Program-made: the position numbers and the translations under genes
Assembly: GCA_015063135.1 (NCBI GenBank)
Contig: SUTA01000003.1
Span: 78,043-142,042, forward strand
Length of the DNA: 64,000 bases
Reading direction: 5' to 3'
Source of the DNA: Thermoplasmata archaeon
Lineage (GTDB): Archaea; Thermoplasmatota; Thermoplasmata; Methanomassiliicoccales; Methanomethylophilaceae
Part shown: piece after piece, positions 1-64,000 of the stretch
Numbering within the stretch: the stretch's first letter is position 1
How the letters are laid out: each line of letters begins with the position of its first letter
The notes under the pieces: model-generated
Seen by the model: the letters and a program-made list of their open reading frames with translations, nothing else
The model's database searches: none
Told to the model about the DNA's origin: nothing

Positions 1-274
1 AGCACCCGATGCCGGGAGCGACGTCCACGAGGGACAGCATGCACCCGATCTTGGAGAAGACGGCATCCAGGTCGGGGTTGGACGAGATGCGTTCGAGGGT
101 GGTCCTGACGACCCTCCTGTCGACGTTGCACACCCTGCCGATGGCGGTGTCCGAGACCTCGATGCTGTTGCAGTAGGCGTGCCCTTCCTTCACGCTGATG
201 CCGTTGGATATCAGCAGGGAGACGACCTTCTGCTGCGACGGGAAGCCGTCGAATTCTTTTTCGTAGCGATGCAT
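1..274 (-). CDS. Predicted regulator of amino acid metabolism (COG2150-like), 3' part outside window
   Basis: Only the first 91 codons are visible; the rest lies beyond base 1. The protein begins MHRYEKEFDGFPSQQK and contains a helix-turn-helix-like stretch with VCNVDRRVVRTTLERI. This resembles the archaeal family that joins a small N-terminal DNA-binding region to a C-terminal ACT (amino-acid-binding) domain; the ACT part would be in the missing portion. The start at 274 is chosen because an AT-rich TATA-like stretch (about 297-304) lies 23-30 nt upstream. An in-frame ATG at 292 would fall almost on it. It is divergent from aroQ and asd, which fits a role in controlling amino-acid synthesis, but that link is inference. 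Confidence 0.6.
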   Translation of the reverse strand, partial: MHRYEKEFDGFPSQQKVVSLLISNGISVKEGHAYCNSIEVSDTAIGRVCNVDRRVVRTTLERISSNPDLDAVFSKIGCMLSLVDVAPGIGC

Positions 275-331
275 ATGACTGCATATATTCATACAATAAA
301 TAACTTTTACATTCATCAGTTCACTATGTCA

Positions 332-338
332 TTTTATA
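332..338 (+). promoter_or_regulatory. TATA box of aroQ
   Basis: TTTTATA lies about 30 nt before the aroQ ATG at 367, in the short divergent region shared with the upstream regulator. Confidence 0.5.
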
Positions 339-366
339 GCGGCCGGCTAATACGGTAGCAGGTGCA

Positions 367-642
367 ATGATGCCGAACACCGACGAGCTGAGGGAGCAGA
401 TCGAGACCATAGACGAGCAGATCATCGACCTCATAGCCACCCGCATGGAGATCGCGGACGAGCTGGCCAAGGCCAAGAAGCAGTCTTCCCAGGAGTACTG
501 GAGCGCGGAGAAGGAGAGGGAGGTCATCAGCAGGTACCACGAGCTCTGCGAGGAGGTCAGCCTGTCGGAGGATGAGGCGCGCCAGATCGCCGAGGTCATC
601 CTCAAGATTTCCAAGGAGCGCCAGAGGCACTACTTCCAGCGA
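367..642 (+). CDS. aroQ: Chorismate mutase (AroQ class), ends at CGA
   Basis: All-helical AroQ-type chorismate mutase, converting chorismate to prephenate for Phe/Tyr synthesis. The 91-residue length is normal for stand-alone AroQ. Visible family features are the opening helix with LREQIETIDEQIIDLIATR, a central KAKK, and a closing helix ending KERQRHYFQ. The codon after this last Q is CGA (640-642). Under the standard code the frame would add six residues and stop at TAG (661-663), but that TAG is part of the TATA box of asd. Ending at CGA frees the promoter from the gene. The start could be either of two adjacent ATGs (367 or 370). Confidence 0.85.
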
Positions 643-654
643 AATCGGGTTCTT

Positions 655-662
655 TTTATATA
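655..662 (+). promoter_or_regulatory. TATA box of asd
   Basis: TTTATATA about 36-43 nt before the asd ATG, implying a leader of roughly 10-15 nt. Its last bases include the TAG that would otherwise look like the aroQ stop. Confidence 0.65.
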
Positions 663-697
663 GGGCGCTGGCATGCGCCTTTTAGAAGGGTTTACAC

Positions 698-1783
698 ATG
701 GCAGAGAAACTCAGAGTGGGTATCCTCGGCGCCACCGGAATGGTCGGGCAGAGGTTCGTTTCGCTACTGGCAGACCATCCCTGGTACGAGATCACGGTGC
801 TCGCCGCCAGCGGGCGCTCCGCCGGCAAGACCTACGAGGAGGCCCTCGGAGGCCGCTGGAGCATCGAGACCCCCGTTCCCGAGAAGGTCAAGGGGATGGT
901 CGTCCAGAACGTCGACGAGGTCGACGACATCTGCTCCAAGGTGGATTTCGTCTTCAGCGCGGTCAACATGCCCAAGGAGGAGATCAGGGCCATGGAGGAC
1001 AACTACGCGAAGCACGAGAGGCCCGTGGTGTCCAACAACAGCGCCCACCGCTGGACCCCCGACGTCCCCATGATCCTGCCGGAGATCAACCCGCAGCACA
1101 TGGAGGTCATCGAGGCCCAGAAGAAGCGCCTCGGGACCAAGAGGGGATTCATCGCCGTCAAGCCCAACTGCTCCATCCAGAGCTACGCCCCCGTCCTCTC
1201 CGCTTGGAAGGAGTTCGAGCCCTACGAGGTCGTCGTGACCACCTACCAGGCCATCTCCGGGGCCGGGAAGAACTTCGACAGCTGGCCCGAGATGGTCGGC
1301 AACGTCATCCCCTACATCGGAGGCGAGGAGGAGAAGAGCGAGAGGGAGCCCCTGCGCATCTGGGGATCCGTCGAGAACGGGGAGATCGTCCCCGCGAAGA
1401 CGCCCGTGATCACCAGCCAGTGCATCCGCGTGCCCGTCCTCTACGGCCACACCGCCGCCGTATTCGTGAAGTTCAGGAAGCCCGCCACCAAGGAGCAGCT
1501 CATTAGGAAGATGGTCGAGTTCAAGGGCCTCCCGCAGGAGCTGGACCTCCCCAGTGCGCCCAAGCAGTTCATCCAGTATCTCGAGGAGGAGAACCGCCCC
1601 CAGGTCACCCTGGACGTCAACTACGAGAGGGGCATGGGCGTGTCCGTGGGAAGGCTCAGGGAGGACTCGGTCTACGACTGGAAGTTCGTCGGCCTCAGCC
1701 ACAACACCCTCCGCGGGGCCGCGGGAGGCGCTGTCCTGTGCGCCGAGCTCCTCACCGCCAAGGGCCTCATCACCAAGGTCTGA
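698..1783 (+). CDS. asd: Aspartate-semialdehyde dehydrogenase
   Basis: NADP-dependent reduction of aspartyl phosphate to aspartate semialdehyde, the branch point for Lys, Thr, Met and Ile. The 361-residue protein starts with the Rossmann motif [13 protein letters not shown] and carries the catalytic Cys in [12 protein letters not shown] (about residue 159), both typical of the archaeal/fungal Asd branch. It follows aroQ closely and has its own TATA box. In methanogens aspartate semialdehyde can also feed the DKFP route to dehydroquinate, which would link it to chorismate mutase; that is inference. It stops at TGA, and the gene has no internal CGA. Confidence 0.95.
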
Positions 1784-1791
1784 AACTCATC

Positions 1792-1820
1792 GCCGGGCCA
1801 CGGCCCGGCTCTTTCATTTC
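1792..1820 (+). terminator. Hairpin terminator after asd
   Basis: An 8-bp perfect stem (GCCGGGCC / GGCCCGGC, 1792-1809) followed by a pyrimidine/T-rich run, starting 8 nt after the asd stop. Confidence 0.5.
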
Positions 1821-1900
1821 TATCGCATCCCACAGCCATCGGCCATAAGGTGCGGTCTGAGCGGGGCACCATTTTTCTACCTCGTATGCGTGCTGGGTGC

Positions 1901-3601
1901 ATGGTTCTGCTCAAGGGCGTGGTCGACGTATCCGAGTTGTCCTTGTATGAAGTGCTCAGGCTGACCCAGAATTCTTATCCGGGAGGCTCCGCATACAACT
2001 ATCTCGGGGTCGTCGCCAGTTACACCGATTTCCTGGAGCAGGTCGACCATGTCTCGCTATGCTACAGGAAACTGGGAGTCTCCGAGGGCGACAGGGTCGT
2101 CATCTGCCTCCCGAACTGCCCTCAGGCCCTGATATCCTTCTATGCCCTGAACAGGCTCGGGGCGATATCCGTCATGGTCCATCCGCTCTCATCAGCATCG
2201 GAGATAGCAAGCTACATCGAGGATTGCGGCGCGAAGGTTGCCATCACCATCGGGATACTCGCCGGGAACTTTCCGCAAATAGCAGGGGATAGCGCCCTCA
2301 GGACGCTTATCGTCACATCCCCCGTGGACCCGCTCCCAGCGGCCAGAGCGGCCATAGCCAAGATGCTGAAGAAGGAGGTCAGGGCCCCCAGGATGGAGAA
2401 GGGATCCGGCGCGATCAGCTGGAAGGACTTCCTGAAAATCGACGCGTCCCAATTGGACACGGCCTTCCCCAAGGTATTGCCGGACGGACCGGCATCCTAC
2501 CTTTACACCGGCGGCACCACGGGAATCAACAAGGGGGCCATCCATACCAACAGGTCGTTCAACGCCTCCGCTATGGCCATGACCATCGCCTCCGGGCTCA
2601 AAGAGATGGTCGGCAAGAAGATGCTGTCGAACCTCCCCATGTTCCACGGCTTCGGCCTGGTCACATGCTTCCACATCCCTGTCCTCATGGCAATGGAATG
2701 CGTGATGATGCCCACATTCTCGGCGGAGCAAATATGCGATATCATCAGGAAGGAGAGGATCAACTACATCGCAGGCGTGCCCAACCTGTTCGGGAAGATC
2801 GTCGATAACAAATCCATGCAGAACGCGGACCTCTCATCAATAGAAGGGGTCTTCTGCGGGGGCGATTCCATAGCCTCCGCCGACAAGATGAGGTTCGATG
2901 AGTTCCTCAAGGCCCACGGCTCGAAGACGTACGTGCGCATCGGATACGGGAGCACGGAGATGCTGGCTGCGGTGTCCCTCACGGATAGGTACGAGGAGCG
3001 CACCGGGAGTTGCGGCCTGCCCATCCCGGGATTCTCCTTGAAGGTCGTCAAGGAGGGCACCACCGAGGAGCTTCCCAGAGGCGAGTGCGGAGAGATCTGC
3101 ATCGCCGGACCGTCGATGATGCTGGGCTACCTCAACAACGAGGAGGAGACGGCGGCGGTCCTGAAGAAGCACGATGACGGGAAGGTGTGGTTCCACTCCG
3201 GAGACGCCGGATACATGGATGAGGAGGGCTATCTGTACTTCGTCAACAGGATCAAGAGGATCATCGTGACGTCCGGATACAACGTGTACCCCTCGCAGAT
3301 CGAGAGTATCCTCGACGAGGACGAGCGCATCAAGCATTCCTGCGTCATCGGCGTCCCGGACAAGCAGCGGGGGGAGAAGGTCGTCGCCTTCATAGTTCTC
3401 AAAGAGGGCATCCCTCCCACGGATGAACTGATCAGGGCCGTATCGGAGCATGTGGAGAAGAGCATCGCGTCCTATGCGAGACCGAGGGATTACAGGATAA
3501 TCGACAAGATGCCCAGGACCAAGCTGTACAAGATAGACTACAAGCAGCTCGAGAAGGACTATCAGGACATCGCATCCGAAGATGCACAGGCATCGGGCTG
3601 A
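1901..3601 (+). CDS. AMP-forming acyl-CoA ligase / AMP-binding enzyme
   Basis: ANL-superfamily adenylating enzyme, about 566 residues, that should activate a carboxylic acid as acyl-AMP and probably transfer it to CoA. Visible motifs in order: the P-loop-like YTGGTTGINKG, the GYGSTEM motif, the SGDAGYMDEEGYLYF motif with hinge NRIKRIIVTSGYNVYPSQIES, and a C-terminal KLYKIDYKQL with candidate catalytic lysines. The frame is open from 1850, but a TTTTTCTA box at 1872-1879 suggests the ATG at 1901; 1886 is an alternative. It precedes a membrane acyltransferase, so a joint role in lipid or envelope acylation is possible. The substrate is unknown. It ends in TGA. Confidence 0.85.
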   Translation: MVLLKGVVDVSELSLYEVLRLTQNSYPGGSAYNYLGVVASYTDFLEQVDHVSLCYRKLGVSEGDRVVICLPNCPQALISFYALNRLGAISVMVHPLSSASEIASYIEDCGAKVAITIGILAGNFPQIAGDSALRTLIVTSPVDPLPAARAAIAKMLKKEVRAPRMEKGSGAISWKDFLKIDASQLDTAFPKVLPDGPASYLYTGGTTGINKGAIHTNRSFNASAMAMTIASGLKEMVGKKMLSNLPMFHGFGLVTCFHIPVLMAMECVMMPTFSAEQICDIIRKERINYIAGVPNLFGKIVDNKSMQNADLSSIEGVFCGGDSIASADKMRFDEFLKAHGSKTYVRIGYGSTEMLAAVSLTDRYEERTGSCGLPIPGFSLKVVKEGTTEELPRGECGEICIAGPSMMLGYLNNEEETAAVLKKHDDGKVWFHSGDAGYMDEEGYLYFVNRIKRIIVTSGYNVYPSQIESILDEDERIKHSCVIGVPDKQRGEKVVAFIVLKEGIPPTDELIRAVSEHVEKSIASYARPRDYRIIDKMPRTKLYKIDYKQLEKDYQDIASEDAQASG

Positions 3602-3707
3602 TGGATGGGGAGCGGCGGAACGCCGTGGTCGCACAGAGGAAACCGGGGGTCCCCCCAAAGCCGCCGATATGAAATGATAAAAAGGAGAGAACCACATTAT
3701 CATCCAG

Positions 3708-4883
3708 ATGGATGATGCAGCAGAGGCACCGAAAGACGGAAACGCGCGTCTGAAGGTCTTGGATGTCTACAAAGGCATCGCGATCCTGGGGGTCATCATA
3801 ACCCATGTTGTCCTCCTACAGAACGGCATGGGCGGGAAGGCCGGTGATTCTTCAGCGCTTGTACAGTTCCTGTTCTCCGGCCTTATAATGTTCATGGTCA
3901 TTTCAGGATACTTCTACAAACCCGGGTCCAGTTTCCTCCATAACGTGAGGAAGCGCATCGTCACGTTGCTGGTCATATATTTCGCAGCGATCATCGTGAT
4001 GACGTCGGTGATGTACGTCTATCTGCTGATTATCGGATACGACCTGTCCTCTTACGATCCGTTCGACGTCATGATAAAGGTCGCGTTCGGGAAGGCCAAC
4101 TTCGTGGATATGACGTCGGACGAGTTCTTCGACCTCATGCAGCCCATGGCCCCCTTCGAGGTCACGGTGATGATGTACTATCTCGGCATCCTCGCCTTGG
4201 GCTACCTGATATTCTATGCCATCGCCGACCGCGTTCTCAAGGACTGGAGGGTGGCGATCGTGGCGATACTCATCCTGTTCGGCATCACGTCGCTGTACAT
4301 GGACTCTATCCACATTCAGTTGCCGCTGTTCGCGTATTACGCACCGATGGTGGCGGGATTCCTGCTCGTGGGTGCGCTGCTGTCCAAGATAAGATTCGCG
4401 GAGTTCCTAGAGACCAAGTATCGCACGAGGGATTTCTGGCTCGTCTTCGCTGCGGTAGCCGTTCTGGCTGTGCTGTGCCTGTTCCTGTTCCCTGCTCAGA
4501 CCGATGTGGTGTACGGAAGGGTCGGCACCGGTCCCTTCAGAATCTACACCTTCGCGGCCACGTCGCTAGCATGCGGGATGTTGCAGCTGTACGTGGCGCT
4601 GCTGTTCACGAAGATCCCCGGGATATTCCATCTGTTCGATGACATGGGGAAGAACATCATCTACCTGTTCCTCCTGCACATGCTGGTTGCCAAGATGCTT
4701 ATCGCGCCATTCGTAGAGCTGCCTGCGGACAAATTCATCCCCTTGGAGTTCATGCCCGCATTGGCATTGGCCTTCGCAACCATAGCCGTCATCCTCGTGA
4801 TTTCCCACATATACAGGAGAATCAGGCCAAGGTTGATAGAGAGGGTATCAGCAGCAGGACGTAATCCGAAGGTCCACCAGTAA
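3708..4883 (+). CDS. Integral membrane acyltransferase (acyltransferase 3 family)
   Basis: A 391-residue polytopic protein with about ten hydrophobic segments. The N-terminus DVYKGIAILGVIITHVV matches the acyltransferase-3 (OafA/YrhL-like) pattern, in which a histidine at the end of the first helix is functionally important. Such enzymes move acetyl or other acyl groups onto sugars or lipids at the membrane. It lies 106 nt after an acyl ligase, with an A/T-rich ATGATAAAAAGG stretch (about 3674-3685) as likely promoter. It ends in TAA, one of only three in the window. The substrate cannot be told from sequence. Confidence 0.8.
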   Translation: MDDAAEAPKDGNARLKVLDVYKGIAILGVIITHVVLLQNGMGGKAGDSSALVQFLFSGLIMFMVISGYFYKPGSSFLHNVRKRIVTLLVIYFAAIIVMTSVMYVYLLIIGYDLSSYDPFDVMIKVAFGKANFVDMTSDEFFDLMQPMAPFEVTVMMYYLGILALGYLIFYAIADRVLKDWRVAIVAILILFGITSLYMDSIHIQLPLFAYYAPMVAGFLLVGALLSKIRFAEFLETKYRTRDFWLVFAAVAVLAVLCLFLFPAQTDVVYGRVGTGPFRIYTFAATSLACGMLQLYVALLFTKIPGIFHLFDDMGKNIIYLFLLHMLVAKMLIAPFVELPADKFIPLEFMPALALAFATIAVILVISHIYRRIRPRLIERVSAAGRNPKVHQ

Positions 4884-4966
4884 TGCCGACCGCCTGGCCG
4901 TTTCCACACGGCGTCGCCGGAGAGGCGCCCGGGGTCAGAGGGAACGCGGTTTCCGACTCGCGCGAT

Positions 4967-4973
4967 TATTTTA
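4967..4973 (+). promoter_or_regulatory. TATA box of the ABC-F gene
   Basis: TATTTTAAG-like element 24-30 nt before the ATG at 4997. Confidence 0.5.
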
Positions 4974-4996
4974 AGGGGTAACCCATCCCCTGCGCC

Positions 4997-6808
4997 ATGC
5001 TCCTGAAAGCCCAGTCTATCGCCAAGGCCTTCGGCCCCGTCAAGGTCCTGACCGACGTCAGCCTCCAGATCAACGAGGGCGACAGCATAGGGCTGATAGG
5101 GATCAACGGAGCGGGCAAGAGCACGTTCCTGAAGATCATCCTCGGGGAGCTGAAGCCGGACACCGGGGAGCTCATACGCCAGACCGAGAGGATCGGCTAC
5201 CTGGAGCAGTTCGCCGAGTCCTCGTCGGAGTTCACCGTGAGGGACGTCCTGGGCAGGCCCTACGGGCACATAGAGAACATCAAGCGCAGGCTCAGGGAGA
5301 TAGAGGAGCTGATGGTCGCCGGAGGCGACATAGACTGGAACGCCCTGGCGGAGGAGAACGCGGCCCTGGAGTCGCAGCTCGCCAAGTCCGACATGGACGA
5401 CGAGGAGAACCTCAAGGCCGCCCTGGAGAAGGTCGGGCTCTCGGCGGACCTCATGGACCGCACCATGGACACCCTGTCCGGAGGGGAGAGGACCAAGGTC
5501 ATGCTCTCCAGGATCGTCGTCCAGGCCGAGGACTGCGACCTCCTCGTCATGGACGAGCCCACGTCCCATCTGGACATCAACACCGTGGAGTGGCTGGAGG
5601 ACTACCTCCTGAAGACCCACTGCTCCGTCCTGGTCATCAGCCACGACAGGTACTTCCTGGACAAGATCGCCACCCGCATGCTGGAGATCGACCACGGGAA
5701 GAGCAGGGAGTACAAGGGCAACTACTCCGACTTCATCATGAAGAAGATGCTGGACCTGGACAGGATGGAGAAGGAGTACCGCAAGTACGCCGCCCAGAAG
5801 AGGAAGCAGGAGGAGATCGCGGCGCAGCTCCACAAGGACCAGTGGTTCCTGACCACCCACAAGACCAGGGAGAAGCTCATCGCCAAGATGGAGGCCAAGG
5901 AGAAGCCCGAGGAGAGCAGGGAGATAACGGTCAGGATACAGGCCGCGCACAAGTCCGGCAAGAACGTCCTCACATGCAAGGACCTGTCCGTCGAGCTCGG
6001 CGGGAGGACCATCTTGGAGCATGTGAACCTGGACATCCACAAGGGCGACAAGATCGGCATATTCGGATCCAACGGCGAGGGCAAGTCCACATTGGTCAAG
6101 GCCCTCCTGGAGCAGATCCCGTCCAAGGGCGAGCTCTGGGTGGCCCCCGGCGCCAAGTTAGGGTACTACTCGCAGAACCACGAGCGCCTCGACCCAAAGC
6201 TGTCCGCCGAGGAGCAGATACTCACGGTTATAGGGAAGGACAGGAGGGCGGATGCCAGGCAGATGCTGGCCAGGTTCCTGCTCACCGGTGACGAGGTCGA
6301 GCGGCCCATAGCCACGCTGTCCGGCGGCCAGAGGGCGAGGGTGGCCATGTGCCTGCTCCTCCTGGACGAGACCAACCTGCTGGTCCTGGACGAGCCCACG
6401 AACTACCTGGACATCCCAGCCAAGCACGCCATCGAGGAGGCCCTCACGGAATACGACGGGACCATCCTCACCGTGACCCACGACAGGTACTTCCTCGACA
6501 CGGTCTGCACCAAGATGATCGAGGTCAAGGACCACACCACCAGGTTCTTCACCGGCACGTACTCCGAGATGAAGGGCAGGCCCAACGTTAAGGAGGTCGT
6601 CATGGATGCGGACGAGTACCGCGTCCTGTCCCCGTTCACCAACTGGGTGACCGGGAAGAAGTACGCCAAGGGTGACCGCGTCCTCATCACCCCGGCGGAG
6701 CAGAAGAGCTTCGAGTGGGCCCTCGGCCAGGGCAAGCTCAAGAAGACCGGCGGAAGGCAGAGGAAGAAGGTCAACGTCCAGAAGGACGAGGATAAGAAGG
6801 GGGCGCGA
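4997..6808 (+). CDS. ABC-F family ATPase, ends at CGA
   Basis: Cytosolic tandem-ATPase of the ABC-F class (ribosome-associated translation factors), 603 residues with no membrane segments. First nucleotide-binding domain: Walker A GINGAGKST, signature LSGGERTKV, Walker B with LVMDEPTSHLD. Second domain: Walker A GSNGEGKST, signature LSGGQRARV, Walker B with LVLDEPTNYLD. A charged linker rich in Lys/Glu lies between them. The tail is basic (GGRQRKKVNVQKDEDKKGA), followed by CGA at 6806-6808. With CGA read as Arg the frame would pass through a hairpin and overlap the convergent ZIP gene by 41 nt; with CGA as stop there is no overlap. Confidence 0.9.
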
Positions 6809-6819
6809 GGCCCCGGTTT
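6800..6819 (+). terminator. Hairpin at the end of the ABC-F gene
   Basis: GGGGC/GCCCC stem (6800-6814) with the CGA stop in its loop, followed by GGTTTTC. Confidence 0.35.
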
Positions 6820-6821
6820 TC

Positions 6822-7604
6822 TCAGTGCTCGTGGGGGAACAGGAGGGCCACCGCGAGCATGATGGCCACTCCCACGATAAGCAGTGCCAGCGCGACCTTC
6901 TCCTGCTTGATCCTGTGGAAGGATTCGGGGATCATGTCGCACATCGTGACGTACATCAGAGTACCGGCGGCGAAGGCCAGGGGGAGACCCAGGGTGCCCT
7001 CCACCTCCATGTCCCTGAACAGGGCGAAGAATATCGCTCCGGCGGCGGGGGTGATGAGCGAGAAGGCCCCGAGCATCCTGAGGCTCCTCTTCTTCCCGAG
7101 GTCGGACAGCAGCATCGTGGAGGAGAGCGAGAACAGCTCCACGAACTTGTGGATGCATAGGCCGATGGTGGCCATCAGGCCCACCTCTTCGCCGGCCATG
7201 AACATGGCGGCGAGTGCCAGACCGTCGCAGGCGGCGTGTATGGCAAGGCCGATGAAGGAGGACATCGATGTGAGGCGGTGCCCGTGCAGCTCCCCGTGGC
7301 ACTCGCATCCGCAGGTGGCTTTGTGCTTCTCCTTCAGTATGACGTTTATGATCAGTATGGTAAGGAATCCGAGGGCGACGGCCATCATGGCGTAGTGCGT
7401 GTCGATATCCCCGTGCTCGCATTCCTCGATGGCCTCGGGGAGCAGCATGAACAGGAGGAGCCCTAGGAAAATCCCCGCCGCGAGGGCGATTAGGAGGTGG
7501 AGCTGCGAATCCTTCAGGCTCTTGGCCATGGGCAGGTATGCTGCGACGACCGAGACCCCGAGGAGGAGCAGCGCGTAGAGTGCGAATTGGACGTAGGCTT
7601 CCAT
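6822..7604 (-). CDS. ZIP-family divalent metal transporter
   Basis: A 260-residue membrane protein with about eight hydrophobic segments and a histidine/cysteine-rich loop (CGCECHGELHGH). The metal-site helices typical of ZIP proteins are visible as AIHAACDGLALA and CIHKFVELFS. It likely imports Zn or Fe. An upstream in-frame start at 7715 exists, but a TTTTAATAATC box about 20-30 nt above 7604 makes the later ATG, beginning MEAYVQFALYALLLLG, the better choice and places the protein start directly at the first membrane helix. It stops at TGA and is convergent with the ABC-F gene. Confidence 0.85.
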   Translation of the reverse strand: MEAYVQFALYALLLLGVSVVAAYLPMAKSLKDSQLHLLIALAAGIFLGLLLFMLLPEAIEECEHGDIDTHYAMMAVALGFLTILIINVILKEKHKATCGCECHGELHGHRLTSMSSFIGLAIHAACDGLALAAMFMAGEEVGLMATIGLCIHKFVELFSLSSTMLLSDLGKKRSLRMLGAFSLITPAAGAIFFALFRDMEVEGTLGLPLAFAAGTLMYVTMCDMIPESFHRIKQEKVALALLIVGVAIMLAVALLFPHEH

Positions 7605-7834
7605 ATAAGCCTGCTTGGAAATTTGATTATTAAAACATTGGTGCCGAATTAATAATATCGGCCGCTGGCGGACCTCCGAATTATTAAGCCGGAAGCTGAT
7701 GGCTATATGCTCCAATCTAGACGGAAATGGTCATTTATGGCATGGCAATGAGTTTAACGCGCTCAGTTGTCGGTGTTAATTAATCTCGTGTTAACAATAT
7801 CTTTTTAAGCTTCCACCTAATACAATTACGCGGG
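7605..7834. other. Divergent promoter region, 230 nt
   Basis: AT-rich spacer between the ZIP gene and the acidic protein gene. It holds a TATA-like box for ZIP (about 7624-7634) and CTTTTTAAGC (7801-7810) for the downstream gene. I saw no open gene. Confidence 0.5.
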
Positions 7835-9616
7835 ATGGATATGAGCGAAGACTCGCACTCTAACGGCAGCGCCGGCTCCATTAAGGGTCTCAGGGGTCTC
7901 TTCGGCAAGAAGGACAGGTCAGAGGCTCCGGAGTCGTTGAGCAGGTACGATCAAAACTCCTCCAGGGTCAGGAAGCCCTCCATGTTCGGCGGCTTCCAGT
8001 CCAGGAAGGAAGACTATTCACCAGGGATTCTCGGACTCGACCGTTACGGATATGAGAAGTACAACGTGATGGAATCCGAGATCTACATCTCCTGCCCTCC
8101 GGAATCGGCCGCATTCGACGATATGGAGCCCACGATCATCAGGGCCACCAACGGCAACGTGGTCGGAAGCAGGGATGAGAGGGTGGTCGAGGAGCCGGTG
8201 GCCCCCACGAACAGGGTAAGCCAGCTCTACGACCCGTTCGAGGGCATCGACACCGGCAGCTCCCTGCCCAAGAACTTCGGCTGCGTCCACGGCTCGGTCC
8301 GCGACGGAGAGGTAGTCAGGGACAACGCCGCCCCCGAGCTGCCCAAGGTGGAGTACGCCACCGAGATCGATTCCGAGGGGATCCTGTTCAGGCCCGTCAC
8401 CGACGAGCCCGTGGAGGTCCCCGAGGCTGGATCCGCGGAGGAGCCCGTGGAGGTCCCCACAGCAGAGCCCATGGAGGTTCCCGTAGAGATCCCCATCATC
8501 AACCCCGTCGAGGGAGTCGTAGCCGCTGCGGTTATCGCAGAGGCAGACGACTGGTTCGATGCAGCCATCGGGTCCGAGGAGATAAGGGCGGACATCGTGG
8601 ATGCCGCCGTAGAGTCCTCCGAGGCCGCGGCCGAGCCCGAGGATGTGCCCGTGGAGGCCCTCATCGTCGAGCCCGTCGAGCACATCGCCGCTGCGGAGGA
8701 GTTCGTCGAGGAGCCCAAGGAGGCCCCGGCCGAGGCCCCCGTAGAGGAGCCCGTCGTAGTGGTGCCCGTCCTCCCTGAGAACAAGTTCGAGGGGCTGTAC
8801 ATCGAGGGCAAGCCCGTCGAGGAGCCCTCGACCGTCGACGAAACCGTCATCGGTGTCCCGAAGGAGCCTGAGGCGGTCGTCACCAGCACGGATGCGGCCC
8901 CGGCGCCCAACCAGACCCTCATCGAGGGCATCGACACCGAGGGAGCGAGCGTGCTGCCTCCGATGTCCGTCAACCCTGCGAAGCCCAGGGTGCGCTTCAA
9001 GTTCATCAACGGCGTCCTCACCAAGGTCATAGAGGAAGAGCCCACAGAGCCCGACGAGGGACTCCGTGGCCCTTTTGACATCGCAGCCGGGCAGGCTGTG
9101 GAGAGGATCGGACCTGCGAAGCCGAAGACCGTCGACGACGACTTCGTCCTCGAGATGGATGAGTTCGATACGGTCCCCGAGCCGGAATACGGGGACATGG
9201 CGTTCGATGACGCCCTGGAGTCCCTGACGTTCGATGCCGTCCCACCGACGGTCATCGCCGAGCTGATCGAGCTGCTCCCGCTCTCCTTCCCGGAGATGGG
9301 CGCGGAATCCGAGACGGTTCCCGTCGAGTACGAGGATGACAACCTGGATGCCGTGTTCTTCGCAGAGCCGGCCAGGTTCGAGGTCCCGGAGCTCCCTCCC
9401 ATGATAGGAGCGGCGTCCGAGACGCTCATGATCGGTGCCGCCGGAACCGAGCCCCTCGCCATCGGCACCGCGGAGCCCATGGCATGCATCGCCGCCCCCG
9501 AGAGGGCGGCTCTGCCCGCCCCGGCAGCGGTTCCCGAGGCAGCGCCCGCAGTCAGCGGCGTGATGTTCTCATTCGGAGCCGGAGCCGGCGCCGGATGCGT
9601 GACATTCTCCTTCTGA
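7835..9616 (+). CDS. Large acidic low-complexity protein, unknown function
   Basis: A 593-residue protein with no family I recognise. After a basic N-terminal patch (KGLRGLFGKKDR) comes a long Pro/Glu/Val/Ala-rich region with irregular repeats such as EEPVEVP, AEPMEVPVEIP and EEPVVVVP. Phrases recur: FEGIDT and IEGIDT, and short alternating hydrophobic motifs VRFKFING, VMFSFG and VTFSF, the last forming the C-terminus after a Gly/Ala run. There is no signal peptide or membrane helix. It has its own strong TATA box and stands alone. It could be a scaffold or a cytoskeletal or surface-associated protein, but nothing here decides. It ends in TGA. Confidence 0.75.
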   Translation: MDMSEDSHSNGSAGSIKGLRGLFGKKDRSEAPESLSRYDQNSSRVRKPSMFGGFQSRKEDYSPGILGLDRYGYEKYNVMESEIYISCPPESAAFDDMEPTIIRATNGNVVGSRDERVVEEPVAPTNRVSQLYDPFEGIDTGSSLPKNFGCVHGSVRDGEVVRDNAAPELPKVEYATEIDSEGILFRPVTDEPVEVPEAGSAEEPVEVPTAEPMEVPVEIPIINPVEGVVAAAVIAEADDWFDAAIGSEEIRADIVDAAVESSEAAAEPEDVPVEALIVEPVEHIAAAEEFVEEPKEAPAEAPVEEPVVVVPVLPENKFEGLYIEGKPVEEPSTVDETVIGVPKEPEAVVTSTDAAPAPNQTLIEGIDTEGASVLPPMSVNPAKPRVRFKFINGVLTKVIEEEPTEPDEGLRGPFDIAAGQAVERIGPAKPKTVDDDFVLEMDEFDTVPEPEYGDMAFDDALESLTFDAVPPTVIAELIELLPLSFPEMGAESETVPVEYEDDNLDAVFFAEPARFEVPELPPMIGAASETLMIGAAGTEPLAIGTAEPMACIAAPERAALPAPAAVPEAAPAVSGVMFSFGAGAGAGCVTFSF

Positions 9617-9650
9617 GCAATCTAGGGGCCCCTGCCCCTTCCTTTATTTT

Positions 9651-9656
9651 TTTATA
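9651..9656 (+). promoter_or_regulatory. TATA box of the antiporter gene
   Basis: TTTATA within a T-run, 22-27 nt before the ATG at 9678; a GGGGCCCCTGCCCC hairpin (about 9624-9638) just upstream may end the previous transcript. Confidence 0.6.
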
Positions 9657-9677
9657 CAGCCCCTACATGACACTACC

Positions 9678-10937
9678 ATGGAATTCCTGCTAGAGCTCCT
9701 GGTCGCGCTGACCGTGCTGTTCATACTTGCGCGCCTGGGCTCGATGCTCTTCAGCCGTCTGGGGTTTCCGGGCCTCATAGGGGAGATCATCGTCGGCGTA
9801 ATAGTGGCCAATACGGCACTGGCCAAGTGGATTCACCTGGACTTTGGCAGCGACGATTCTGATATCTACACCGTGGTCTACGTTTTCTCGGAGCTAGGTG
9901 TGATATTCCTGCTGTTCTCGGTGGGGCTCGAGACCAAGGTCAAGGACCTATTGGGGGCCGGCAAGCCGGCCCTACTGGCGGCGGTGCTGGGAGTCATCCT
10001 CCCGTTCGTAGCCGGCATGGCCCTCGTCATGATGGCTAACGGCGAGATGCATGCGGCCATGTTCATGGGCGCGGCGATGGTCGCCACGTCCGTCGGCATC
10101 ACAGCGCGCATCATCAAGGACATGAAGCTCATGGATACGCGCGAGGCGCGCATCATCATAGGCGCGGCCGTCATCGACGACGTCCTGGGGATGATGGTCC
10201 TCGCGATGGTCAAGGGAATGTCCGAGGAAGGCGTTTCCGCTGTGGACATCGCCATCCTGGCCATTCAGGCAACCGCCTTCGTACTGGGGGTCATCCTGAT
10301 CTGCAAGTACGTCATGCCCAAGGTGTACGATTACTTCGACAAGTGCAAGAGGAAGATCGTCAGCGAGGGCAAGGTCCCCTGGTCCTTCAACAAGCTGATC
10401 ATGGCCGTCATCGTGTGCCTTTCCATGGCCGCTTTTGCCGAATTTATCGGCTTGGCAGCGATCATCGGGGCCTTCCTGGCCGGGATGCTCTTTGCGGACC
10501 ATGCATGGGAGTGGGACCTGGAGCACAAGATAGAGACCCTGACCACATTCTTCATCTCGTTCTTCTTCCTCAGCGTGGGAATGCAGGTGGACGTCAACGA
10601 CCTGATGAACGTCAGCGTCCTGATCATGGCAGTCATAGTCATCCTGCTGGCCTTGGTGACGAAGTTCATCGGATGCGGGTTCGGAGCCAAGCTCGGGGAC
10701 AAGGAATTGGACAAGACCGGAGTCCATATCATCGGAGTGGGTATGATGCCCAGGGGCGAGGTCGGTATCATCGTGGCATCCATCGGACTCGCGTCCGGCG
10801 TCCTGCCCTCCGACCTGTACGCGGTGGTGGTGCTGATGTCCGTCGCAACGACCATCATAGCTCCGCCCATACTGTCCAAGCTGTTCCGCAAGAAGTACGA
10901 GGAAGAGTACAAGATCCTGCCGGATGACAGGATCTGA
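9678..10937 (+). CDS. Na+/H+ antiporter, CPA2 (NapA/Kef) family
   Basis: A 419-residue membrane protein with 12-13 hydrophobic segments. It carries the adjacent-aspartate motif AAVIDDVLGM, the ion-binding signature of electrogenic CPA2 antiporters such as NapA; Kef-type systems usually lack one of these acids. The central LFSVGLETK and late MMPRGEVGIIVA segments are also family-typical. There is no C-terminal TrkA/RCK domain, which again favours NapA over KefB. It should exchange Na+ or K+ for protons across the cytoplasmic membrane. It is monocistronic, with its own TATA box and a hairpin terminator. It stops at TGA. Confidence 0.88.
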   Translation: MEFLLELLVALTVLFILARLGSMLFSRLGFPGLIGEIIVGVIVANTALAKWIHLDFGSDDSDIYTVVYVFSELGVIFLLFSVGLETKVKDLLGAGKPALLAAVLGVILPFVAGMALVMMANGEMHAAMFMGAAMVATSVGITARIIKDMKLMDTREARIIIGAAVIDDVLGMMVLAMVKGMSEEGVSAVDIAILAIQATAFVLGVILICKYVMPKVYDYFDKCKRKIVSEGKVPWSFNKLIMAVIVCLSMAAFAEFIGLAAIIGAFLAGMLFADHAWEWDLEHKIETLTTFFISFFFLSVGMQVDVNDLMNVSVLIMAVIVILLALVTKFIGCGFGAKLGDKELDKTGVHIIGVGMMPRGEVGIIVASIGLASGVLPSDLYAVVVLMSVATTIIAPPILSKLFRKKYEEEYKILPDDRI

Positions 10938-10970
10938 GCCTCGGCTATCAGGAATTAGATAAAAACAAAT

Positions 10971-10995
10971 CCGGGCGAGAGCCCGGTTTTATTTG
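10971..10995 (+). terminator. Hairpin terminator after the antiporter
   Basis: CCGGGC-GAGA-GCCCGG followed by TTTTATTT. It also lies just after the 3' end of the convergent Sec61-beta gene and could serve both. Confidence 0.6.
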
Positions 10996-11013
10996 GATTA
11001 CGGTTTGATAATG

Positions 11014-11178
11014 TCAGAGAGGCGCGATGGTGTTGAGCACCAGTACGACCGCGATGACGACGATTGCGATAGCGATGACGACCTTGGGTCCGATCCTGAC
11101 TCCCTTCTCGTTCTCGGTATCGAAGTACCTCATGAGTCCGGCGGACGACTGGAAGCCGCTGTCGTTTTTCTTTGCCAT
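11014..11178 (-). CDS. secG: Preprotein translocase subunit Sec61-beta (SecG in archaea)
   Basis: A 54-residue gene. The protein starts MAKKNDSGFQSSAGLMRYF, then a short soluble stretch with the family-typical GPKVVIAIAIVVIAVVLVL single membrane helix and the ending NTIAPL. This matches archaeal Sec61-beta: a cytosolic N-terminus with the GLMRYFD motif and one C-terminal tail anchor. It would join SecY and SecE in the protein-conducting channel. A clear TATA box lies 23-30 nt upstream. It stops at TGA. Confidence 0.9.
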   Translation of the reverse strand: MAKKNDSGFQSSAGLMRYFDTENEKGVRIGPKVVIAIAIVVIAVVLVLNTIAPL

Positions 11179-11200
11179 ACCAATCCGAATCAAGGGTCGA

Positions 11201-11208
11201 TATAAATA
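11201..11208 (-). promoter_or_regulatory. TATA box of secG
   Basis: TATTTATA on the minus strand, 23-30 nt before the start at 11178. Confidence 0.65.
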
Positions 11209-11319
11209 CTATTGCCCGCGCGGACAGATGCGCATTATAGGAGGGCGGGAAGGCACACACATCAGGGAACGGATCGAAATTGAGGTTCCGGGATATCTGG
11301 CTCATTGCACGGATGCCCC

Positions 11320-11362
11320 GGAGGGGAGGTGCCGCCCCCGCCAGTGAAGGCAGGGGGCGGAG
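11320..11362 (-). terminator. Probable terminator of the sbc operon
   Basis: On the minus strand a CCGCCCCC...GGGGGCGG stem lies shortly after the sbcC stop. Otherwise the 11179-11380 spacer holds only the secG promoter; I see no gene in it. Confidence 0.35.
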
Positions 11363-11380
11363 AAAATGGCAACCGATGGC

Positions 11381-14300
11381 TCAGACTTCGATGCTCAGGC
11401 TGCTGCCCCTCCCGTTGCTGGCCTTCTCGACCACTATCTTCCTGTCAATCTCCATCTTGAGGGCCTCGACATGGGAGATTATGCCGATGAGGCAGTCGCT
11501 GTCGCTCAGCTGGACCAGGACGTTGATCGCCTGCTTCAGGGCCTCGGGGTCGAGGGATCCGAATCCCTCGTCCACGAACAGCGTGTCGATCCTTATCCCG
11601 CCCTTCATGCATTGGATGGCATCGGAGAGGCCCAGCGCCAGCGACAGCGCCGCCTGGAAGGATTCCCCTCCGGAGAGGGTAGTCGAGGGCCTGCCTCTGC
11701 CGGTGTAATTGTCCAGGATCTCGATGTCCAGGCCGGATGCCTTGCGCTTATCCTCGGCTGTCTTGTTGATCCTCAGGACGAATCTCCCGTCGGTCATCTG
11801 GTTCAGGCGGATGTTGGCATGCCTCAGCACCCTGTTGAAGTGCATAGCCTGGATGTACGACTCGAAAGATTGGCGGGAGTCATTCTCGCCGCTGCAGATC
11901 TTCTGTAGCTCTACCAGGTCGCCACCCTCGGCATCCATCGTCTTCTTGTCGGCCAGAGCTTTTCTGAGCCTGTTGGCAGTCCCTTCGTTTGCCTGTGAGT
12001 ATCTGCGGATCCCCTCCAGCTTGGCTCTTGCTCCGGCCAGCATGGCCTCGCATTCCGCAAGGGACTCCTCCTCTTCGGCGGTATCAACGCGGGACTTCCC
12101 CTCCGTCTTGGCCGAGAGTTCCGTTTTAAGGGCCTCAAGGGCGCTGATGCGGAGGTTGTACGCATCCACATCCTTACGAAGGGCCTCAAGTGCATCCTCC
12201 TTGGATAGGACATCCTGGCACTGCTCCTCGGTCAGACCTTCTGCGTCGAGGGCCTCCATGAGCCTATGCGATGCGGCTGCAGCGGCATCATTGGCTGCGA
12301 CGAAATCGCTCTCCGTCTTCTCCAAGACGGCCTTAGCGGATGCCAGGCCCTTCTCATTGCTGGAAATCTTCAATTCCAACGTTCCGATTTCGGCCTCGAC
12401 CTGTTCCAGCTCTTTCCTGAGGGTCTCGGAGCGGGTACTCAGCTCTTCTGCCGAAACGGTTTCCGTCCCCTCGGAAAGGGATTTGATCGTGGCCTCCATC
12501 GCAGACTTATTCGCGTTTAGTTCGGAGAGCTTCTTCTGCAGCCTCTCTCTCCTATTGGCGATCTCATTGCGGACGGCGTCCCTGGTCTTGAACCCATCAT
12601 CTATCGCTTTGAGGCGGGCGTTCACCGCTTCCAGTTCCTGGAACCTCTCCTGGAGCCTCGCGGTCGTAGCATCGTTGGACTCCGTGGCTGCGAGGATGGC
12701 TTCGGCGCTCGGGTCTGAAAGTCCCGCTTCGTTAAGTTTCACGGCCAGGACAGCATCGGCCTCGCTGAGTCTTTTCCTGAGCTGGTCCAGTTCGCTGAGG
12801 GATTCTTCCACTCTCTCCTTCAGCCCCTCATTGGAATTTGCCATGGCATCGAGCTGTTCGCGGGTCATGACCTCCTTGGTCAGGGGCGCGAGATTCGGGT
12901 GCACCTTGGATCCGCAGACGGGGCAGGCCTCGCCCTCCTTGAGCCTGGATGCGAGGATGCCTGCCTGCTCGCTGTAGAATTTGTCCTCCTCCAGTCTGTA
13001 GTGGTCCCTGGCGGCACTCAGGTCCGCGCGCAGGGTGTTGTTCCTGCTCTCGGCTTCCGCAACATCGCGGCGGGCCTTCTCGGCATCGGATGCGGCAGCT
13101 TTCGACTCTCTTAGGGCCTCGGATCTCTGCCTGCAGGCTGCGAGTTCCGCCCTCACGGCCTCTATCTCCCCTCTGGCGGAGTTATTGGCCTCGAGGTATC
13201 TTCTCTCATCCTCGCTCTCCCTCTCGTTTTTGCTGTACTCGTCGTTGCACGCCTCGAGGGCCTTGCCAGTGGATTCGATGTCGGATTCCGTTTTCTGGAG
13301 GACCTTGCGGGCCTCGTCCACCTTGGCCGCGGCGGCCATGGCAGCCTCATTCAAGGCAATGGCGCTATTGATTCCATCGCGCTTGTCCGAGAGCTCCTGG
13401 AGCTTCGGCTTCTCCACTTCCAAGGCGACGGAGGCATTCTCGTACTCGGCTAATTTGGCTGTGGCCTCGGAATGTTCTTTCTCCGCTTTCTGGAGCTGCT
13501 GCCTAGCGGTCCGGGCCGAGGAGAGGGGGTCTTTGAGGTTCTTGCTTATCCTGTCGATGAGATCGTACTCCGCCGCTTTGGCTGTTATCTCGTCCTTTCT
13601 GGATGATAGCGCTTCCAACTCCTCCATGGTCTTCTCGAGAGAGTCGAGGTCACGGTTGATGGATTCTCCTCTGGACTTTGTGTCCAGGATGGCTTTCTGG
13701 GAGATCTCGAGATCGCCGATCTCTTTTCCCGCTCTATCGGCCTCGCCCTGCATCCTGCCGGCTTCAAGCTCTAAGGCTTTCAGGATGTCCTCGGCGTACA
13801 TGGGGGACATCTTGCCCTCTAGGTCTCCGCGGTAGGGGCTGGCTTCGTCCAGATGGACTTCGGAGATGGCATCATTCATGGCGCTGTCTATCATCTCGTA
13901 CCTGTTCTTCTGGTCCTTGACCATCTCATAGAGCGCAGCCTCCATCTGCCTCACCGGCTCGGTTTTGAAAATCGCCCTGAGGACCTCTTTGCGGTCCTTG
14001 GAATCGGCGGTGAGGATCCTCCTGAACTCGCCCTGCGCCAGCATGGCGACCTGGCCCCACTGCTTCTGATCGATACCGAGGATTTCGTGGACCCAGGCAT
14101 CGACCTCGCCCTTCTTGGTGGCGGCCCTCCTGCCGCCGTCGAGGGATATCATCTCGCACTCGGGCGGAGCCTCCTTGGTGCCCTTGCCCCTGAGCTTGGC
14201 GACATCCTGCCTGGGCTTCCTGGTTATCCTGTACTTCTTGCCATCGTGCTCAAAGTCCAGAACAACGGCCGTGGGGGTCGATGCATCCGCGAAGTGGCTC

Positions 14301-14497
14301 CTGATGTTCCTCTCCTCGCGGTCGCCGTTGAGGTTGCCGAAGAGAGCGTAGGTGATGGCGTCAAAGACCGTGGTCTTCCCCGCACCGGTGTCGCCGGTGA
14401 TGAGGAACAGCCCCTTTCCACCGAAGTCCTCGAAGTCTATGTCAACCTTGTCTGCATACGGGCCGAAGGCGGTCATGGTGAGCCTGAGGGGTTTCAC
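11381..14497 (-). CDS. sbcC: Nuclease complex ATPase SbcC (Rad50 homologue)
   Basis: SMC-like ATPase that works with SbcD in DNA double-strand-break and hairpin processing. The 1038-residue protein has an N-terminal Walker A in TGDTGAGKTTVFD, long coiled-coil arms rich in Glu/Lys/Ala, a zinc-hook CPVCG near residue 505-525, and a C-terminal ABC signature LSGGESFQA with Walker B LFVDEGFGSLD. The layout and LAQGEFRRIL motif match bacterial SbcC more than archaeal Rad50. The start is GTG, overlapping the sbcD stop as GTGA. In all 1038 codons I found no CGA although Arg is frequent. It stops at TGA. Confidence 0.93.
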   Translation of the reverse strand: MKPLRLTMTAFGPYADKVDIDFEDFGGKGLFLITGDTGAGKTTVFDAITYALFGNLNGDREERNIRSHFADASTPTAVVLDFEHDGKKYRITRKPRQDVAKLRGKGTKEAPPECEMISLDGGRRAATKKGEVDAWVHEILGIDQKQWGQVAMLAQGEFRRILTADSKDRKEVLRAIFKTEPVRQMEAALYEMVKDQKNRYEMIDSAMNDAISEVHLDEASPYRGDLEGKMSPMYAEDILKALELEAGRMQGEADRAGKEIGDLEISQKAILDTKSRGESINRDLDSLEKTMEELEALSSRKDEITAKAAEYDLIDRISKNLKDPLSSARTARQQLQKAEKEHSEATAKLAEYENASVALEVEKPKLQELSDKRDGINSAIALNEAAMAAAAKVDEARKVLQKTESDIESTGKALEACNDEYSKNERESEDERRYLEANNSARGEIEAVRAELAACRQRSEALRESKAAASDAEKARRDVAEAESRNNTLRADLSAARDHYRLEEDKFYSEQAGILASRLKEGEACPVCGSKVHPNLAPLTKEVMTREQLDAMANSNEGLKERVEESLSELDQLRKRLSEADAVLAVKLNEAGLSDPSAEAILAATESNDATTARLQERFQELEAVNARLKAIDDGFKTRDAVRNEIANRRERLQKKLSELNANKSAMEATIKSLSEGTETVSAEELSTRSETLRKELEQVEAEIGTLELKISSNEKGLASAKAVLEKTESDFVAANDAAAAASHRLMEALDAEGLTEEQCQDVLSKEDALEALRKDVDAYNLRISALEALKTELSAKTEGKSRVDTAEEEESLAECEAMLAGARAKLEGIRRYSQANEGTANRLRKALADKKTMDAEGGDLVELQKICSGENDSRQSFESYIQAMHFNRVLRHANIRLNQMTDGRFVLRINKTAEDKRKASGLDIEILDNYTGRGRPSTTLSGGESFQAALSLALGLSDAIQCMKGGIRIDTLFVDEGFGSLDPEALKQAINVLVQLSDSDCLIGIISHVEALKMEIDRKIVVEKASNGRGSSLSIEV

Positions 14498-15627
14498 AAT
14501 ACCACCCCGTTCTCGTCGATGACCTTCTCTAGCGTGCGGCGCTGGTTATCCGTCAGGGGATTGCCGGTGTGCATCTCGAAGAACTGCTCGAACGCCTCCA
14601 AGGGCGATCCGAAGTCCTTCTCTTCCTCGCCGATCACAACGGCCGAACCGCTGGTGGGGGCGATGCGTCTGATGCTGACGATGTTGGGGAACACCTGCCT
14701 GGCCTTCGCCATGGCATCCATCTCGTCGTCCGTCATCTCGATGTAGATGTAATCTTCGCGCCACTCGGCGTTCCTGTTGCTGTCGAGGAGCTGCATCAGG
14801 GGCCCCCTTAGGACCCTCATGTCCCTCAGGGGTTTGATGGGGATCTCCTCCGTCGAGACGCCCGATGCGTCGATGGTTACCAGCACCGCGCATTTGTGAT
14901 CGTCGGCCTCGGAGCTCGAGTACTTCAGCGGGGTGCCGCTGTACACCACGGCGTCCCTGCCCATGTGCTGATGGGAGTGGATGTGCCCCAGGGCGACGTA
15001 GTCGAAACCGTCGAAGGCTGTGTAGCTGACGTTCTCGGTGCCGCCGACGTACACCTTCTCGGAGCCGCGGGTCTCGGGGCCTCCGCTGTTCCCCGTGACG
15101 AACTGGTGCGTCACGAGGATCCTCTTGTGGCCGTCGACGAACTCGGAGTGGGCTATGGCTGCCCTGACTGCGCTCTCGTAATCCGTGATGGACTCATCCT
15201 GGAAAGCCTTGCGCGCATGGACGGGCTTGATGAACGGGAGGAGGTAGATGTCCACGGGGACGTCCCCGTCCTGGCGGGAGTACCTGACCGCTTCCCCGGT
15301 GAAGACGCCGACGATGTGGATGCCCCTGGTCGAGAAGAAGTCCTTGGCGTACTCGAGCCTGGTATCCGAATCGTGATTTCCCGCTATGACGTAGGTCTCA
15401 AGGTCGTTGTCCGCCAGGGCGACGAAGAGGCCGTCTAGGAGCTTCGTGGTCTCCTGGGAAGCGCTGTTGCCGTCATCCAGGATGTCCCCGGCGATGATCA
15501 CCCCGTCGACCTTCTTCTCCACTGCGATCCTGACGATCTCGTCGATCATGTGCTTCTGGTCCTCGGCCAGGTTCCTGTCCCCCAGCCTGATGCCGAGGTG
15601 GAGGTCGGAAACATGGAGGAACCTCAT
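14494..15627 (-). CDS. sbcD: Nuclease subunit SbcD (Mre11 homologue)
   Basis: Calcineurin-like metallophosphoesterase of 377 residues with the canonical metal-binding motifs in order: SDLHLG, GDILDD, GNHDSD and, further on, a GHIHSHQ site. The C-terminal part is the SbcD capping region. It forms the nuclease partner of SbcC. Its ATG overlaps the preceding HTH gene (CGATGA at 15624-15629) and its TGA overlaps the sbcC GTG, so the three genes form one tightly coupled operon. Confidence 0.93.
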   Translation of the reverse strand: MRFLHVSDLHLGIRLGDRNLAEDQKHMIDEIVRIAVEKKVDGVIIAGDILDDGNSASQETTKLLDGLFVALADNDLETYVIAGNHDSDTRLEYAKDFFSTRGIHIVGVFTGEAVRYSRQDGDVPVDIYLLPFIKPVHARKAFQDESITDYESAVRAAIAHSEFVDGHKRILVTHQFVTGNSGGPETRGSEKVYVGGTENVSYTAFDGFDYVALGHIHSHQHMGRDAVVYSGTPLKYSSSEADDHKCAVLVTIDASGVSTEEIPIKPLRDMRVLRGPLMQLLDSNRNAEWREDYIYIEMTDDEMDAMAKARQVFPNIVSIRRIAPTSGSAVVIGEEEKDFGSPLEAFEQFFEMHTGNPLTDNQRRTLEKVIDENGVVL

Positions 15628-16214
15628 CGGAGGTCACCTCCCAAGGGGTGGTGGCCGGAGCTCTTGCGCTCGACACCATCGTAGTACGAGACCTCGTAGA
15701 AAAGGTCCTTGCAGGGGACGATATCGTCTATGATGAAGAATCCCTTGGATTCCTTGTGCTTGTACTCCCCGATGGGGTACAGCTCCCCGGATACCTTCAT
15801 CGAGAGGATCAGGTTGTAACGGGGATCGAACCCCCCTTCGAAGACCACCATTGTTTTCCCGTCCTTGGTGACGGAGATGGTCTTGATGTCACCGTCCCTC
15901 CATTCGTTGGACGCAGTGGGCGGGGCAGGCCTGTAGGTGGCTATGGGCCTTTTCGAGTTGTTGGTGAAGTGGGCATTGCTGTCTTTCCTCATCGATACCA
16001 GCCTTACGCGGGCATCGTTTCCGTCGACGTCCTCTGCGGAGATATAGTCGAAATACATTGCGATGTGCTCCGGGATGCTGTCCCTCCTTTCGGACTCGTA
16101 GTACTCTATGTACCTGTAGAGGGTCGGCCTGGAGATGCCGAAGGCATCAGCCAGATCGGAGATGGAGAGCTTCTTCTTGATGGTCTCCCCCAGATTCGAT
16201 GTGCTGTGCTCCAT
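15627..16214 (-). CDS. HTH regulator in the sbcDC operon, ends at CGA (or next-codon TGA)
   Basis: About 195 residues. The N-terminus ETIKKKLSISDLADAFGISR with PTLYRYIEYY is a helix-turn-helix of the Hin/resolvase or AraC-like kind, followed by a region I do not recognise (VFEGGFDPRYNL, then a C-terminal part with FFIIDDIVPCKDLFYEVSY). As first gene of the sbc operon it may control the operon or act with the nuclease. The start at 16214 is set by a TATATATA box 23-30 nt upstream; a longer frame would begin inside that box. The last codons are CTC CGA TGA. If CGA terminates, the overlap with sbcD is CGATG, the exact analogue of TGATG. Confidence 0.7.
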
Positions 16215-16236
16215 GCATGTTGATATGATTTTATGA

Positions 16237-16244
16237 TATATATA
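16237..16244 (-). promoter_or_regulatory. TATA box of the sbc operon
   Basis: TATATATA 23-30 nt before the HTH gene start at 16214. Confidence 0.65.
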
Positions 16245-16246
16245 CA

Positions 16247-16261
16247 TTACAATTTTTGTAA
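16247..16261. promoter_or_regulatory. Candidate operator: TTACAA-TTT-TTGTAA palindrome
   Basis: A perfect 15-bp inverted repeat immediately upstream of the sbc-operon TATA box. The same half-site TTGTAA recurs at 16269-16274 and 16301-16306, the last paired with TTACA at 16312-16316. Position and repetition suggest a regulator site, possibly for the HTH protein itself; this is inference. Confidence 0.45.
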
Positions 16262-16318
16262 AAAATAATTGTAAAATTGGAAAGGGTTTGAGAAGTATGA
16301 TTGTAATTTATTTACACA

Positions 16319-17182
16319 TCATACCATCTTTATCCTGGAGCCGAGCTCGATGAAATGATCTGCATTCCAGCGGTCGAAGTCCCTGCTGCCCGAGAGGACG
16401 AAAGACCTCACATCCTCTCTGGCGGAATCGTAGTCAATCTCCTCGAAGCGGTCGCGTAGGATGCGCTGAAGGGTATCGTAGTCGAGCTCTTCGCTCTCGG
16501 AAAGGCGACCGTCCCTGACGAGATTGGACTTCAGGAATTCCTTATTGAGTGAGATGCCATTGTTCACGTACCATTCGAAGTCGAAGAGGTCGCGTCCCTT
16601 GAACCTCTTTCCCCAGTGCCTGCATATGGTGGCGGATGTCTTGCCGGCGAAGAGCGTATGGATATTCATAAGCGTGGCTGGATAGCAGAACGGGACCCCC
16701 TTATAGACGTGCTCCACTTGGAACCCGTCCGGGGTGTCGGTGTCCACATCCATCTTTATGCGTAGCAGTGTGTCGGGATGGATGAGCCTCATCTCATCAT
16801 CGGAGGCTCCGAACTGCTTGAGGATGTCGCGGAGGTTGCCCTTCATCATGCATCCGGTGATATTGCCGCCCTCGACCTCCCTGATCATGGGGTGCACATC
16901 GAGGCCGTGGGATCCGAACTCGTTCTCTATGTACGGTGCGTACTTCCTGATGTCGAACGATGCTCCGGGGTCCGTGAGTCCAAAGTCCAGGTCCTCCGAG
17001 AAGCGGTCCAGCCCATGGAATATGCGGAGGCAGGTGCCTCCCTGGAACGCTGCCACATCGAAAAATCCGCCGCGGGACAGGCCGCACAGTGCGATCTCCT
17101 GGGAGATTTCCCTGGCTGCATTGATCAGGCTCACTGTGTCCCGGGGTCTGCCCTCCATCAGGCTCTTCAGAGGGGTTATCAG
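16319..17182 (-). CDS. abiEii: AbiEii/AbiGii-family nucleotidyltransferase toxin
   Basis: Toxin half of an AbiE-type (type IV) toxin-antitoxin or phage-defence pair. Family motifs are visible: the CGLSRGGFFDVAAFQGGTCL stretch, the nucleotidyltransferase core RIFHGLDRFSEDLDFGL, and further conserved parts around LLRIKMDVD and KGRDLFDFEWY. The frame is open to 17230, but an in-frame CGA lies at 17207-17209 and the residues before it do not look like the family. I favour CTG at 17182, which overlaps the antitoxin stop as CTGA with a G-rich Shine-Dalgarno-like run before it; ATG at 17158 is the alternative. It stops at TGA. Confidence 0.85.
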   Translation of the reverse strand: MITPLKSLMEGRPRDTVSLINAAREISQEIALCGLSRGGFFDVAAFQGGTCLRIFHGLDRFSEDLDFGLTDPGASFDIRKYAPYIENEFGSHGLDVHPMIREVEGGNITGCMMKGNLRDILKQFGASDDEMRLIHPDTLLRIKMDVDTDTPDGFQVEHVYKGVPFCYPATLMNIHTLFAGKTSATICRHWGKRFKGRDLFDFEWYVNNGISLNKEFLKSNLVRDGRLSESEELDYDTLQRILRDRFEEIDYDSAREDVRSFVLSGSRDFDRWNADHFIELGSRIKMV

Positions 17183-17766
17183 CTGGCATCCCCCCTGACG
17201 AGGCGGTCGAGCATGGTGACATTCCTGCACTTGTACGATTGGTTCAGTTCCGATAGTGTCTGTCTGTCGAGATCGTCCAAGGCGTCATCGAATACGCGGA
17301 GGTCATCGAACATCAGGGTCTCGAACTCGGACCTGCTAGCGCACGGCGGGAGCTTGTAGAGCTTGTCGCAAAGGGCCTTCTCCCGGCAGGCGATGCTGAT
17401 GTTGTATCCGTCCACGTTCTCGTATGCGACTCCCAAATTGAATACACTTGCCGGGACATCCGTATAATAATAGGTGCAGAAATCGGTGTCGAACGCCTTA
17501 TCGCGGCGCTTGTTGTATGTGGCACAGGTGATGTTCTTGGCTGCTTCCGGGATCAGTCCGTAGAGCGATAGGGCGAAGTCGAACGATATGTACGACGGGC
17601 CGTAGATTGCCTGTGCCAGCGACATAGGCGACATATTCGGATCGTCGCAGTACAGGTTCCTCTTGAGCCTGATGTACTTCCCCTTCTTGGCGTCTCTGGC
17701 GAGCTTCAGGCGGGGCTGCTCGTAGGACTCCATCGTGTCGATTATCATCTCTCCCGTCATTATCAT
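17179..17766 (-). CDS. abiEi: AbiEi-type antitoxin / transcriptional regulator
   Basis: Partner of the AbiEii toxin. Near the N-terminus KLARDAKKGKYIRLKRNLYCD is the degenerate winged-helix end typical of AbiEi-like regulators, followed by GPSYISFDFALSLYGLIPE, a conserved part of the family. AbiEi proteins bind the operon promoter and neutralise the toxin. The start is set at 17766 by a GGAG ribosome-binding site and a TATAAC box (17791-17796, minus strand); ATG 17760 is nearly equivalent. A longer frame from 17814 contains an in-frame CGA and is rejected. It stops at TGA and overlaps the toxin start. Confidence 0.8.
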   Translation of the reverse strand: MIMTGEMIIDTMESYEQPRLKLARDAKKGKYIRLKRNLYCDDPNMSPMSLAQAIYGPSYISFDFALSLYGLIPEAAKNITCATYNKRRDKAFDTDFCTYYYTDVPASVFNLGVAYENVDGYNISIACREKALCDKLYKLPPCASRSEFETLMFDDLRVFDDALDDLDRQTLSELNQSYKCRNVTMLDRLVRGDAS

Positions 17767-17866
17767 AATTCTCCAGATATTATCATGGCATATAACCATA
17801 TCGACTCGTGACACGCCGCCAGGCCAACAGGCCCGTGGGCTCCTTCCGCGCCGGTACTGCCAACCG

Positions 17867-17875
17867 TTATAAATT
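17867..17875 (+). promoter_or_regulatory. TATA box of superoxide reductase gene
   Basis: TTATAAATT 32-40 nt before the ATG; GAGGT at 17895-17899 is a plausible ribosome-binding site. Confidence 0.55.
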
Positions 17876-17906
17876 CCAGAATCAATCCAGGCGCGAGGTA
17901 AGCATC

Positions 17907-18281
17907 ATGCCAAAGATCTACAAATGTTCCAAATGCAGCACCGCCGTCGAGATCGTCTTCGAGGACTGCTGCATCCCCACCTGCTGCGGGGCCCCCATGG
18001 TCCTCGTCGAGCCCAAGACCGAGGACTTCGTCAAGGAGAAGCACGTCCCCTACATCGAGAAGCAGGCCGGCGGAGTGCTGGTGAAGGTCGGCAAGGAGAC
18101 CGCCCACCCCATGGTCGAGGACCATTACATCGTCTACATCCAGATTTGCGCGGACGGGGTCATCATGAGGAAGTACCTCAAGCCCGGCGACGCGCCCGAG
18201 GCGTTCTTCAAGACCGATGCGTCCAAGATTGTGGCCGTCGAGTACTGCAACAAGCACGGTCTCTGGAAGTCCAACCAGCGA
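17907..18281 (+). CDS. Desulfoferrodoxin-type superoxide reductase, ends at CGA
   Basis: Reduces superoxide to hydrogen peroxide in the cytoplasm of anaerobes. The N-terminal desulforedoxin iron site is present (Cys7 and Cys10 in YKCSKC, and the Cys pair in TCCGAPM). The catalytic iron ligands follow as KEKHVPYIE, TAHPMVEDHY and the C-terminal YCNKHGLWK. The codon three residues after this motif is CGA (18279-18281), giving 124 residues, the normal class II length. With CGA read as Arg the protein would extend 22 residues through its own terminator hairpin and across the TATA box of the next gene. Confidence 0.9.
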
Positions 18282-18285
18282 TCCC

Positions 18286-18325
18286 GGGGCCGGGGGACCC
18301 GGCCCCTCAAACCGCTTTTTCTTCG
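18286..18325 (+). terminator. Terminator of superoxide reductase gene
   Basis: A 9-bp perfect stem (GGGGCCGGG / CCCGGCCCC, 18286-18306) then two T-rich runs, starting 5 nt after the CGA stop. Confidence 0.65.
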
Positions 18326-18329
18326 TTTT

Positions 18330-18335
18330 TTTATA
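18330..18335 (+). promoter_or_regulatory. TATA box of the coiled-coil gene
   Basis: TTTATA in a T-run, about 38 nt before the ATG at 18373, with GGAAGG at 18361-18366 as ribosome-binding site. Confidence 0.5.
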
Positions 18336-18372
18336 CAACGTCGATGATTCCCCTGGCATAGGAAGGTTCACC

Positions 18373-18906
18373 ATGGCCAAGATCGTAGAGTCCAAAGGAG
18401 ACGACGCGAAAGCGACCGCCAGGCACGCCAAGATTGCCAACGAGAAGAAGAAGGCGGAAGAGGACGCCAAGAACAAGATCGAGGACGAGCACTGGAAGGC
18501 CAAGCACGCCGAGGAGAAGCGCAAGGAGGAGATCAAGAAGCTCCCCAAGGACCAGCAGGCCGCCGCTAAGGCCGAGCTGAAGGAGCAGATCCGCAAGCGC
18601 AAGGCCGCCGAGAAGGAGCACAAGGCCAAGATGAGGCAGGAGGCCAGGGAGGCCAAGGAGGCCGAGAGGAAGGCCGCGATGCAGGAGAGGTCCGACAAGG
18701 CCCACGCCGCCGTGGGCGAGAAGAGGGTCGAGGCCGGCGTCAAGAAGTCCGAGATCAAGGAGGAGCGCGATGCGATGGCCACCGAGAAGATCATTGAGAA
18801 GGCCGCCAAGGTCACAGACGATGCCTCCACCGAGGAAGCGTCTGCAGAGGCTCCTGCTGAGGAAGCGCCTGCAGAAACCCCGGCCGAGGAGAAGCCCTCC
18901 GAGCGA
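18373..18906 (+). CDS. Highly charged coiled-coil protein, unknown function, ends at CGA
   Basis: A 177-residue protein made almost entirely of Lys, Glu, Ala and Arg in a continuous predicted coiled coil (for example KLPKDQQAAAKAELKEQI), ending in a low-complexity Ala/Pro/Glu tail (AEAPAEEAPAETPAEEKPSE). I do not recognise a family. The tail is followed by CGA at 18904-18906, then a terminator hairpin. With CGA read as Arg, the frame would continue through that hairpin into the Mg-transporting ATPase and give an implausible fusion of more than 1,100 residues. Confidence 0.75.
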
Positions 18907-18926
18907 GGCCACAACATTTTCCACAG

Positions 18927-18960
18927 CCCCCGCCGTCAGTGTTGTAGGCGGGGGTACTTT
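18927..18960 (+). terminator. Terminator of the coiled-coil gene
   Basis: An 8-bp stem CCCCCGCC / GGCGGGGG (18927-18954) followed by TACTTTTTTT; the T-run merges with the TATA element of the next gene. Confidence 0.6.
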
Positions 18961-18966
18961 TTTTAT
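18958..18966 (+). promoter_or_regulatory. TATA-like element before mgtA
   Basis: TTTTTTTAT; GTG codons at 18988 and 19003 lie 22-45 nt downstream and are in frame with the ATG at 19021. Confidence 0.4.
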
Positions 18967-19020
18967 GGGAACCCCATCCACCCTCTCGTGGTAACCGGTT
19001 CGGTGTCTTCGGAACAGAGA

Positions 19021-21741
19021 ATGAGGCAGGCCGCGGAGCAGGATGCGGAAACCGTCGTCAGCGGTTACGATAGCAGGCCCGAGGGCCACTACAACGAGGA
19101 GATCACGACCTCGCGCATCAAGTACGGCAAGAATGAGGTCACGAACCACAACAAGCACGTGGTCCTCAAGAGGCTCTACCACTCATTCGTCAACATCTTC
19201 ATCATCTGCCTTGCGGTCATCGACGTCCTCTGGATGGTCCTGGACCCCGACATCTTCTACTTCATCATCCTGACCACGCTGATCCTCGTCAGCGGTACCA
19301 TGACGTTTATCCAGGAGACGCGCAGCAGCAAGGCGGCGTCCAAGCTGGTCAGCATGGTCACAACCATCATCACGGTCCGCCGCGAGGGCACGGAGTCCGA
19401 GATCGACTCCAAGGAGCTCGTGGTCGGCGACATCATCATCCTGGACACCGGGGACATGATCCCCGCCGATGTCAGGATCATACAGTCGAACCACCTCAAG
19501 GTCGACCAGTCCGCCCTCACCGGCGAGTCCATGGCAGCGACCAAGTTCGCCGAGGCCAAGCCTGTGGAGGGCAATATCCTGGGCTGCAACAACCTCGCCT
19601 TCATGGGCACCAGCGTGGTGTCCGGGTCCGCGGAGGCCGTCGTCGTCTCCGTGGGCGACGAGACCGTCTTCGGCTCCATGGCCGAGACGCTCTCGAGGAA
19701 CAAGGGCAAGACGACCTACGACAAGGGCTCCAAGGCCATCGTGAACGTCCTGCTGAAGCTGATGTTCTACACCGTCCCGCCTGTGTTCATCATCATGGTG
19801 GCCAAGGGCTACCTGAACGGCGGGGACTTCTTCGAGTACGGGCTGGAGGCCCTGATCTTCGCCATCACCCTGGCCATCGGCCTGATGCCGGAGATGCTGG
19901 CCACCATAGTATCCACGAACCTGGCGAAGGGCGCCATAGACATGTCGAAGAACAAGGTGATCGTCAAGGACGTCACCGCCATCCAGAACTTCGGCGCCAT
20001 GGACGTGCTCTGCTCGGACAAGACCGGCACGCTGACCGAGAACAGGATTACTGTCGACAGGTGCAGCGACATCTACGGCAACCCGAGCAGGAAGGTTGAG
20101 CTCTTCAGCGCCATCAACAGTTGGAACCTCAAGTCCGCCACGAACCAGATCGACTGGGCCATCGATGAGTACGCCGCCGAGAGGGGCATCGAGGAGGAGA
20201 GGGACGCATACGAGTACGTCGCGGACGTCCCGTTCGACTTCACCCGCAGGAGGACAACCGTCGTCGTCAGGAAGGACGAGCACGTCAACCTGATGATCAC
20301 CAAGGGTGCCATCCCGGAGATCCTCTCCGTGTCCAGCAGCTACCTGGACGAGAACGGGGACATCCAGCCCCTGACCCCCCAGAAGGTCAACGAGATCATG
20401 GGCCTCGTGGAGTGGTACTCCATCAGGGGCTACCGCGTCCTCGCGGTCACGCACAGGTACTATCCGTCGGAGAAGACCGAGTACACGGAGGCCGACGAGG
20501 TCGATCAGATCATCGCCGGGATGATGGTGTTCACCGATCCGGTCAAGAGGTCCGCGGAGCAGGCCATCAAGGACCTTGCGGAGTACGGGATAGCCGTCAA
20601 GGTCCTCACCGGGGACAACCAGTACGTGTCCAAGAACGTCTGCAGCCAGATAGGCATCCCCAGCGACGAGTTCCTCACCGGGCCCCAGATCGACGCCATG
20701 TCGGACGAGGAGCTCAGGGAGGCCGTGGAGGGGTGCAGCATCTTCGCGCAGCTCGACCCCGACAACAAGTCGCGCATAGTGCTGGCCCTGAGGGCCAACG
20801 GCCATACCGTCGGTCTGATGGGCGACGGAATCAACGACGTCGTCGCCATGAAGAACGCCGACGTCAGCATCTCGGTCGACACCGGAACCGATATCGCCAA
20901 GGAGACGGCCAGCATGATCCTGCTGGAGAAGGACCTCGGGATACTCAAGACCGGGGCCATCGAGGGCAGGAAGGTCTATGTCAACTCCATCAAGTACGTG
21001 AAGATGATCGGCTCGATCAACTTCGGCTACATGTTCTCCCTGATCATCGCCACCCTGCTGTTCAATTTCGAGCCCATCGGCGCGCTGATGATCCTGATAT
21101 TCAACCTGATCAACGACTTCGCCTGCCTGATAATCCCGTGGGACAAGGTCGAGGACGAGTTCGTCAAGGAGCCCAGGAAATGGGATGCGGTCAATCTAAA
21201 GAACGTCATGTTCCACTACGGCCCCATGTGCCCTGTCACCGACCTGATGACCTGGGCGTTCATGATCTTCGTGGTGTTCTCGTCCATGACCATGATCGAC
21301 GTCGTCGATGGCGACGGCGCCGTGATCTTCGCCGCAGGCACCTACGACAACGTGGCGTCCCTGATCCTCTCGAGGGAGGACCTCAGCGGCACCAACGTCG
21401 AGGCCTGGTTCCAGGGCATATGGGTCATCGAGCAGTACTGGATGCAGGTATGGGCGATCCACATCGTGCGCACCAACAAGCTGCCGTTCTTCCAGTCCTG
21501 GTCGTGCAAGGCGCTGGTGGTGTCCGCGATACTGGCATTGATAGTGGGGACGCTGCTGCCGTTCTCGGGAGGTCTGTGGGAGGCCATATCGTCGTTCCCG
21601 CAGGACCTGTTCGCCAGCGAGTTCTTCGGCATAGCCCCGCTGTTCATGCTGTGGATGCCGTTCATCGCATGCGTCTACTTCTTCGGGTCGCACCTCGTCA
21701 AGAAGCGCATGCTCCGGAAGTACGGGTACTTCGCGTGTTAA
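19021..21741 (+). CDS. mgtA: Mg2+-transporting P-type ATPase (MgtA type)
   Basis: P-type ATPase of about 906 residues that imports Mg2+ at ATP cost. In order: N-terminal cytosolic region, the first helix pair, actuator-domain LTGES, the helix motif LMPEMLATIV, the phosphorylation site CSDKTGTLTENR, nucleotide-domain KGAIPEIL, the hinge GDGINDVVAMKNADV, and six C-terminal helices. PEMLATIV and the late helix FNLINDFACLIIPWD fit the type IIIB (MgtA/MgtB) group. The start is uncertain: ATG 19021, or GTG 19003 or 18988 upstream. It stops at TAA, and I found no internal CGA. Confidence 0.9.
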   Translation: MRQAAEQDAETVVSGYDSRPEGHYNEEITTSRIKYGKNEVTNHNKHVVLKRLYHSFVNIFIICLAVIDVLWMVLDPDIFYFIILTTLILVSGTMTFIQETRSSKAASKLVSMVTTIITVRREGTESEIDSKELVVGDIIILDTGDMIPADVRIIQSNHLKVDQSALTGESMAATKFAEAKPVEGNILGCNNLAFMGTSVVSGSAEAVVVSVGDETVFGSMAETLSRNKGKTTYDKGSKAIVNVLLKLMFYTVPPVFIIMVAKGYLNGGDFFEYGLEALIFAITLAIGLMPEMLATIVSTNLAKGAIDMSKNKVIVKDVTAIQNFGAMDVLCSDKTGTLTENRITVDRCSDIYGNPSRKVELFSAINSWNLKSATNQIDWAIDEYAAERGIEEERDAYEYVADVPFDFTRRRTTVVVRKDEHVNLMITKGAIPEILSVSSSYLDENGDIQPLTPQKVNEIMGLVEWYSIRGYRVLAVTHRYYPSEKTEYTEADEVDQIIAGMMVFTDPVKRSAEQAIKDLAEYGIAVKVLTGDNQYVSKNVCSQIGIPSDEFLTGPQIDAMSDEELREAVEGCSIFAQLDPDNKSRIVLALRANGHTVGLMGDGINDVVAMKNADVSISVDTGTDIAKETASMILLEKDLGILKTGAIEGRKVYVNSIKYVKMIGSINFGYMFSLIIATLLFNFEPIGALMILIFNLINDFACLIIPWDKVEDEFVKEPRKWDAVNLKNVMFHYGPMCPVTDLMTWAFMIFVVFSSMTMIDVVDGDGAVIFAAGTYDNVASLILSREDLSGTNVEAWFQGIWVIEQYWMQVWAIHIVRTNKLPFFQSWSCKALVVSAILALIVGTLLPFSGGLWEAISSFPQDLFASEFFGIAPLFMLWMPFIACVYFFGSHLVKKRMLRKYGYFAC

Positions 21742-21748
21742 ACAAGAT

Positions 21749-21785
21749 CCCCCTCCCTCCAGGGAGGGGGCATTACCTTTCGGTT
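21749..21785. terminator. Shared terminator between mgtA and the SMR pair
   Basis: A 10-bp perfect stem CCCCCTCCCT / AGGGAGGGGG (21749-21770) between convergent genes, with T-rich sequence on the plus side. Confidence 0.6.
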
Positions 21786-21794
21786 TTCTGGGAA

Positions 21795-22160
21795 TCAGCT
21801 GTCCTTCGGCGCGTCCGGGGGCAGCTCGTCCATGGCATCGGTCTTGAGGTTGATGCCCACGACTCCGCCGAGTACCAGCGCAAGGAACATGTACCCGAGC
21901 ACCGGGAGACCGTTCTCGAACACGAAGATGTCCGCTATGGCCGCGCCTCCGACCCCGATGCCAACCCACACGGCGTAGCTGGGGCCCACTGGGAGCCCCC
22001 TCTTGAGGCCGCCGTTCAGGAGCACCGTCCCGACGATGCTGAATCCCAGGCCCAGAATGGTGTAGGCGAGGTCGGACAGGCCTCCCGCGAGCCCCATGAA
22101 TGTCGTGTATATCGCCTCGACTATGCCGCCGAGGATGACCCATATCCATGCCGCGTTCAT
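21795..22160 (-). CDS. Small multidrug resistance (SMR) family transporter, second of a pair
   Basis: A 121-residue protein with four hydrophobic helices. The first helix contains the essential SMR glutamate in GIVEAIYTT, and helix three has SYAVWVGIGVGG, the dimer-interface pattern of the family. The hydrophilic tail DAMDELPPDAPKDS is longer than usual. It overlaps the upstream SMR gene by ATGA, so the two are probably made together and work as a heterodimer. Drug, quaternary-amine or guanidinium export is possible. It stops at TGA. Confidence 0.85.
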   Translation of the reverse strand: MNAAWIWVILGGIVEAIYTTFMGLAGGLSDLAYTILGLGFSIVGTVLLNGGLKRGLPVGPSYAVWVGIGVGGAAIADIFVFENGLPVLGYMFLALVLGGVVGINLKTDAMDELPPDAPKDS

Positions 22161-22483
22161 CCTACCACCAGATCCAGTCCGACGACCCCCACGAGGATCA
22201 TCGCGATGAAGACGTAGACCATCCTGTTCATCTTCTCGTGGTAAACGAACCTTCCCAGGAGGGTGGTCATCACCATGCCGACCCCTACCCATACAGCGTA
22301 GGCGATGCTGACCTGCAGCTCGCCCTCGGTGGCCATGGACAGCATCATCGGCCCGATGAACATGAACGCGAGGACGACGAGGCCCCAGAGTATGTTCTTC
22401 GATGCATTGTACCGCTTGAGCGAATAGACCCAAACGGGCTCCAGGAGTCCGGCTGCTACGACCCAGAGGATGGATAGGTCCAT
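22157..22483 (-). CDS. SMR family transporter, first of a pair
   Basis: A 108-residue, four-helix SMR protein. The conserved acid lies in AAGLLEPVWVYSL, and IAYAVWVGVGMV is the matching helix-three motif. The chosen start, beginning MDLSILWVV, is 24-30 nt below a TTAAATA box (22507-22513). A longer frame reading upstream has no membrane character and is rejected. Paired SMR genes usually form obligate heterodimers with opposite membrane topology. Confidence 0.85.
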   Translation of the reverse strand: MDLSILWVVAAGLLEPVWVYSLKRYNASKNILWGLVVLAFMFIGPMMLSMATEGELQVSIAYAVWVGVGMVMTTLLGRFVYHEKMNRMVYVFIAMILVGVVGLDLVVG

Positions 22484-22532
22484 GCTCCAGGCTACTCGGA
22501 AAGTTGTATTTAACGATAGTGAATCCGCTAAA

Positions 22533-22538
22533 TTTATA
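22533..22538 (+). promoter_or_regulatory. TATA box of the membrane-protein gene at 22563
   Basis: TTTATA 25-30 nt upstream of the ATG in the divergent spacer. Confidence 0.6.
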
Positions 22539-22562
22539 TTGCATAAAAGAGGACATTCGTCT

Positions 22563-23396
22563 ATGAATCGGTTCGGCGCGACGATGGCCGCACTGGCGGT
22601 TGTCATTCCTGCCGTCTGCACGGTCATCGCGATTCTCACTATCGAAGATTGGTTCCTCCCGCTGATAGCTGTGTGGATCTTCTACCCCATGATGTGCCTC
22701 GGATTCTATATGGCGAAGGAGAGGACCGGCAGCCGCTGGATCAACGGTGTCGACTTCTCGAAGTACTCTGAGTCGGAGATTGGCGACCTCATGTGCATGT
22801 TCGGGCTCGGGATGTCCCTCGGTTCCGCCGTGCTGATGCTCTCCATCTCATTCATCGCTATGAGCTCGATAGGCATCTACGTCACTATTGTCGGGATAGC
22901 GGTCGCCGTCGCGTGTTTCCTGCTGCCCCTCGCCTTCGGCCGTCCGGGACGCGTCAGGAAGATGCCCGAACTGACCGCAGGGATGACGGTCACGCTGGTC
23001 ATCGGCATGTCGGTCGTCGCCGTGGTGCCCTCGATGCTGATGGCGGAGGGGTCGGTGTACGGGGTGGAGGTGGAGTTCGGCGAAGATGGGTTCACCGTCG
23101 ACGCGCCCATGGAGCACTGGTCCTTCAAGTACCATGAAATCGAGGAGCTGGCACTGTATCCGGACTTCGATAAGGGCAGCCGCATCGCAGGATACGCCAC
23201 GCCCAAGATATGCAGCGGGACCTACAAGACGGACTTCTTCGATCCCGGGAACTACCTGAGGTACCAGCTCGCGTCGTACGCTTCGGAGAAGATGTGCATC
23301 ACGTTCTGGGTGGACGGAAACCTCTATGCCTTCAATCTCTCGGATGATGAATCAACGGCGACAGCCTATGCCGAGCTGGTGAAGCGCGTCCCGCGA
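22563..23396 (+). CDS. Membrane protein of unknown function, ends at CGA
   Basis: 277 residues. Five hydrophobic helices occupy about the first 165 positions (for example AALAVVIPAVCTVIAILTI and AVLMLSISFIAMSSIGIYVT); the last third is a soluble domain ending DDESTATAYAELVKRVP. I do not recognise the family. The codon after that final P is CGA (23394-23396). Reading on as Arg would overlap the Pcc1 gene by about 150 nt in another frame with Arg/Gly-rich junk. With CGA as stop, 16 nt separate the two genes. Confidence 0.75.
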
Positions 23397-23412
23397 CAGG
23401 GTTTTCTACGCG

Positions 23413-23655
23413 ATGGGGGATTCACATGGCATGCTGTCGATGGATCTGCAGATCGATTATCCGGACGAGCGTACCGCGAAAGCGGTGCTCGCTGCCGTGG
23501 CCCCGGACAACGACGGCTACGTGGAATCGGAGATGCGCGGATGCACATTGCTCTTCAGGATATCGTCAGATAAGGCTGGCACCATGCGCAACACGGCGGA
23601 CGACCTGCTCGCGTGTATAAAGGCCGCCGAGGAATCCGTGTCCCTCGGCGAATAA
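23413..23655 (+). CDS. pcc1: KEOPS complex subunit Pcc1
   Basis: Small alpha/beta protein, up to 80 residues, that dimerises the KEOPS complex making the tRNA modification t6A. The family core is visible as LQIDYPDERTAKAVLAAVAPD, then VESEMRGCTLLFRIS and a C-terminal helix with MRNTADDLLACIKAAEE. The start is uncertain: ATG at 23413, or the later in-frame ATGs at 23431 and 23440, which would start nearer the first strand. It stops at TAA. KEOPS proteins are universal in archaea and support the domain assignment. Confidence 0.85.
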   Translation: MGDSHGMLSMDLQIDYPDERTAKAVLAAVAPDNDGYVESEMRGCTLLFRISSDKAGTMRNTADDLLACIKAAEESVSLGE

Positions 23656-23691
23656 GGGGAAAACGGCCGCCCCCCGGAGGGGTCAAGGCCT

Positions 23692-25371
23692 TCACTGTTT
23701 GTTCTGCTCCGCGAGGGCCTTGTCCCTGTTGCGGATGTCGACCCTCTTGACCTTGCCCGAGATGGACTTGGGAAGCTCCTTCACGAAATCTACCGCCCTG
23801 GGGTACTTGTAGGGGGCGGTCTCGTGCTTGACGTAGTTCTGGAGCTCCTTCTTCAGCTCGTCCGTGCCCTCGAAGCCGTCCCTGAGGACGATGGTGGCCT
23901 TGACGATCTGGCCCCTGACGGGGTCGGGGACCGCTGTGACGGCGCACTCCAGGCAGCAGGGGTGGGTCATCAGCACGGACTCGATCTCGAACGGGCTGAT
24001 CCTGTATCCGGAGGACTTGATGACGTCGTCGTTCCTGCCGACGTACCAGAAGTAGCCGTCCTCGTCCTTCCAGGCGAGGTCGCCGGTGTGGTGGTACCCG
24101 CCGAACAGCGTGGCCCTGGTCTTCTGCCTGTCGTGCAGGTATCCGACGAAGATGCCCGCGGGGTGCGGGTCGATGCCGATGCAGATCTCCCCGACCTTGC
24201 TGGGCGGGCAGGGCTTGCCGTCCTCGTCCAGGATCTCGACCCTGTACTGCGGCGACGGCTTCCCCATGGATCCGGGCTTGGGCGTCATGCCCCTCAGGTT
24301 GCCCACGAGGACGGTGGTCTCGGATTGGCCGAAGCCCTCCATGAGCTTCAGGCCGGTGGCGGCGTACCATTTCTCGAACGTGTCGGAGTTGAGCGCCTCG
24401 CCGGCGATGTTGGTGTGGGTCAGCGACGACAGGTCGTGTCCCTCCAGGCCGGCGTTGCAGTACATCCTGAACATGGTGGGCGGGCAGCAGAACGTCGTGA
24501 TCCTGTACTTCTCGATGAGGTTCAGCACGGCCACGGGGTCGAACTTCTCGTGCTCGTACACGAACAGCCCCGCTTCCATGATCCACTGGCCGTACAGCTT
24601 GCCCCAGGCGTTCTTGGCCCAGCCGGTCTCGGCGACGGTCCAGTGGAGGCCGTCGGGGACGACGCAGTGCCAATGCTTGGCGGTCAGGATGTGCCCGATG
24701 GGGTACGAGTGGTCGTGGACGGCCATCTTGGGGTTGCCGGAGGTCCCGGATGTGAAGTAGATGAGCATCATGTCCTTCACATGGGTGGGGACCCTCGTCC
24801 ACTCCTCGGATGCGGCCTCCACGCCGGCATCGAAGTCGTCCCAGCCAGGGGGGCAGGGCCCGTTGTACTGGGAGTTGGTCATGCACTTGAACTGGAGCGA
24901 GGGGATGTCCTCGGCTATGTCGAACTCCTGCCACACGGGGGCGTCGGAGGTGACGATGGCGGCCTTGATGCCGGCCGACCTGACCCTGTACTCGATGTCG
25001 TGCTTCTTGAGCATGAACGTCGCGGGGATCAGCACGGCGCCCATCTTGTGCAGTGCGATGGAGACGTACCAGAACTGGTAGTTGTGCTTCAGCACGGCCA
25101 GGACCATGTCCCCCTTCCTGATGCCCTTGGACGTCAGGTAGTTGGCGGTCTTGTCGGACAGCCTCTTGATGTCGGCGAAGGTGAACATCCTCTCGTGGCC
25201 GCGGTCGTCGCACCACTGCAGTGCCCTCCTGTCGGGATCGTTGATCGCGATGTCGTCCACGATGTCGTAGGCGAAGTTGAAGTCGCTGGGGTAGTGGACG
25301 CTGTACGTCTTGAGCAGGCCGTTCTCGTCGTACGTCTCGTCGACGTAGCGCAGGTTGATGTCCCTAACCAT
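23692..25371 (-). CDS. AMP-forming acyl-CoA synthetase (medium-chain/acetyl type), last gene of operon
   Basis: A 559-residue adenylate-forming ligase. Motifs: nucleotide loop YFTSGTSGNPKMAV, GFGQSETT, the HTGDLAWKDEDGYFW motif followed by GRNDDVIKSSGYRISPFE, and the C-terminal lysine region PKSISGKVKR. It resembles medium-chain or acetyl-CoA-synthetase-like enzymes activating short, branched or aryl acids. Its ATG overlaps the CGA stop of the preceding XRE-cupin gene by one base (CGATG), so the pair is likely translationally coupled. It is the closest paralogue of the ligase at 27379-29019. It stops at TGA. Confidence 0.9.
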   Translation of the reverse strand: MVRDINLRYVDETYDENGLLKTYSVHYPSDFNFAYDIVDDIAINDPDRRALQWCDDRGHERMFTFADIKRLSDKTANYLTSKGIRKGDMVLAVLKHNYQFWYVSIALHKMGAVLIPATFMLKKHDIEYRVRSAGIKAAIVTSDAPVWQEFDIAEDIPSLQFKCMTNSQYNGPCPPGWDDFDAGVEAASEEWTRVPTHVKDMMLIYFTSGTSGNPKMAVHDHSYPIGHILTAKHWHCVVPDGLHWTVAETGWAKNAWGKLYGQWIMEAGLFVYEHEKFDPVAVLNLIEKYRITTFCCPPTMFRMYCNAGLEGHDLSSLTHTNIAGEALNSDTFEKWYAATGLKLMEGFGQSETTVLVGNLRGMTPKPGSMGKPSPQYRVEILDEDGKPCPPSKVGEICIGIDPHPAGIFVGYLHDRQKTRATLFGGYHHTGDLAWKDEDGYFWYVGRNDDVIKSSGYRISPFEIESVLMTHPCCLECAVTAVPDPVRGQIVKATIVLRDGFEGTDELKKELQNYVKHETAPYKYPRAVDFVKELPKSISGKVKRVDIRNRDKALAEQNKQ

Positions 25372-25943
25372 CGGCTCTTCCCCCCTCTCATGATGATGGC
25401 GATGTATTCGCAGCCGTCCTTGCTGGTGGCGGCCATGCCGTGGGGCTTGGTGGCGTCGAAGTACACGGAATCCCCGGCGATGAGGTTCTCCTCGTGGCCG
25501 TCGTAGACGAACCTGAGGCTGCCGGAGACGATGTAGTCGAACTCCTGTCCCTCATGGGAATCGGTGCGGATCTCGCCCTCCTGGTCCTCCTCGACGTACG
25601 GGGCCCTGACCAGGAACGGGTCGGCGGCCTTGTCGGCGAAGTACGGGGCCAGGTGGCGGTAGTCGAACCCGCTCAACCTCTGGACGGGCAGGCCCATGCC
25701 GTCGTGGGTGACCACGTAGCCCTTGAGGCGGGGGTTCTCGCCGGTGATGAGCTCGACCGCGTCGATGCCGAAGCGGTCGGCGCATTTGGAGATGAATGAG
25801 AAGGGGAAGTCGACCGACCCCTGCTCGCACTTTATGTACTGGTCCTCGGCGAGACCGGTGGCGTCCGCCATCTCGGCCGTGGTGATGCCGCAGAGCTCGC
25901 GCATGGCCATGATGCGCTGGGAGATCTCGGAAATGCCGTTCAT
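25371..25943 (-). CDS. XRE-family regulator with cupin sensor domain (first copy), ends at CGA
   Basis: A 190-residue regulator: N-terminal helix-turn-helix (ISQRIMAMRELCGITTAEMA) and a C-terminal cupin_2 barrel (DSHEGQEFDYIVSGSLRFVY, then GDSVYFDATKPHGM). Such proteins sense a small ligand, often the substrate of the adjacent enzyme. The last residues are IIMRGGKS followed by CGA (25371-25373), which overlaps the ligase ATG as CGATG. Read as Arg, the frame would run 237 nt further inside the ligase gene in another frame. The two sister regulators end at the equivalent position with TGA. Confidence 0.85.
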
Positions 25944-25945
25944 GA

Positions 25946-27382
25946 TCGGAGCCTCCTTATGCTTCCATGTCCGCCGCAGACGATCATGCCGTCCCTGCCC
26001 ACGGAGTCCATGACCTCTCCGAGCTTGGAGCGGGTGTCCTCGAGGGCGGCCAGGTCCTTCTCCGGGTCCTTGGGGACGAACGGGGCGATGCTGTTGAACT
26101 CGGCCCTCTCCGGGATGACGTCATCGGTGTTGCAGTAGATGTCGCCGGTGAACAGGAGCCTGGGCTGCCTGCACAGGACCACCATCTCTCCGCGGGTCCT
26201 TAGGCCGGGGCCCTCCAGGACCTCCAGCACCAGGTCGCCGAAGGGGACCTTCCCCAGTGGCTTGAACCCGTCGTGCTCCTCGGGGGCGCCTCCGATGACC
26301 TCCACGAGGGACCTCTCCGGGGGCACGTAATCGGTGATTATCCTGCTGAGGCGGGCGTAGCAGTAGTTGTAGGGGTCCTCGTCCCCGACGGGGACGGCCA
26401 TGTCGTAGAGCCTGGCCTCGGCCTTGGCGCTGACGATTATCCTGGCGTTCTCGATGACCGAGAGCAGGCCGCAGCGGTCCGCGTCGGCGTGGGTGACGAG
26501 GATGGTCTTGCCCATGCTGAAGAACGCTGGGAACATCTCCCAGAGCTCGGTTATCATCTCGTCGGAGAAGATGCCCATGCCGGTGTCGACGAACAGCAGG
26601 TCGTCGCCGTTCCTCAGTATGTAGGTGTTGCTGCCGCAGGGCGGCTCGACGACCACCAGGTCCGTCACGGGGGTGAGCGCCTGCTTGGTGATCCTGGGCT
26701 TGAAGTTGAGGTCGCGGTGGAACGCGATGAACTCGGCCAGCTTCAGGATGCTGTCGAGGACGCCGTCGGGGGACTGGCCCCTGCTCTTCATGAGGGATGC
26801 CACGTCCCTGCACTCGGAGATGAACTCCACCGCCCTGTCGTCGCCGAGGCTGAACAGCTTCTGGATCTTGTTGGCCAGGCGGATGTACTTGACCGTGCAG
26901 TCCAGGTCTGCGTCAGATCCGTTGTAGGATGAGACGTTGAGCATGTACAGGCCGGACACCTCGTCCAGTATCCTCTTCGCGCTGACAGGGTCCTTGACCT
27001 CCATCCCGATGTTGAAGAACTGGTGGTCGGCGTTCTCGTCGGCCCTGGAGTTCAGATACGATATGTTGACCTCGTACCTGCTGATGGCCTCCAGAACCGG
27101 GAGCAGGGAACCGGGGGTGTCCGGGATCTTCACCTCCATCACGAGGACGGTCGGCTCCACCGCATCCAGGCTCACGTAGGCCATCTGGCCCAGGTCCTGC
27201 TCGATGGCGCGCAGCTGCTCTTTGGTGCCCATTACCTCGATGAAGAGGTTGAGGGCGCCCCTCTTGTAGCTGACGCGGGTTATGTTGCCTCCGTGATCGC
27301 CTATCGCCTTGCATGCCTGCATGAATGCACCGGGCTTGTCCGGCGTCCTGGTGGTGAAGGTCCTCTTGACTTGCTCGCTCAT
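25946..27382 (-). CDS. Double ACT-domain protein with metallo-beta-lactamase-like domain, ends at CGA
   Basis: About 478 residues. Two ACT domains fill the first 150 residues (TRTPDKPGAFMQACKAIGDH and KIPDTPGSLLPVLEAISRYE openings). After a helical linker comes a beta-lactamase-fold domain (SNTYILRNGDDLLFVDTGMG), whose expected HxHxDH metal motif reads HADADR, so the metal site looks altered. GDIYCNTDDVIPE and CGGHGS are later fold landmarks. It may sense amino acids or acyl groups for the ligase operon. The codons at the end are CTC CGA TCA TGA; CGA at 25946-25948 leaves 2 nt before the next ATG. Function is not known to me. Confidence 0.8.
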
Positions 27383-29019
27383 TGCTCGTCCCTTTTCCTG
27401 ATGGCCGCGCGCTGTATCTTCCCGTTGACCGTCTTGGGCAGCTCGCTGACGAACTCCATTGCGCGCGGGTACTTGTAAGGTGCGGTCTCATGCTTGACGA
27501 AATCTTGCAGCTCCTTCTTGAGCTCGTCGGAGGGCTGGTAGCCCGCCTTTAGCACGACGGTGGCCTTGACGAGCTGTCCCCTCACGGGGTCGGGGACTCC
27601 GGTGACGGCGCACTCCAGCACCGCGGGGTGGGTGACCAGCACGGATTCGATCTCGAACGGGCTGATCTTGTAGCCCGACGATTTGATGACGTCGTCGTTC
27701 CTGCCGACGTACCAGTAGTAGCCGTCCTCGTCCACCCAGGCGACATCGCCGGTGTGGAACCAGCCATCCCTCATCGCCTTGGCGGTCTTCTCCTCGTTTC
27801 TGTAGTAGCACATCATGAGGCCCGGGGGTCTGGGGTCGCACCTGATGATGATCTCGCCGGTCTCTCCTGCGGGGCACTCGTTGCCCTTGTCGTCGACGAC
27901 CTTGACCTCGTACTGCGGCGACGGCTTCCCCATGGAGCTGGGCTTCGGCTCCATCCCGCGGATGTTGAAGATGGTGCAGGTGGTCTCGGTCTGGCCGAAT
28001 CCCTCCATCAGCTTGATCCCGGTGGCCTTCAGCCAGTTCTCGAAGACGTCCGGGTTCAGGGCCTCTCCCGCGATGCAGCAGTATTTGAGGGACGACAGGT
28101 CGTGCCCCTCCAGGCCGGCGTTGATGAACATCCTGAACATGGTAGGCGGGCAGCACAGCGAGGTGATCCTGTACTTCTCGATGATGGACAGGATCTCATG
28201 GGGCTCGAACTTCTCGTAGTCGTAGACGAAGACCGCGGCCTCCATCAGCCACTGGCCGTAGAGCTTGCCCCAGACGGCCTTGCCCCATCCGGTGTCGGCG
28301 ATGGTCAGGTGTATCCCCTCGGGGTCCACGTTCTGCCAGTATTTGGCGGTGGACAGGTGGCCCAGGCTGTAGAGGTGGTCGTGCATGACCATCTTGGGGT
28401 ACCCGCTGGTCCCTGAGGAGAAGTACATGAGTAGGGGCTCGTGCACGTTCGTCTCGATCCTATCGAGCTTGTCGGAGGCCTTCTCCATGCCCTCGTCGAA
28501 CTGGAGCCAGCCGTCGCGACCGGAGTTGACGATCATCTTGATCTCCAGCGTGGGGATGTCCTCGGCGGAGTCCACGGCATCGCAGACGCCGTTCATGTCG
28601 GTGCAGATCGCCGCCTTGATGGAGGCGGACCTGACCCTGTACTCCACGTCGCCCTTGGTGAGCATGAACGTGGCGGGCACCATGACGGCGCCGATCTTGT
28701 GCAGGGCCACGGACACGTACCAGAACTGGTAGTGGCGCTTGAGGATTGTGAGCACGGGGTCGCCCTTCTTGATCCCGAGGGACAGGAAGTAGTTGGCAGC
28801 CTTGTCGGACAGCCTCTTGATGTCACCAAAGGTGTACCTCCGCTCCTCGCCCTTGGGGTTGGTCCAGATCATGGCCAGCCTGTCGGGCTCGTGGGCTGCG
28901 ATGTCATCGACGACATCGTACCCGAAGTTGAAGTTGTCGGGGTAGCGGTAGTCCAGCTTAACGAGCCTCCCGTCCTCGTCGAGGGTCTCCTCGATGTACC
29001 TCTCGTTGATTCCCCTCAT
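27379..29019 (-). CDS. AMP-forming acyl-CoA synthetase (paralogue of the 23692-25371 gene)
   Basis: A 546-residue adenylate-forming ligase with YFSSGTSGYPKMVMHD, GFGQTETT, FHTGDVAWVDEDGYYWY followed by GRNDDVIKSSGYKISPFE, and C-terminal PKTVNGKIQRAAIRK. It is very similar to the ligase at the operon end; differing residues around the acyl pocket probably mean a different acid. It overlaps the downstream ACT/beta-lactamase gene by ATGA and the upstream cupin regulator by ATGA. It stops at TGA. Confidence 0.9.
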   Translation of the reverse strand: MRGINERYIEETLDEDGRLVKLDYRYPDNFNFGYDVVDDIAAHEPDRLAMIWTNPKGEERRYTFGDIKRLSDKAANYFLSLGIKKGDPVLTILKRHYQFWYVSVALHKIGAVMVPATFMLTKGDVEYRVRSASIKAAICTDMNGVCDAVDSAEDIPTLEIKMIVNSGRDGWLQFDEGMEKASDKLDRIETNVHEPLLMYFSSGTSGYPKMVMHDHLYSLGHLSTAKYWQNVDPEGIHLTIADTGWGKAVWGKLYGQWLMEAAVFVYDYEKFEPHEILSIIEKYRITSLCCPPTMFRMFINAGLEGHDLSSLKYCCIAGEALNPDVFENWLKATGIKLMEGFGQTETTCTIFNIRGMEPKPSSMGKPSPQYEVKVVDDKGNECPAGETGEIIIRCDPRPPGLMMCYYRNEEKTAKAMRDGWFHTGDVAWVDEDGYYWYVGRNDDVIKSSGYKISPFEIESVLVTHPAVLECAVTGVPDPVRGQLVKATVVLKAGYQPSDELKKELQDFVKHETAPYKYPRAMEFVSELPKTVNGKIQRAAIRKRDEQ

Positions 29020-29594
29020 TGCTCTCTACCTTTCATGACTGATGCGATGAACCTGCATCCGGTCTTCGATGTGGCGTACATGCCGTGGGGCACGCCGCTG
29101 TTGTAGTACACGGAGTCGCCGGGGCCCAGGTCGTAGAAGTGGCCCCCGTGGACGAACCTCATGGTCCCCTCTAGGACGTAGTCGAACTCGTCGCCGGCAT
29201 GGGAGGACAGGTGGACGTTCTCGTCGTTGTCGCCCTCGATGTAGGGGGCGGTGACCACGAAGGTCTCGGACAGCCTGTCCTTCAGGGTGTATCCGAGGTG
29301 CAGGTACTGGAAGCCCAGGCGCCTTTTCATAGGGAGGCCCTGTCCGTTCTTGACGTAGGTGCACTCGCTGAGGTGGGGCTTCTCGCCCGTCAGCAGCTCG
29401 ACCATGTCGACCCCGCATCTCTCCGCTATCTTGTAAAGGAACGTGAACGAGAAGTCCAGCTCCCCGGTCTCGTAGACCTTGTATTCCTCGGGGGTCTTCC
29501 CGACCACCTCGGCCATCTCCTCGACGGAGATGTCACACATCTCGCGGAGGGCTTTGACACGCTCCGCTACTTCCGATATGATTGGCTCTACCAT
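29016..29594 (-). CDS. XRE-family regulator with cupin sensor domain (second copy)
   Basis: 192 residues with the same architecture as its sisters: helix-turn-helix from about residue 8 (VAERVKALREMCDISVEEMA) and a cupin from about residue 115 (SSHAGDEFDYVLEGTMRFVH and GDSVYYNSGVPHGMY). It ends with KGREQ and TGA, overlapping the ligase ATG by four bases. The use of TGA here and CGA in the first copy, at homologous ends, shows the two codons are interchangeable at this position. Confidence 0.85.
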   Translation of the reverse strand: MVEPIISEVAERVKALREMCDISVEEMAEVVGKTPEEYKVYETGELDFSFTFLYKIAERCGVDMVELLTGEKPHLSECTYVKNGQGLPMKRRLGFQYLHLGYTLKDRLSETFVVTAPYIEGDNDENVHLSSHAGDEFDYVLEGTMRFVHGGHFYDLGPGDSVYYNSGVPHGMYATSKTGCRFIASVMKGREQ

Positions 29595-29598
29595 GATA

Positions 29599-31263
29599 TC
29601 ACGCGTCCGGCCACAGCTTGTGGGCCATGTTGCGCAGCTCGTACTTCAGGATCTTCCCGGCTGCGTTCATTGGAAAGTCGTCGACGAATGCGACGTATTT
29701 GGGGGTCTTGTACCACGCCAGCTTGCCGCGGCAGAAGTCCATGACGTCCTGCTCGGTCATGTCCTCGTAGCCGGGGTGCTTCACGATGAAGGCGCCCGGC
29801 TGCTCGCCGTATTTCGCGCTGGGGACTCCCACGACCTGGACATCCTTGATGCCCGGGCAGTGGTAGAGGAAGTCCTCGACCTCCTTGGGGTAGATGTTCT
29901 CTCCTCCGCGGATGATCATGTCCTTGATCCTCCCGGTGACGTAGAAGTAGCCCTCGGAGTCCCTGTATCCCAGGTCCCCGGAGTGCAGGTAGCCGTTGGA
30001 GTCGATGACCTTGGCGGTCTCCTCGGGCATCTTGTAGTAGCCCTTCATGACGTTGTAGCCCTTGCAGCAGAACTCGCCGATGACGCCGTCAGGGCAGGGC
30101 TCGTAGGTCTCCGGGTCCAGGATGACGGTGTCGACGCCCTGCAGCTTCTTCCCGACCGAGGAGCACTTCTTCTCCAGGGAGGGCTCGTCGTAGGTGGTCT
30201 GCGTCATGCCGGGGGACGCCTCGGTCAGGCCGTAGACGATGGTGATCTCCCTCATGTTCATCTTCTCGACCACCTCCTCCATGGCGGAGATGGGGCAGGG
30301 GGACCCGGCCATGATGCCGGTCCTCAGGCTGCTGAAGTCGAACTTGCTGAACAGCTTGTGGTTCAGGATGTTGATGAACATCGTGGGGACGCCGTAGACG
30401 GACGTGCAGCGCTCCTCCTCGATCGTGGTCATGACCTTGATGGGGTCGAACACCTCGCAGAAGCACATGGTGACGCCGTGGTTGATGCACGCCATCACTC
30501 CCAGGACGCATCCGAAGCAGTGGAACAGCGGCACGTTGATGCACAGGCGGTCGGTGGGGCCGTAGTTCATGTTGGCGCCCAGCCAGTATCCGTCGTTGGC
30601 GATGTTGAAGTGCGTGAGCATTACTCCCTTGGGGAACCCGGTGGTCCCGGAGGTGTACTGCATCATGGTGACGTCGTGGACGTCCACGGAGTCCTTGCGG
30701 GCCTGGTACTCGTCGTCGTCGATCTGGACGGCCAGGGACTTGACCTCGTTCATGGAGTACATGCCGCGGTGCTTGACGGGCCCCAGGAAGACGACCCTCT
30801 TGAGGTGGGGGTACGTCTCGCTGTGGAAGTTCTCCCTGGGCTGAGTCTTCAGCTCGGGGACCAGGTCGTAGACGGTCTGGACGTAGTCGACGTCCCTGAC
30901 GCCGTCGATGAGGAACAGGGTTTCCATGTCCGACTGCTTCAGGACGTAGTCCAGCTCTGAGGACTGGTAGTTAGTGTTGATCGTGAGCAGGATCGCGCCG
31001 ATCTTCGCCGTGGCGAACATCAGGGTGATCCAATCGGGGACGTTCGTCGCCCATACAGCGACCTTCTCGCCCTTCTGGACCCCCATGGCCATCAGGCCCT
31101 TGGCCACCCTGTCGACCTCCAGGCCCCACTGGGCCCAGGAGAGCCTGAGCTCCCTGTCCACGTAGACGATGGCATCGTTATCGGGGTGGTTCCTTATGCA
31201 TTTGTCCAGCAGGTCGCCCAGCCTCTCGTCGCTGGTGATCTCTTTTCTAGGTATGCAGACCAT
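29599..31263 (-). CDS. Fatty-acyl-CoA ligase-like AMP-forming enzyme (FadD type)
   Basis: A 554-residue ANL enzyme of the FadD branch: MQYTSGTTGFPKGVMLTHFN, YGLTEASPGM, LHSGDLGYRDSEGYFYVTGR followed by IKDMIIRGGENIYPKEVEDF, and C-terminal NAAGKILKYELR. It is more distant from the other two ligases in this operon and probably takes a longer or different acid. It lies 9 nt after the third cupin regulator and 4 nt before the second. It stops at TGA. Confidence 0.9.
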   Translation of the reverse strand: MVCIPRKEITSDERLGDLLDKCIRNHPDNDAIVYVDRELRLSWAQWGLEVDRVAKGLMAMGVQKGEKVAVWATNVPDWITLMFATAKIGAILLTINTNYQSSELDYVLKQSDMETLFLIDGVRDVDYVQTVYDLVPELKTQPRENFHSETYPHLKRVVFLGPVKHRGMYSMNEVKSLAVQIDDDEYQARKDSVDVHDVTMMQYTSGTTGFPKGVMLTHFNIANDGYWLGANMNYGPTDRLCINVPLFHCFGCVLGVMACINHGVTMCFCEVFDPIKVMTTIEEERCTSVYGVPTMFINILNHKLFSKFDFSSLRTGIMAGSPCPISAMEEVVEKMNMREITIVYGLTEASPGMTQTTYDEPSLEKKCSSVGKKLQGVDTVILDPETYEPCPDGVIGEFCCKGYNVMKGYYKMPEETAKVIDSNGYLHSGDLGYRDSEGYFYVTGRIKDMIIRGGENIYPKEVEDFLYHCPGIKDVQVVGVPSAKYGEQPGAFIVKHPGYEDMTEQDVMDFCRGKLAWYKTPKYVAFVDDFPMNAAGKILKYELRNMAHKLWPDA

Positions 31264-31272
31264 GCTGCCACC

Positions 31273-31827
31273 TCACATGGGGGTGTACAGGACCGCGTAG
31301 ATCTCCGCGGGCCCGTCGACCGCCCCGACGTAGTGCGGGACGACCGAGTTGTAGTACGCGCTGTCTCCGGGCAAGAGGATCCTCTCCTCCTTGCCGTAGA
31401 TGAACTGGATCTTGCCCGTCACGACGACGATGAACTCCTCTCCCTCGTGGGCGCTGAGCTCGTGCTCCTCGGACTCTCCGACGCGGATGAACATGGGCTC
31501 CATGTGCCTGTCGGTCTTTCCGCTGCCGAGCGGGAAGTACTCGTAGTTCCCTTTGTCGCCGTGTGAGGATGCCTCCTCGACCCTCTCGTCCTTCCTGACC
31601 ACGATCGGATCGGGGGTGAACTGGTCGTCGGTGAAGGTTCCGACCCTCTGGCCGAGCGCGCGAGCAAGCCTAATAAGGGAGCCGATGGGTGGATAAGCAA
31701 TTCCCTCTTCGTATTCCCTGATGGATTCGATGCTAAGACCGGAGTTAATGGAAAGCTGCTCCTGGGAGAGCCCCATCTGTTCGCGGTACTTGCAAATCCT
31801 TTTTCCAAGCTTGTTCTTGTCGGCCAT
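31273..31827 (-). CDS. XRE-family regulator with cupin sensor domain (third copy, first gene of operon)
   Basis: 184 residues: helix-turn-helix (GKRICKYREQMGLSQEQLS) and cupin (SAHEGEEFIVVVTGKIQFIY, GDSAYYNSVVPHYVG). As first gene of the seven-gene ligase operon it probably controls the promoter. A TTTTTATA-class box (31860-31867, minus strand) lies 33-40 nt upstream. It stops at TGA. Confidence 0.85.
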   Translation of the reverse strand: MADKNKLGKRICKYREQMGLSQEQLSINSGLSIESIREYEEGIAYPPIGSLIRLARALGQRVGTFTDDQFTPDPIVVRKDERVEEASSHGDKGNYEYFPLGSGKTDRHMEPMFIRVGESEEHELSAHEGEEFIVVVTGKIQFIYGKEERILLPGDSAYYNSVVPHYVGAVDGPAEIYAVLYTPM

Positions 31828-31859
31828 TTATATCGCCTGTGTGCCCGTATGCGAGATAT

Positions 31860-31867
31860 TTTTTATA
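31860..31867 (-). promoter_or_regulatory. TATA box of the ligase operon
   Basis: TATAAAAA on the minus strand upstream of the third cupin regulator. Confidence 0.55.
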
Positions 31868-31949
31868 GTTTACCATCAGAGCGCTCTTCATCGATGCTCG
31901 CAAAGGTGCATTTGAGCTCCATTCTACCCTAAAAATTGTATGTCAATGA

Positions 31950-31963
31950 ATGTTAATGAACAT
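31950..31963. promoter_or_regulatory. Inverted repeat ATGTT-AATG-AACAT in divergent spacer
   Basis: A perfect 5-bp dyad in the 250-nt spacer between the ligase operon and the kor operon; a candidate regulator site shared by both. I saw no gene in this spacer. Confidence 0.35.
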
Positions 31964-32049
31964 CGATGTGGCTATGTCCCAAAATGTCGGCCGTCGGTCC
32001 TCACTACCATTATATCAGTAAATAGATGAAGAAAGGGATGCATCTCCCC

Positions 32050-32056
32050 TAAATAT
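32050..32056 (+). promoter_or_regulatory. TATA box of the kor operon
   Basis: TAAATAT 22-28 nt before the ATG at 32078. Confidence 0.5.
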
Positions 32057-32077
32057 GCGCACCTGTTACAGCGGAGC

Positions 32078-32770
32078 ATGAGCGTCCTGCGCAAGCGCGT
32101 CACAGTCGTCTGCGGCCACTACGGCACCGGAAAGACCAACCTCTCGCTGAATCTGGCACTTGATGCCGCGGAGGCCGGGGAGAGGGTCACGCTCATCGAC
32201 ATGGACATCGTCAACCCGTACTTCCGCTCGTCCGACCATGCCGGGGAGCTGGAGGCGAAGGGAATCAGGGTAATCGGCCCGAACTTCGCCAATTCTAACC
32301 TCGACACACCATCTCTGCCCCCGATGATCGGGGACGCCATCGCGGAGGACGGGAGGGTCATCATAGACGTCGGAGGGGACGACGCCGGCGCCACGGCGCT
32401 GGGGGTCTACGCCAAGCAGGTCTCGGGGTCCGCTCCCGAGGTCATCTACGTGGTCAACAAGTACAGGAGCCAGACCACCACCCCCGAGGAGTCGGTGGAG
32501 ATCCTAAGGGAGATAGAGTCCGCGGCACGCATCAGGGCCACCTGTATCGCGAACAACTCCCATCTGAAGCAGCAGACCACCGCCGACACCGTCCTGAACT
32601 CCGTCCCGTTCGCGGAGAGGGTGTCGGAGCTCACTGGCCTTCCTATCATTTTCCATACTGTTCCCGTTGGAGTGGACATCTTAAATAGGATTCCAGATTA
32701 CTATCGCGTGCGTGTCTTAGTCAAGGCACCATGGGAAGAGGCTGAATCCGATGCCGAAGGTCACTGTTGA
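32078..32770 (+). CDS. P-loop ATPase of the MinD/ParA/CobQ-like class, first gene of kor operon
   Basis: 230 residues with an N-terminal deviant Walker A VVCGHYGTGKTNLSLNLAL, the DMDIVNPYFR switch region, a DVGGDDAGATALG Walker-B-like segment, and VNKYRSQT as a nucleotide-base motif. It overlaps the ferredoxin subunit gene korD by 20 nt. I recall such ATPases next to 2-oxoacid oxidoreductase genes in other anaerobes, possibly helping in cofactor or cluster insertion; that role is inference. It stops at TGA. Confidence 0.75.
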   Translation: MSVLRKRVTVVCGHYGTGKTNLSLNLALDAAEAGERVTLIDMDIVNPYFRSSDHAGELEAKGIRVIGPNFANSNLDTPSLPPMIGDAIAEDGRVIIDVGGDDAGATALGVYAKQVSGSAPEVIYVVNKYRSQTTTPEESVEILREIESAARIRATCIANNSHLKQQTTADTVLNSVPFAERVSELTGLPIIFHTVPVGVDILNRIPDYYRVRVLVKAPWEEAESDAEGHC

Positions 32771-32960
32771 CAATGACAGATGCAAGGGATGCGAGATGTG
32801 CGTCATCGCTTGCCCGAAGGAGATCCTTGAACTGGACCACTCCATTACTAACAGCAAGGGGTACCACCCCGCCCACGTAACCGATGCTGGGAAATGCATA
32901 GGGTGCGGGTCGTGCACCATCATGTGCCCGGACTGCGCCATCAGGGTGGAGGTGGAGTGA
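32751..32960 (+). CDS. korD: 2-Oxoacid:ferredoxin oxidoreductase, delta (ferredoxin) subunit
   Basis: A 69-residue 2[4Fe-4S] ferredoxin with two CxxCxxCxxxC clusters, CKGCEMCVIACPKEI and CIGCGSCTIMCPDCA. It is the electron-transfer subunit of the enzyme encoded by the next three genes. It overlaps the upstream ATPase by 20 nt and korA by one base (TGATG). Confidence 0.9.
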   Translation: MPKVTVDNDRCKGCEMCVIACPKEILELDHSITNSKGYHPAHVTDAGKCIGCGSCTIMCPDCAIRVEVE

Positions 32961-34021
32961 TGTCCGAGAAGGTACTCATGAAGGGGAACGAAGCCATAGC
33001 CGAGGCCGCCATCGCGGCCGGGTGCAGGCACTTCTTTGGATACCCCATCACCCCCCAGACCGAGGTCGCGGCCTACATGTCCAAGAGGATGCCCAAGATC
33101 GGCGGAGTCTACCTTCAGGCCGAGTCCGAGGTCGCATCCATCAACATGGTCCTGGGAGCCGGCGCTGCCGGGGTCAGGGTCATGACATCCACGTCGTCCC
33201 CCGGAATCAGCCTGATGTCCGAGGGGATCTCATACATCGCGGGCTCCGACGTGCCCTGCCTCATCGTGAACGTCGAGAGGGGAGGCCCGGGCCTCGGCGG
33301 GATACAGCCGTCCCAGTCCGACTACTTCCAGGCCACCAGGGCCACCGGCCACGGGGACTTCCACATGCTGGTCTTCGCGCCGTCCACCGTCCAGGAGACC
33401 GTGGACCTCATCTCCGATGCGTTCGACCTCGGGGACAAGTACCGCATGCCCACCATGATCCTGTCCGACGGACTGCTCGGGCAGATGATGGAGCCCGTCG
33501 TGCTCCCCGAGCCGAAGGAACCCACCGACGACAAGGAGTGGTCCGTCAGGGGCCACCAGGGCAAGCGCCCCCACAACGTCGTCAACTCGCTGTACATCGA
33601 CCCCGCTGTGCTGGAGAAGCTCAATTTCGAGAGGTTCGAGAAGTACGAGAAGATTAAGGAGACCGAGCAGAGGGCCCAGGAGTATCTGGTCGATGACGCG
33701 GACATAATCCTCGTCGCCTTCGGCGCGTCCTCCAGGATAGCCCACTCAGCCGTCGATGCGGCGAGGAAGCAGGGCATCAAGGCGGGCCTCATAAGGCCCA
33801 TCACCCTCTGGCCGTTCCCCGAGAAGGCCATCGAGAAGCACGTCGGCCATGCCAAGGCGTTCCTCTCGGTGGAGATGAACATGGGGCAGATGGTCGAGGA
33901 CGTCAGGATGATCGTCGCCAGGAGGAAGCCGGTCCACTTCTACGGCCGCACCGGAGGAGTGGTCCCCACCCCGAAGGAAGTGCTCCAGCAGATCGTCAAG
34001 ATCGACGGAGGTGAGCTGTGA
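32960..34021 (+). CDS. korA: 2-Oxoacid:ferredoxin oxidoreductase, alpha subunit (2-oxoglutarate type)
   Basis: 353 residues. The opening with GNEAIAEAAIAAGCRHFFGY and PITPQTEVAAYMS is characteristic of alpha subunits of the 2-oxoglutarate class, as are TSTSSPGISLMSEGISY and the closing PKEVLQQI. It forms, with beta and gamma, the TPP enzyme that interconverts acyl-CoA + CO2 and 2-oxoacid with ferredoxin. The D-A-B-C gene order matches methanogen kor operons. The precise substrate could instead be a branched 2-oxoacid. Confidence 0.9.
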   Translation: MSEKVLMKGNEAIAEAAIAAGCRHFFGYPITPQTEVAAYMSKRMPKIGGVYLQAESEVASINMVLGAGAAGVRVMTSTSSPGISLMSEGISYIAGSDVPCLIVNVERGGPGLGGIQPSQSDYFQATRATGHGDFHMLVFAPSTVQETVDLISDAFDLGDKYRMPTMILSDGLLGQMMEPVVLPEPKEPTDDKEWSVRGHQGKRPHNVVNSLYIDPAVLEKLNFERFEKYEKIKETEQRAQEYLVDDADIILVAFGASSRIAHSAVDAARKQGIKAGLIRPITLWPFPEKAIEKHVGHAKAFLSVEMNMGQMVEDVRMIVARRKPVHFYGRTGGVVPTPKEVLQQIVKIDGGEL

Positions 34022-34772
34022 TGGCTAAGGTAATGGGAGAGAGGCCAAAGGCGCTCCTGGACGTCCCGCTGCACTACTGCCCGGGATGCACCCACGGTAT
34101 CGTCCACAGGCTGGTCGCCGAGGTCATTGACGAGCTCGGAGTCGAAGGCAGGGCCACCGGCGTGGCATCTGTGGGCTGCTCCGTGTTCACATACAACTAC
34201 TTCGGATGCGACATGGTCCAGGCCCCCCACGGCCGTGCGCCCGCCGTCGCAACAGGCGTCAAGAGGGCCAGGCCTGACAACGTCGTTTTCACCTATCAGG
34301 GAGACGGCGACCTCGCCGCCATCGGCATGGGGGAGACCGTGCATGCCGCCGCCAGGGGCGAGAACATCGTAGCGATCTTCATCAACAACGCCATCTACGG
34401 CATGACCGGAGGCCAGATGGCCCCCACCACCCTGCCCGGGCAGGTCACCCAGACCACGCCCTACGGCAGGGATACCGCCGTCGCCGGGAACCCCATCAGG
34501 GTCTGCGAGCTCCTGTCCAGCGTCAAGGGCGTCGCTCTGGCGCAGCGCGTCACCGTCGACTGCCCCAAGAACGTCAGGGCCGCCAAGAAGGCTATCAAGA
34601 AGGCCTTTGAGTACCAGATGGCCGGCAAGGGATACTGCATCATCGAGGTCGTTTCCACCTGCCCCACCAACTGGGGGATGTCCCCTGCGGACTCCCTGCA
34701 GTGGCTCAGGGACAACATGCTCCCGTACTACCCGCTGGGCGTCTACAAGGACGTCGGAGAGGAGGGGGAGGA

Positions 34773-34776
<4 letters not shown>
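34021..34776 (+). CDS. korB: 2-Oxoacid:ferredoxin oxidoreductase, beta subunit
   Basis: 251 residues, TPP-binding subunit. HYCPGCTHGIVHRLVAEVID and the GDGDLAAIGMGE...NNAIYGMTGGQMAPTT region give the TPP/Mg motif and the conserved cysteine. The start overlaps korA as TGATG and the end overlaps korC as ATGA, so all four subunits are translationally coupled. Confidence 0.92.
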
Positions 34777-35306
<530 letters not shown>

Positions 35307-35317
35307 TTTCAAAATCC

Positions 35318-35350
35318 GGGGAGGGGGCTATCCCCCTCCCCACTGTTTTG
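35318..35350. terminator. Terminator between korC and the InlB cluster
   Basis: A 10-bp perfect stem GGGGAGGGGG / CCCCCTCCCC with a 4-nt loop, then CACTGTTTTG, between convergent genes. Confidence 0.65.
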
Positions 35351-35390
35351 CTCAGCTGGTACGTTCATTTCAACGGGCTTTCGATTGCGA

Positions 35391-37544
35391 TCGCGTGTAC
35401 TTGTCCGGGTCGTACGGGTTCTCGTAGATGTCCTCTTCATCCTCCTTGCGTCTCCTTCTCCAGGGGATCAGGAACAGGATGATGGACGCCAGAGGTATCG
35501 CGGCAGCGAGTATGAACCACGGAGAGATCCCCGAATCATCCTCGCATCCGACGGCATATATGGAGAAGTGCATGACGCCGAAGCTCACCCCGGTGTCCTG
35601 CGCATATTCGAACTCCACGTTCTCCATCGGATCGGGGTCCAGGTGGTAGACGTATAGCCTCCCGGGGTCCCGCCCGCCCTCCATAGCGTAATCGACTGTC
35701 ACCAATACAGGTTCTGCGAAGGACATGGAGTATCTCGTTCCGTTTATGAGGATGAATATGTCGAAGATCAGGGAGTTCGGGACCCTGGAGGAATCGATCC
35801 CCACATCATCGATCATCATCGGTATCACGCAAACGGTCATGCCGGAGGCGGACGCTCCCATCCCCCTCATCACCGCGGATGAGAAGAACAGGGTGACATT
35901 GCCCTCGATGACCGTCAGGGAGCCGTAACTCTCGGCTATGGCGCTGGAGATGGTCCATGGGATCTTGATCTCCGTGCCGGAGGTCCGAATCACCACATCC
36001 GGCCGGGTGCCGGCGGATTGGATCCCGCCGATGAGGTCGAGGGCCAGTCTTTCTTGGTCGCCAGTTATCCTGCCAGATTCCCCGAGGTTGATTGTTATCG
36101 GGTTTCCGGCGATCAAACCGCCATGGCCGTCATCTGAAAGCCCCCATTCCACGGAGCCGCCGCCTTCCGTGGAGCTTCCGCCGGCGGGCCGTCCGGACGA
36201 TGTCACCGTCACGAAGCATTCTGCACGCAGGGAGCCGTCATCGGTAGTAACCGCAATCACTGCCGTCCCCTCCTTCCAAGAAGCCACGGTCCCGGCTTGG
36301 GAAACGCTCACCACGCTTTCATCGGATGATGTCCACACCAGGTTCACGGGCGCCGAATCCTCTGGGATCATCCTCGCGGAGAGGGTGATGGAGCTGCTGG
36401 GCGGCATGATCAGCGAGGTGTAGCCGATCTCTATCGCCGACGGTGCCGATTCCGCCCCCCACTTGGCGTATAATACGACCTCGGGGTTGCTGGAGTACAG
36501 CGTTATCGGATCCTTAGGGAAGTATCTGACAGGCCCGTCGGGCGAGAGCGACCATCCCTTGAAGGACAGTTCCGCGTGCTTCGGGGAATTCGGAGAGATG
36601 CTGAACACCACCTCGCGGGCATCCGAGCGCTTCATCTGCTTATTCGGGGCGTCGTATCCGCCGTTAGCATCGTAGGTCACCGAGTAGACAAATGTCGGGG
36701 TGCCAGATTCAGTGAAAACGGCGGTCAGCGACGCATCCGAAAAGACCGTGAGGTTGTAGGTGGCCGACGCTGAAACCATCCTCCCGTCCTGGTACCAGTT
36801 GGAGAATGTATACCCCCTGCTGGCCGAGGCTATCAGGGTAGCCGTCTCGCCGGCTCTGTAGGAGCCCGCACCGGTCACCGTTCCGCCCCTGGACGGGGAC
36901 GCATAGACATTGACCCTGTAGGAGGAGCCGTGGTCGATCCCCCATACCGCCAGGACGGTCACATCGGATGTCACGTCCACAGTATCTCCGACGGAGTGCT
37001 CTGCCCCGTCGACCTTCCAGCATCTGAACGTCATCCCGCCCGGGGGCGTGAATCCGCAGGATGGGAGAACGTAGGCTCCGGTCCCCGTCTCCACAGGTTC
37101 CATGTAGCCCGTCCCGCCGTTGGAGTCGAACGAGACGGTGTGGTATCCCCCGTGAACGTGGATGTAGCAGTCTGCGATGTAGGTCCCTATCCCGAACACC
37201 TTCAGGAGGAGGTGATAGGGGGAGCCGCTCATTTCGAGCGGCTGGTCGAGGTAAACAGCGAACTGCGACCTCGCCTCTACCGGCTCGATTTTCTGCACCG
37301 GGGAGGTAGATACGAGGACGGAGGCCTGGACGGAGGGGCCCCCGTCCAGGTATACGTACAGAGCCGGCCTGAAGACGCCATAGGAGTGGGTGTAGTACTC
37401 CGCTCTGATGTTCCCGTTCTCCCCCTCGCCTGCCTTCCCCGAGAATGGCCCCACATCGGCGGAGGGACCGTCGGCCAGCGCGCAGGTGAAAACGAACGTG
37501 GAGGCCAGCGCCAGGGTCAGAAGCAGTGCAGTCTTGCCGTGCAT
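35391..37544 (-). CDS. Membrane-anchored InlB-repeat surface protein, ends at CGA
   Basis: About 717 residues. An N-terminal signal peptide (GKTALLLTLALASTFVFTCA) is followed by InlB/Listeria-Bacteroides-type repeats, seen as VSFDSNGGTGYMEPVETGTG...FRCWKVDG and VTYDANGGYDAPNKQ...SFKGWSLSPDG, a bacterial-Ig-like segment (LVWTSSDESVVSVSQAGTVA), and a C-terminal helix WFILAAAIPLASIILFLI with a basic stop-transfer RRRRK. The cytosolic tail ends NPYDPDKYT at CGA (35391-35393); as Arg it would gain SQSKAR and stop at TGA seven codons later. Likely an adhesin or surface-layer component. Last of three tandem genes. Confidence 0.82.
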
Positions 37545-37553
37545 CAGATCACA

Positions 37554-39692
37554 TCAACTCGGGGCACAGATGACCCATGCGGTCCTGTCGGTGCATTCGT
37601 CCTGGCCCTCGGGGGTGAAGAGAGCACTCGCGCTGTACACGTCGACATCCGGCTTCATCACAGCGTCGCAGGACTTCCATCCGCTGCTGACATCCAGATA
37701 CGGCTGGTCGTAGCGGAACTCGTTGCTGATGCTCCCAGTCTTCTTGACGGTGATCTCCCAGGCAGCGCTGCTGAGGTTATCGTCATTCAGATTCCCATAG
37801 GCGTAGGTGGTTTGCGATCCGGAGCCAATGGCGTCGAAGTAGGTCCCCTCCAGCGTCACGGATCCGGCAGGCAGCACGGTGGTGGGATGGGAGTCGATGT
37901 ACAGTACGACCGTGTTCCCTCCCTCAGTGTTCGTTATCCTTTCTATGGCGAACCTCCCTGCGGCACCATCAGACAGCGGGTCGGAATGCTGCGTCACGGT
38001 GACCGTTATGGGGCCGGTGAAGTCCTTGAGGATCAGTATTCCGTCGTGGCTGGACGCTGTCGTGGAACCGCTCTCGAAAGTGGCTCCGGACACAGTGGCA
38101 GTGAAGTAAACGCCAGCCGCCTCCGATGTCACGACGACAATGGCCCTTGCATTGTCGTCGCGGTACACCGCGGACGGGTGTGCGAAAGTCAGAGGGTGGC
38201 TGGCATCGGCCTTCACCACGGTGATCGGATATGCGTCCTGGCTGTACTGGGCATACAGTGTGGCCGTTCCGCCGTCGGTAGATTCGAGGTTGAGCTTGCC
38301 GGAGGATCCGGATGGGTAACCGATCCCGCTGCCATCGGCGGCTGTGTTCCAGGAGATGAACGTCCAGCCGTCGATCACCGGTACGATATCGGACAGTTCC
38401 ACCAGGGAATCATAGAATGCTTCCGTGGGCGGGATGGTGGGCATGGGCACCGGCGCCGTCGCATCGCCGGGCACGTTGGCGTCGTATGAGATCGTGTAAG
38501 CGTTCTGGGACCAAATCGCGAAGAGCGATATCGTGCCGCCGTCATCTCCGATGAGGCCCGTGACTTCGGAGCCGCTGGCGTAGCCATTTCCTGTGCCGTC
38601 GCGCTCGGTGTTCCACTCTTCAAAGGTCCATCCTGTGAGGGAGGGCGCATCGGCGGCGGTGAAAGTGCTTCCTGCGCTAGCCGGTATCGCTCCCAGCGGG
38701 ATCCCGACCGTGTCGGAGGTGGCATCGGACGGCCTGTTCCCGTCGTACACGACGCTGAACGAACTGGCCTGCCACTTGGCGTAGAGGGTCGCATCCCCCG
38801 CCACCGCCGGGGAGACTCCAGACACCGTGTAGATGTTCGAGACCGTGGCACCATCGGCGTAAGCGACATCGCCGGATGGGGACCTGGCCCATCCCATGAA
38901 GGCGTACCCCTCGGCCGAGAATGTGTTCTGGGGCAGCACGGACTCCGTGCCGTACGTCATCGTCACAGAGGACATCGACTGTGACGGGTCGGCTTCGGGG
39001 AGGTTTCCGTCGAAGCTCACGGTGTACTCGTTAGGGGAATAGACGGCGAACAGCAAGGTGTCCTTATTGAAAGCCGAGATTGCCTCTTCTCCGCCGTTAT
39101 CAGTCTTCGAGTAGTGGATGAAGGTGTGATAGTCCTTGTAAAAGGTTCCAGCAGCCGGTAATATGGGGGCAGTTCCGTAATCGAGCATCTGGTCCGGACT
39201 GATGCCGGAGCCTCCGTTCGCGTCGAAGCTCACCTTGTACTGCTGCACGAAGAGCGTCGCCTGCGCCAGCACAGCGGTGCCAGGGTAATCGTAGACGAAG
39301 ACCTCGTAGCGCAGCGAATCGTTGGTCTGCGCGAGGGCGCCGTCCAATATCAGGTATACCTGTCTGGAGTGGGGGATTCCGCCGTTGGTCTTGTAGACCT
39401 CGGAGATCGATGCGGGCGTTGCGGGGTCGTATTCTCCTATCGACACCCTCACAGGCAGCGGATATTCCAAGTCCGGGATGCTCAGGTAGAGGATGTGTTT
39501 GGTTCCAGTGATGTGGTATTCGGCAGATATTGCAAGATCAGGTGCATTGGGTAGTGCGGACGTGTTCCCCTGGCCGTTCAGGGTCTCGTCGGATATCGTG
39601 ATGGCCGCTTCGCCGTCCATGGCGATGAGCGGTGCCGCACAGAGCACGGCGAGTGTAGATATTGCGATGATTATCGCTGTCGTGTTCTTCAT
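37554..39692 (-). CDS. Secreted InlB-repeat surface protein
   Basis: About 712 residues, starting MKNTTAIIIAISTLAVLCAA (signal peptide), chosen over an ATG 39 nt upstream because of a GAGG ribosome-binding site. At least five InlB-type repeats are visible by their VSFDGN/VVYDGN/ISYDAN openings and W-containing turns (GWARSP, TFEEWNTERDG, TFISWNTAADG). No C-terminal membrane helix is present, so it may be secreted or held by partners. It lies 35 nt after the amber-containing gene and 9 nt before the next one. It stops at TGA. No in-frame CGA in the whole gene. Confidence 0.82.
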   Translation of the reverse strand: MKNTTAIIIAISTLAVLCAAPLIAMDGEAAITISDETLNGQGNTSALPNAPDLAISAEYHITGTKHILYLSIPDLEYPLPVRVSIGEYDPATPASISEVYKTNGGIPHSRQVYLILDGALAQTNDSLRYEVFVYDYPGTAVLAQATLFVQQYKVSFDANGGSGISPDQMLDYGTAPILPAAGTFYKDYHTFIHYSKTDNGGEEAISAFNKDTLLFAVYSPNEYTVSFDGNLPEADPSQSMSSVTMTYGTESVLPQNTFSAEGYAFMGWARSPSGDVAYADGATVSNIYTVSGVSPAVAGDATLYAKWQASSFSVVYDGNRPSDATSDTVGIPLGAIPASAGSTFTAADAPSLTGWTFEEWNTERDGTGNGYASGSEVTGLIGDDGGTISLFAIWSQNAYTISYDANVPGDATAPVPMPTIPPTEAFYDSLVELSDIVPVIDGWTFISWNTAADGSGIGYPSGSSGKLNLESTDGGTATLYAQYSQDAYPITVVKADASHPLTFAHPSAVYRDDNARAIVVVTSEAAGVYFTATVSGATFESGSTTASSHDGILILKDFTGPITVTVTQHSDPLSDGAAGRFAIERITNTEGGNTVVLYIDSHPTTVLPAGSVTLEGTYFDAIGSGSQTTYAYGNLNDDNLSSAAWEITVKKTGSISNEFRYDQPYLDVSSGWKSCDAVMKPDVDVYSASALFTPEGQDECTDRTAWVICAPS

Positions 39693-39727
39693 TTCAATTC
39701 CTCTTATTTGTTCGATAAGAACAGTCC

Positions 39728-42511
39728 TCAAATGGCTGACGGGGCCAGAACGGCCACCGATGCCAGTTTGTTGGAGTATGAGTCGTTGGCCAGGTCGTAG
39801 ATCCCGTATTCCAGGAGCACGTAGGCGCAGTAAAGACGGGAGCCTAGGGGCGCGATGTCGTGCAAGACGATCTCAAGGGCGCCGCTCCCCTCCTCTATCG
39901 TAACGCTGGCCGTAGAGACGTTCGTATAGGCGGTCATGTCGCTGTCGGATGGCTGATGGCAGATCCCTATGACGGAGAACCTGCCGCCGGGGAGCCCCGC
40001 CTCCGTGGACGGGCCTATATGCACCGACACCCCGGTGCCGTCATCCGTTATCCCGGAGATGCACAGCGATTGTATCCCCCTGTCGGATACGGTCTGGGAA
40101 CTGACGGTGAGGGTCACGGGCCCGGTGGCTTCGGAGAATATCCAAGTAGTGTCGTTCACCCTCGAGATGGCCGCATTGGTGGCTTCGACGATGTGGACGT
40201 GGTGATCCGTGACGCCCGGCTTCTTGCTGAGCAGCAGGACGCTGGACGATGAGGCCCGTATCGTATCGTCGAATGTGGCATCCACGACATCGGATGCCTC
40301 CGTGGCGCTCCCGCCGTCGAGGATGAAAACGCAATCCACGTTGTAGACGGGTATCGACGGTGAGGCATCGATGAAGCAGGCGTACAGCCTCACCGTTCCG
40401 TCGACTGCATGGTCTTCCGTCGGCTTATAGTACGAGCACTGGGGCCCTATGTAGCCGGTCGCGTCTGGACCAAGATGCCATCCGATGAACTCCCTCCCAT
40501 CCTGCGCCAGGGGCTATGGCATGAGGACATCGGCTCCGTTCTTCACGAACAACTCGGTTATGCGGGACGGGGACTCGTAGAACTCGACCTTGTACAAGGG
40601 GATCCAGGTGACGAAACTCGCGGAGATGACCGAATCGCTTCCGAGGCAGCCCTGTTCCATGAGGTTGTAGTCTCCGTCTATGAAGCTGTAGAGGTAGTAG
40701 CCCGGGTCGCCGCATGCGGTCAGCCGGTACTCGGACCCGTCCCTGTCCGTGACGGTCATTGCATAGCCGTGAACCGTATACGTCGAGCCAAGCAGCACTC
40801 TGAAAGATTGAACTCCGGGGTCTACCGTTATATTGCCGCCCGGCGGCGCACTCACCACAGATATTAGGACAGTCGGCTCGAAAACTGCATGTACCACAAC
40901 CTGGCATGCGGGCATGGTGAAGGCCATTTCATCGAGGATCGGGCCTCCGTTGGTTCCGGAGGCGGTCTCGTAGGAATAGCTGAGGATGGTGAGCCTATGT
41001 CCTTCATCGCAATCGGCGGATAACTCGACGACGGTTCCAACGCGGGATAGCTCGGGCCCGGACACGTAACCGTCGCCGGCGACATCGTATCCGATACGGA
41101 AGAGCTCCATGGAATCGAGGTTCATCACGTAAGCCAGGCGCGCTCCCATCGGCGCGTTGTGTGGCGGAGGATGAACGGCAACCAATGTTGATAGGCCGCC
41201 GTATAGGTTAGATCCATTGGTTGTGACCCACCATTTCGAACCTCCCACGATGATAGTCGTGGCGTACGTGCTGCTCGGATCAGCGCTGATTATATCCCTG
41301 CTGGGGTGAGTGGGGTGGTATCCTGAGTAGTCAGCAGGCAGGTTCCATACGGGGGAGGCTTTGGAGGTGGTGTAATTAGTAACGGCAAATCTGCCTGTCT
41401 GAGCCACTTCGTACTGCCCGTCCACATGGTCCGTTCCAGATAATTCAGTTGTCTGATTGGGATTCGACTCATATGCGATGTTGATGCCGTCGCCTAGGCC
41501 GTCCCCCGCATACAGCTTCCCGCTCCGACCTATGTATGTGTTGTCGAGGTATTCCCACAAATTGCCCCAGGAATTCTCTATGAAGAGCTTGGAGCCGTTA
41601 TCCCGGACGCGCTTATCGCCGTAGTACCAGCCTTTGCCATCCATCGTTCCAGTACTAATAGGATTGCCGTATTTTCTCACAACGCCATTCCCCACTAGGG
41701 ATTTGGAGTCGTTCCCGCACATGACCGTATAGGACATCATCTTGTACAGAGTCCAGTGATAGAAGTTCCAGAGGCCGAAGACACCGTCTGAATGGCTGAT
41801 GTTGTTGACAACCATGTCGCGGAACTCATGCAGAACGAGCCCCGTTCTTGGCGCCGCACCGGAAACGGAGACGAGGGTACTCTTGCCATCGATCGCCATT
41901 TCCGACGCCTCGTACACCCCTAGGCACAGGAAATCATAGGTTGTTGCGGAACCCCCTGCTGGATCCGTTACCGTGTGGGCGTAGGCCGTCATCTGCTGAT
42001 GCCCGTCGACCTCGGTATCTGCCCCAAAGAAGTCCGGGTCGTTGGAGAGATACAGGACATCGCCATCTGCGTACCAGTACACCGTGGGGATAACGAGCAT
42101 TATGTTATACTCGCCTGTGAAGGCATTCCCCCTGAGTGTCCTGGAGAGGTCGTTGGGATCCAGGATATAGGCTACTTGGCCGGGTGATGTGCCGATTCTC
42201 GGTTCCGAGCAGCCCTCGATGCTCTGAGAGAGGTTAATCGCAGCGTAGAACGAATTGAAAGGACCCATGCCACTAGTAAAATCCCAATCATCCAATCCGT
42301 TCTTGATCTCGGGCGTACCCTCAGAGGATTCTGAGTACACCTCGACGCTACTGACCTGTTCTGAAACCATGGAGAGCTTGTATCCGAACGTAGGGAAACT
42401 AGTAGGCAGATACGGTTCCTCATCAGCTTCCGCTCCGGGCAACATCAGAGTTATCGGAACTATCAGCATCAGGGCGATAGCGGTCAGCGCTGCGATCCTG
42501 TTTCTTTCCAT
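39728..42511 (-). CDS. InlB-repeat surface protein with in-frame amber (TAG) codon
   Basis: One gene of 927 residues if TAG at 40514-40516 is read as an amino acid. The signal peptide is AALTAIALMLIVPITLMLPG. Before TAG the last repeat opens YKVEFYESPS...FVKNGADVLMP; directly after it the same repeat continues PLAQDGREFIGWHLGPD and closes with VRLYACF, completing the InlB pattern (strand, P-x-P, GW, LYA). Both parts are in the same frame with no other stop and no CGA. In Methanomassiliicoccales amber is decoded as pyrrolysine, the likely residue. It is first of three tandem surface-protein genes. It stops at TGA. Confidence 0.8.
40514..40516 (-). other. In-frame amber codon, probable pyrrolysine
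   Basis: TAG lies within an InlB repeat that continues in frame on both sides. No conventional methylamine methyltransferase is involved, so this would be an amber residue in a surface protein. Confidence 0.7.
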
Positions 42512-42567
42512 CTTCTTTTCCTGCGGATGACGCGCAGAGGGTCCCGCAAGACTTCACACGACCAAAC

Positions 42568-42577
42568 AATATTTATC
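42568..42577 (-). promoter_or_regulatory. TATA box of the InlB cluster
   Basis: GATAAATATT-type element on the minus strand, about 60 nt before the start, giving a leader of about 30-40 nt; AGGA just before the ATG is a ribosome-binding site. Confidence 0.45.
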
Positions 42578-42645
42578 CATGGCCTTTCCAACCGTTACAT
42601 TACCGAAAGGTCAGAACGGCTTTTTTTCAAGGGAGCCGCGTGATT

Positions 42646-43248
42646 TCGGGCTTCTGACGGACCAGCGCTGCCATCGGGCGCATCCCGGTCGGAGGCCATC
42701 ACGCCGTTCATTATCACGAATATGCAGCGTTCCGTGAGCTCGTCAGTCGGCTCGGTATCGTTGGAGAACACGAAAGCGGCCATGCCATGAGCTATGGCCA
42801 CCATGCACTTTATGTCGAACGACAGGTGGGGGTCGGCCCTCATCAGGTCCGAGTACTTCTCGTCAAGGATCCTGAGGATGACCTCCTCGGGCGTCTTGTA
42901 CCTCGGCGGCAGGGGCTCATGGCTATGGGAGTACTGGATGAAGAAACGGGCCTTCAGCGGATTGTTCTTCAGATAATCGAAGTACGCTCTCCATAGCTCG
43001 GTCAGATGCCGCTTGAGGGAGTCCCTGTCATGCGTCTCGGGGGCCTCTACATCGTCGAATGTGCGCCTCACCTCGCGGCAAATCAGGCCGAAGCAGCTCG
43101 ATAGGAGGTTGGACCTGTTGCCGTAGTAGTGGATGATCAGGGTCTTGCTGCAGCCGGCCTCCTTGGCCACGGCGTCCAGGGAAACGGAGTCCCCTTTCTC
43201 GTGATACAGCCTGATGGTGGTCAGCAGGATGTCCTCTCTCTTGTTCAT
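42646..43248 (-). CDS. TetR-family transcriptional regulator, ends at CGA
   Basis: 200 residues. The N-terminal helix-turn-helix is typical TetR (KREDILLTTIRLYHEKG, then SLDAVAKEAGCSKTLIIHYY) with an all-helical ligand domain behind it. The start at 43248 is preferred; an upstream ATG frame contains an in-frame CGA (43276-43278). The C-terminus is DGSAGPSEA followed by CGA (42646-42648). As Arg it would gain 16 residues read from a T-rich terminator-like stretch before TAA. Its target may be the neighbouring hydrolase/nitroreductase genes or the surface cluster. Confidence 0.82.
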
Positions 43249-43457
43249 AGGTTCCCGCCTTCCATTATTCTTCCATCGCAACATTCGATCCTGAGCGCCC
43301 GGGAACCCGGGGACTGCTGACCGCCGATTATTCTTGATTCACCTTCTGGGGCACAGCCCCTGGCCGATATGCAAGGATTGTATGAATGGTAACACTATTT
43401 AATGAAGACCTGTCCATCCGTTCAGTGACGACCGGCTCACCCTCGTTGCATCCGCGT

Positions 43458-44183
43458 TCGGAACAGTCTGCCAAGGATGCCCTTGGCCTTCTTCATGGGG
43501 TCCTTGAGGATCGGCTCCACCACGCGCCTGCCGTGGCCTATGACGAATGCCGTCCTGAGGGGATTCTCGGGTTTGGGGATGAAATGCTTGTCGAACCTCT
43601 CCGGGTCCAGCTTGTAGGCCCTCATGATCGCGGGCGATGGGAATCCGCGGATGCCCATGCCGAAGCCCTCGGCCATCATCCGCTCGGTCGCAATGGCGGC
43701 CCTCTCGTCGCTGTCCGCGAACAGGAACAGGACCTGCTGGCCGTCCCAGAGGACCTTGCTGCGCTTCTGGACGTCGTCCATGCTCTCATCGTGCCCCTCG
43801 AAGAGCCTCTGGCCCTTCTCCCTGGCGACCTCCCAGCAGTCCCTCATGTACAGGTTGAGCTTGGAGCCCTGCAGGACCCTGATCTGGCACCTGCCCTTCG
43901 CATGGTCCATCGCCCTGAACAGCTTGCCGAACTCAGCATCCGAGACGAGCTGGCCGTTGAACAGCTCGGTGCGCTTGATCCCGTCGATGGGATTGTCCGA
44001 GCCGTCGGACACCAGCCTGATGGCGTTCCTGGGGCAGGATGCCTCGCAGTGCCCGCATCCGATGCATCCCCTCCCGGTCTCGCGGGCCTTCTTCTCATGG
44101 ATCTCGAGATTGCTCTTGATGCACACTTGGACGCATTTCCCGCATCCGATGCATTTCAGAGTGTTGATTTTGGGGTGCTGCAT
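43458..44183 (-). CDS. Ferredoxin-nitroreductase fusion flavoprotein, ends at CGA
   Basis: 241 residues. Two 4Fe-4S clusters come first (KCIGCGKCVQVCIKSN and CIGCGHCEASCPRNA), then a nitroreductase-like FMN fold whose landmarks are the AMDHAKGRCQIRVLQ region and AIATERMMAEGFGMGIRGFP. Such fusions take electrons from the clusters to reduce a substrate at FMN. The end GILGRLF is followed by CGA (43458-43460); a second in-frame CGA and a TGA follow within seven codons. The start lies 1 nt after the CGA stop of the upstream hydrolase. Confidence 0.82.
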
Positions 44184-44184
44184 C

Positions 44185-44970
44185 TCGCTGCATCCTGTTG
44201 TCGCTGATGAGCTTCTTCAGCGCATCGGCGTACAGCGAGGGGTCGATGGTGTGGCCGACCCCGGGGATCTCCAGGTAGACGGATCCCTTGATGGCGTCCC
44301 TCACGGCATGGGCCTTCTTCGGTTCGACCATGATGTCCTCGGCGCCGTGGACGACAAGCGTGGGCACCTTGATCTCGTCGATCCTGTCGCCGATGTCGAA
44401 CGTGTCCATGGCCTTCATCTGCTCCAGTAGCTTGGTCGGATCCTCGAAGCGTTTCGGGGTGGGCACGTCCATGCCCTTCTCGGCCAGCCCGGCGAAGAAC
44501 GTCTCGGGGAAGCAGAACGATGTGATCACGATGTGGATCGCCTCCGCGGTGCAGACGCCCTCCTTCGCGAGCCGGGTCGTGTTCTGCATGAAGTAGGCGG
44601 ACCTGTACGGCCTGTACTGGAATGAAGAGACGAGGGTGAGAGTCTGCACCCTCTGCGGATGCCTGACGGCGATGGACATGGCGGCCTCCGACCCCATGGA
44701 CCAGCCGACTATGTGGGCCTTGTAGATGTGGAGGTGGTCCATCAGGTGGATCACGTCATCGGCGATCTCGTCGATGCGGATCTCCTCCTTCTCGTACTCG
44801 GTCATCCCCACACCGCGGTTGTCCATGGTGATGACCCTGCATCCCTTGAGCAGGGGCACCATGCCCTTCCAGAAGCGGTGGTTGGCACCTATGCCCCCGA
44901 TGAGGATGACGGGTTCCCCCTCGCCCTCCTCCTCATAATAAAGCTTGACGCCTGGCAGTTCCGCGAACAT
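44185..44970 (-). CDS. Alpha/beta hydrolase, ends at CGA
   Basis: 261 residues of alpha/beta-hydrolase fold: oxyanion region ILIGGIGANHRFWKG, nucleophile elbow GWSMGSEAAM with the catalytic serine, LVVHGAEDIMV with the acid, and GVGHTIDP with the histidine. The substrate is unknown (an ester or similar). The start at 44970 follows an ATAAAAAA box by about 25 nt; an upstream extension would run into the divergent tgtA promoter. It ends ISDNRMQ at CGA (44185-44187), 1 nt before the next ATG; as Arg it would overlap that gene by about 90 nt. Confidence 0.85.
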
Positions 44971-45023
44971 GCAACCGCAATCCCTGGTCATGGATAAAAA
45001 ACATGATGCCTGATGGTCGCGCC

Positions 45024-45040
45024 CTAAAAGGGTTAATAAC
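45024..45040 (+). promoter_or_regulatory. Promoter element of tgtA
   Basis: CTAAAAGGGTTAATAAC, 22-38 nt before the ATG at 45062; divergent from the hydrolase promoter. Confidence 0.5.
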
Positions 45041-45061
45041 CAACCTCCCGATAGGCCACGC

Positions 45062-46993
45062 ATGTTCGAGATCATCAGGCGCGACGGCATGGCGCGCATC
45101 GGCAAGTTCGAGGTGCACGGCAAGGTCATCGAGACCCCCGCGCTGCTGCCTGTCGTCAACCCCAAGATCAACACCGTCCCTCCCAGGGAGCTCTACGAGA
45201 GGTTCGGGTTCGGGGCGCTCATCACCAATTCCTACATCATCCGCGGGACCCCGGAGCTCAACGCGAAGGCCAGGGAGATAGGCCTCCACGAGCTGCTGGA
45301 CTACCCTGGGATCATCATGACCGATTCAGGGACGTTCCAGTCGCACATGTACGGCGAGGTGGACCTCACCAACGAGGAGATCATCGAGTTCCAGAAGGCC
45401 ATAGGCACCGACATCGGTACAGTCCTGGACATCTTCACAGAGCCGTTCTGGACGAAGGAGCAGACCGCGGACTCCATCGTCACCACCCTGGAGAGGACGC
45501 AGCAGGCCTGCGACATGAAGGGAGAGATGTTCCTCAACGGCGTCGTCCAGGGCTCTGTCTACCCCGACCTGAGGGAGGACTGCGCCAGGAAGATGGCCGA
45601 GATGGACATCGACGTCCACCCGGTGGGCGGGGTTGTCCCCCTGATGGAGCAGTACCGCTACTCGGAGCTGGTCGACGTCGTGATGTCCAGCAAGCGCGGC
45701 CTCAATCCCAACCGCCCGGTGCACCTGTTCGGCGCCGGCCACCCCATGATCCTCGCGCTGGCGACCCTCATGGGATGCGACCTGTTCGACTCCGCCAGCT
45801 ACGCGAAGTTCGCCAGGGACGACAGGATGATGTTCATCGACGGCACCTTCAGGCTCCAGGACATGCAGTCCCTGGACTGCAACTGCCCCGCATGCCGCGG
45901 CCGCAGCATCGACGCCATGAAGAAGCTGGACAAGAAGGAGAGGACGAAGGCCATCGCCGAGCACAACCTGTACCAGATCAAGCAGGAGATGGACCTCGTC
46001 AAGAGGTACCTGAGGGAGGGCAGGCTCTGGGAGCTGGCCGAGCTCAGGTGCAGGGCCCATCCCGCCCTCCTCGACGCACTCAGGAGGCTCGGGGAGTACC
46101 AGGACCAGATGGAGCGCTTCGACCCCATCAGCAGGGACGGCGCCATATTCTACACCGGTCCCGAGTCGAGGAACCGCCCCGTCTACAAGAGGTATCTGGA
46201 CAGGCTCGGAGAGAGATACGTTCCGGCCAGCGACAAGGCGGTGCTGTTCGAGGAGTGCCCCGGCAAGCCCTACAGCAGGCCCTACGCGGAGCAGTTCGCC
46301 AAGGCCCTGAAGGCAGGTTATTGCCCTATCGTCGCATCGCCTTTCGGCCCCGTGCCCGCGGAGCTCGACGAGATGTACCCTCTAGCCCAGTCCCTGTTCC
46401 CGGAGTACCCGGACATGGAGACCGAGGAGGCCATGGAGATGCTGACGTTCAGGTTCGTCTCCAAGATGGGGTTCAAGGAGGTCATCGGCCCCGAGCAGAT
46501 CCCGGATGTCGAGACCGGCAGCGGCCTGGACCTCGACATGATGAGGGCCAAGGCTGTGGCCAGGTACCAGTTCGGCCTGGCGGCGGCCGATGCGCTGTTC
46601 AGGGGAGACGTCCAGCTCGTCAAGAGCAAGAAGACCGGGAAGATCAGGAACGTCATCTCCGACGGGGAGCACGTCCTCTCCATGCGCGCAGGGGATGGCA
46701 TCTACACCCTCAAGATGGAGGGTGCCAAGAGGATCCTGACTGCAACGGAATGGCCCCACATGAGAGTAGTGATGAAGGACGACGCCGTGCCCTTCGTGGC
46801 CGAGGGCAGGAACGCCTTCTGCCAGTTCGTCATGTGCTGCGACCCGGAGCTCCGCCCTATGGAGGAGGCCATCGTCACCGACAAGGACGACAACCCCATC
46901 GCTACCGGCAGGATGTTCCTGGCCCCCAGCGAGATCCCCATGATGAAGAAGGGGATGGCCGTGAAGGTCCGCTCGGGATCATCCGACGAATGA
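45062..46993 (+). CDS. tgtA: Archaeosine tRNA-guanine transglycosylase
   Basis: 643 residues. Exchanges guanine-15 of archaeal tRNAs for preQ0, the first tRNA step to archaeosine. The TGT catalytic domain has MTDSGTFQSHMYG with the conserved Asp, GHPMILALATLMGCD, and the zinc site CNCPACRG with a downstream His. The second half is the archaeal C-terminal region ending in a PUA-like RNA-binding domain (RAGDGIYTLKMEGAKRIL). Full family length. It is monocistronic with its own promoter and terminator, and supports archaeal origin. It stops at TGA. Confidence 0.94.
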   Translation: MFEIIRRDGMARIGKFEVHGKVIETPALLPVVNPKINTVPPRELYERFGFGALITNSYIIRGTPELNAKAREIGLHELLDYPGIIMTDSGTFQSHMYGEVDLTNEEIIEFQKAIGTDIGTVLDIFTEPFWTKEQTADSIVTTLERTQQACDMKGEMFLNGVVQGSVYPDLREDCARKMAEMDIDVHPVGGVVPLMEQYRYSELVDVVMSSKRGLNPNRPVHLFGAGHPMILALATLMGCDLFDSASYAKFARDDRMMFIDGTFRLQDMQSLDCNCPACRGRSIDAMKKLDKKERTKAIAEHNLYQIKQEMDLVKRYLREGRLWELAELRCRAHPALLDALRRLGEYQDQMERFDPISRDGAIFYTGPESRNRPVYKRYLDRLGERYVPASDKAVLFEECPGKPYSRPYAEQFAKALKAGYCPIVASPFGPVPAELDEMYPLAQSLFPEYPDMETEEAMEMLTFRFVSKMGFKEVIGPEQIPDVETGSGLDLDMMRAKAVARYQFGLAAADALFRGDVQLVKSKKTGKIRNVISDGEHVLSMRAGDGIYTLKMEGAKRILTATEWPHMRVVMKDDAVPFVAEGRNAFCQFVMCCDPELRPMEEAIVTDKDDNPIATGRMFLAPSEIPMMKKGMAVKVRSGSSDE

Positions 46994-47012
46994 GATTCCA
47001 GAAGAAAAATCG

Positions 47013-47040
47013 ACCGGCCCCGGCCGGGGCCGGTCTTTAA
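47013..47040 (+). terminator. Terminator of tgtA
   Basis: ACCGGCCCC / GGGGCCGGT stem (47013-47034) followed by CTTTAATT. Confidence 0.6.
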
Positions 47041-47047
47041 TTGTGAT

Positions 47048-47458
47048 TCAGGCGTCGACGACGGGGAGCTCGTTCTTGCTCTCGTCGGCGAAGACCTTCG
47101 CGATAGCGTTCTTCATGATGGTGTCGGGGACATCCTCGATGATGTCCTTCTTCCAGTCCAGGGTCGGGCGGCCGAAGGTGACCCTCCCTCCCTGGCCGAG
47201 GTCGCAGCTGTCTTCGACCTCCAGCATCTTGATCTTGAGGCCGTCGATGATCTCGGGGATCTCTCTGCCGTTGATGAGCACGGTGTTGGGCCCCTCGTCG
47301 ATGATCGTCTCCGTGAACTTGCTGTCGATGTCGCCCATCTGCATGTCGAACATCAGGTCCTTGATGTACGAAACCATCGCCGCGGTGGTCCTGCGCCTGA
47401 TCGTGGGGTCGGTGAGCTCCGCGTTGGTGTGCCTGTACTCGATGTGAATCGTGACCAT
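47048..47458 (-). CDS. DUF2703-like small protein
   Basis: 136 residues. The segment NTVLINGREIPEIIDGLKIK with CDLGQG behind it resembles the DUF2703 pattern (an NSILINGRPIE-type motif followed by a Cys region), though fewer cysteines are present than I would expect. Its function is unknown to me. A TATAAAA box (47481-47487, minus strand) lies 23-30 nt upstream, inside what would be the run-on part of the preceding SIMPL gene if CGA were sense. It stops at TGA. Confidence 0.7.
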   Translation of the reverse strand: MVTIHIEYRHTNAELTDPTIRRRTTAAMVSYIKDLMFDMQMGDIDSKFTETIIDEGPNTVLINGREIPEIIDGLKIKMLEVEDSCDLGQGGRVTFGRPTLDWKKDIIEDVPDTIMKNAIAKVFADESKNELPVVDA

Positions 47459-47480
47459 GTTGATTCAATCTTGGAACGGG

Positions 47481-47487
47481 TATAAAA
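47481..47487 (-). promoter_or_regulatory. TATA box of the DUF2703-like gene
   Basis: TTTTATA on the minus strand, 23-30 nt before the start at 47458. Confidence 0.6.
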
Positions 47488-47509
47488 GGGGGATGGCCCC
47501 CCGTAGGTT

Positions 47510-48184
47510 TCGGTCCTCGATCTCCCATGTCAGGGTCACGCTGTCGGAGGTCGACACGTCCTCGGGGTCGATGTCGATGTTGGCACAGATATTACTGCAG
47601 CATTCCATGGCGGAGCGACTGCGGTAACCCTCGTCGTAATCATCGTAGTCGTAGCTACCGCCGCGCTTGACCTCGAGCAGGCGCCCCAGCCTCGCTCCGG
47701 CGGCCTCGACTATCATCCTGGCCTCCTTCGTGGCGTTCTCCGTTGCCTTCCTGAGCGCTTCGTTCTTCGCCGCCTCCGGATCGCTGTTCACGAAATCCAG
47801 GTGGATCCTCGGTGCGATCCCGTTGTCCAGGATGTTGTTCACCAGCTTCGTGAGGAGCCCGTTATCGTTGGGGAACTCGAAGCGGAAGTCCTGGTGATAT
47901 GAGAACCCGTCCGCGAACTTCTTGTACACGGCCCTCCCGTCCTTGTCCACCCCGACCTTCTTCTCTTTGAAGTGCTGGCTCACCGAGAAGTTGGAGGTCT
48001 TGAGGGTGTCTCTCTTGATCCCGGCATCCTGGGCTGCGTCCTTGAACAGGGTCGTGCTCTCGGAGACCGCCTCCAAGGCCTTGGAGAATGTGGGGGCGAT
48101 GCCCTCCACCGATGCCCTCACGACCGTCATGTCAGCGGGCGACTTCACCATCGCGCGCCCCTTCACTGTTATGGTCCTTGCCAT
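47510..48184 (-). CDS. SIMPL-domain (DUF541) protein, ends at CGA
   Basis: 224 residues. The family opens with TITVKGRAMVKSPADMTVVR and has the typical IDPEDVSTSDSVTLTWEIED closing strand. SIMPL proteins are widespread; periplasmic stress and signalling roles are reported for some bacterial members, but this one has no signal peptide. The start at 48184 has a GGAG site in front. CGA at 47510-47512 follows exactly after the closing strand; as Arg the protein would gain 15 residues read from the promoter of the next gene. Confidence 0.82.
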
Positions 48185-48266
48185 TTTTCTCATCTCCTAG
48201 GGCGCCGGCCTCCGCCGCGCGCCTCACGGATGATGATATGCGGCCCCAGTATAATAACTATGTTTT

Positions 48267-48298
48267 GTTATAAAAGTTATAAAAGTTATAAAGGTTAT
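48267..48298. repeat. GTTATAAAA tandem repeats in a divergent promoter
   Basis: Three 9-bp copies (GTTATAAAA, GTTATAAAA, GTTATAAAG) and a partial fourth (GTTAT). The units look like stacked TATA boxes between the SIMPL gene and the plus-strand small frame and deaminase; they could provide promoters in both directions or bind a regulator. Confidence 0.6.
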
Positions 48299-48315
48299 GA
48301 CGAGACGGCATCGAC

Positions 48316-48405
48316 ATGGAGAAGTGCAAAGGGGACTGCATCTCGCTGCCGAAGAGCATATCGGCGAAGGCGGAGACAGGACAGTCGTGGACGCTTGACA
48401 AGCGA
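48316..48405 (+). CDS. Possible 29-residue Cys-containing peptide, ends at CGA
   Basis: A short frame starting MEKCKGDCISLPKSISAK and ending TLDK at CGA (48403-48405), 20-50 nt downstream of the GTTATAAAA repeats. Two cysteines sit four residues apart. No family is recognised, and it could be a leader of the deaminase gene or chance. Confidence 0.3.
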
Positions 48406-48430
48406 TATCGGTAAAGTTCATAGTCTTCGA

Positions 48431-48892
48431 ATGGCAGTGACGGTCATGAATCCCGATGAGAAATTCTTGAGGATGGCGGTAGAGGAGGCCCACATAGGGA
48501 TCCGCGCCGGCCACGGAGGCCCGTTCGGCTGCGTCATAGTCCGCAACGGGGAGATTGTCGGGAAGGGGCATAACCGCGTCCTGGTCGATACGGATCCCAC
48601 CGCCCACGGCGAGATAGTGGCAATCCGCAGCGCATGCGCCGCCCTCGGGACCATAGAGCTATCGGATTGCACACTGTACACATCCTCGGAACCCTGTCCG
48701 ATGTGCAAGGCGGCCATATCCTGGGCGGGGCTGGGAAGGGTGGTGTACGCGGCATCGGTGCGCGAGGCCAACGACGTGCTCGGGTTCAAGGACCAGATGA
48801 TGGCCGAGGCCTTCAGGAAGGGAGAGGATCTGGCAGCAGTAGAGCAACTGTATGTGGAAGGATACCTGGAGCCGTTCCTGGAATACAAGCGA
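48431..48892 (+). CDS. Guanine/nucleoside deaminase (cytidine-deaminase fold), ends at CGA
   Basis: 153 residues. Zinc-dependent deaminase with the catalytic HGE (DPTAHGEIVAI) and the SEPCPMCKAAI cysteine pair, resembling guanine deaminase GuaD. The first in-frame CGA is at 48890-48892, after EPFLEYK; a second lies seven codons on (48911-48913), after MLGRIY. By comparison with GuaD, whose C-terminus ends in an aromatic residue, the second could be the original end, so this gene carries tandem CGA codons. Beyond them the frame is plainly non-coding, so one of the two must terminate. Confidence 0.8.
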
Positions 48893-49205
48893 ATGCTGGG
48901 CAGGATATACCGATCGCCCGTTCTACCCAGGCGTCGCACCCTCCATTTCGGCAATCGACATCCGGGCCATCCGTTTCCCTTGCCGATGCGATCGGTCCGT
49001 CCATCTTCTTTCCATGATGGTGTCAACGGCTTTTTTTTCAAATCTTCTTCTGTTTCGCGGTCTCAGATGCCGAAGGGGACGTGTCGGGATGTGCGGGGCC
49101 CCTTTCCGGTCATATCAAAGGCAGGAAGGGAGAAAGTGTCGAAATCAAATGCAATCGCTGTTATCGGCCACCTGGTTTTTATCGGGCCGATTGCTACGTG
49201 TATCG
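48893..49205. other. 313-nt spacer without a gene
   Basis: Downstream of the deaminase. It contains an 8-base T-run after ACGGC (about 49028-49040, possible terminator) and GGTTTTTATCG (49174-49184), a TATA box for the following gene. I saw no convincing gene, tRNA or repeat. Confidence 0.5.
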
Positions 49206-50951
49206 ATGAGCAAGTGGGTCCCCTTGGCGGCTATCGCCTTATCCGTAGCGGTGCTTGCAGTGCTCGTCAGCCTCCCAGACGAGGAGCCACCCGTGCCACT
49301 GGACGAGGGGTGGGAGGTGGAGGATGCCGGCGAGAGGCACACGATCTCCTACGACGCGTCCGGAGGAAAGATCGCGGGCTACGCCCAGAACTACTATTTC
49401 GAGGGGGCCTACGTCGAGCTTCCCATCCCGGAGCGCCAGGGGTACTTCTTCCAAGGATGGTTCAGGGACGCAGAGATGACGGTCCCGATAGGCGCGGTCA
49501 CGCCCTTCGAGACCGAGGATCTGTCCCTGCATGCCTCATGGGGCCACCACGGCTTCGTCGGAACGGCCTACGACGTGGCGATCGCCGGCGTGTACTACAA
49601 CGGCGACCTGGAGCACTTCATAGAGGGAACGGCCACGTACAGCTATGTGACCCAGGTGGAGGGCGCATACTACATCAGGACTGACAGCCACATAAGGTAC
49701 TACTCGGACACGGGCTTCGACGAGGAGATCGACAGGTCCGACGGCGGCTGGTCAGGCAGCATAACGGGATCCCTGAAGTACATCGGCAACGGGGAAGTGG
49801 ACGGGATCGTGTGCCAGATGTGGTCGGACGGTCAGGTGACGCGCTGGATCAAGGACATGTTCTGGATACAGAAGACCACGGTGGATTCCGGCAGGGACCA
49901 CACCGAGTACTCCACGCTGCGCTACTACGAGTTCGAGCCTGACACCAGGGTCTCTCCCGACATCAAGGCGGAGTACCCGCTCACCGTTACGTTCCCCTCC
50001 GACCTGAGGATAGGGGACAGGGCGGTCTTCCATGCCCAGGGCGACGGGTTCACCGCATGGTACGTCAACGGCATGAGGGCCACCACCGCCAACGACGTCG
50101 AGATAATCCGCGTCGACCCGTTCATGAGGCTGGAGGCCAGGGCCGGCGAGTACGTGGTCCTCGATTCCGGGGACATAGACCCCGAGGACATGGGCCTGGT
50201 CGGTCCCGTCAATGTCAGGGGGTTCTACGACAGCGAGGAAACCGTGCACGCGGGCCGCCTGAGCCTGGAGCCCGGCTACTGGATGCTGTCCGACAGCGCC
50301 GCCCCCGTCTCGCATTACATAGAGGTCATGGTGGAGGAAGAGAGGACGTTCTACCACGGCTTCACCTATGGCGGCCGCACCATGCACGTGATCCTGGACC
50401 TGAAGCTCAGCGAGGTGTTCAGGAACGCGTACAGGGACCCAAACAGCAACATAAGGAACGTCTACAACTACGAGATGGTCGAGCGCATGTACACCCCCGG
50501 GGATCCGTACGTGCAGGGGCTGGCGCAGGAGCTGAGGTCCCTCGGCTCCGGGCTCGACGAGCGCGGGATGGCCGAGATGGTGCTCAGGTTCGTGCAGGAG
50601 CTGCCCTACGTCCCCGACGGAGATTCCAGGTCCGAGACGGATTTCATGAAGTACTCCTCCGAGACCATGTGGGATTACTGCGGGGACTGCGAGGACCTGT
50701 CGATCCTGTATGCCAACCTCATGGCCGTTCTCGGGTACAGGTCCTGTGTCATGGTGTTCGACAACCACGCAATGGCGGGCGTCGAGCTGTCAGAGAAGCA
50801 GAAGGGCGACGACACGTTCGTGTCCGGCGGGGTCACCTATCACTACGCGGAGACGACGACCACCGCATGGGGCTATTGGAAGTGCCCCAAGGGCTACGGC
50901 ACCGACAACATGAGGCTGGTGGTCCCGTACTTCAGTTACGGCGGGTCGCGA
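49206..50951 (+). CDS. Secreted transglutaminase-like protein with InlB repeat, ends at CGA
   Basis: 581 residues. Signal anchor (LAAIALSVAVLAVLVSL), one InlB-type repeat (ISYDASGGKIAG...QGYFFQGWFRD...LSLHASW), a long middle part, and a transglutaminase-core-like C-terminal domain with a candidate Cys-His-Asp triad in DYCGDCEDLSILYANL and VFDNHAMAGVEL. Such domains cleave or cross-link proteins; here probably in the cell envelope. It ends VVPYFSYGGS at CGA (50949-50951). As Arg the frame would run 96 nt further antisense through the ABC permease; even with CGA as stop the two genes overlap by 20 nt. Confidence 0.82.
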
Positions 50952-51687
50952 TCCTGCGGTAGCACAGGCCGAAGAACAGGCACAGGTACAGCGCCACTAT
51001 CAGGACCGAGTCCAGCGGGATCCCATCGTCCAGGAGTATGCCCCTAGAGAGCTCGCTGATGTGGGTCAGGGGCAGCACGTACACCGCCCAGGACACGACC
51101 TCCGGCAGGTCGGATACCTTGAACAGCGTGCCGCAGAGGAACGTCATCGGGACGATGAAGATGCTGGTGATCAGAGTCAGGTGCTGCGTCTTGCTGGTCA
51201 CCAGCGCCGCCAGTAGGCCGAACATCGAGAACATCAGGCCTCCTGCGATTATCACGAGGAAGATGAGCGGGTTCGGGTCGATGCCGGGGGAGATGATGCA
51301 TCCGACTATCAGTATGACGGTGCAGCTGATCAGCGACCTCACGACGCCGGAGAGCGTCTTCCCGAGGATGACCGACGACACCCTGACTGGGCAGAGCAGG
51401 AGTTCGTCGAAGCTCATGTAGAACAGCCTCTGGACCAGGACCCTCATGGACACCGAGCTGAAGGTGCAGGCGACTGTGGTGAGGGCAATGATACCGGGCA
51501 GGATGAAGCGGACGTACTCCTCGCCGCCGCCTTGCATGCTCCCTCCGACTCCGTATCCGAAGGCCAGGAGGTAGAGGAGCGGCCCGATGAGGCCTGTCAG
51601 GAGGACCTCGATGAAGTTCTCCTTGATGTAGACCAGGTCGCCCCATGCGACGCTGTAGACCTCCCTGAGGTACTCGACGGGGTTCAT
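50932..51687 (-). CDS. ABC-2 type transporter permease
   Basis: 251 residues with six hydrophobic segments in the ABC-2 exporter pattern (FIEVLLTGLIGPLLYLLAFG near the N-terminus, a conserved MTFLCGTLFKVSDLP segment, and a last helix ending CYRRIATRRN). It pairs with the ATPase just upstream (ATGA overlap) to form an exporter for a drug, polysaccharide or lipid; the substrate is unknown. It stops at TGA. Confidence 0.88.
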   Translation of the reverse strand: MNPVEYLREVYSVAWGDLVYIKENFIEVLLTGLIGPLLYLLAFGYGVGGSMQGGGEEYVRFILPGIIALTTVACTFSSVSMRVLVQRLFYMSFDELLLCPVRVSSVILGKTLSGVVRSLISCTVILIVGCIISPGIDPNPLIFLVIIAGGLMFSMFGLLAALVTSKTQHLTLITSIFIVPMTFLCGTLFKVSDLPEVVSWAVYVLPLTHISELSRGILLDDGIPLDSVLIVALYLCLFFGLCYRRIATRRN

Positions 51688-52538
51688 TGGAGCCCCCCTT
51701 TGCCGGTCAGCTCGAGGAAGACGTCCTCCAGCGAGGTGCGGCGGATGTTGTAGTACCTGTCGCCGAGGGTCTCAGCGAAGGCCCTGGCCTCCTCCCTGGT
51801 CCCGAAGTACGAGGTCTCGTTGGAATCGCCCTCCTCCCATTCCACGGCCACGCGGCCGATCATGTCGCGGAGCTCGTCGACGGTCCCGGTGGCGATGATG
51901 CGGCCGCTGTCGATGATGGCCACCCTGTCGCACAGGGATTCGGCCTCCTCGATGTAGTGCGTGGTGAGGAAGATCGTGGTCCCGCTGCGGTTGAGCTTGC
52001 GGACCAGGTCCCAGAGCATGTGTCTGGAGCGGGTGTCCAGGCCGGCCGTGGGCTCGTCGAGGAACAGGACGGTGGGGTCGTGGATTATGGACGCGACTAT
52101 GGAGGACTTCCTCTTCCAGCCGCCTGACAGCTCCTGGACCTTCTTGTCCATGTGATCGCCCAGCTCCAGGAGCGCGGCGGATTCCTCGATCTTCCGATCG
52201 ATGCGGTCCTTGGGGATCTTGTGGAGCATGGCGTGGTGCTTGAGGTTCTGCCTGATGGTCAGGTCGTTGTCCAGGCTGATGTGCTGCTGGGCTATCCCGA
52301 TGCGCTTCCTGGCCTCCAGGAACTCGGATGACGTGTCGTAGCCGTCGATAAGGATCCTGCCGGATGTGGGGCGCTGGATGGTGGTCACCGTGCGGATCGT
52401 GGTGGTCTTCCCCGCCCCGTTTGGGCCGAGGAACCCGAAGACCTCGCCGCGCTCGACGTGGAACGACACCCCGTCCACGGCGGTGAAATCGCCGAACCTC
52501 ACAACTAGATCATCAACTTCGACGATGCGGTCTCCCAT
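51684..52538 (-). CDS. ABC-2 type transporter ATP-binding protein
   Basis: 284 residues. Walker A GPNGAGKTTTIRT, signature QELSGGWKRKSS, Walker B VLFLDEPTAGLD and switch His in LTTHYIEEAE are all intact; the C-terminus continues past the nucleotide domain as in DrrA-type exporters. The start at 52538 begins MGDRIVEVDDLVV, the normal first strand. It is in frame with the isochorismatase-like gene upstream but separated from it by CGA at 52545-52547. It stops at TGA. Confidence 0.9.
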   Translation of the reverse strand: MGDRIVEVDDLVVRFGDFTAVDGVSFHVERGEVFGFLGPNGAGKTTTIRTVTTIQRPTSGRILIDGYDTSSEFLEARKRIGIAQQHISLDNDLTIRQNLKHHAMLHKIPKDRIDRKIEESAALLELGDHMDKKVQELSGGWKRKSSIVASIIHDPTVLFLDEPTAGLDTRSRHMLWDLVRKLNRSGTTIFLTTHYIEEAESLCDRVAIIDSGRIIATGTVDELRDMIGRVAVEWEEGDSNETSYFGTREEARAFAETLGDRYYNIRRTSLEDVFLELTGKGGLQ

Positions 52539-52544
52539 GCTCCC

Positions 52545-53105
52545 TCGGTGGTACACTATCGGGGGGCAGTCATCGAGGGGCTGCCCGGCGAGGTACCTGC
52601 GGACGTCATCTGCATCAAGGTTCTTACATATTACCGATGCAGCCTGATTGTACTCGTCCTTGGTGGAGATGCAGGCATCCGTGGAGATGTAGGGGGTGAG
52701 GCCGTGGTCGAAGGCCCCGTAGTATGTGGAGATGACGCAGTATTGCGTGACGGTGCCCACGAGGAGGACGGAATCGCACCCGGCCTCTCTGACGGCCTCT
52801 GCGAGCCGGGAGTCCTTGAAGCAGTTCATGTGGAGCTTATCGACGATGATGTCGCTGTCGGCGATCGTCATCTCTTCCATGAACTCGTCCGCATCGGGGC
52901 CCTTGTAACGGGTGTGCTCGTCCCCGCCGATGAAGCGGACGTGGATGACCGGGCGACCGGCGTCGCGGAACATCGCCGCGATCTCGTTCATCCTGGCGAT
53001 GGGCGCGTCATGCTGCCTGGCCATGTCCTCGTGCGTGAGCACGAACTTCTTCTGCATGTCGACCATGACCAATGCGAGCTTCTTTCCGAGCGGGTCTATC
53101 CTCAT
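52545..53105 (-). CDS. Isochorismatase-like cysteine hydrolase, ends at CGA
   Basis: 186 residues with the family layout: LALVMVDMQKKFV (catalytic Asp), the Lys region in DIIVDKLHMNCF, and the nucleophile Cys in VGTVTQYCVISTYYGAFDHG. It may hydrolyse an amide such as nicotinamide or an isochorismate-like compound. The start at 53105 follows a TATATAAT box. The end is IVYH then CGA; as Arg it would be fused in frame to the ABC ATPase through a nine-base linker, a fusion with no functional logic. CGA as stop leaves two normal-length proteins. Confidence 0.85.
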
Positions 53106-53138
53106 GATGGGCCACCTGGGATGGGGTAAACTGCCAAG

Positions 53139-53146
53139 TATATAAT
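53139..53146 (-). promoter_or_regulatory. TATA box of the isochorismatase/ABC operon
   Basis: ATTATATA on the minus strand, 34-41 nt before the start. Confidence 0.5.
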
Positions 53147-53211
53147 CCAAACGGATAGCTCCAACGCTACGCGTGGGGCTTCGGAAGAACGGTTCCTGCG
53201 GCGCGCACCGG

Positions 53212-53313
53212 TCAGAAGAGGTACACGTAGAGGCCGACGGCCAGGAGGACGACCATAGCCAGAACGGGCATCGCGTTGACGATCCTGTCCTGTTTGGAGA
53301 TCTTGGAATCCAT
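53212..53313 (-). CDS. 33-residue single-helix membrane peptide
   Basis: Short frame MDSKISKQDRIVNAMPVLAM followed by the end of a hydrophobic helix (VVLLAVGLYVYLF) and TGA. A charged N-terminus and one membrane helix with a bare C-terminus make a coherent small protein. No family is recognised. It lies between the isochorismatase promoter and the divergent phosphatase gene. Confidence 0.5.
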   Translation of the reverse strand: MDSKISKQDRIVNAMPVLAMVVLLAVGLYVYLF

Positions 53314-53379
53314 GATGCTGGATGGCCTAGGACCTACTTAATGCTAGGGGTTTTCTACGGGTATCTGCATCCCTTGAGC

Positions 53380-53832
53380 ATGGATGTACGCGTCCTGTTC
53401 GTATGCCTGGGCAACATCTGCCGCAGCCCCATGGCCGAGCACGTCTTCAGGTCGGTCGTGGCGGAGGAGGGGCTCTCCAGGGCGATCACCTGCGAATCGT
53501 GCGGGACCGCCTCCTACCACATCGGGGAGCCGCCGGACCGCAGGGCCGCACGGGTCATGGCCGTGCACGGCATAGATTGCTCCGGGAAGAGGGCCAGCAG
53601 GATAAGGCCGTCGGATTTCGACGATTTCGATTACATCGTGTGCATGGACGGGTACAACCTCGACGACGTGCTATCCATGGCGCCGCCCGGTTCCAAGGCC
53701 GTCGTCACCACCCTTCTGGACGGGGACGTGGACGACCCGTGGTACACCGGGGACTTCGAGAGGACGTTCAGGGAGGTCTCCACTGGAAGCAGGGCCCTGC
53801 TGGAGAGGATCAGGAGGGAGCGCGGGATATGA
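53380..53832 (+). CDS. Low-molecular-weight protein-tyrosine-phosphatase-like protein
   Basis: 150 residues. The active-site loop VLFVCLGNICRSPMAEHV fits the CxxxxxR(S/T) signature, and the conserved acid occurs late in LLDGDVDDPWYTGD. It removes phosphate from tyrosine or arginine residues, or acts as an arsenate-reductase relative. The start at 53380 begins right before the first strand. It stops at TGA, overlapping the next ATG. Confidence 0.88.
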   Translation: MDVRVLFVCLGNICRSPMAEHVFRSVVAEEGLSRAITCESCGTASYHIGEPPDRRAARVMAVHGIDCSGKRASRIRPSDFDDFDYIVCMDGYNLDDVLSMAPPGSKAVVTTLLDGDVDDPWYTGDFERTFREVSTGSRALLERIRRERGI

Positions 53833-54368
53833 TGGCCAGGATGTTCGTGTCGGTGCCGGTCGCGGACACGTCGTGGTCCACCCCCGTTTCCACTGCGCTC
53901 AGGTCCTGCAGGGGGGTGAGGCCGTCGCCGCCGGAGCAGCTCCACATAACGCTCAGATTCATCGGGGACATCGATGAGGCCCGCATACCCGCCCTGATAT
54001 CCGCCGTCAAGGCCGCCTGCGAGGGCTTCGGGTCCTTCGAGGTGTCCATCCGCGGCATGGGGTGCTTCCCCAACGAGAGGCGTCCATCGGTGGTCTGGGT
54101 GGGCGCAGAGCCCCACGACAGGCTGACCGCCCTTTCCAATGGAATTTCCAAGGAGCTCAAGAGGGCCCGCTTCCGCTTCGACGAGAAGCCATTCAAGAGC
54201 CACATCACCGTGGGCAGGTGCAACGGGCCCACCGATGTCTCCGGGGTGCTGGCACAGTTCAGGGATGCGGAGCTCCACACCTTCGAGTGCGACCATGTCG
54301 CAGTTGTCCGCAGCTTCCTCGGCCCGTCCGGCGCCCGGCACAAAACCGTGGAAAGGGTGCGTCTGTGA
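53829..54368 (+). CDS. thpR: RNA 2',3'-cyclic phosphodiesterase (2'-5' RNA ligase family)
   Basis: 179 residues (or one fewer from the adjacent second ATG). The two HxT catalytic motifs are present: LHITLRFIGD and SHITVGRC. These archaeal proteins open or join 2',5'-linked RNA termini. It overlaps the phosphatase stop (ATATGATGG) and stops at TGA. Confidence 0.9.
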   Translation: MMARMFVSVPVADTSWSTPVSTALRSCRGVRPSPPEQLHITLRFIGDIDEARIPALISAVKAACEGFGSFEVSIRGMGCFPNERRPSVVWVGAEPHDRLTALSNGISKELKRARFRFDEKPFKSHITVGRCNGPTDVSGVLAQFRDAELHTFECDHVAVVRSFLGPSGARHKTVERVRL

Positions 54369-54421
54369 CCGCACGGTGCTCCCTTTAAGTCCGTTCACGC
54401 CGAGGCGCCTCCGGCGATTGC

Positions 54422-54844
54422 ATGAGAGAAGCAAACGACAGCGGAGGCATCGAGGGCCTCCCATTGCAGCTGATGATCACCATACTGGTTGCCACGCTGG
54501 GAACAGCGGTGATCCTCGGATGGATGGGCGGCATAGAGTCCCCGCACTACATAGGCTCGGTGGACCCGAGCGAGGACGTCATAGAGATCTCGAACAACGT
54601 ATCCCTCGGGGATGTGTGCTTCACCGTGACTGACCAGGACGGCAACCCGCTCCCCGGCGCGGTGGTGACGCTGTCCGGTCTCGGGGTGAAGAGCCTCGAC
54701 GGGCAGAAGGACTACAAGGTCACGGACCAGGACGGCCGCGCCGATTTCGGCAAGCTCTCATTCTCCACATCCAGGGGGAGCCTGACCGTCGATGCGTCCC
54801 ACCCGGACTACGGGGAGAAGCAGATCAAGGTGATGGTACTGTGA
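54422..54844 (+). CDS. Pilin-like membrane protein with carboxypeptidase-regulatory-like domain
   Basis: 140 residues. The N-terminus NDSGGIEGLPLQLMITILVA resembles a type IV pilin-like hydrophobic stalk, and the following gene shares the pattern NDSG..G.PL..MI. After the helix comes a small beta domain with VTDQDGNPLPGAVVTLSGLG, the carboxypeptidase-regulatory-like fold common on cell surfaces. First of three overlapping small genes; probably pseudopilin components. The assembly machinery is not in this window. It stops at TGA. Confidence 0.65.
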   Translation: MREANDSGGIEGLPLQLMITILVATLGTAVILGWMGGIESPHYIGSVDPSEDVIEISNNVSLGDVCFTVTDQDGNPLPGAVVTLSGLGVKSLDGQKDYKVTDQDGRADFGKLSFSTSRGSLTVDASHPDYGEKQIKVMVL

Positions 54845-55269
54845 ACGACTCCGGCGTCCTTGGGATGCCGCTCAGGATCATGATATCCATGATGGTCATC
54901 GCCCTGATGGTCCCCGCACTGGTCTCAATGTCGCAGGACATGGACAGGGCCGCCGACGAGGCGGAGGGTGCCGCCATCGCGGAGCAGGTCGCCGATGCCG
55001 CCACCCGGGCCTACCTCTCCGGGGTCGGCGGCTCGGTGACCTCATCTCTCGAGATCCCGTTCGGGAGGGCCCTGGCCATCGGCGGGGACGGGGCGGACGC
55101 GTACACCATCCGCATCTACTCCGACGGGGTGCAGACCGGCCGCGTGGTCATGGACAATCCGCCCATCAGGCTGCTGGGCCCGGAGACGATGCTCGAGGGC
55201 GGCGCCGTGCTGGTGCTCGAGACCGTGGCCGTCGACGGCAGGCTGTGCGTGGCGGTGAGCGCGTCATGA
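54841..55269 (+). CDS. Pilin-like membrane protein, second of three
   Basis: 142 residues from a GTG start that overlaps the previous stop (GTGA). N-terminal NDSGVLGMPLRIMISMMVIA is a pilin-like helix; the rest is a small soluble beta domain ending CVAVSAS. Its stop overlaps the next gene as ATGA. No specific family recognised. Confidence 0.6.
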   Translation: MNDSGVLGMPLRIMISMMVIALMVPALVSMSQDMDRAADEAEGAAIAEQVADAATRAYLSGVGGSVTSSLEIPFGRALAIGGDGADAYTIRIYSDGVQTGRVVMDNPPIRLLGPETMLEGGAVLVLETVAVDGRLCVAVSAS

Positions 55270-55640
55270 TCGAGTTCACGATGTCCAGGGCGGTCCTGTG
55301 CATCTGCGGCGCGATGATGCTGGCCGCGGCGGTGGCCGCGGCATCCGCCGGGGAGGAAGGGTGGAGGTCGGGGATGGGCGATGCCCTGGCCAGGGACGTG
55401 GCCGGGATGCTGGACGCCTTCGAGGCCTCCAGCATCGACGAGATAACGCTCTCGGGATGGGACATACTGCCATCGCAGTCGTGCAGCCTCTCCGTGGGAG
55501 ACCATGCCGTCAGGGTGCACTCGCCCGACGGCGACTTCATGGCGTACACGCAGTTCCCCGGAAGGTTCGAGCTGTCGTACGGGGAGGAGAAGATCCTGAG
55601 CTCGGTTCCCGAACACCTCGGCTATGTGCCTCACGGTCGA
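55266..55640 (+). CDS. Pilin-like membrane protein, third of three, ends at CGA
   Basis: 124 residues: N-terminal helix (LCICGAMMLAAAVAAASAG) and a small soluble domain with SLSVGDHAVRVHSPDGD and FELSYGEEKIL. The first in-frame terminator of any kind is CGA at 55638-55640; without it the frame would run on for another 366 nt antisense to the cysteine desulfurase. Even so, the gene overlaps the 3' end of the convergent desulfurase by 39 nt. Confidence 0.55.
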
Positions 55641-56807
55641 CACGAGCGTGTCGATCTCCTCGGGGGAGTTGTAGACGTAGGTGGACGCCCTGGCGCTCCC
55701 GTCGATTCCACGCGCCACGTAGAACGGGTGGGCGCAGTGCATACCGGACCTGATCATGATCCCGGCCATGCTGTCGGCCATCATCGCTATGTCGTGGGAG
55801 CCGAGCCCGTCTATGTTGAACGACAGTATGCCGTTCCTCCTGGCCGGGTCCGAGGGGCCCACGATGTGGAGGTTCCCCACGTCCTCGAGGCCATTCATTG
55901 CGCGGGTCAGGAGCTCCCTGTCCCACCTCTCCACCTCGTCCATGCCTATGCGGGAGAGGTAGTCGAGAGCGGCCCTGGTGCCGATTATCCCGGCGTAGTT
56001 CTGTAGCCCGGCCTCGAACCTCTCGGGGACGGGGGCGAGGTTGCTGGAGTCGTATGTGGCGAGGCCGACGGTCCCTCCTCCGAGGGACAGCGGGCGGAGC
56101 TTCTCCAGGACCTCCATCCTGCCGTACATGACGCCCATGCCGGAGGGCCCTAGCATCTTGTGCATGCTCATGCAGTAGATGTCGGCGCCGATCCTCTCCA
56201 GGTCGACCCTCCTGTGCGGGGCGGCCTGGGCCCCGTCGACGATCACGACGGCGCCCTTGTCGTGGGCGATGTCGCACACGGCCTTCACGGGCACGGTGCA
56301 TCCGGTGACGTTGCTGGCGTGCTGCACGGAGACGGCCTTGACGTCCCCTTTCATGCAGTCTATGAACGAATCTATGTCGAACTCGCCATCGGGCTTGGAC
56401 CTCGTCATCCTCCTGCTGATGCCGGCGGTCTCGGCCAGCCTGAGCCAGGGCACGTGGTTGGAGTTGTGCTCCGAGTCTGTGGTGACGACCACGTCCCCCT
56501 TCCCGAGGCCGAGGCCGTACGCGGCGGTGTTGAGGGCCTGGGTGGCGTTGAGCGTGAAGCAGTAGCAGCTCGGGTCGTCGGTCCCGAAGAAGGAAGCCAG
56601 CTTCTCCCTGGCCTCGTCGATCTCGGACGAGACCCTGGATGCCATGGAGTGGACGCTCCTGCCGCCGCAGGCCGGGTATTCCGAGTAGTACTCGTCCATG
56701 GCCCGGATGACGCAGTCGGGGCGGAGGGTCTGGCATGCGCTGTCCAGGTAGATCCCCTTCCCGGAGCGGATGCTGGGGAAATCCGAGCGAACGGCGCCTA
56801 TGTCCAT
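55602..56807 (-). CDS. Class V aminotransferase / cysteine desulfurase (SufS-like), ends at CGA
   Basis: 401 residues, standard SufS length. The PLP lysine is in YCMSMHKMLGPSG, the PLP-stacking His in TTDSEHNSNHVPW, and the persulfide Cys in RSGMHCAHPF. It provides sulfur for Fe-S clusters or thio-modifications. The end is HIAEVFGN followed by CGA (55602-55604); as Arg the protein would gain more than 160 residues of antisense pilin sequence. The start is set by a TTATAAAAT box 22-30 nt upstream. Confidence 0.9.
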
Positions 56808-56828
56808 GCACTTCCCATACGCGTCCCC

Positions 56829-56837
56829 TTATAAAAT
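56829..56837 (-). promoter_or_regulatory. TATA box of the desulfurase gene
   Basis: ATTTTATAA on the minus strand, 22-30 nt from the start. Confidence 0.6.
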
Positions 56838-56871
56838 CTCCTTTACTCCCAGCAAAATGTTGTCGATATTG

Positions 56872-56878
56872 TTTTTAA
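56872..56878 (+). promoter_or_regulatory. TATA box of pyrD
   Basis: TTTTTAA 23-29 nt before the ATG at 56901. Confidence 0.6.
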
Positions 56879-56900
56879 CGCGTCAGGCATCCTCTCGAGC

Positions 56901-57806
56901 ATGGCATCCCTGAGGACCTCCGCGGGAGGAATCGAGCTGGAGCTGCCCGGCATGGTGGCATCCGGCATTATGGACGAGACGGGCCCCACGATGGCCCGCA
57001 TGCTGGAGCTCGGAGCCGGCGCCGTCGTTTCGAAATCGGTGGGCACGGAGCCCAAGCCCGGCCACGCCAACCCCTGCTTCACCGAGGTCACCGGGGGGTA
57101 CGTAAATGCAATGGGGCTGCCCAACCCGGGGATCGAGCTCTTCGCCGAGGAGATGGCGGAGGCCGTGGGGAAGGGACCCATAGTCGGATCCATCTACGGG
57201 GCCGGGCCGGACGAGTTCGCCAGGCTGGCCGGGAGGATGGAGGACTACGGCGCCAGCGCCGTGGAGCTGAACCTGTCCTGCCCCCACGCCAAGGGCTACG
57301 GGATGGAGGTCGGCACCGACCCGAGGATGGTCAGGGACATCGTGTCCGCCGTCAAGTCAGCCGTGAAGGTGCCGGTCTGGGCGAAGCTGACGCCCAACAC
57401 ACACATACTGCCGGACATCGGCAGGGCCGTCCAGGACGCGGGAGGGGATGCCGTCGTAGCGATCAACACGCTCAAGGCCATGGTCATCGAGCCGGAGTTC
57501 GCCAGGCCGCTGCTGAGCAACAGGTTCGGCGGGCTGTCCGGGCCCTGCGTGAAGCCTGTCGGGGTCAGGGCCGTGTACGACCTCAGGACAGTCCTCGACA
57601 TCCCGATAATCGGCGTCGGGGGCATAGCGTCGTGGAGGGACGCGGCCGAGTACATCATGGCCGGCGCGTCCGCGTTCCAGGTCGGCAGCGCCATAGGGAC
57701 GGTCGGCATCGACGTCTTCCAGAGGATCAACTCCGGGCTGTCCGCATTCATGGACGAGTACGGCTACCGCGACATCGCATCCATGGTGGGGGTGGCCCAT
57801 GAGCGA
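56901..57806 (+). CDS. pyrD: Dihydroorotate dehydrogenase, class 1B catalytic subunit, ends at CGA
   Basis: 301 residues, the usual length. Makes orotate in pyrimidine synthesis. Landmarks: ELELPGMVASGIMDETG, VELNLSCPHAKGYGM with the catalytic Cys loop, VWAKLTPNTH, and the FMN-phosphate segment IIGVGGIASW...MAGASAFQVGSA. The last codons are CAT GAG CGA (CGA at 57804-57806), overlapping the pyrK start by 8 nt. With CGA as Arg the frame would cover all of pyrK in a second frame as Arg/Gly-rich nonsense, giving 556 residues. This is one of the strongest cases. Confidence 0.93.
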
Positions 57807-58563
57807 TGCTGTCAGGATAAAGAGCGTGACCGAGGAGGCCTACGACACCAAGACCTTCAGGTTCGACTGGGACGCCGAGGCGAGGCCCGGCCAGTTCGTG
57901 ATGGTCTGGATCCCCGGCGTGGACGAGATCCCCATGTCGCTGTCCAGCACCGGCCCCAAGGAGAAATCCATCACCGTCAAGAACATTGGGCCCGCCACCG
58001 ACGCCCTCCACAAGGTGAAGCCCGGGGACGTGCTCCGCATAAGGGGCCCGTTCGGCAACGGCTTCGACCTCTCGTCCAAGAACATCCTGATCATCGGCGG
58101 CGGCGTGGGCACCGCGGCCGTCATGCCCGCGGTCGTAGCGACCGGAGCGGACACCATCATCGCCGCCCGCTCGGACAGGGACATCATCCTCGACGACATC
58201 GCCGCGGAGAACGCCGAGAACGTCTGGATCGCCACCGACGACGGCTCCCGCGGATTCCACGGCAACGCCGTGCAGCTCATGAGGGAGAAGGTCGCCGAGA
58301 AGCGGTACGACTGCGTCGTGGCATGCGGCCCCGAGGTCATGCTGTACTTCACGTACAAGGCCTGCGAGGAGCTCGGCATCGACTGCCAGCTGTCCCTGGA
58401 GAGGTACATGAAGTGCGGCGCCGGCGTCTGCGGATGCTGCGCCATGGACGATATGCGCATATGCAGGGACGGCCCCGTCTTCCGCAGGGACCAGATCTCC
58501 AAGCTGACCGAGTTCGGCGTCGGAAAGAGGGACGAGTGCGGGCGCATGGTGAAGTTCAGGTGA
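57799..58563 (+). CDS. pyrK: Dihydroorotate dehydrogenase electron-transfer subunit
   Basis: 254 residues. FAD/NAD-binding ferredoxin-reductase fold (GQFVMVWIPG, IRGPFGNGFDL, IIGGGVGTAAV) and a C-terminal 2Fe-2S site in YMKCGAGVCGCCAMDD plus a later Cys. It passes electrons from the PyrD flavin to NAD. Overlap with pyrD indicates translational coupling. It stops at TGA. Confidence 0.93.
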   Translation: MSDAVRIKSVTEEAYDTKTFRFDWDAEARPGQFVMVWIPGVDEIPMSLSSTGPKEKSITVKNIGPATDALHKVKPGDVLRIRGPFGNGFDLSSKNILIIGGGVGTAAVMPAVVATGADTIIAARSDRDIILDDIAAENAENVWIATDDGSRGFHGNAVQLMREKVAEKRYDCVVACGPEVMLYFTYKACEELGIDCQLSLERYMKCGAGVCGCCAMDDMRICRDGPVFRRDQISKLTEFGVGKRDECGRMVKFR

Positions 58564-58612
58564 TCAGCTGACCCAGTCAGACCACATCACCGTCGCCCAC
58601 GGCAACCTGATC

Positions 58613-58999
58613 GTGGACGTCCCCCGCAAGGTTTTCAAGGGCAGGGAGTGCAGGATCGACGAGGACGAGGCCGCGAGGTTCTCCACATTGGTCATGGCTA
58701 GGTACCCCTGGCTGACCCGCAACTCCGTCGACGTCCTCCTGAAGAAGGCCCGCATGGAGATGCTCAGGGTCCGCGACGAGGAGACCAAGGGGAAGGAGTA
58801 CAGCAGGACGCTGGCCGACGAGGGCAGGCTGGACGAGGCCATAGAGCACATGAGGATCCACCTGGACCTGGATCCCGATGACGCCGATTCGTGGTACGCC
58901 CTGGGGGACCTGCTGTGCAAGAACGGCCAGGCCGCCGAGGGCTACAAGGCGTACCACCGCGGCATGGAGCTCGCCACCAAAGGGAAGAGGAAGCGCCGA
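58613..58999 (+). CDS. TPR-containing small protein, ends at CGA
   Basis: About 128 residues from GTG at 58613. The frame is open further up with sensible residues (LTQSDHITVAHGNLI) to a CTG at 58568 near the pyrK stop, so the start is uncertain. The second half is a tetratricopeptide pair (LADEGRLDEAIEHMRIHLDL, DDADSWYALGDLLCKNG), a protein-binding fold. It ends GKRKR then CGA (58997-58999), overlapping the next ATG as CGATG. Read as Arg it would add three residues and end in TAG, the only other apparent amber stop in the window. Confidence 0.7.
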
Positions 59000-60006
59000 T
59001 GTGGCGCCTAGGCTCGCTGGAGCTCGACGGGCGCGTCATACTCGCCCCCATGTCCCGCTATTCGTACCTGCAGTACAGGGAGTTCATGATGCGCTTCGGC
59101 GCCTGCATGTGCGTCACCGAGATGGTCTCTGATTCGGGCATAGTCTACGGGGACAGGCGCACCCTGCCGTACCTGGAGACCGGGGAGGACCATCCCGTGG
59201 CCGTCCAGATATTCGGGGACGACCCGGAGATGATGGGGAGGGCGGCCGCGAGGGTGCTGGAGTCCAACCCGTCCGTGGATGCCATAGACATCAACATGGG
59301 ATGCCCGGTGGAGAAGGTGGTCCGCAGGGGCGCGGGTTCGTCGCTCATGAAGGACCCGGCGCTTTGCGGCAGGATCATGGCATCGGTGAAGGCCGCCGTC
59401 GATGTGCCGGTAACGGCGAAGATACGCCTGGGGTGGAGCCCCGGGAACATGACATTCAGGGAGGTCATCGCGGAGCTGGAGTCCGCAGGGGCGGACGGCA
59501 TCGGCTTGCATGTCCGCACACGCGCCGAGAAGTACGCCGGCACGCCGCATTACGACCTGGTCGGGGGCCTGCGCGACGAGATGTCCGTGCCGCTCATGAT
59601 CTCCGGGAACATCTACACGCCGGAGGATGCGGGGAGGGCGATGGAGATCACCGGCGCCGACGCCGTCATGGTCGCGAGGGGAGCCGTGGGCAACCCCGCG
59701 CTCATATCGAGGATGGATTCCATGCTGAGGATGGGGGAGGTCCCCGAGGAGCCCACCGTCTCGCAGCAGGCGGAGTGGTGCCTCGAGCTGGCCAGGATGA
59801 CTATAGATGCCGAGGGCGAGGAGCGCGGATGCAAGATCATGCGCAGCATCGCGGCGAACTTCATGACCGGCGTGAGGTACTCCCACCCCGTCAGGCTTGA
59901 GCTCACCCGCATATCCACGTACGCGGAGCTGGAATCGATAATGACGAGGGTATGCGAGGCCAGGGGCGGAGAGAGGATCACCGCCCACGGCCGTGGGATA
60001 CTCCGA
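58999..60006 (+). CDS. dus: tRNA-dihydrouridine synthase family protein, ends at CGA
   Basis: 335 residues. FMN-dependent TIM barrel reducing uridines in tRNA. Family motifs: VILAPMSRYSYLQYREFM, VAVQIFGDDPEMM, DAIDINMGCPVEKVVRRGAG with the catalytic Cys, the HVRTRAEKYAG segment, and MISGNIYTPED...VMVARGAVGNP. The end is RITAHGRGIL followed by CGA (60004-60006), two bases before the CGA of the convergent cobN-like gene. With CGA as Arg the two genes would overlap by over 400 nt. Confidence 0.9.
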
Positions 60007-60011
60007 GGTCG
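60004..60011. other. Back-to-back convergent CGA stops
   Basis: CGAGGTCG: CGA ends the plus-strand dus gene at 60004-60006 and, on the other strand, CGA ends the cobN-like gene at 60009-60011. Only 2 nt separate them, within the palindrome CCGAGGTCGG (one mismatch pair). Confidence 0.8.
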
Positions 60012-63000
60012 GCCCCTGTCGTTGTACTCCTCGATCCTCTCCTCGAGGTCGAGGTAGATGTCCTTCAGCTTCTCGAGGGTCTCCGGCTTGACGTCCCACA
60101 GCCCGCGGTCCACGGCCTCCAGGAGGCGGTTGAGCATGTCCATCATGGCGTGGGGGTTCTCATCCTCCATCCATTGCCTGGTGTCGTCGTCGAACAGGTA
60201 GCGCTCGGCTAACCCCTCGTACATCCAGTCCTCGACTACATCCGATGTGGCGTCCCATCCGAACGTGTACTCGGTCAGGTTGGACACCTCCGACACCCCG
60301 CGGTACCCGTGCTTCTTGAGCCCCTCCACGAATTTCGGGTTGAGGACCTTGCTCCTGTACAGGAACTGCAGCTGGTCGTTGGTGCTGCGGATCCTCGTCC
60401 TGTCGGGGTCCGACCCGTCCCCGACGAAGGTGAGGGCGTCCTCCCTCCCGTAGGCCCTGACGAAGGAGTTCATCCCTCCCAGGTACCCGTACACGTCGTC
60501 CATGTCAAGTATGTCGATCTCCTTGTCCGGCATGTTCTTGATCGTCACGCCGACCTTCGAGAACCGCTTGACGAACTGGTCCTTCATGCTGACCGCGGTC
60601 ATGCCCCTGCCGTAGGCGTAGCTGCCCCACTCGGTGTAGATGTCCGCCAGGTCCTGCACGGTCTCCCAGCTCCCGTTCTCGATGGCGTGGTTCACTCCGG
60701 GGCCGTAAGCCCCGGGCGGGCAGCCGAATATCCTGACCGAGTTCCTGAGCCTCGCCTCATCCACGGAGATCCCGGAGGCCATGGCCTCCACGATGTCCTT
60801 CCTGAGGTTGGACGCGAGGTAGTTCTCCTCGTCGGACTCGTCGAGGGCGGCCACCATCTTGACCGCGTCGTCTATCATGTCTATGAGGTTGGGGAACGAG
60901 TCCCTGAACAGCCCGGTTATCCTGACGGTGACATCGATCCTGGGACGGCCCAGCTCCTCCAGCGGGATGACCTCCAGGCCGATCACCTGGCCCCCTACGG
61001 GGGACCAGACCGGCTTGACGCCGAGCAGCCACAGGATGTAGGCCACGTCGTCGCCGTTGGTCTTCATGGTGTCCGTGGCCCAGATGATGAATCCCACTTC
61101 CCTGGGGTAGCAACCCCTCTCTTCCATGTAGCGTTCGATCATCTGGTCGGCCATGCGCTTCCCTATTTCCCAGGACGATCTCAGCGGGATGGAGTCTGGA
61201 TCCACGGAGTAGTAGTTCCTGCCCATCGGGAGTATATCCGCGTTGCCGCGGGTGGGAGCGCCGGAGGGGCCGGGCAGGACGTAGCCTCCCTCGCACCCGT
61301 GCATCAGGTTGTCCATCTCGTCGGTCATCCGCAGGAGGTTCGGTACCAGGGTGTCGCAGATGTACGAGACGGTGGCCCTCACTGGTTCCGTGAGGGAGCC
61401 GATGAGCTCCTCGGCAGCCTCCAGGGACGGCCCCTTCGAGAATCCTGTGGCCGCCATCGTCGATATGAGCCCGGAGGCCTTCGAATCCACATCGTCCAGC
61501 AGGGCGCTGTTGAGCTTCCCTCCCGTGGTGCCGGAGGGGTCGTCGACGAGCGATTGCACATCGATGCCGCAGGCCTCCCCTATCGCGTCCCTCAGGGCCG
61601 GGACGTCCCCGTTCCTGACGCGGGTGAGGGTGTACACGGACTCCTCGAGCCGCTCCCCCTCGGGCGCCCTCCCGAGTATGTGGAGCCCGTCGCGGATGAC
61701 GTTGTCCCTGATGTCCGTGAGGTAGTCGTGGAGCTGCTCCACGTGGTTCTCGAAATCCTCGACGGTGATGTCTTCCGGAAGGTGCAGGTCCTTGAGCAGG
61801 TCCGCCTCCCTGGCGGCCTCCAGGACCTCCTCCACCAGGGACATGTTCTTCTCCAGGCGGGTCTCGCTCCTCGCCTTGAAGTACTCCTGGAGCGCGTTCT
61901 CCACCCTGCTGAGCTCCTCATAAGAGCCCGCGCGGGCCATGGTCGGGCACATGTGCCCTATGAGCACCGCCTCCGACCTCCTCTTGCACTGGATCCCCTC
62001 CCCGGGGTCGTCTATGATGTAGGGGTAGATGTGCGGGACGCCGTCCAGGACCAGGTCGGGATAGCACTTCCCGGAGAGCCCCACGCTCTTGCCCGGGAGC
62101 CATTCCAGGGTGCCGTGGGTGCCCATGTGGATTATGACGTCGGCCTTGAAGTCGTTCTTCAGCCACCTGTAGAATTCGAGGTACTGGTGTGTGATGGGCA
62201 GGACGGGATCGTGGTATATGGACTCGTTCTTGTCGGCCCATCCCCTCAGGGGCTGGAACCCGATGAATATGTTGCCGTTGACGATGCCGGGTATTACGAT
62301 CCTCCCGCCCTCCACGCACACATCGCCGGGGGGCGCTCCCCACTGCTCCTCCATCTGCCTCCTGTTGAATTCGGGAATCTTGGAATAGTGCTCCTGGTAC
62401 CGCTGCTTGGTGACAAGGTCTGCGGCCTTCTCCTTGATCCTCTCCGACGACGACCATTCGAAGTCGTTGGTTATGTTGTCGAGAATCTCGTCTATGAGGG
62501 CCCTGCCGTCGGCCGGGACGTGGTCCAGGGTGTATCCCTCGGACTCGTACCTCTTCAGCATGTCGCTGACGCTCTCTATGGTGTCCAGCCCGGCGGCGTT
62601 GCCAATCCTTCCGGAATCCTGCCTGGATTGGTACATTAGAACCGCCACCCTCCTCTCGGATGGAGGGGTCCTGCGGAGCCTCGCCCATGCCATTGCCATC
62701 TCGGCGAGGTGGTCTATCCTGTCCTCGAGCGGGGTGAACCTCCTGGCCTTCCCCTTGCCGCCCTCCATGCTGCATATGGGCACCCCGATTATCTGTCCGT
62801 CGATCTCCGGCCAGAACACGCTGTTCTTGAGGTCGTTCTTCCCGATGCCCTGGGCGCTCTCCTCGTAATCGGCGAAGTGCCTGCTCACGCTCATGGTCTG
62901 TATGACCGGCACGTCCAGCAGCGTGCTGTAGAAGTTCTGATCGTCGGGGGTCCTCACGCCGGACACGTCCTGCCGCGAGTTGTTCAGCTGCGAGAACGGC

Positions 63001-63767
63001 GTCGCCATGATGAGGGCGTCGATGCTGGGCTTCCCGCCGGACATGAAGTACTTCCGGACCACGTCCACCGTGCCCCTACGGCCGGCGACCTTGCTGGAGG
63101 AGGCCCCGAAGAAGACGGGGATGACGTTGGCGCCCATGGACTCCAGTCTGCGGATGAGCGAGCGTATGTGGTCCTGATTGTCGTAGATCCACATGTTGGA
63201 AGTGTACAGTATGCCGATGGTCATCCTGCCCTCGACCAGATGCGATGCGTACTCCTCGGGGGTGACATCCCTGCCGAAATCCGGGTGGTAGATGCCGTCC
63301 GGGCGGGTCGTGATCGGCTCCGGCGCATCCAGGATCCCGTTGAGGCGGTTGTGCAGCCATCTCACGATGCTACGGTCGTTCTCGGGGCCGCGGTTCCTCA
63401 TGTACTCCCCGAGAAGGATGAAGTCCTTGTCGTCGCCCTTGAACAGGTCCCTGTAGGCCAGCCTGATGTCCATGTCGCCGGAGAACACCAGGACGTAGCC
63501 GGGGCACTCCTTCAGGACCTCCTCGAACGTGGCGAACCTCTTCATCCTGGTGGGGTCGGTCATGCACCTCATCAGGACCAGGTCCGCCGCTTTCGCCCTG
63601 TCTGCCAGGTCATGGTACACGAAGGGGTCGTCGTCGACATCGTCGGCGTTGACGCAGAAGAAATCGCACTCCACGCCGATATCCTCGCAGGCCTCCCTGG
63701 CCGGTGCTTCCATCGTGCGGGCGTCGACGCTCTGGACTGAAATGTAGACGATTCTGAGGGCTGTCAC
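60009..63767 (-). CDS. cobN: CobN / magnesium-chelatase H-type metal chelatase, ends at CGA
   Basis: About 1,252 residues, the size of CobN/BchH large subunits that insert Co, Mg or Ni into tetrapyrroles with ChlI/ChlD-like ATPases. Landmarks: IHMGTHGTLEWLPGKSVGLS, a GRNYYSVDPDSIPLRSSWE segment, and ADQMIERYMEERGCYPREVG. In methanogens such proteins are candidates for cobalamin cobalt insertion; no partner is nearby. The start is probably GTG at 63767, 26-33 nt below TTTAAAAT; ATG 63788 and 63809 lie on or above that box. It ends EEYNDRG at CGA. I read all codons and found no other CGA. Confidence 0.88.
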
Positions 63768-63792
63768 GTTGGATTGATATTCCAACATCTCT

Positions 63793-63800
63793 ATTTTAAA
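63793..63800 (-). promoter_or_regulatory. TATA box of the cobN-like gene
   Basis: TTTAAAAT on the minus strand; it favours the GTG start at 63767. Confidence 0.5.
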
Positions 63801-63803
63801 GGC

Positions 63804-63850
63804 TGTCAAAGGTTTACCGACATTGAACTTTCAAGATTGTCAAATGTTTA
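63804..63850. repeat. Direct repeat TGTCAAAgGTTTA / TGTCAAAtGTTTA upstream of cobN-like gene
   Basis: Two copies of a 13-bp element (63804-63816 and 63838-63850) differing at one base, 34 nt apart, just upstream of the TATA box. A plausible binding site for a metal- or cofactor-responsive regulator. Confidence 0.45.
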
Positions 63851-63902
63851 ATCAGGCAGCTGTTCTATTGGAGACCTGAATCTGCGGATTGTATAGGTTA
63901 CA

Positions 63903-64000
63903 TCAGGCCAGCACAATCTTGCCGCTCTTCGGTTCTTCCAGCCCGAAGAGTCTGAAGATCTCCCTCACATTCTTCGATACCGCGGTGAGTCTCCAATCAC
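63903..64000 (-). CDS. C-terminal end of a gene cut by the window edge, possibly a transposase
   Basis: The last 31 codons of a minus-strand frame: WRLTAVSKNVREIFRLFGLE and a Lys/Gly-containing end to LA, then TGA. The SKNVREIFRLFGLEEP style recalls C-termini of IS4/IS1634-like transposases, but the visible part is too short to be sure. Confidence 0.35.
   Translation of the reverse strand, partial: DWRLTAVSKNVREIFRLFGLEEPKSGKIVLA

What the first reader, a model, noticed from the sequence alone, without database searches (positions are those of the whole stretch)
367..63767. CGA appears to be a translation stop codon across the whole window
Twenty-three genes have their first in-frame CGA exactly where the protein family ends. 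With CGA as Arg these genes run on through terminators, promoters or neighbouring genes. Examples are pyrD, korC, superoxide reductase, SufS-like, dus, cobN-like, ABC-F, isochorismatase, TetR, SIMPL and hydrolase. About 10,000 interior codons read by eye contain no CGA, while CGG, CGC, CGT, AGG and AGA are all present and CGA is common out of frame. TGA (34 genes) and CGA (23) look interchangeable; TAA ends 3 genes and TAG none. The simplest model is reassignment of CGA from Arg to stop, helped by loss of tRNA-Arg(UCG) and a release factor accepting CGA. I know of no described code with this. C-to-U editing of CGA to UGA would look identical in DNA.
Basis: partly seen in the sequence, partly recalled or inferred. 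Interest (0 to 1): 0.97.

Follow-up and report, generated by a model that had tools for sequence, protein, structure and literature searches.

The report
Arginine codon CGA became a stop
In this archaeal genome the triplet CGA, which codes for arginine in nearly all life, stands at the end of about four called genes in ten and coding sequence almost never goes on past it, so CGA is most likely a stop codon here, which would be the first change from an amino acid to "stop" known in a cell's own genome rather than an organelle's.

Summary
The finding holds. A gene model over 604 kb of this archaeon (window plus 27 stretches, about a third of the genome) genes: TGA ends 293, CGA 242, TAA 37, TAG 21. 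Coding continues past CGA in 4 of 269 places (TGA 11/293, AGG 4625/5962). Of 70 CGA-ended genes with a usable homolog, 66 end within 10 residues of it; relatives that use CGA as Arg fail that test. None of 43 tRNAs is tRNA-Arg(UCG). The single aRF1 gene itself ends in CGA and carries two unique substitutions beside its NIKS motif. I found no described sense-to-stop change in a cellular genome.

The search led further. Some relatives (G001, G027, G029) also end genes in CGA but keep tRNA-Arg(UCG). In 25 of 25 other distinct aRF1 sequences of the genus clade exactly one CGA survives in frame, always at codon 77, flanked NCT-CGA-CTN; in 11 of 11 Methanomethylophilus-type sequences it is codon 24. 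This suggests, unproven, that aRF1 terminates at CGA in its own message as feedback. Recognition by aRF1 is inferred; RNA editing is not excluded.

The parts
640..642 (+). CGA stop of chorismate mutase type II gene (367-642)
   Evidence: Pfam CM_2 complete at residue 87 of 98, CGA is codon 92
6806..6808 (+). CGA stop of ABC-F ATPase gene (4997-6808)
15627..15629 (-). CGA stop of HTH-domain gene (15627-16214); a TGA follows at once
18279..18281 (+). CGA stop of superoxide reductase gene (17808-18281)
   Evidence: Desulfoferrodox domain ends at residue 116, CGA is codon 119 of the stretch scanned
18904..18906 (+). CGA stop of a Lys/Glu-rich protein gene (18373-18906), in frame with the next gene
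   Evidence: not given to Pfam
23394..23396 (+). CGA stop of gene 22584-23396 (no Pfam family)
25371..25373 (-). CGA stop of HTH-cupin regulator gene (25371-25943)
25946..25948 (-). CGA stop of ACT / beta-lactamase-fold gene (25946-27382)
35304..35306 (+). CGA stop of korC-like (POR gamma) gene (34773-35306)
   Evidence: POR domain complete to 172/173 before the CGA
35391..35393 (-). CGA stop of large secreted-type protein gene (35391-37544)
   Evidence: not given to Pfam
42646..42648 (-). CGA stop of TetR-type regulator gene (42646-43248)
43458..43460 (-). CGA stop of ferredoxin-type gene (43458-44183)
44185..44187 (-). CGA stop of alpha/beta hydrolase gene (44185-44991)
47510..47512 (-). CGA stop of SIMPL gene (47510-48184)
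   Evidence: SIMPL profile complete 205/205 before the CGA
48890..48892 (+). CGA stop of deaminase gene (48431-48892)
   Evidence: domains end at residues 107-110 of 153; CGA as Arg adds 263 codons
50949..50951 (+). CGA stop of gene 49260-50951
52545..52547 (-). CGA stop of isochorismatase gene (52545-53105); CGA as Arg would fuse it to the ABC ATPase gene downstream
55638..55640 (+). CGA stop of gene 55266-55640
   Evidence: not given to Pfam
55602..55604 (-). CGA stop of SufS-like aminotransferase V gene (55602-56807)
   Evidence: profile complete 371/371 before the CGA
57804..57806 (+). CGA stop of pyrD gene (56901-57806)
   Evidence: DHO_dh profile complete 291/291 at residue 284; CGA is codon 302
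58997..58999 (+). CGA stop of TPR gene (58613-58999); the A opens the ATG of the next gene (CGATG)
60004..60006 (+). CGA stop of dus gene (58999-60006)
60009..60011 (-). CGA stop of cobN-like gene (60009-63767)
   Evidence: profile 1089/1090 complete before the CGA

Best explanation
In this archaeal genome coding sequence stops at CGA in 242 of 593 called genes and goes on past it in 4 of 269 tested places, so CGA is most likely a stop codon, predicted to be read by the single release factor aRF1. The tRNA that would read CGA as arginine, tRNA-Arg(UCG), was not found among 43 tRNAs (shown; the assembly is 87% complete). The inferred path: in this family aRF1 came to tolerate C in place of U at the first stop position, CGA became ambiguous and was purged from genes, CGA then spread as a stop by TGA-to-CGA mutation, and here the tRNA was lost, which made the change complete. 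Some relatives look like earlier stages: CGA ends genes while tRNA-Arg(UCG) is kept and one in-frame CGA remains in the aRF1 gene, where competition between aRF1 and the tRNA would act as feedback (inferred).
For: Before/after test: own CGA 4/269, lowest of the codons tested. Model score CGA-stop 102,243 against CGA-Arg 87,965. Homolog ends: own CGA-ended 66/70 within 10 residues and 0 longer by >20, TGA-ended 75/78; against standard-code calls of relatives 55/62 and 69/70. Negative controls outside the genus, homolog longer by >20 residues: G035 7/7, L112 6/6, L111 4/4, L102 3/3, G034 2/2, G033 2/2, L144 2/2, L105 1/1, L108 3/4, L101 2/3, L127 5/7. tRNA: own lacks UCG (patterns 52, 53); G007, one contig, has every type read in own plus UCG. 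aRF1: one copy found, ends in CGA where relatives end, two substitutions (65 K>N, 66 N>H) at genus-invariant sites next to NIKS, equal to human eRF1 69 and 70. CGATG stop/start overlaps, 15. A published simulation, seen as passages, predicts that loss of eRF1 Arg68 drops the penalty for a first-position C from about 6 to 1-2 kcal/mol (PMC5681627); the residue here is Met64.
Against: No peptide, RNA or biochemical data. 12.5% of the genome is missing, and the tRNA scan misses some genes (no tRNA-Tyr or tRNA-Trp is typed in own or in G007), so a tRNA-Arg(UCG) could be hidden. Met in place of Arg68 also occurs in Thermoplasmatales with 2 to 9 in-frame CGA in aRF1 (L155-L161), so it is not sufficient. 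The two own aRF1 substitutions are absent from relatives that also end genes in CGA, so they are not necessary. G001, G027 and G029 keep tRNA-Arg(UCG) while using CGA stops, which the simple tRNA-loss model does not explain. Four of 70 own CGA-ended genes do not match homolog ends within 10 residues. Pooled over 21 genus relatives the homolog test is weaker: CGA 37/51 within 10 and 8 longer, TGA 456/465.
Confidence: 0.86

Rival explanations
1. C-to-U RNA editing turns CGA into UGA in mRNA before translation; the code itself is standard.
For: CGA and TGA ends fit homolog ends alike, and DNA alone cannot tell the two apart.
Against: It needs editing of hundreds of messages; the one context looked at, the +4 base after CGA stops, is mixed: A42 G58 T112 C30. 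The missing tRNA-Arg(UCG) and the aRF1 changes would be coincidence. I know of no mRNA editing of this kind in archaea (recalled).
Confidence: 0.06
2. CGA is an unassigned codon: ribosomes stall there without a tRNA and are cleared by rescue factors, not by aRF1.
For: No cognate tRNA found.
Against: Four genes in ten, including aRF1 itself, would end by stalling. Relatives G001, G027 and G029 have the tRNA and still end genes in CGA. A slip of one base at CGA cannot give a stop codon (frames NCG or GAN).
Confidence: 0.05
3. CGA is only a rare, avoided arginine codon and the pattern is a gene-calling artefact or sequencing error.
For: CGA is rare in many genomes of the family (G071: 1 of 17,887 codons), and in G007, G003 and G005 the few CGA 'ends' with a homolog are false, 4 of 4 homologs longer.
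Against: In this genome 269 CGA lie after coding sequence and 4 are followed by more; 66 of 70 fit homolog ends; control genomes behave differently in the same test.
Confidence: 0.01

Closest known systems
Sense-to-stop reassignment in organelles: UCA/UCG in sphaeroplealean mitochondria (PMC6821328, passages), UUA/UCA in peDinoflagellate plastids and UUR in pedinophyte mitochondria (PMC12574857, passages), AGA/AGG in vertebrate mitochondria (recalled; human case in an abstract listed)
   Same: A sense codon occurs only at gene ends, its tRNA is missing, and the release factor is altered near codon-reading residues.
   Different: A cellular archaeal genome, not an organelle with few genes; a different codon (CGA); the archaeal/eukaryotic release factor family, not bacterial-type RF1/RF2.
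CGA/CGG reassignment to Trp in Absconditabacteria (PMC8629427, passages)
   Same: The same arginine codon leaves its meaning in a prokaryote.
   Different: There it is sense-to-sense in low-GC genomes (the four CGA/CGG clades span 0.26-0.38); here sense-to-stop at about 60% GC. Codetta states that it cannot detect sense-to-stop changes (PMC9825746, passages).
Autoregulation of bacterial RF2 (prfB) by an in-frame stop codon (recalled)
   Same: In relatives of this genome an early in-frame codon that the release factor may read lies in the release factor's own gene.
   Different: prfB uses a +1 frameshift; here the frame continues unshifted and a tRNA-Arg would read through. No assay exists. The window's own genome lacks the site.
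Pyrrolysine use of UAG in methanogens
   Same: PylS is present here too.
   Different: Pyl is stop-to-sense; CGA here is sense-to-stop.

Membership tests
sense-to-stop codon reassignment | codon found at ends of genes and not inside coding sequence | tested here: met
   coding continues past CGA in 4 of 269 places in 604 kb; Pfam on 20 window genes
sense-to-stop codon reassignment | protein ends agree with homologs | tested here: met
   66 of 70 within 10 residues; 55 of 62 in the other form of the test
sense-to-stop codon reassignment | cognate tRNA missing | tested here: met
   none of 43 tRNAs, two pattern searches; assembly 87% complete, so met for the assembly only. Not met in relatives G001, G027, G029
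sense-to-stop codon reassignment | release factor changed at codon-reading residues | tested here: inconclusive
   K65N and N66H beside NIKS are found in this genome alone among those looked at, but other CGA-stop relatives lack them
sense-to-stop codon reassignment | termination at the codon shown by peptides or assay | not testable with these tools
   no proteomics or biochemistry
autoregulated release-factor gene (prfB type) | conserved in-frame stop early in the release factor gene | tested here: inconclusive
   the codon is conserved in relatives: CGA77 in 25 of 25 distinct genus-clade sequences, CGA24 in 11 of 11 Methanomethylophilus-type; that it acts as a stop there is inferred; absent from the window's own genome (CGC77)
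autoregulated release-factor gene (prfB type) | programmed +1 frameshift at that codon | tested here: not met
   the reading frame continues unshifted through CGA
autoregulated release-factor gene (prfB type) | feedback of the factor on its own synthesis | not testable with these tools
   needs an assay
C-to-U mRNA editing | U in RNA where DNA has C | not testable with these tools
   no RNA data

The most novel reading that the evidence does not exclude
Across Methanomethylophilaceae CGA is a codon caught changing sides: aRF1 reads it as stop, it survives in frame almost only in aRF1's own gene, where aRF1 and a dedicated (in one clade crippled, C33) tRNA-Arg(UCG) compete and so set aRF1 levels; when the tRNA is lost, as in this genome, CGA becomes a full stop codon. 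It is the first sense codon turned to stop in a cellular genome, and the release factor's own feedback site is the last arginine meaning of the codon.
Probability: 0.5. Interest if true: 0.98.

Novelty: new variant of a known kind. Interest (0 to 1): 0.95.

Why it matters
The sense-to-stop changes that my searches showed are all in organelles with few genes; PMC12574857 (2025, passages) calls a plastid case the first outside mitochondria. A cellular genome with CGA as stop would show that a release factor of the eRF1/aRF1 family can capture a sense codon, would explain why a screen of 250,000 genomes could miss it (Codetta cannot detect sense-to-stop), and means that public proteins of this lineage carry false C-terminal tails, as seen for aRF1. 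The family offers a graded series (CGA nearly absent, CGA stop with tRNA kept, CGA stop with no tRNA found), so the long-debated route of codon reassignment can be tested step by step.

Tried and rejected
A blast-based codon count with stop-to-stop ORFs was spoiled by conserved antisense frames and is not used. A model trained on this genome fails on AT-rich relatives (no genes in L110, L118, L140, L155, L156, L159, L160), so they say nothing. In one search loci under 7 kb were skipped. CGA-ended calls in genomes that use CGA as Arg are mostly false because homologs run on (list in the For line). The same is so in G007 (1 of 1 with a homolog), G003 (2 of 2) and G005 (1 of 1), so CGA is not a stop in every genus member. 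I first thought TAG was read through widely: 194 of 218 TAG hits lie in antisense frames, but 5 of 8 in-frame TAG ends in the test do run on. I first thought tRNA-Arg(UCG) absent across much of the genus; a BLAST search missed divergent copies that a relaxed pattern found. That pattern's list was cut off before G004, G022, G016, G021, G024, G015, G017 and G008, so they are unknown; G013 showed six hits, none TCG. That own aRF1 lost CGA77 cannot be said: own is sister to the other genus-clade rows. An early strict filter missed L084 and L087, read again.

Literature: searches listed no cellular sense-to-stop change; only open-licence PubMed Central papers are covered, no preprint server. I saw passages of PMC8629427, PMC9825746, PMC12574857, PMC6821328, PMC4482090, PMC5681627 and PMC8211752, none whole.
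Full report
What the window is. It is G000:C18:78043-142042 of a 1.86 Mb archaeal assembly in 40 contigs, 87.5% complete. The nearest named records are metagenome genomes titled Candidatus Methanomethylophilaceae archaeon, Methanomassiliicoccaceae archaeon or Thermoplasmata archaeon. The genome holds pyrrolysyl-tRNA synthetase.

Check of the observation. For the genome I took 27 stretches of 20 kb besides the window, 604 kb in all. Calls with CGA as stop: 593 genes, 174,313 codons, ends TGA 293, CGA 242, TAA 37, TAG 21, score 102,243. Calls with CGA as Arg, retrained: 550 genes, 301 CGA, score 87,965. The model was seeded on long ORFs without CGA. The test that depends less on the code scores CGA as neutral and asks: after 30 codons that look coding, do the next 30? 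CGA 4/269, TGA 11/293, TAA 2/63, TAG 41/218 (mostly antisense frames), CGC 1942/2450, AGG 4625/5962, AGA 225/383, CGG 150/367. Over the codons tested CGA is lowest. In the called genes CGA occurs 2,601 and 11,418 times in the other two frames.

Homologs. Own CGA-ended genes with a usable homolog: 70 of 242; 66 end within 10 residues of the homolog's TGA or TAA end and none is longer by more than 20 in the homolog. TGA control: 75 of 78. Against standard-code calls of relatives: 55 of 62 for CGA with 2 longer by more than 20, 69 of 70 for TGA. Relatives outside the genus that use CGA as Arg fail the same test: homolog longer in G035 7/7, L112 6/6, L111 4/4, L102 3/3, G034 2/2, G033 2/2, L144 2/2, L105 1/1, L108 3/4, L101 2/3, L127 5/7. 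Pfam on 20 of the 23 window genes read through CGA: 19 gave families, none of the listed best stretches crosses the CGA; the isochorismatase and ABC ATPase genes would fuse. Fifteen stops overlap the next start as CGATG. The public protein cluster of this aRF1 carries a tail of 63 residues after the CGA (P0002, 472 residues, 13 members).

tRNA. Rfam finds 43 tRNAs. ARAGORN types 42 of them, Arg tct, cct, gcg, ccg, no tcg; one intron-bearing gene was read by eye as CAU. G007, a one-contig genome of the genus, has 43, of which 42 are typed: every type read in own, plus Arg tcg. Neither list holds tRNA-Tyr or tRNA-Trp, so the scan is not exhaustive. Two pattern searches find no TCG tRNA in the own genome.

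Release factor. One aRF1 match is found. Its gene has no CGA inside and ends ...ILRYKVS-CGA where relatives end. At sites invariant in the other 25 distinct genus-clade sequences it differs at ten, two of them next to each other beside NIKS: 65 K>N and 66 N>H. These align with human eRF1 69 and 70 without gaps. Among the 120 homologs listed (of 2,183), 118 have a readable motif and only its own cluster has this pair. The residue that matches human Arg68 is Met64. A simulation paper predicts that losing Arg68 cuts the penalty against first-position C, CGA named, from about 6 to 1-2 kcal/mol (PMC5681627, passages). Met64 is also in Thermoplasmatales with 2 to 9 CGA in aRF1, so it can at most be permissive.

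Relatives. G001 ends 26 of 99 genes in CGA and G027 42 of 160; coding continues past CGA in 1 of 35 and 1 of 45. G029: 18 of 106, 1 of 12; G021: 19 of 123, 2 of 20. Homolog ends within 10 residues: G027 9/10, G001 6/8, G029 6/8, G021 6/7, G009 4/5, G026 3/5, G008 1/2; pooled over 21 genus relatives 37 of 51, with 8 longer, against 456 of 465 for TGA. Most misses in the CGA-stop species fall in one gene with a variable C-terminus. In nine of 13 genus relatives tested (G030, G001, G027, G029, G008, G026, G015, G020, G016) the only CGA that continues is at the place of aRF1 codon 77; in G021 and G009 it is one of two; in G007 none continues; in G014 the one is elsewhere and its aRF1 was not in that set (codon numbering). 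In G007, G003 and G005 the few CGA ends with a homolog are false (4 of 4 homologs longer), so CGA is rare sense there. G001, G027 and G029 keep a tRNA-Arg(UCG) with a normal CTTCGGA loop. In eight genomes (G007, G019, G030, G025, G003, G012, G009, G023) the loop is CCTCGA, with C in place of the near-universal U33 (that U33 matters is recalled); CGA is almost gone in G007 (6 of 1,689 Arg codons) and G030 (4 of 1,450). In another genus, COG_1 (7 of 24 genes, 5 of 5 homolog ends), UBA78 (2 of 2), SIG2 (1 of 1) and Methanomethylophilus sp. 1R26 (2 of 3) also end genes in CGA, though samples are small; G071 has 1 CGA in 17,887 codons.

The conserved CGA inside aRF1. From 27 loci of the genus clade I took 25 distinct sequences (two loci, L094 and L149, are placed in the clade by the tree only, and L149 is partial). 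In 25 of 25 codon 77 is CGA, and none of 418 other conserved Arg codons is; the flanks are NCT-CGA-CTN in all 25, own has GCC-CGC-CTC. In 11 of 11 Methanomethylophilus-type sequences codon 24 is CGA, as TAY-CGA-GGM. Against over-reading: codon 185 (CGT) and codons 49 and 188 (AGG) are invariant too, and the 15-codon window around 77 is not unusually conserved (0.58 against a mean of 0.64). Methanoplasma-type genes also carry CGA24 (L101, L103, L104, L105) although CGA looks like Arg there. So a feedback role is a hypothesis. A +1 shift as in prfB is not used, since the frame continues.

Mechanism, with shown and inferred parts. Shown: CGA ends genes, tRNA-Arg(UCG) not found, aRF1 changed and itself ended by CGA. 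Inferred: aRF1 reads CGA; ambiguous CGA was purged first; the tRNA was kept in relatives to let aRF1 be made; its loss completed the change. A slip of one base at CGA gives NCG or GAN, never a stop, so a frameshift cannot explain termination. Editing to UGA is not excluded by DNA.

Known or new. Reported sense-to-stop changes that I found are in organelles (PMC6821328, PMC12574857, passages). The 250,000-genome screen reports CGA only as sense-to-sense (PMC8629427, passages) and its method cannot see sense-to-stop (PMC9825746, passages). Searches listed no cellular case. I file it as a new variant: the kind is known from organelles; the cellular setting, the codon and the release factor family are new.

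Noticed in passing
[quoted passage not shown]
   Followed up: partly
L276:300-374 (G007) and seven more genomes: tRNA-Arg(UCG) with C at position 33 in eight genomes, two of which were checked and have almost no CGA: perhaps a weak tRNA that mainly serves aRF1 codon 77.
   Followed up: partly
aRF1 of L084 and L149; of L087 and L089: NIKS changed to NIRS in G001 and L149; GTE loop Gly27 changed to Ser in G008 and G021. G001, G008 and G021 end genes in CGA; L149 was barely sampled.
   Followed up: partly
public protein P0002: The public prediction of this aRF1 (13 members) carries a 63-residue tail past the CGA; other proteins of the lineage likely do too.
   Followed up: no
P0004 (89% like own aRF1): Ends ...KVNRECQ, four residues past the usual end; possibly another aRF1 gene that ends at CGA.
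   Followed up: no
window 35391-42511: A row of large secreted-type protein genes on the minus strand, one of which ends in TAG.
   Followed up: no
window 23692-31827: Three acyl-CoA-synthetase-like genes, each followed by or beside an HTH-cupin-like regulator gene.
   Followed up: no
aRF1 codon 185 in the genus: CGT at codon 185 is invariant in 25 of 25 and in own, within a stretch of high synonymous conservation near the GGQ loop; unexplained.
   Followed up: no
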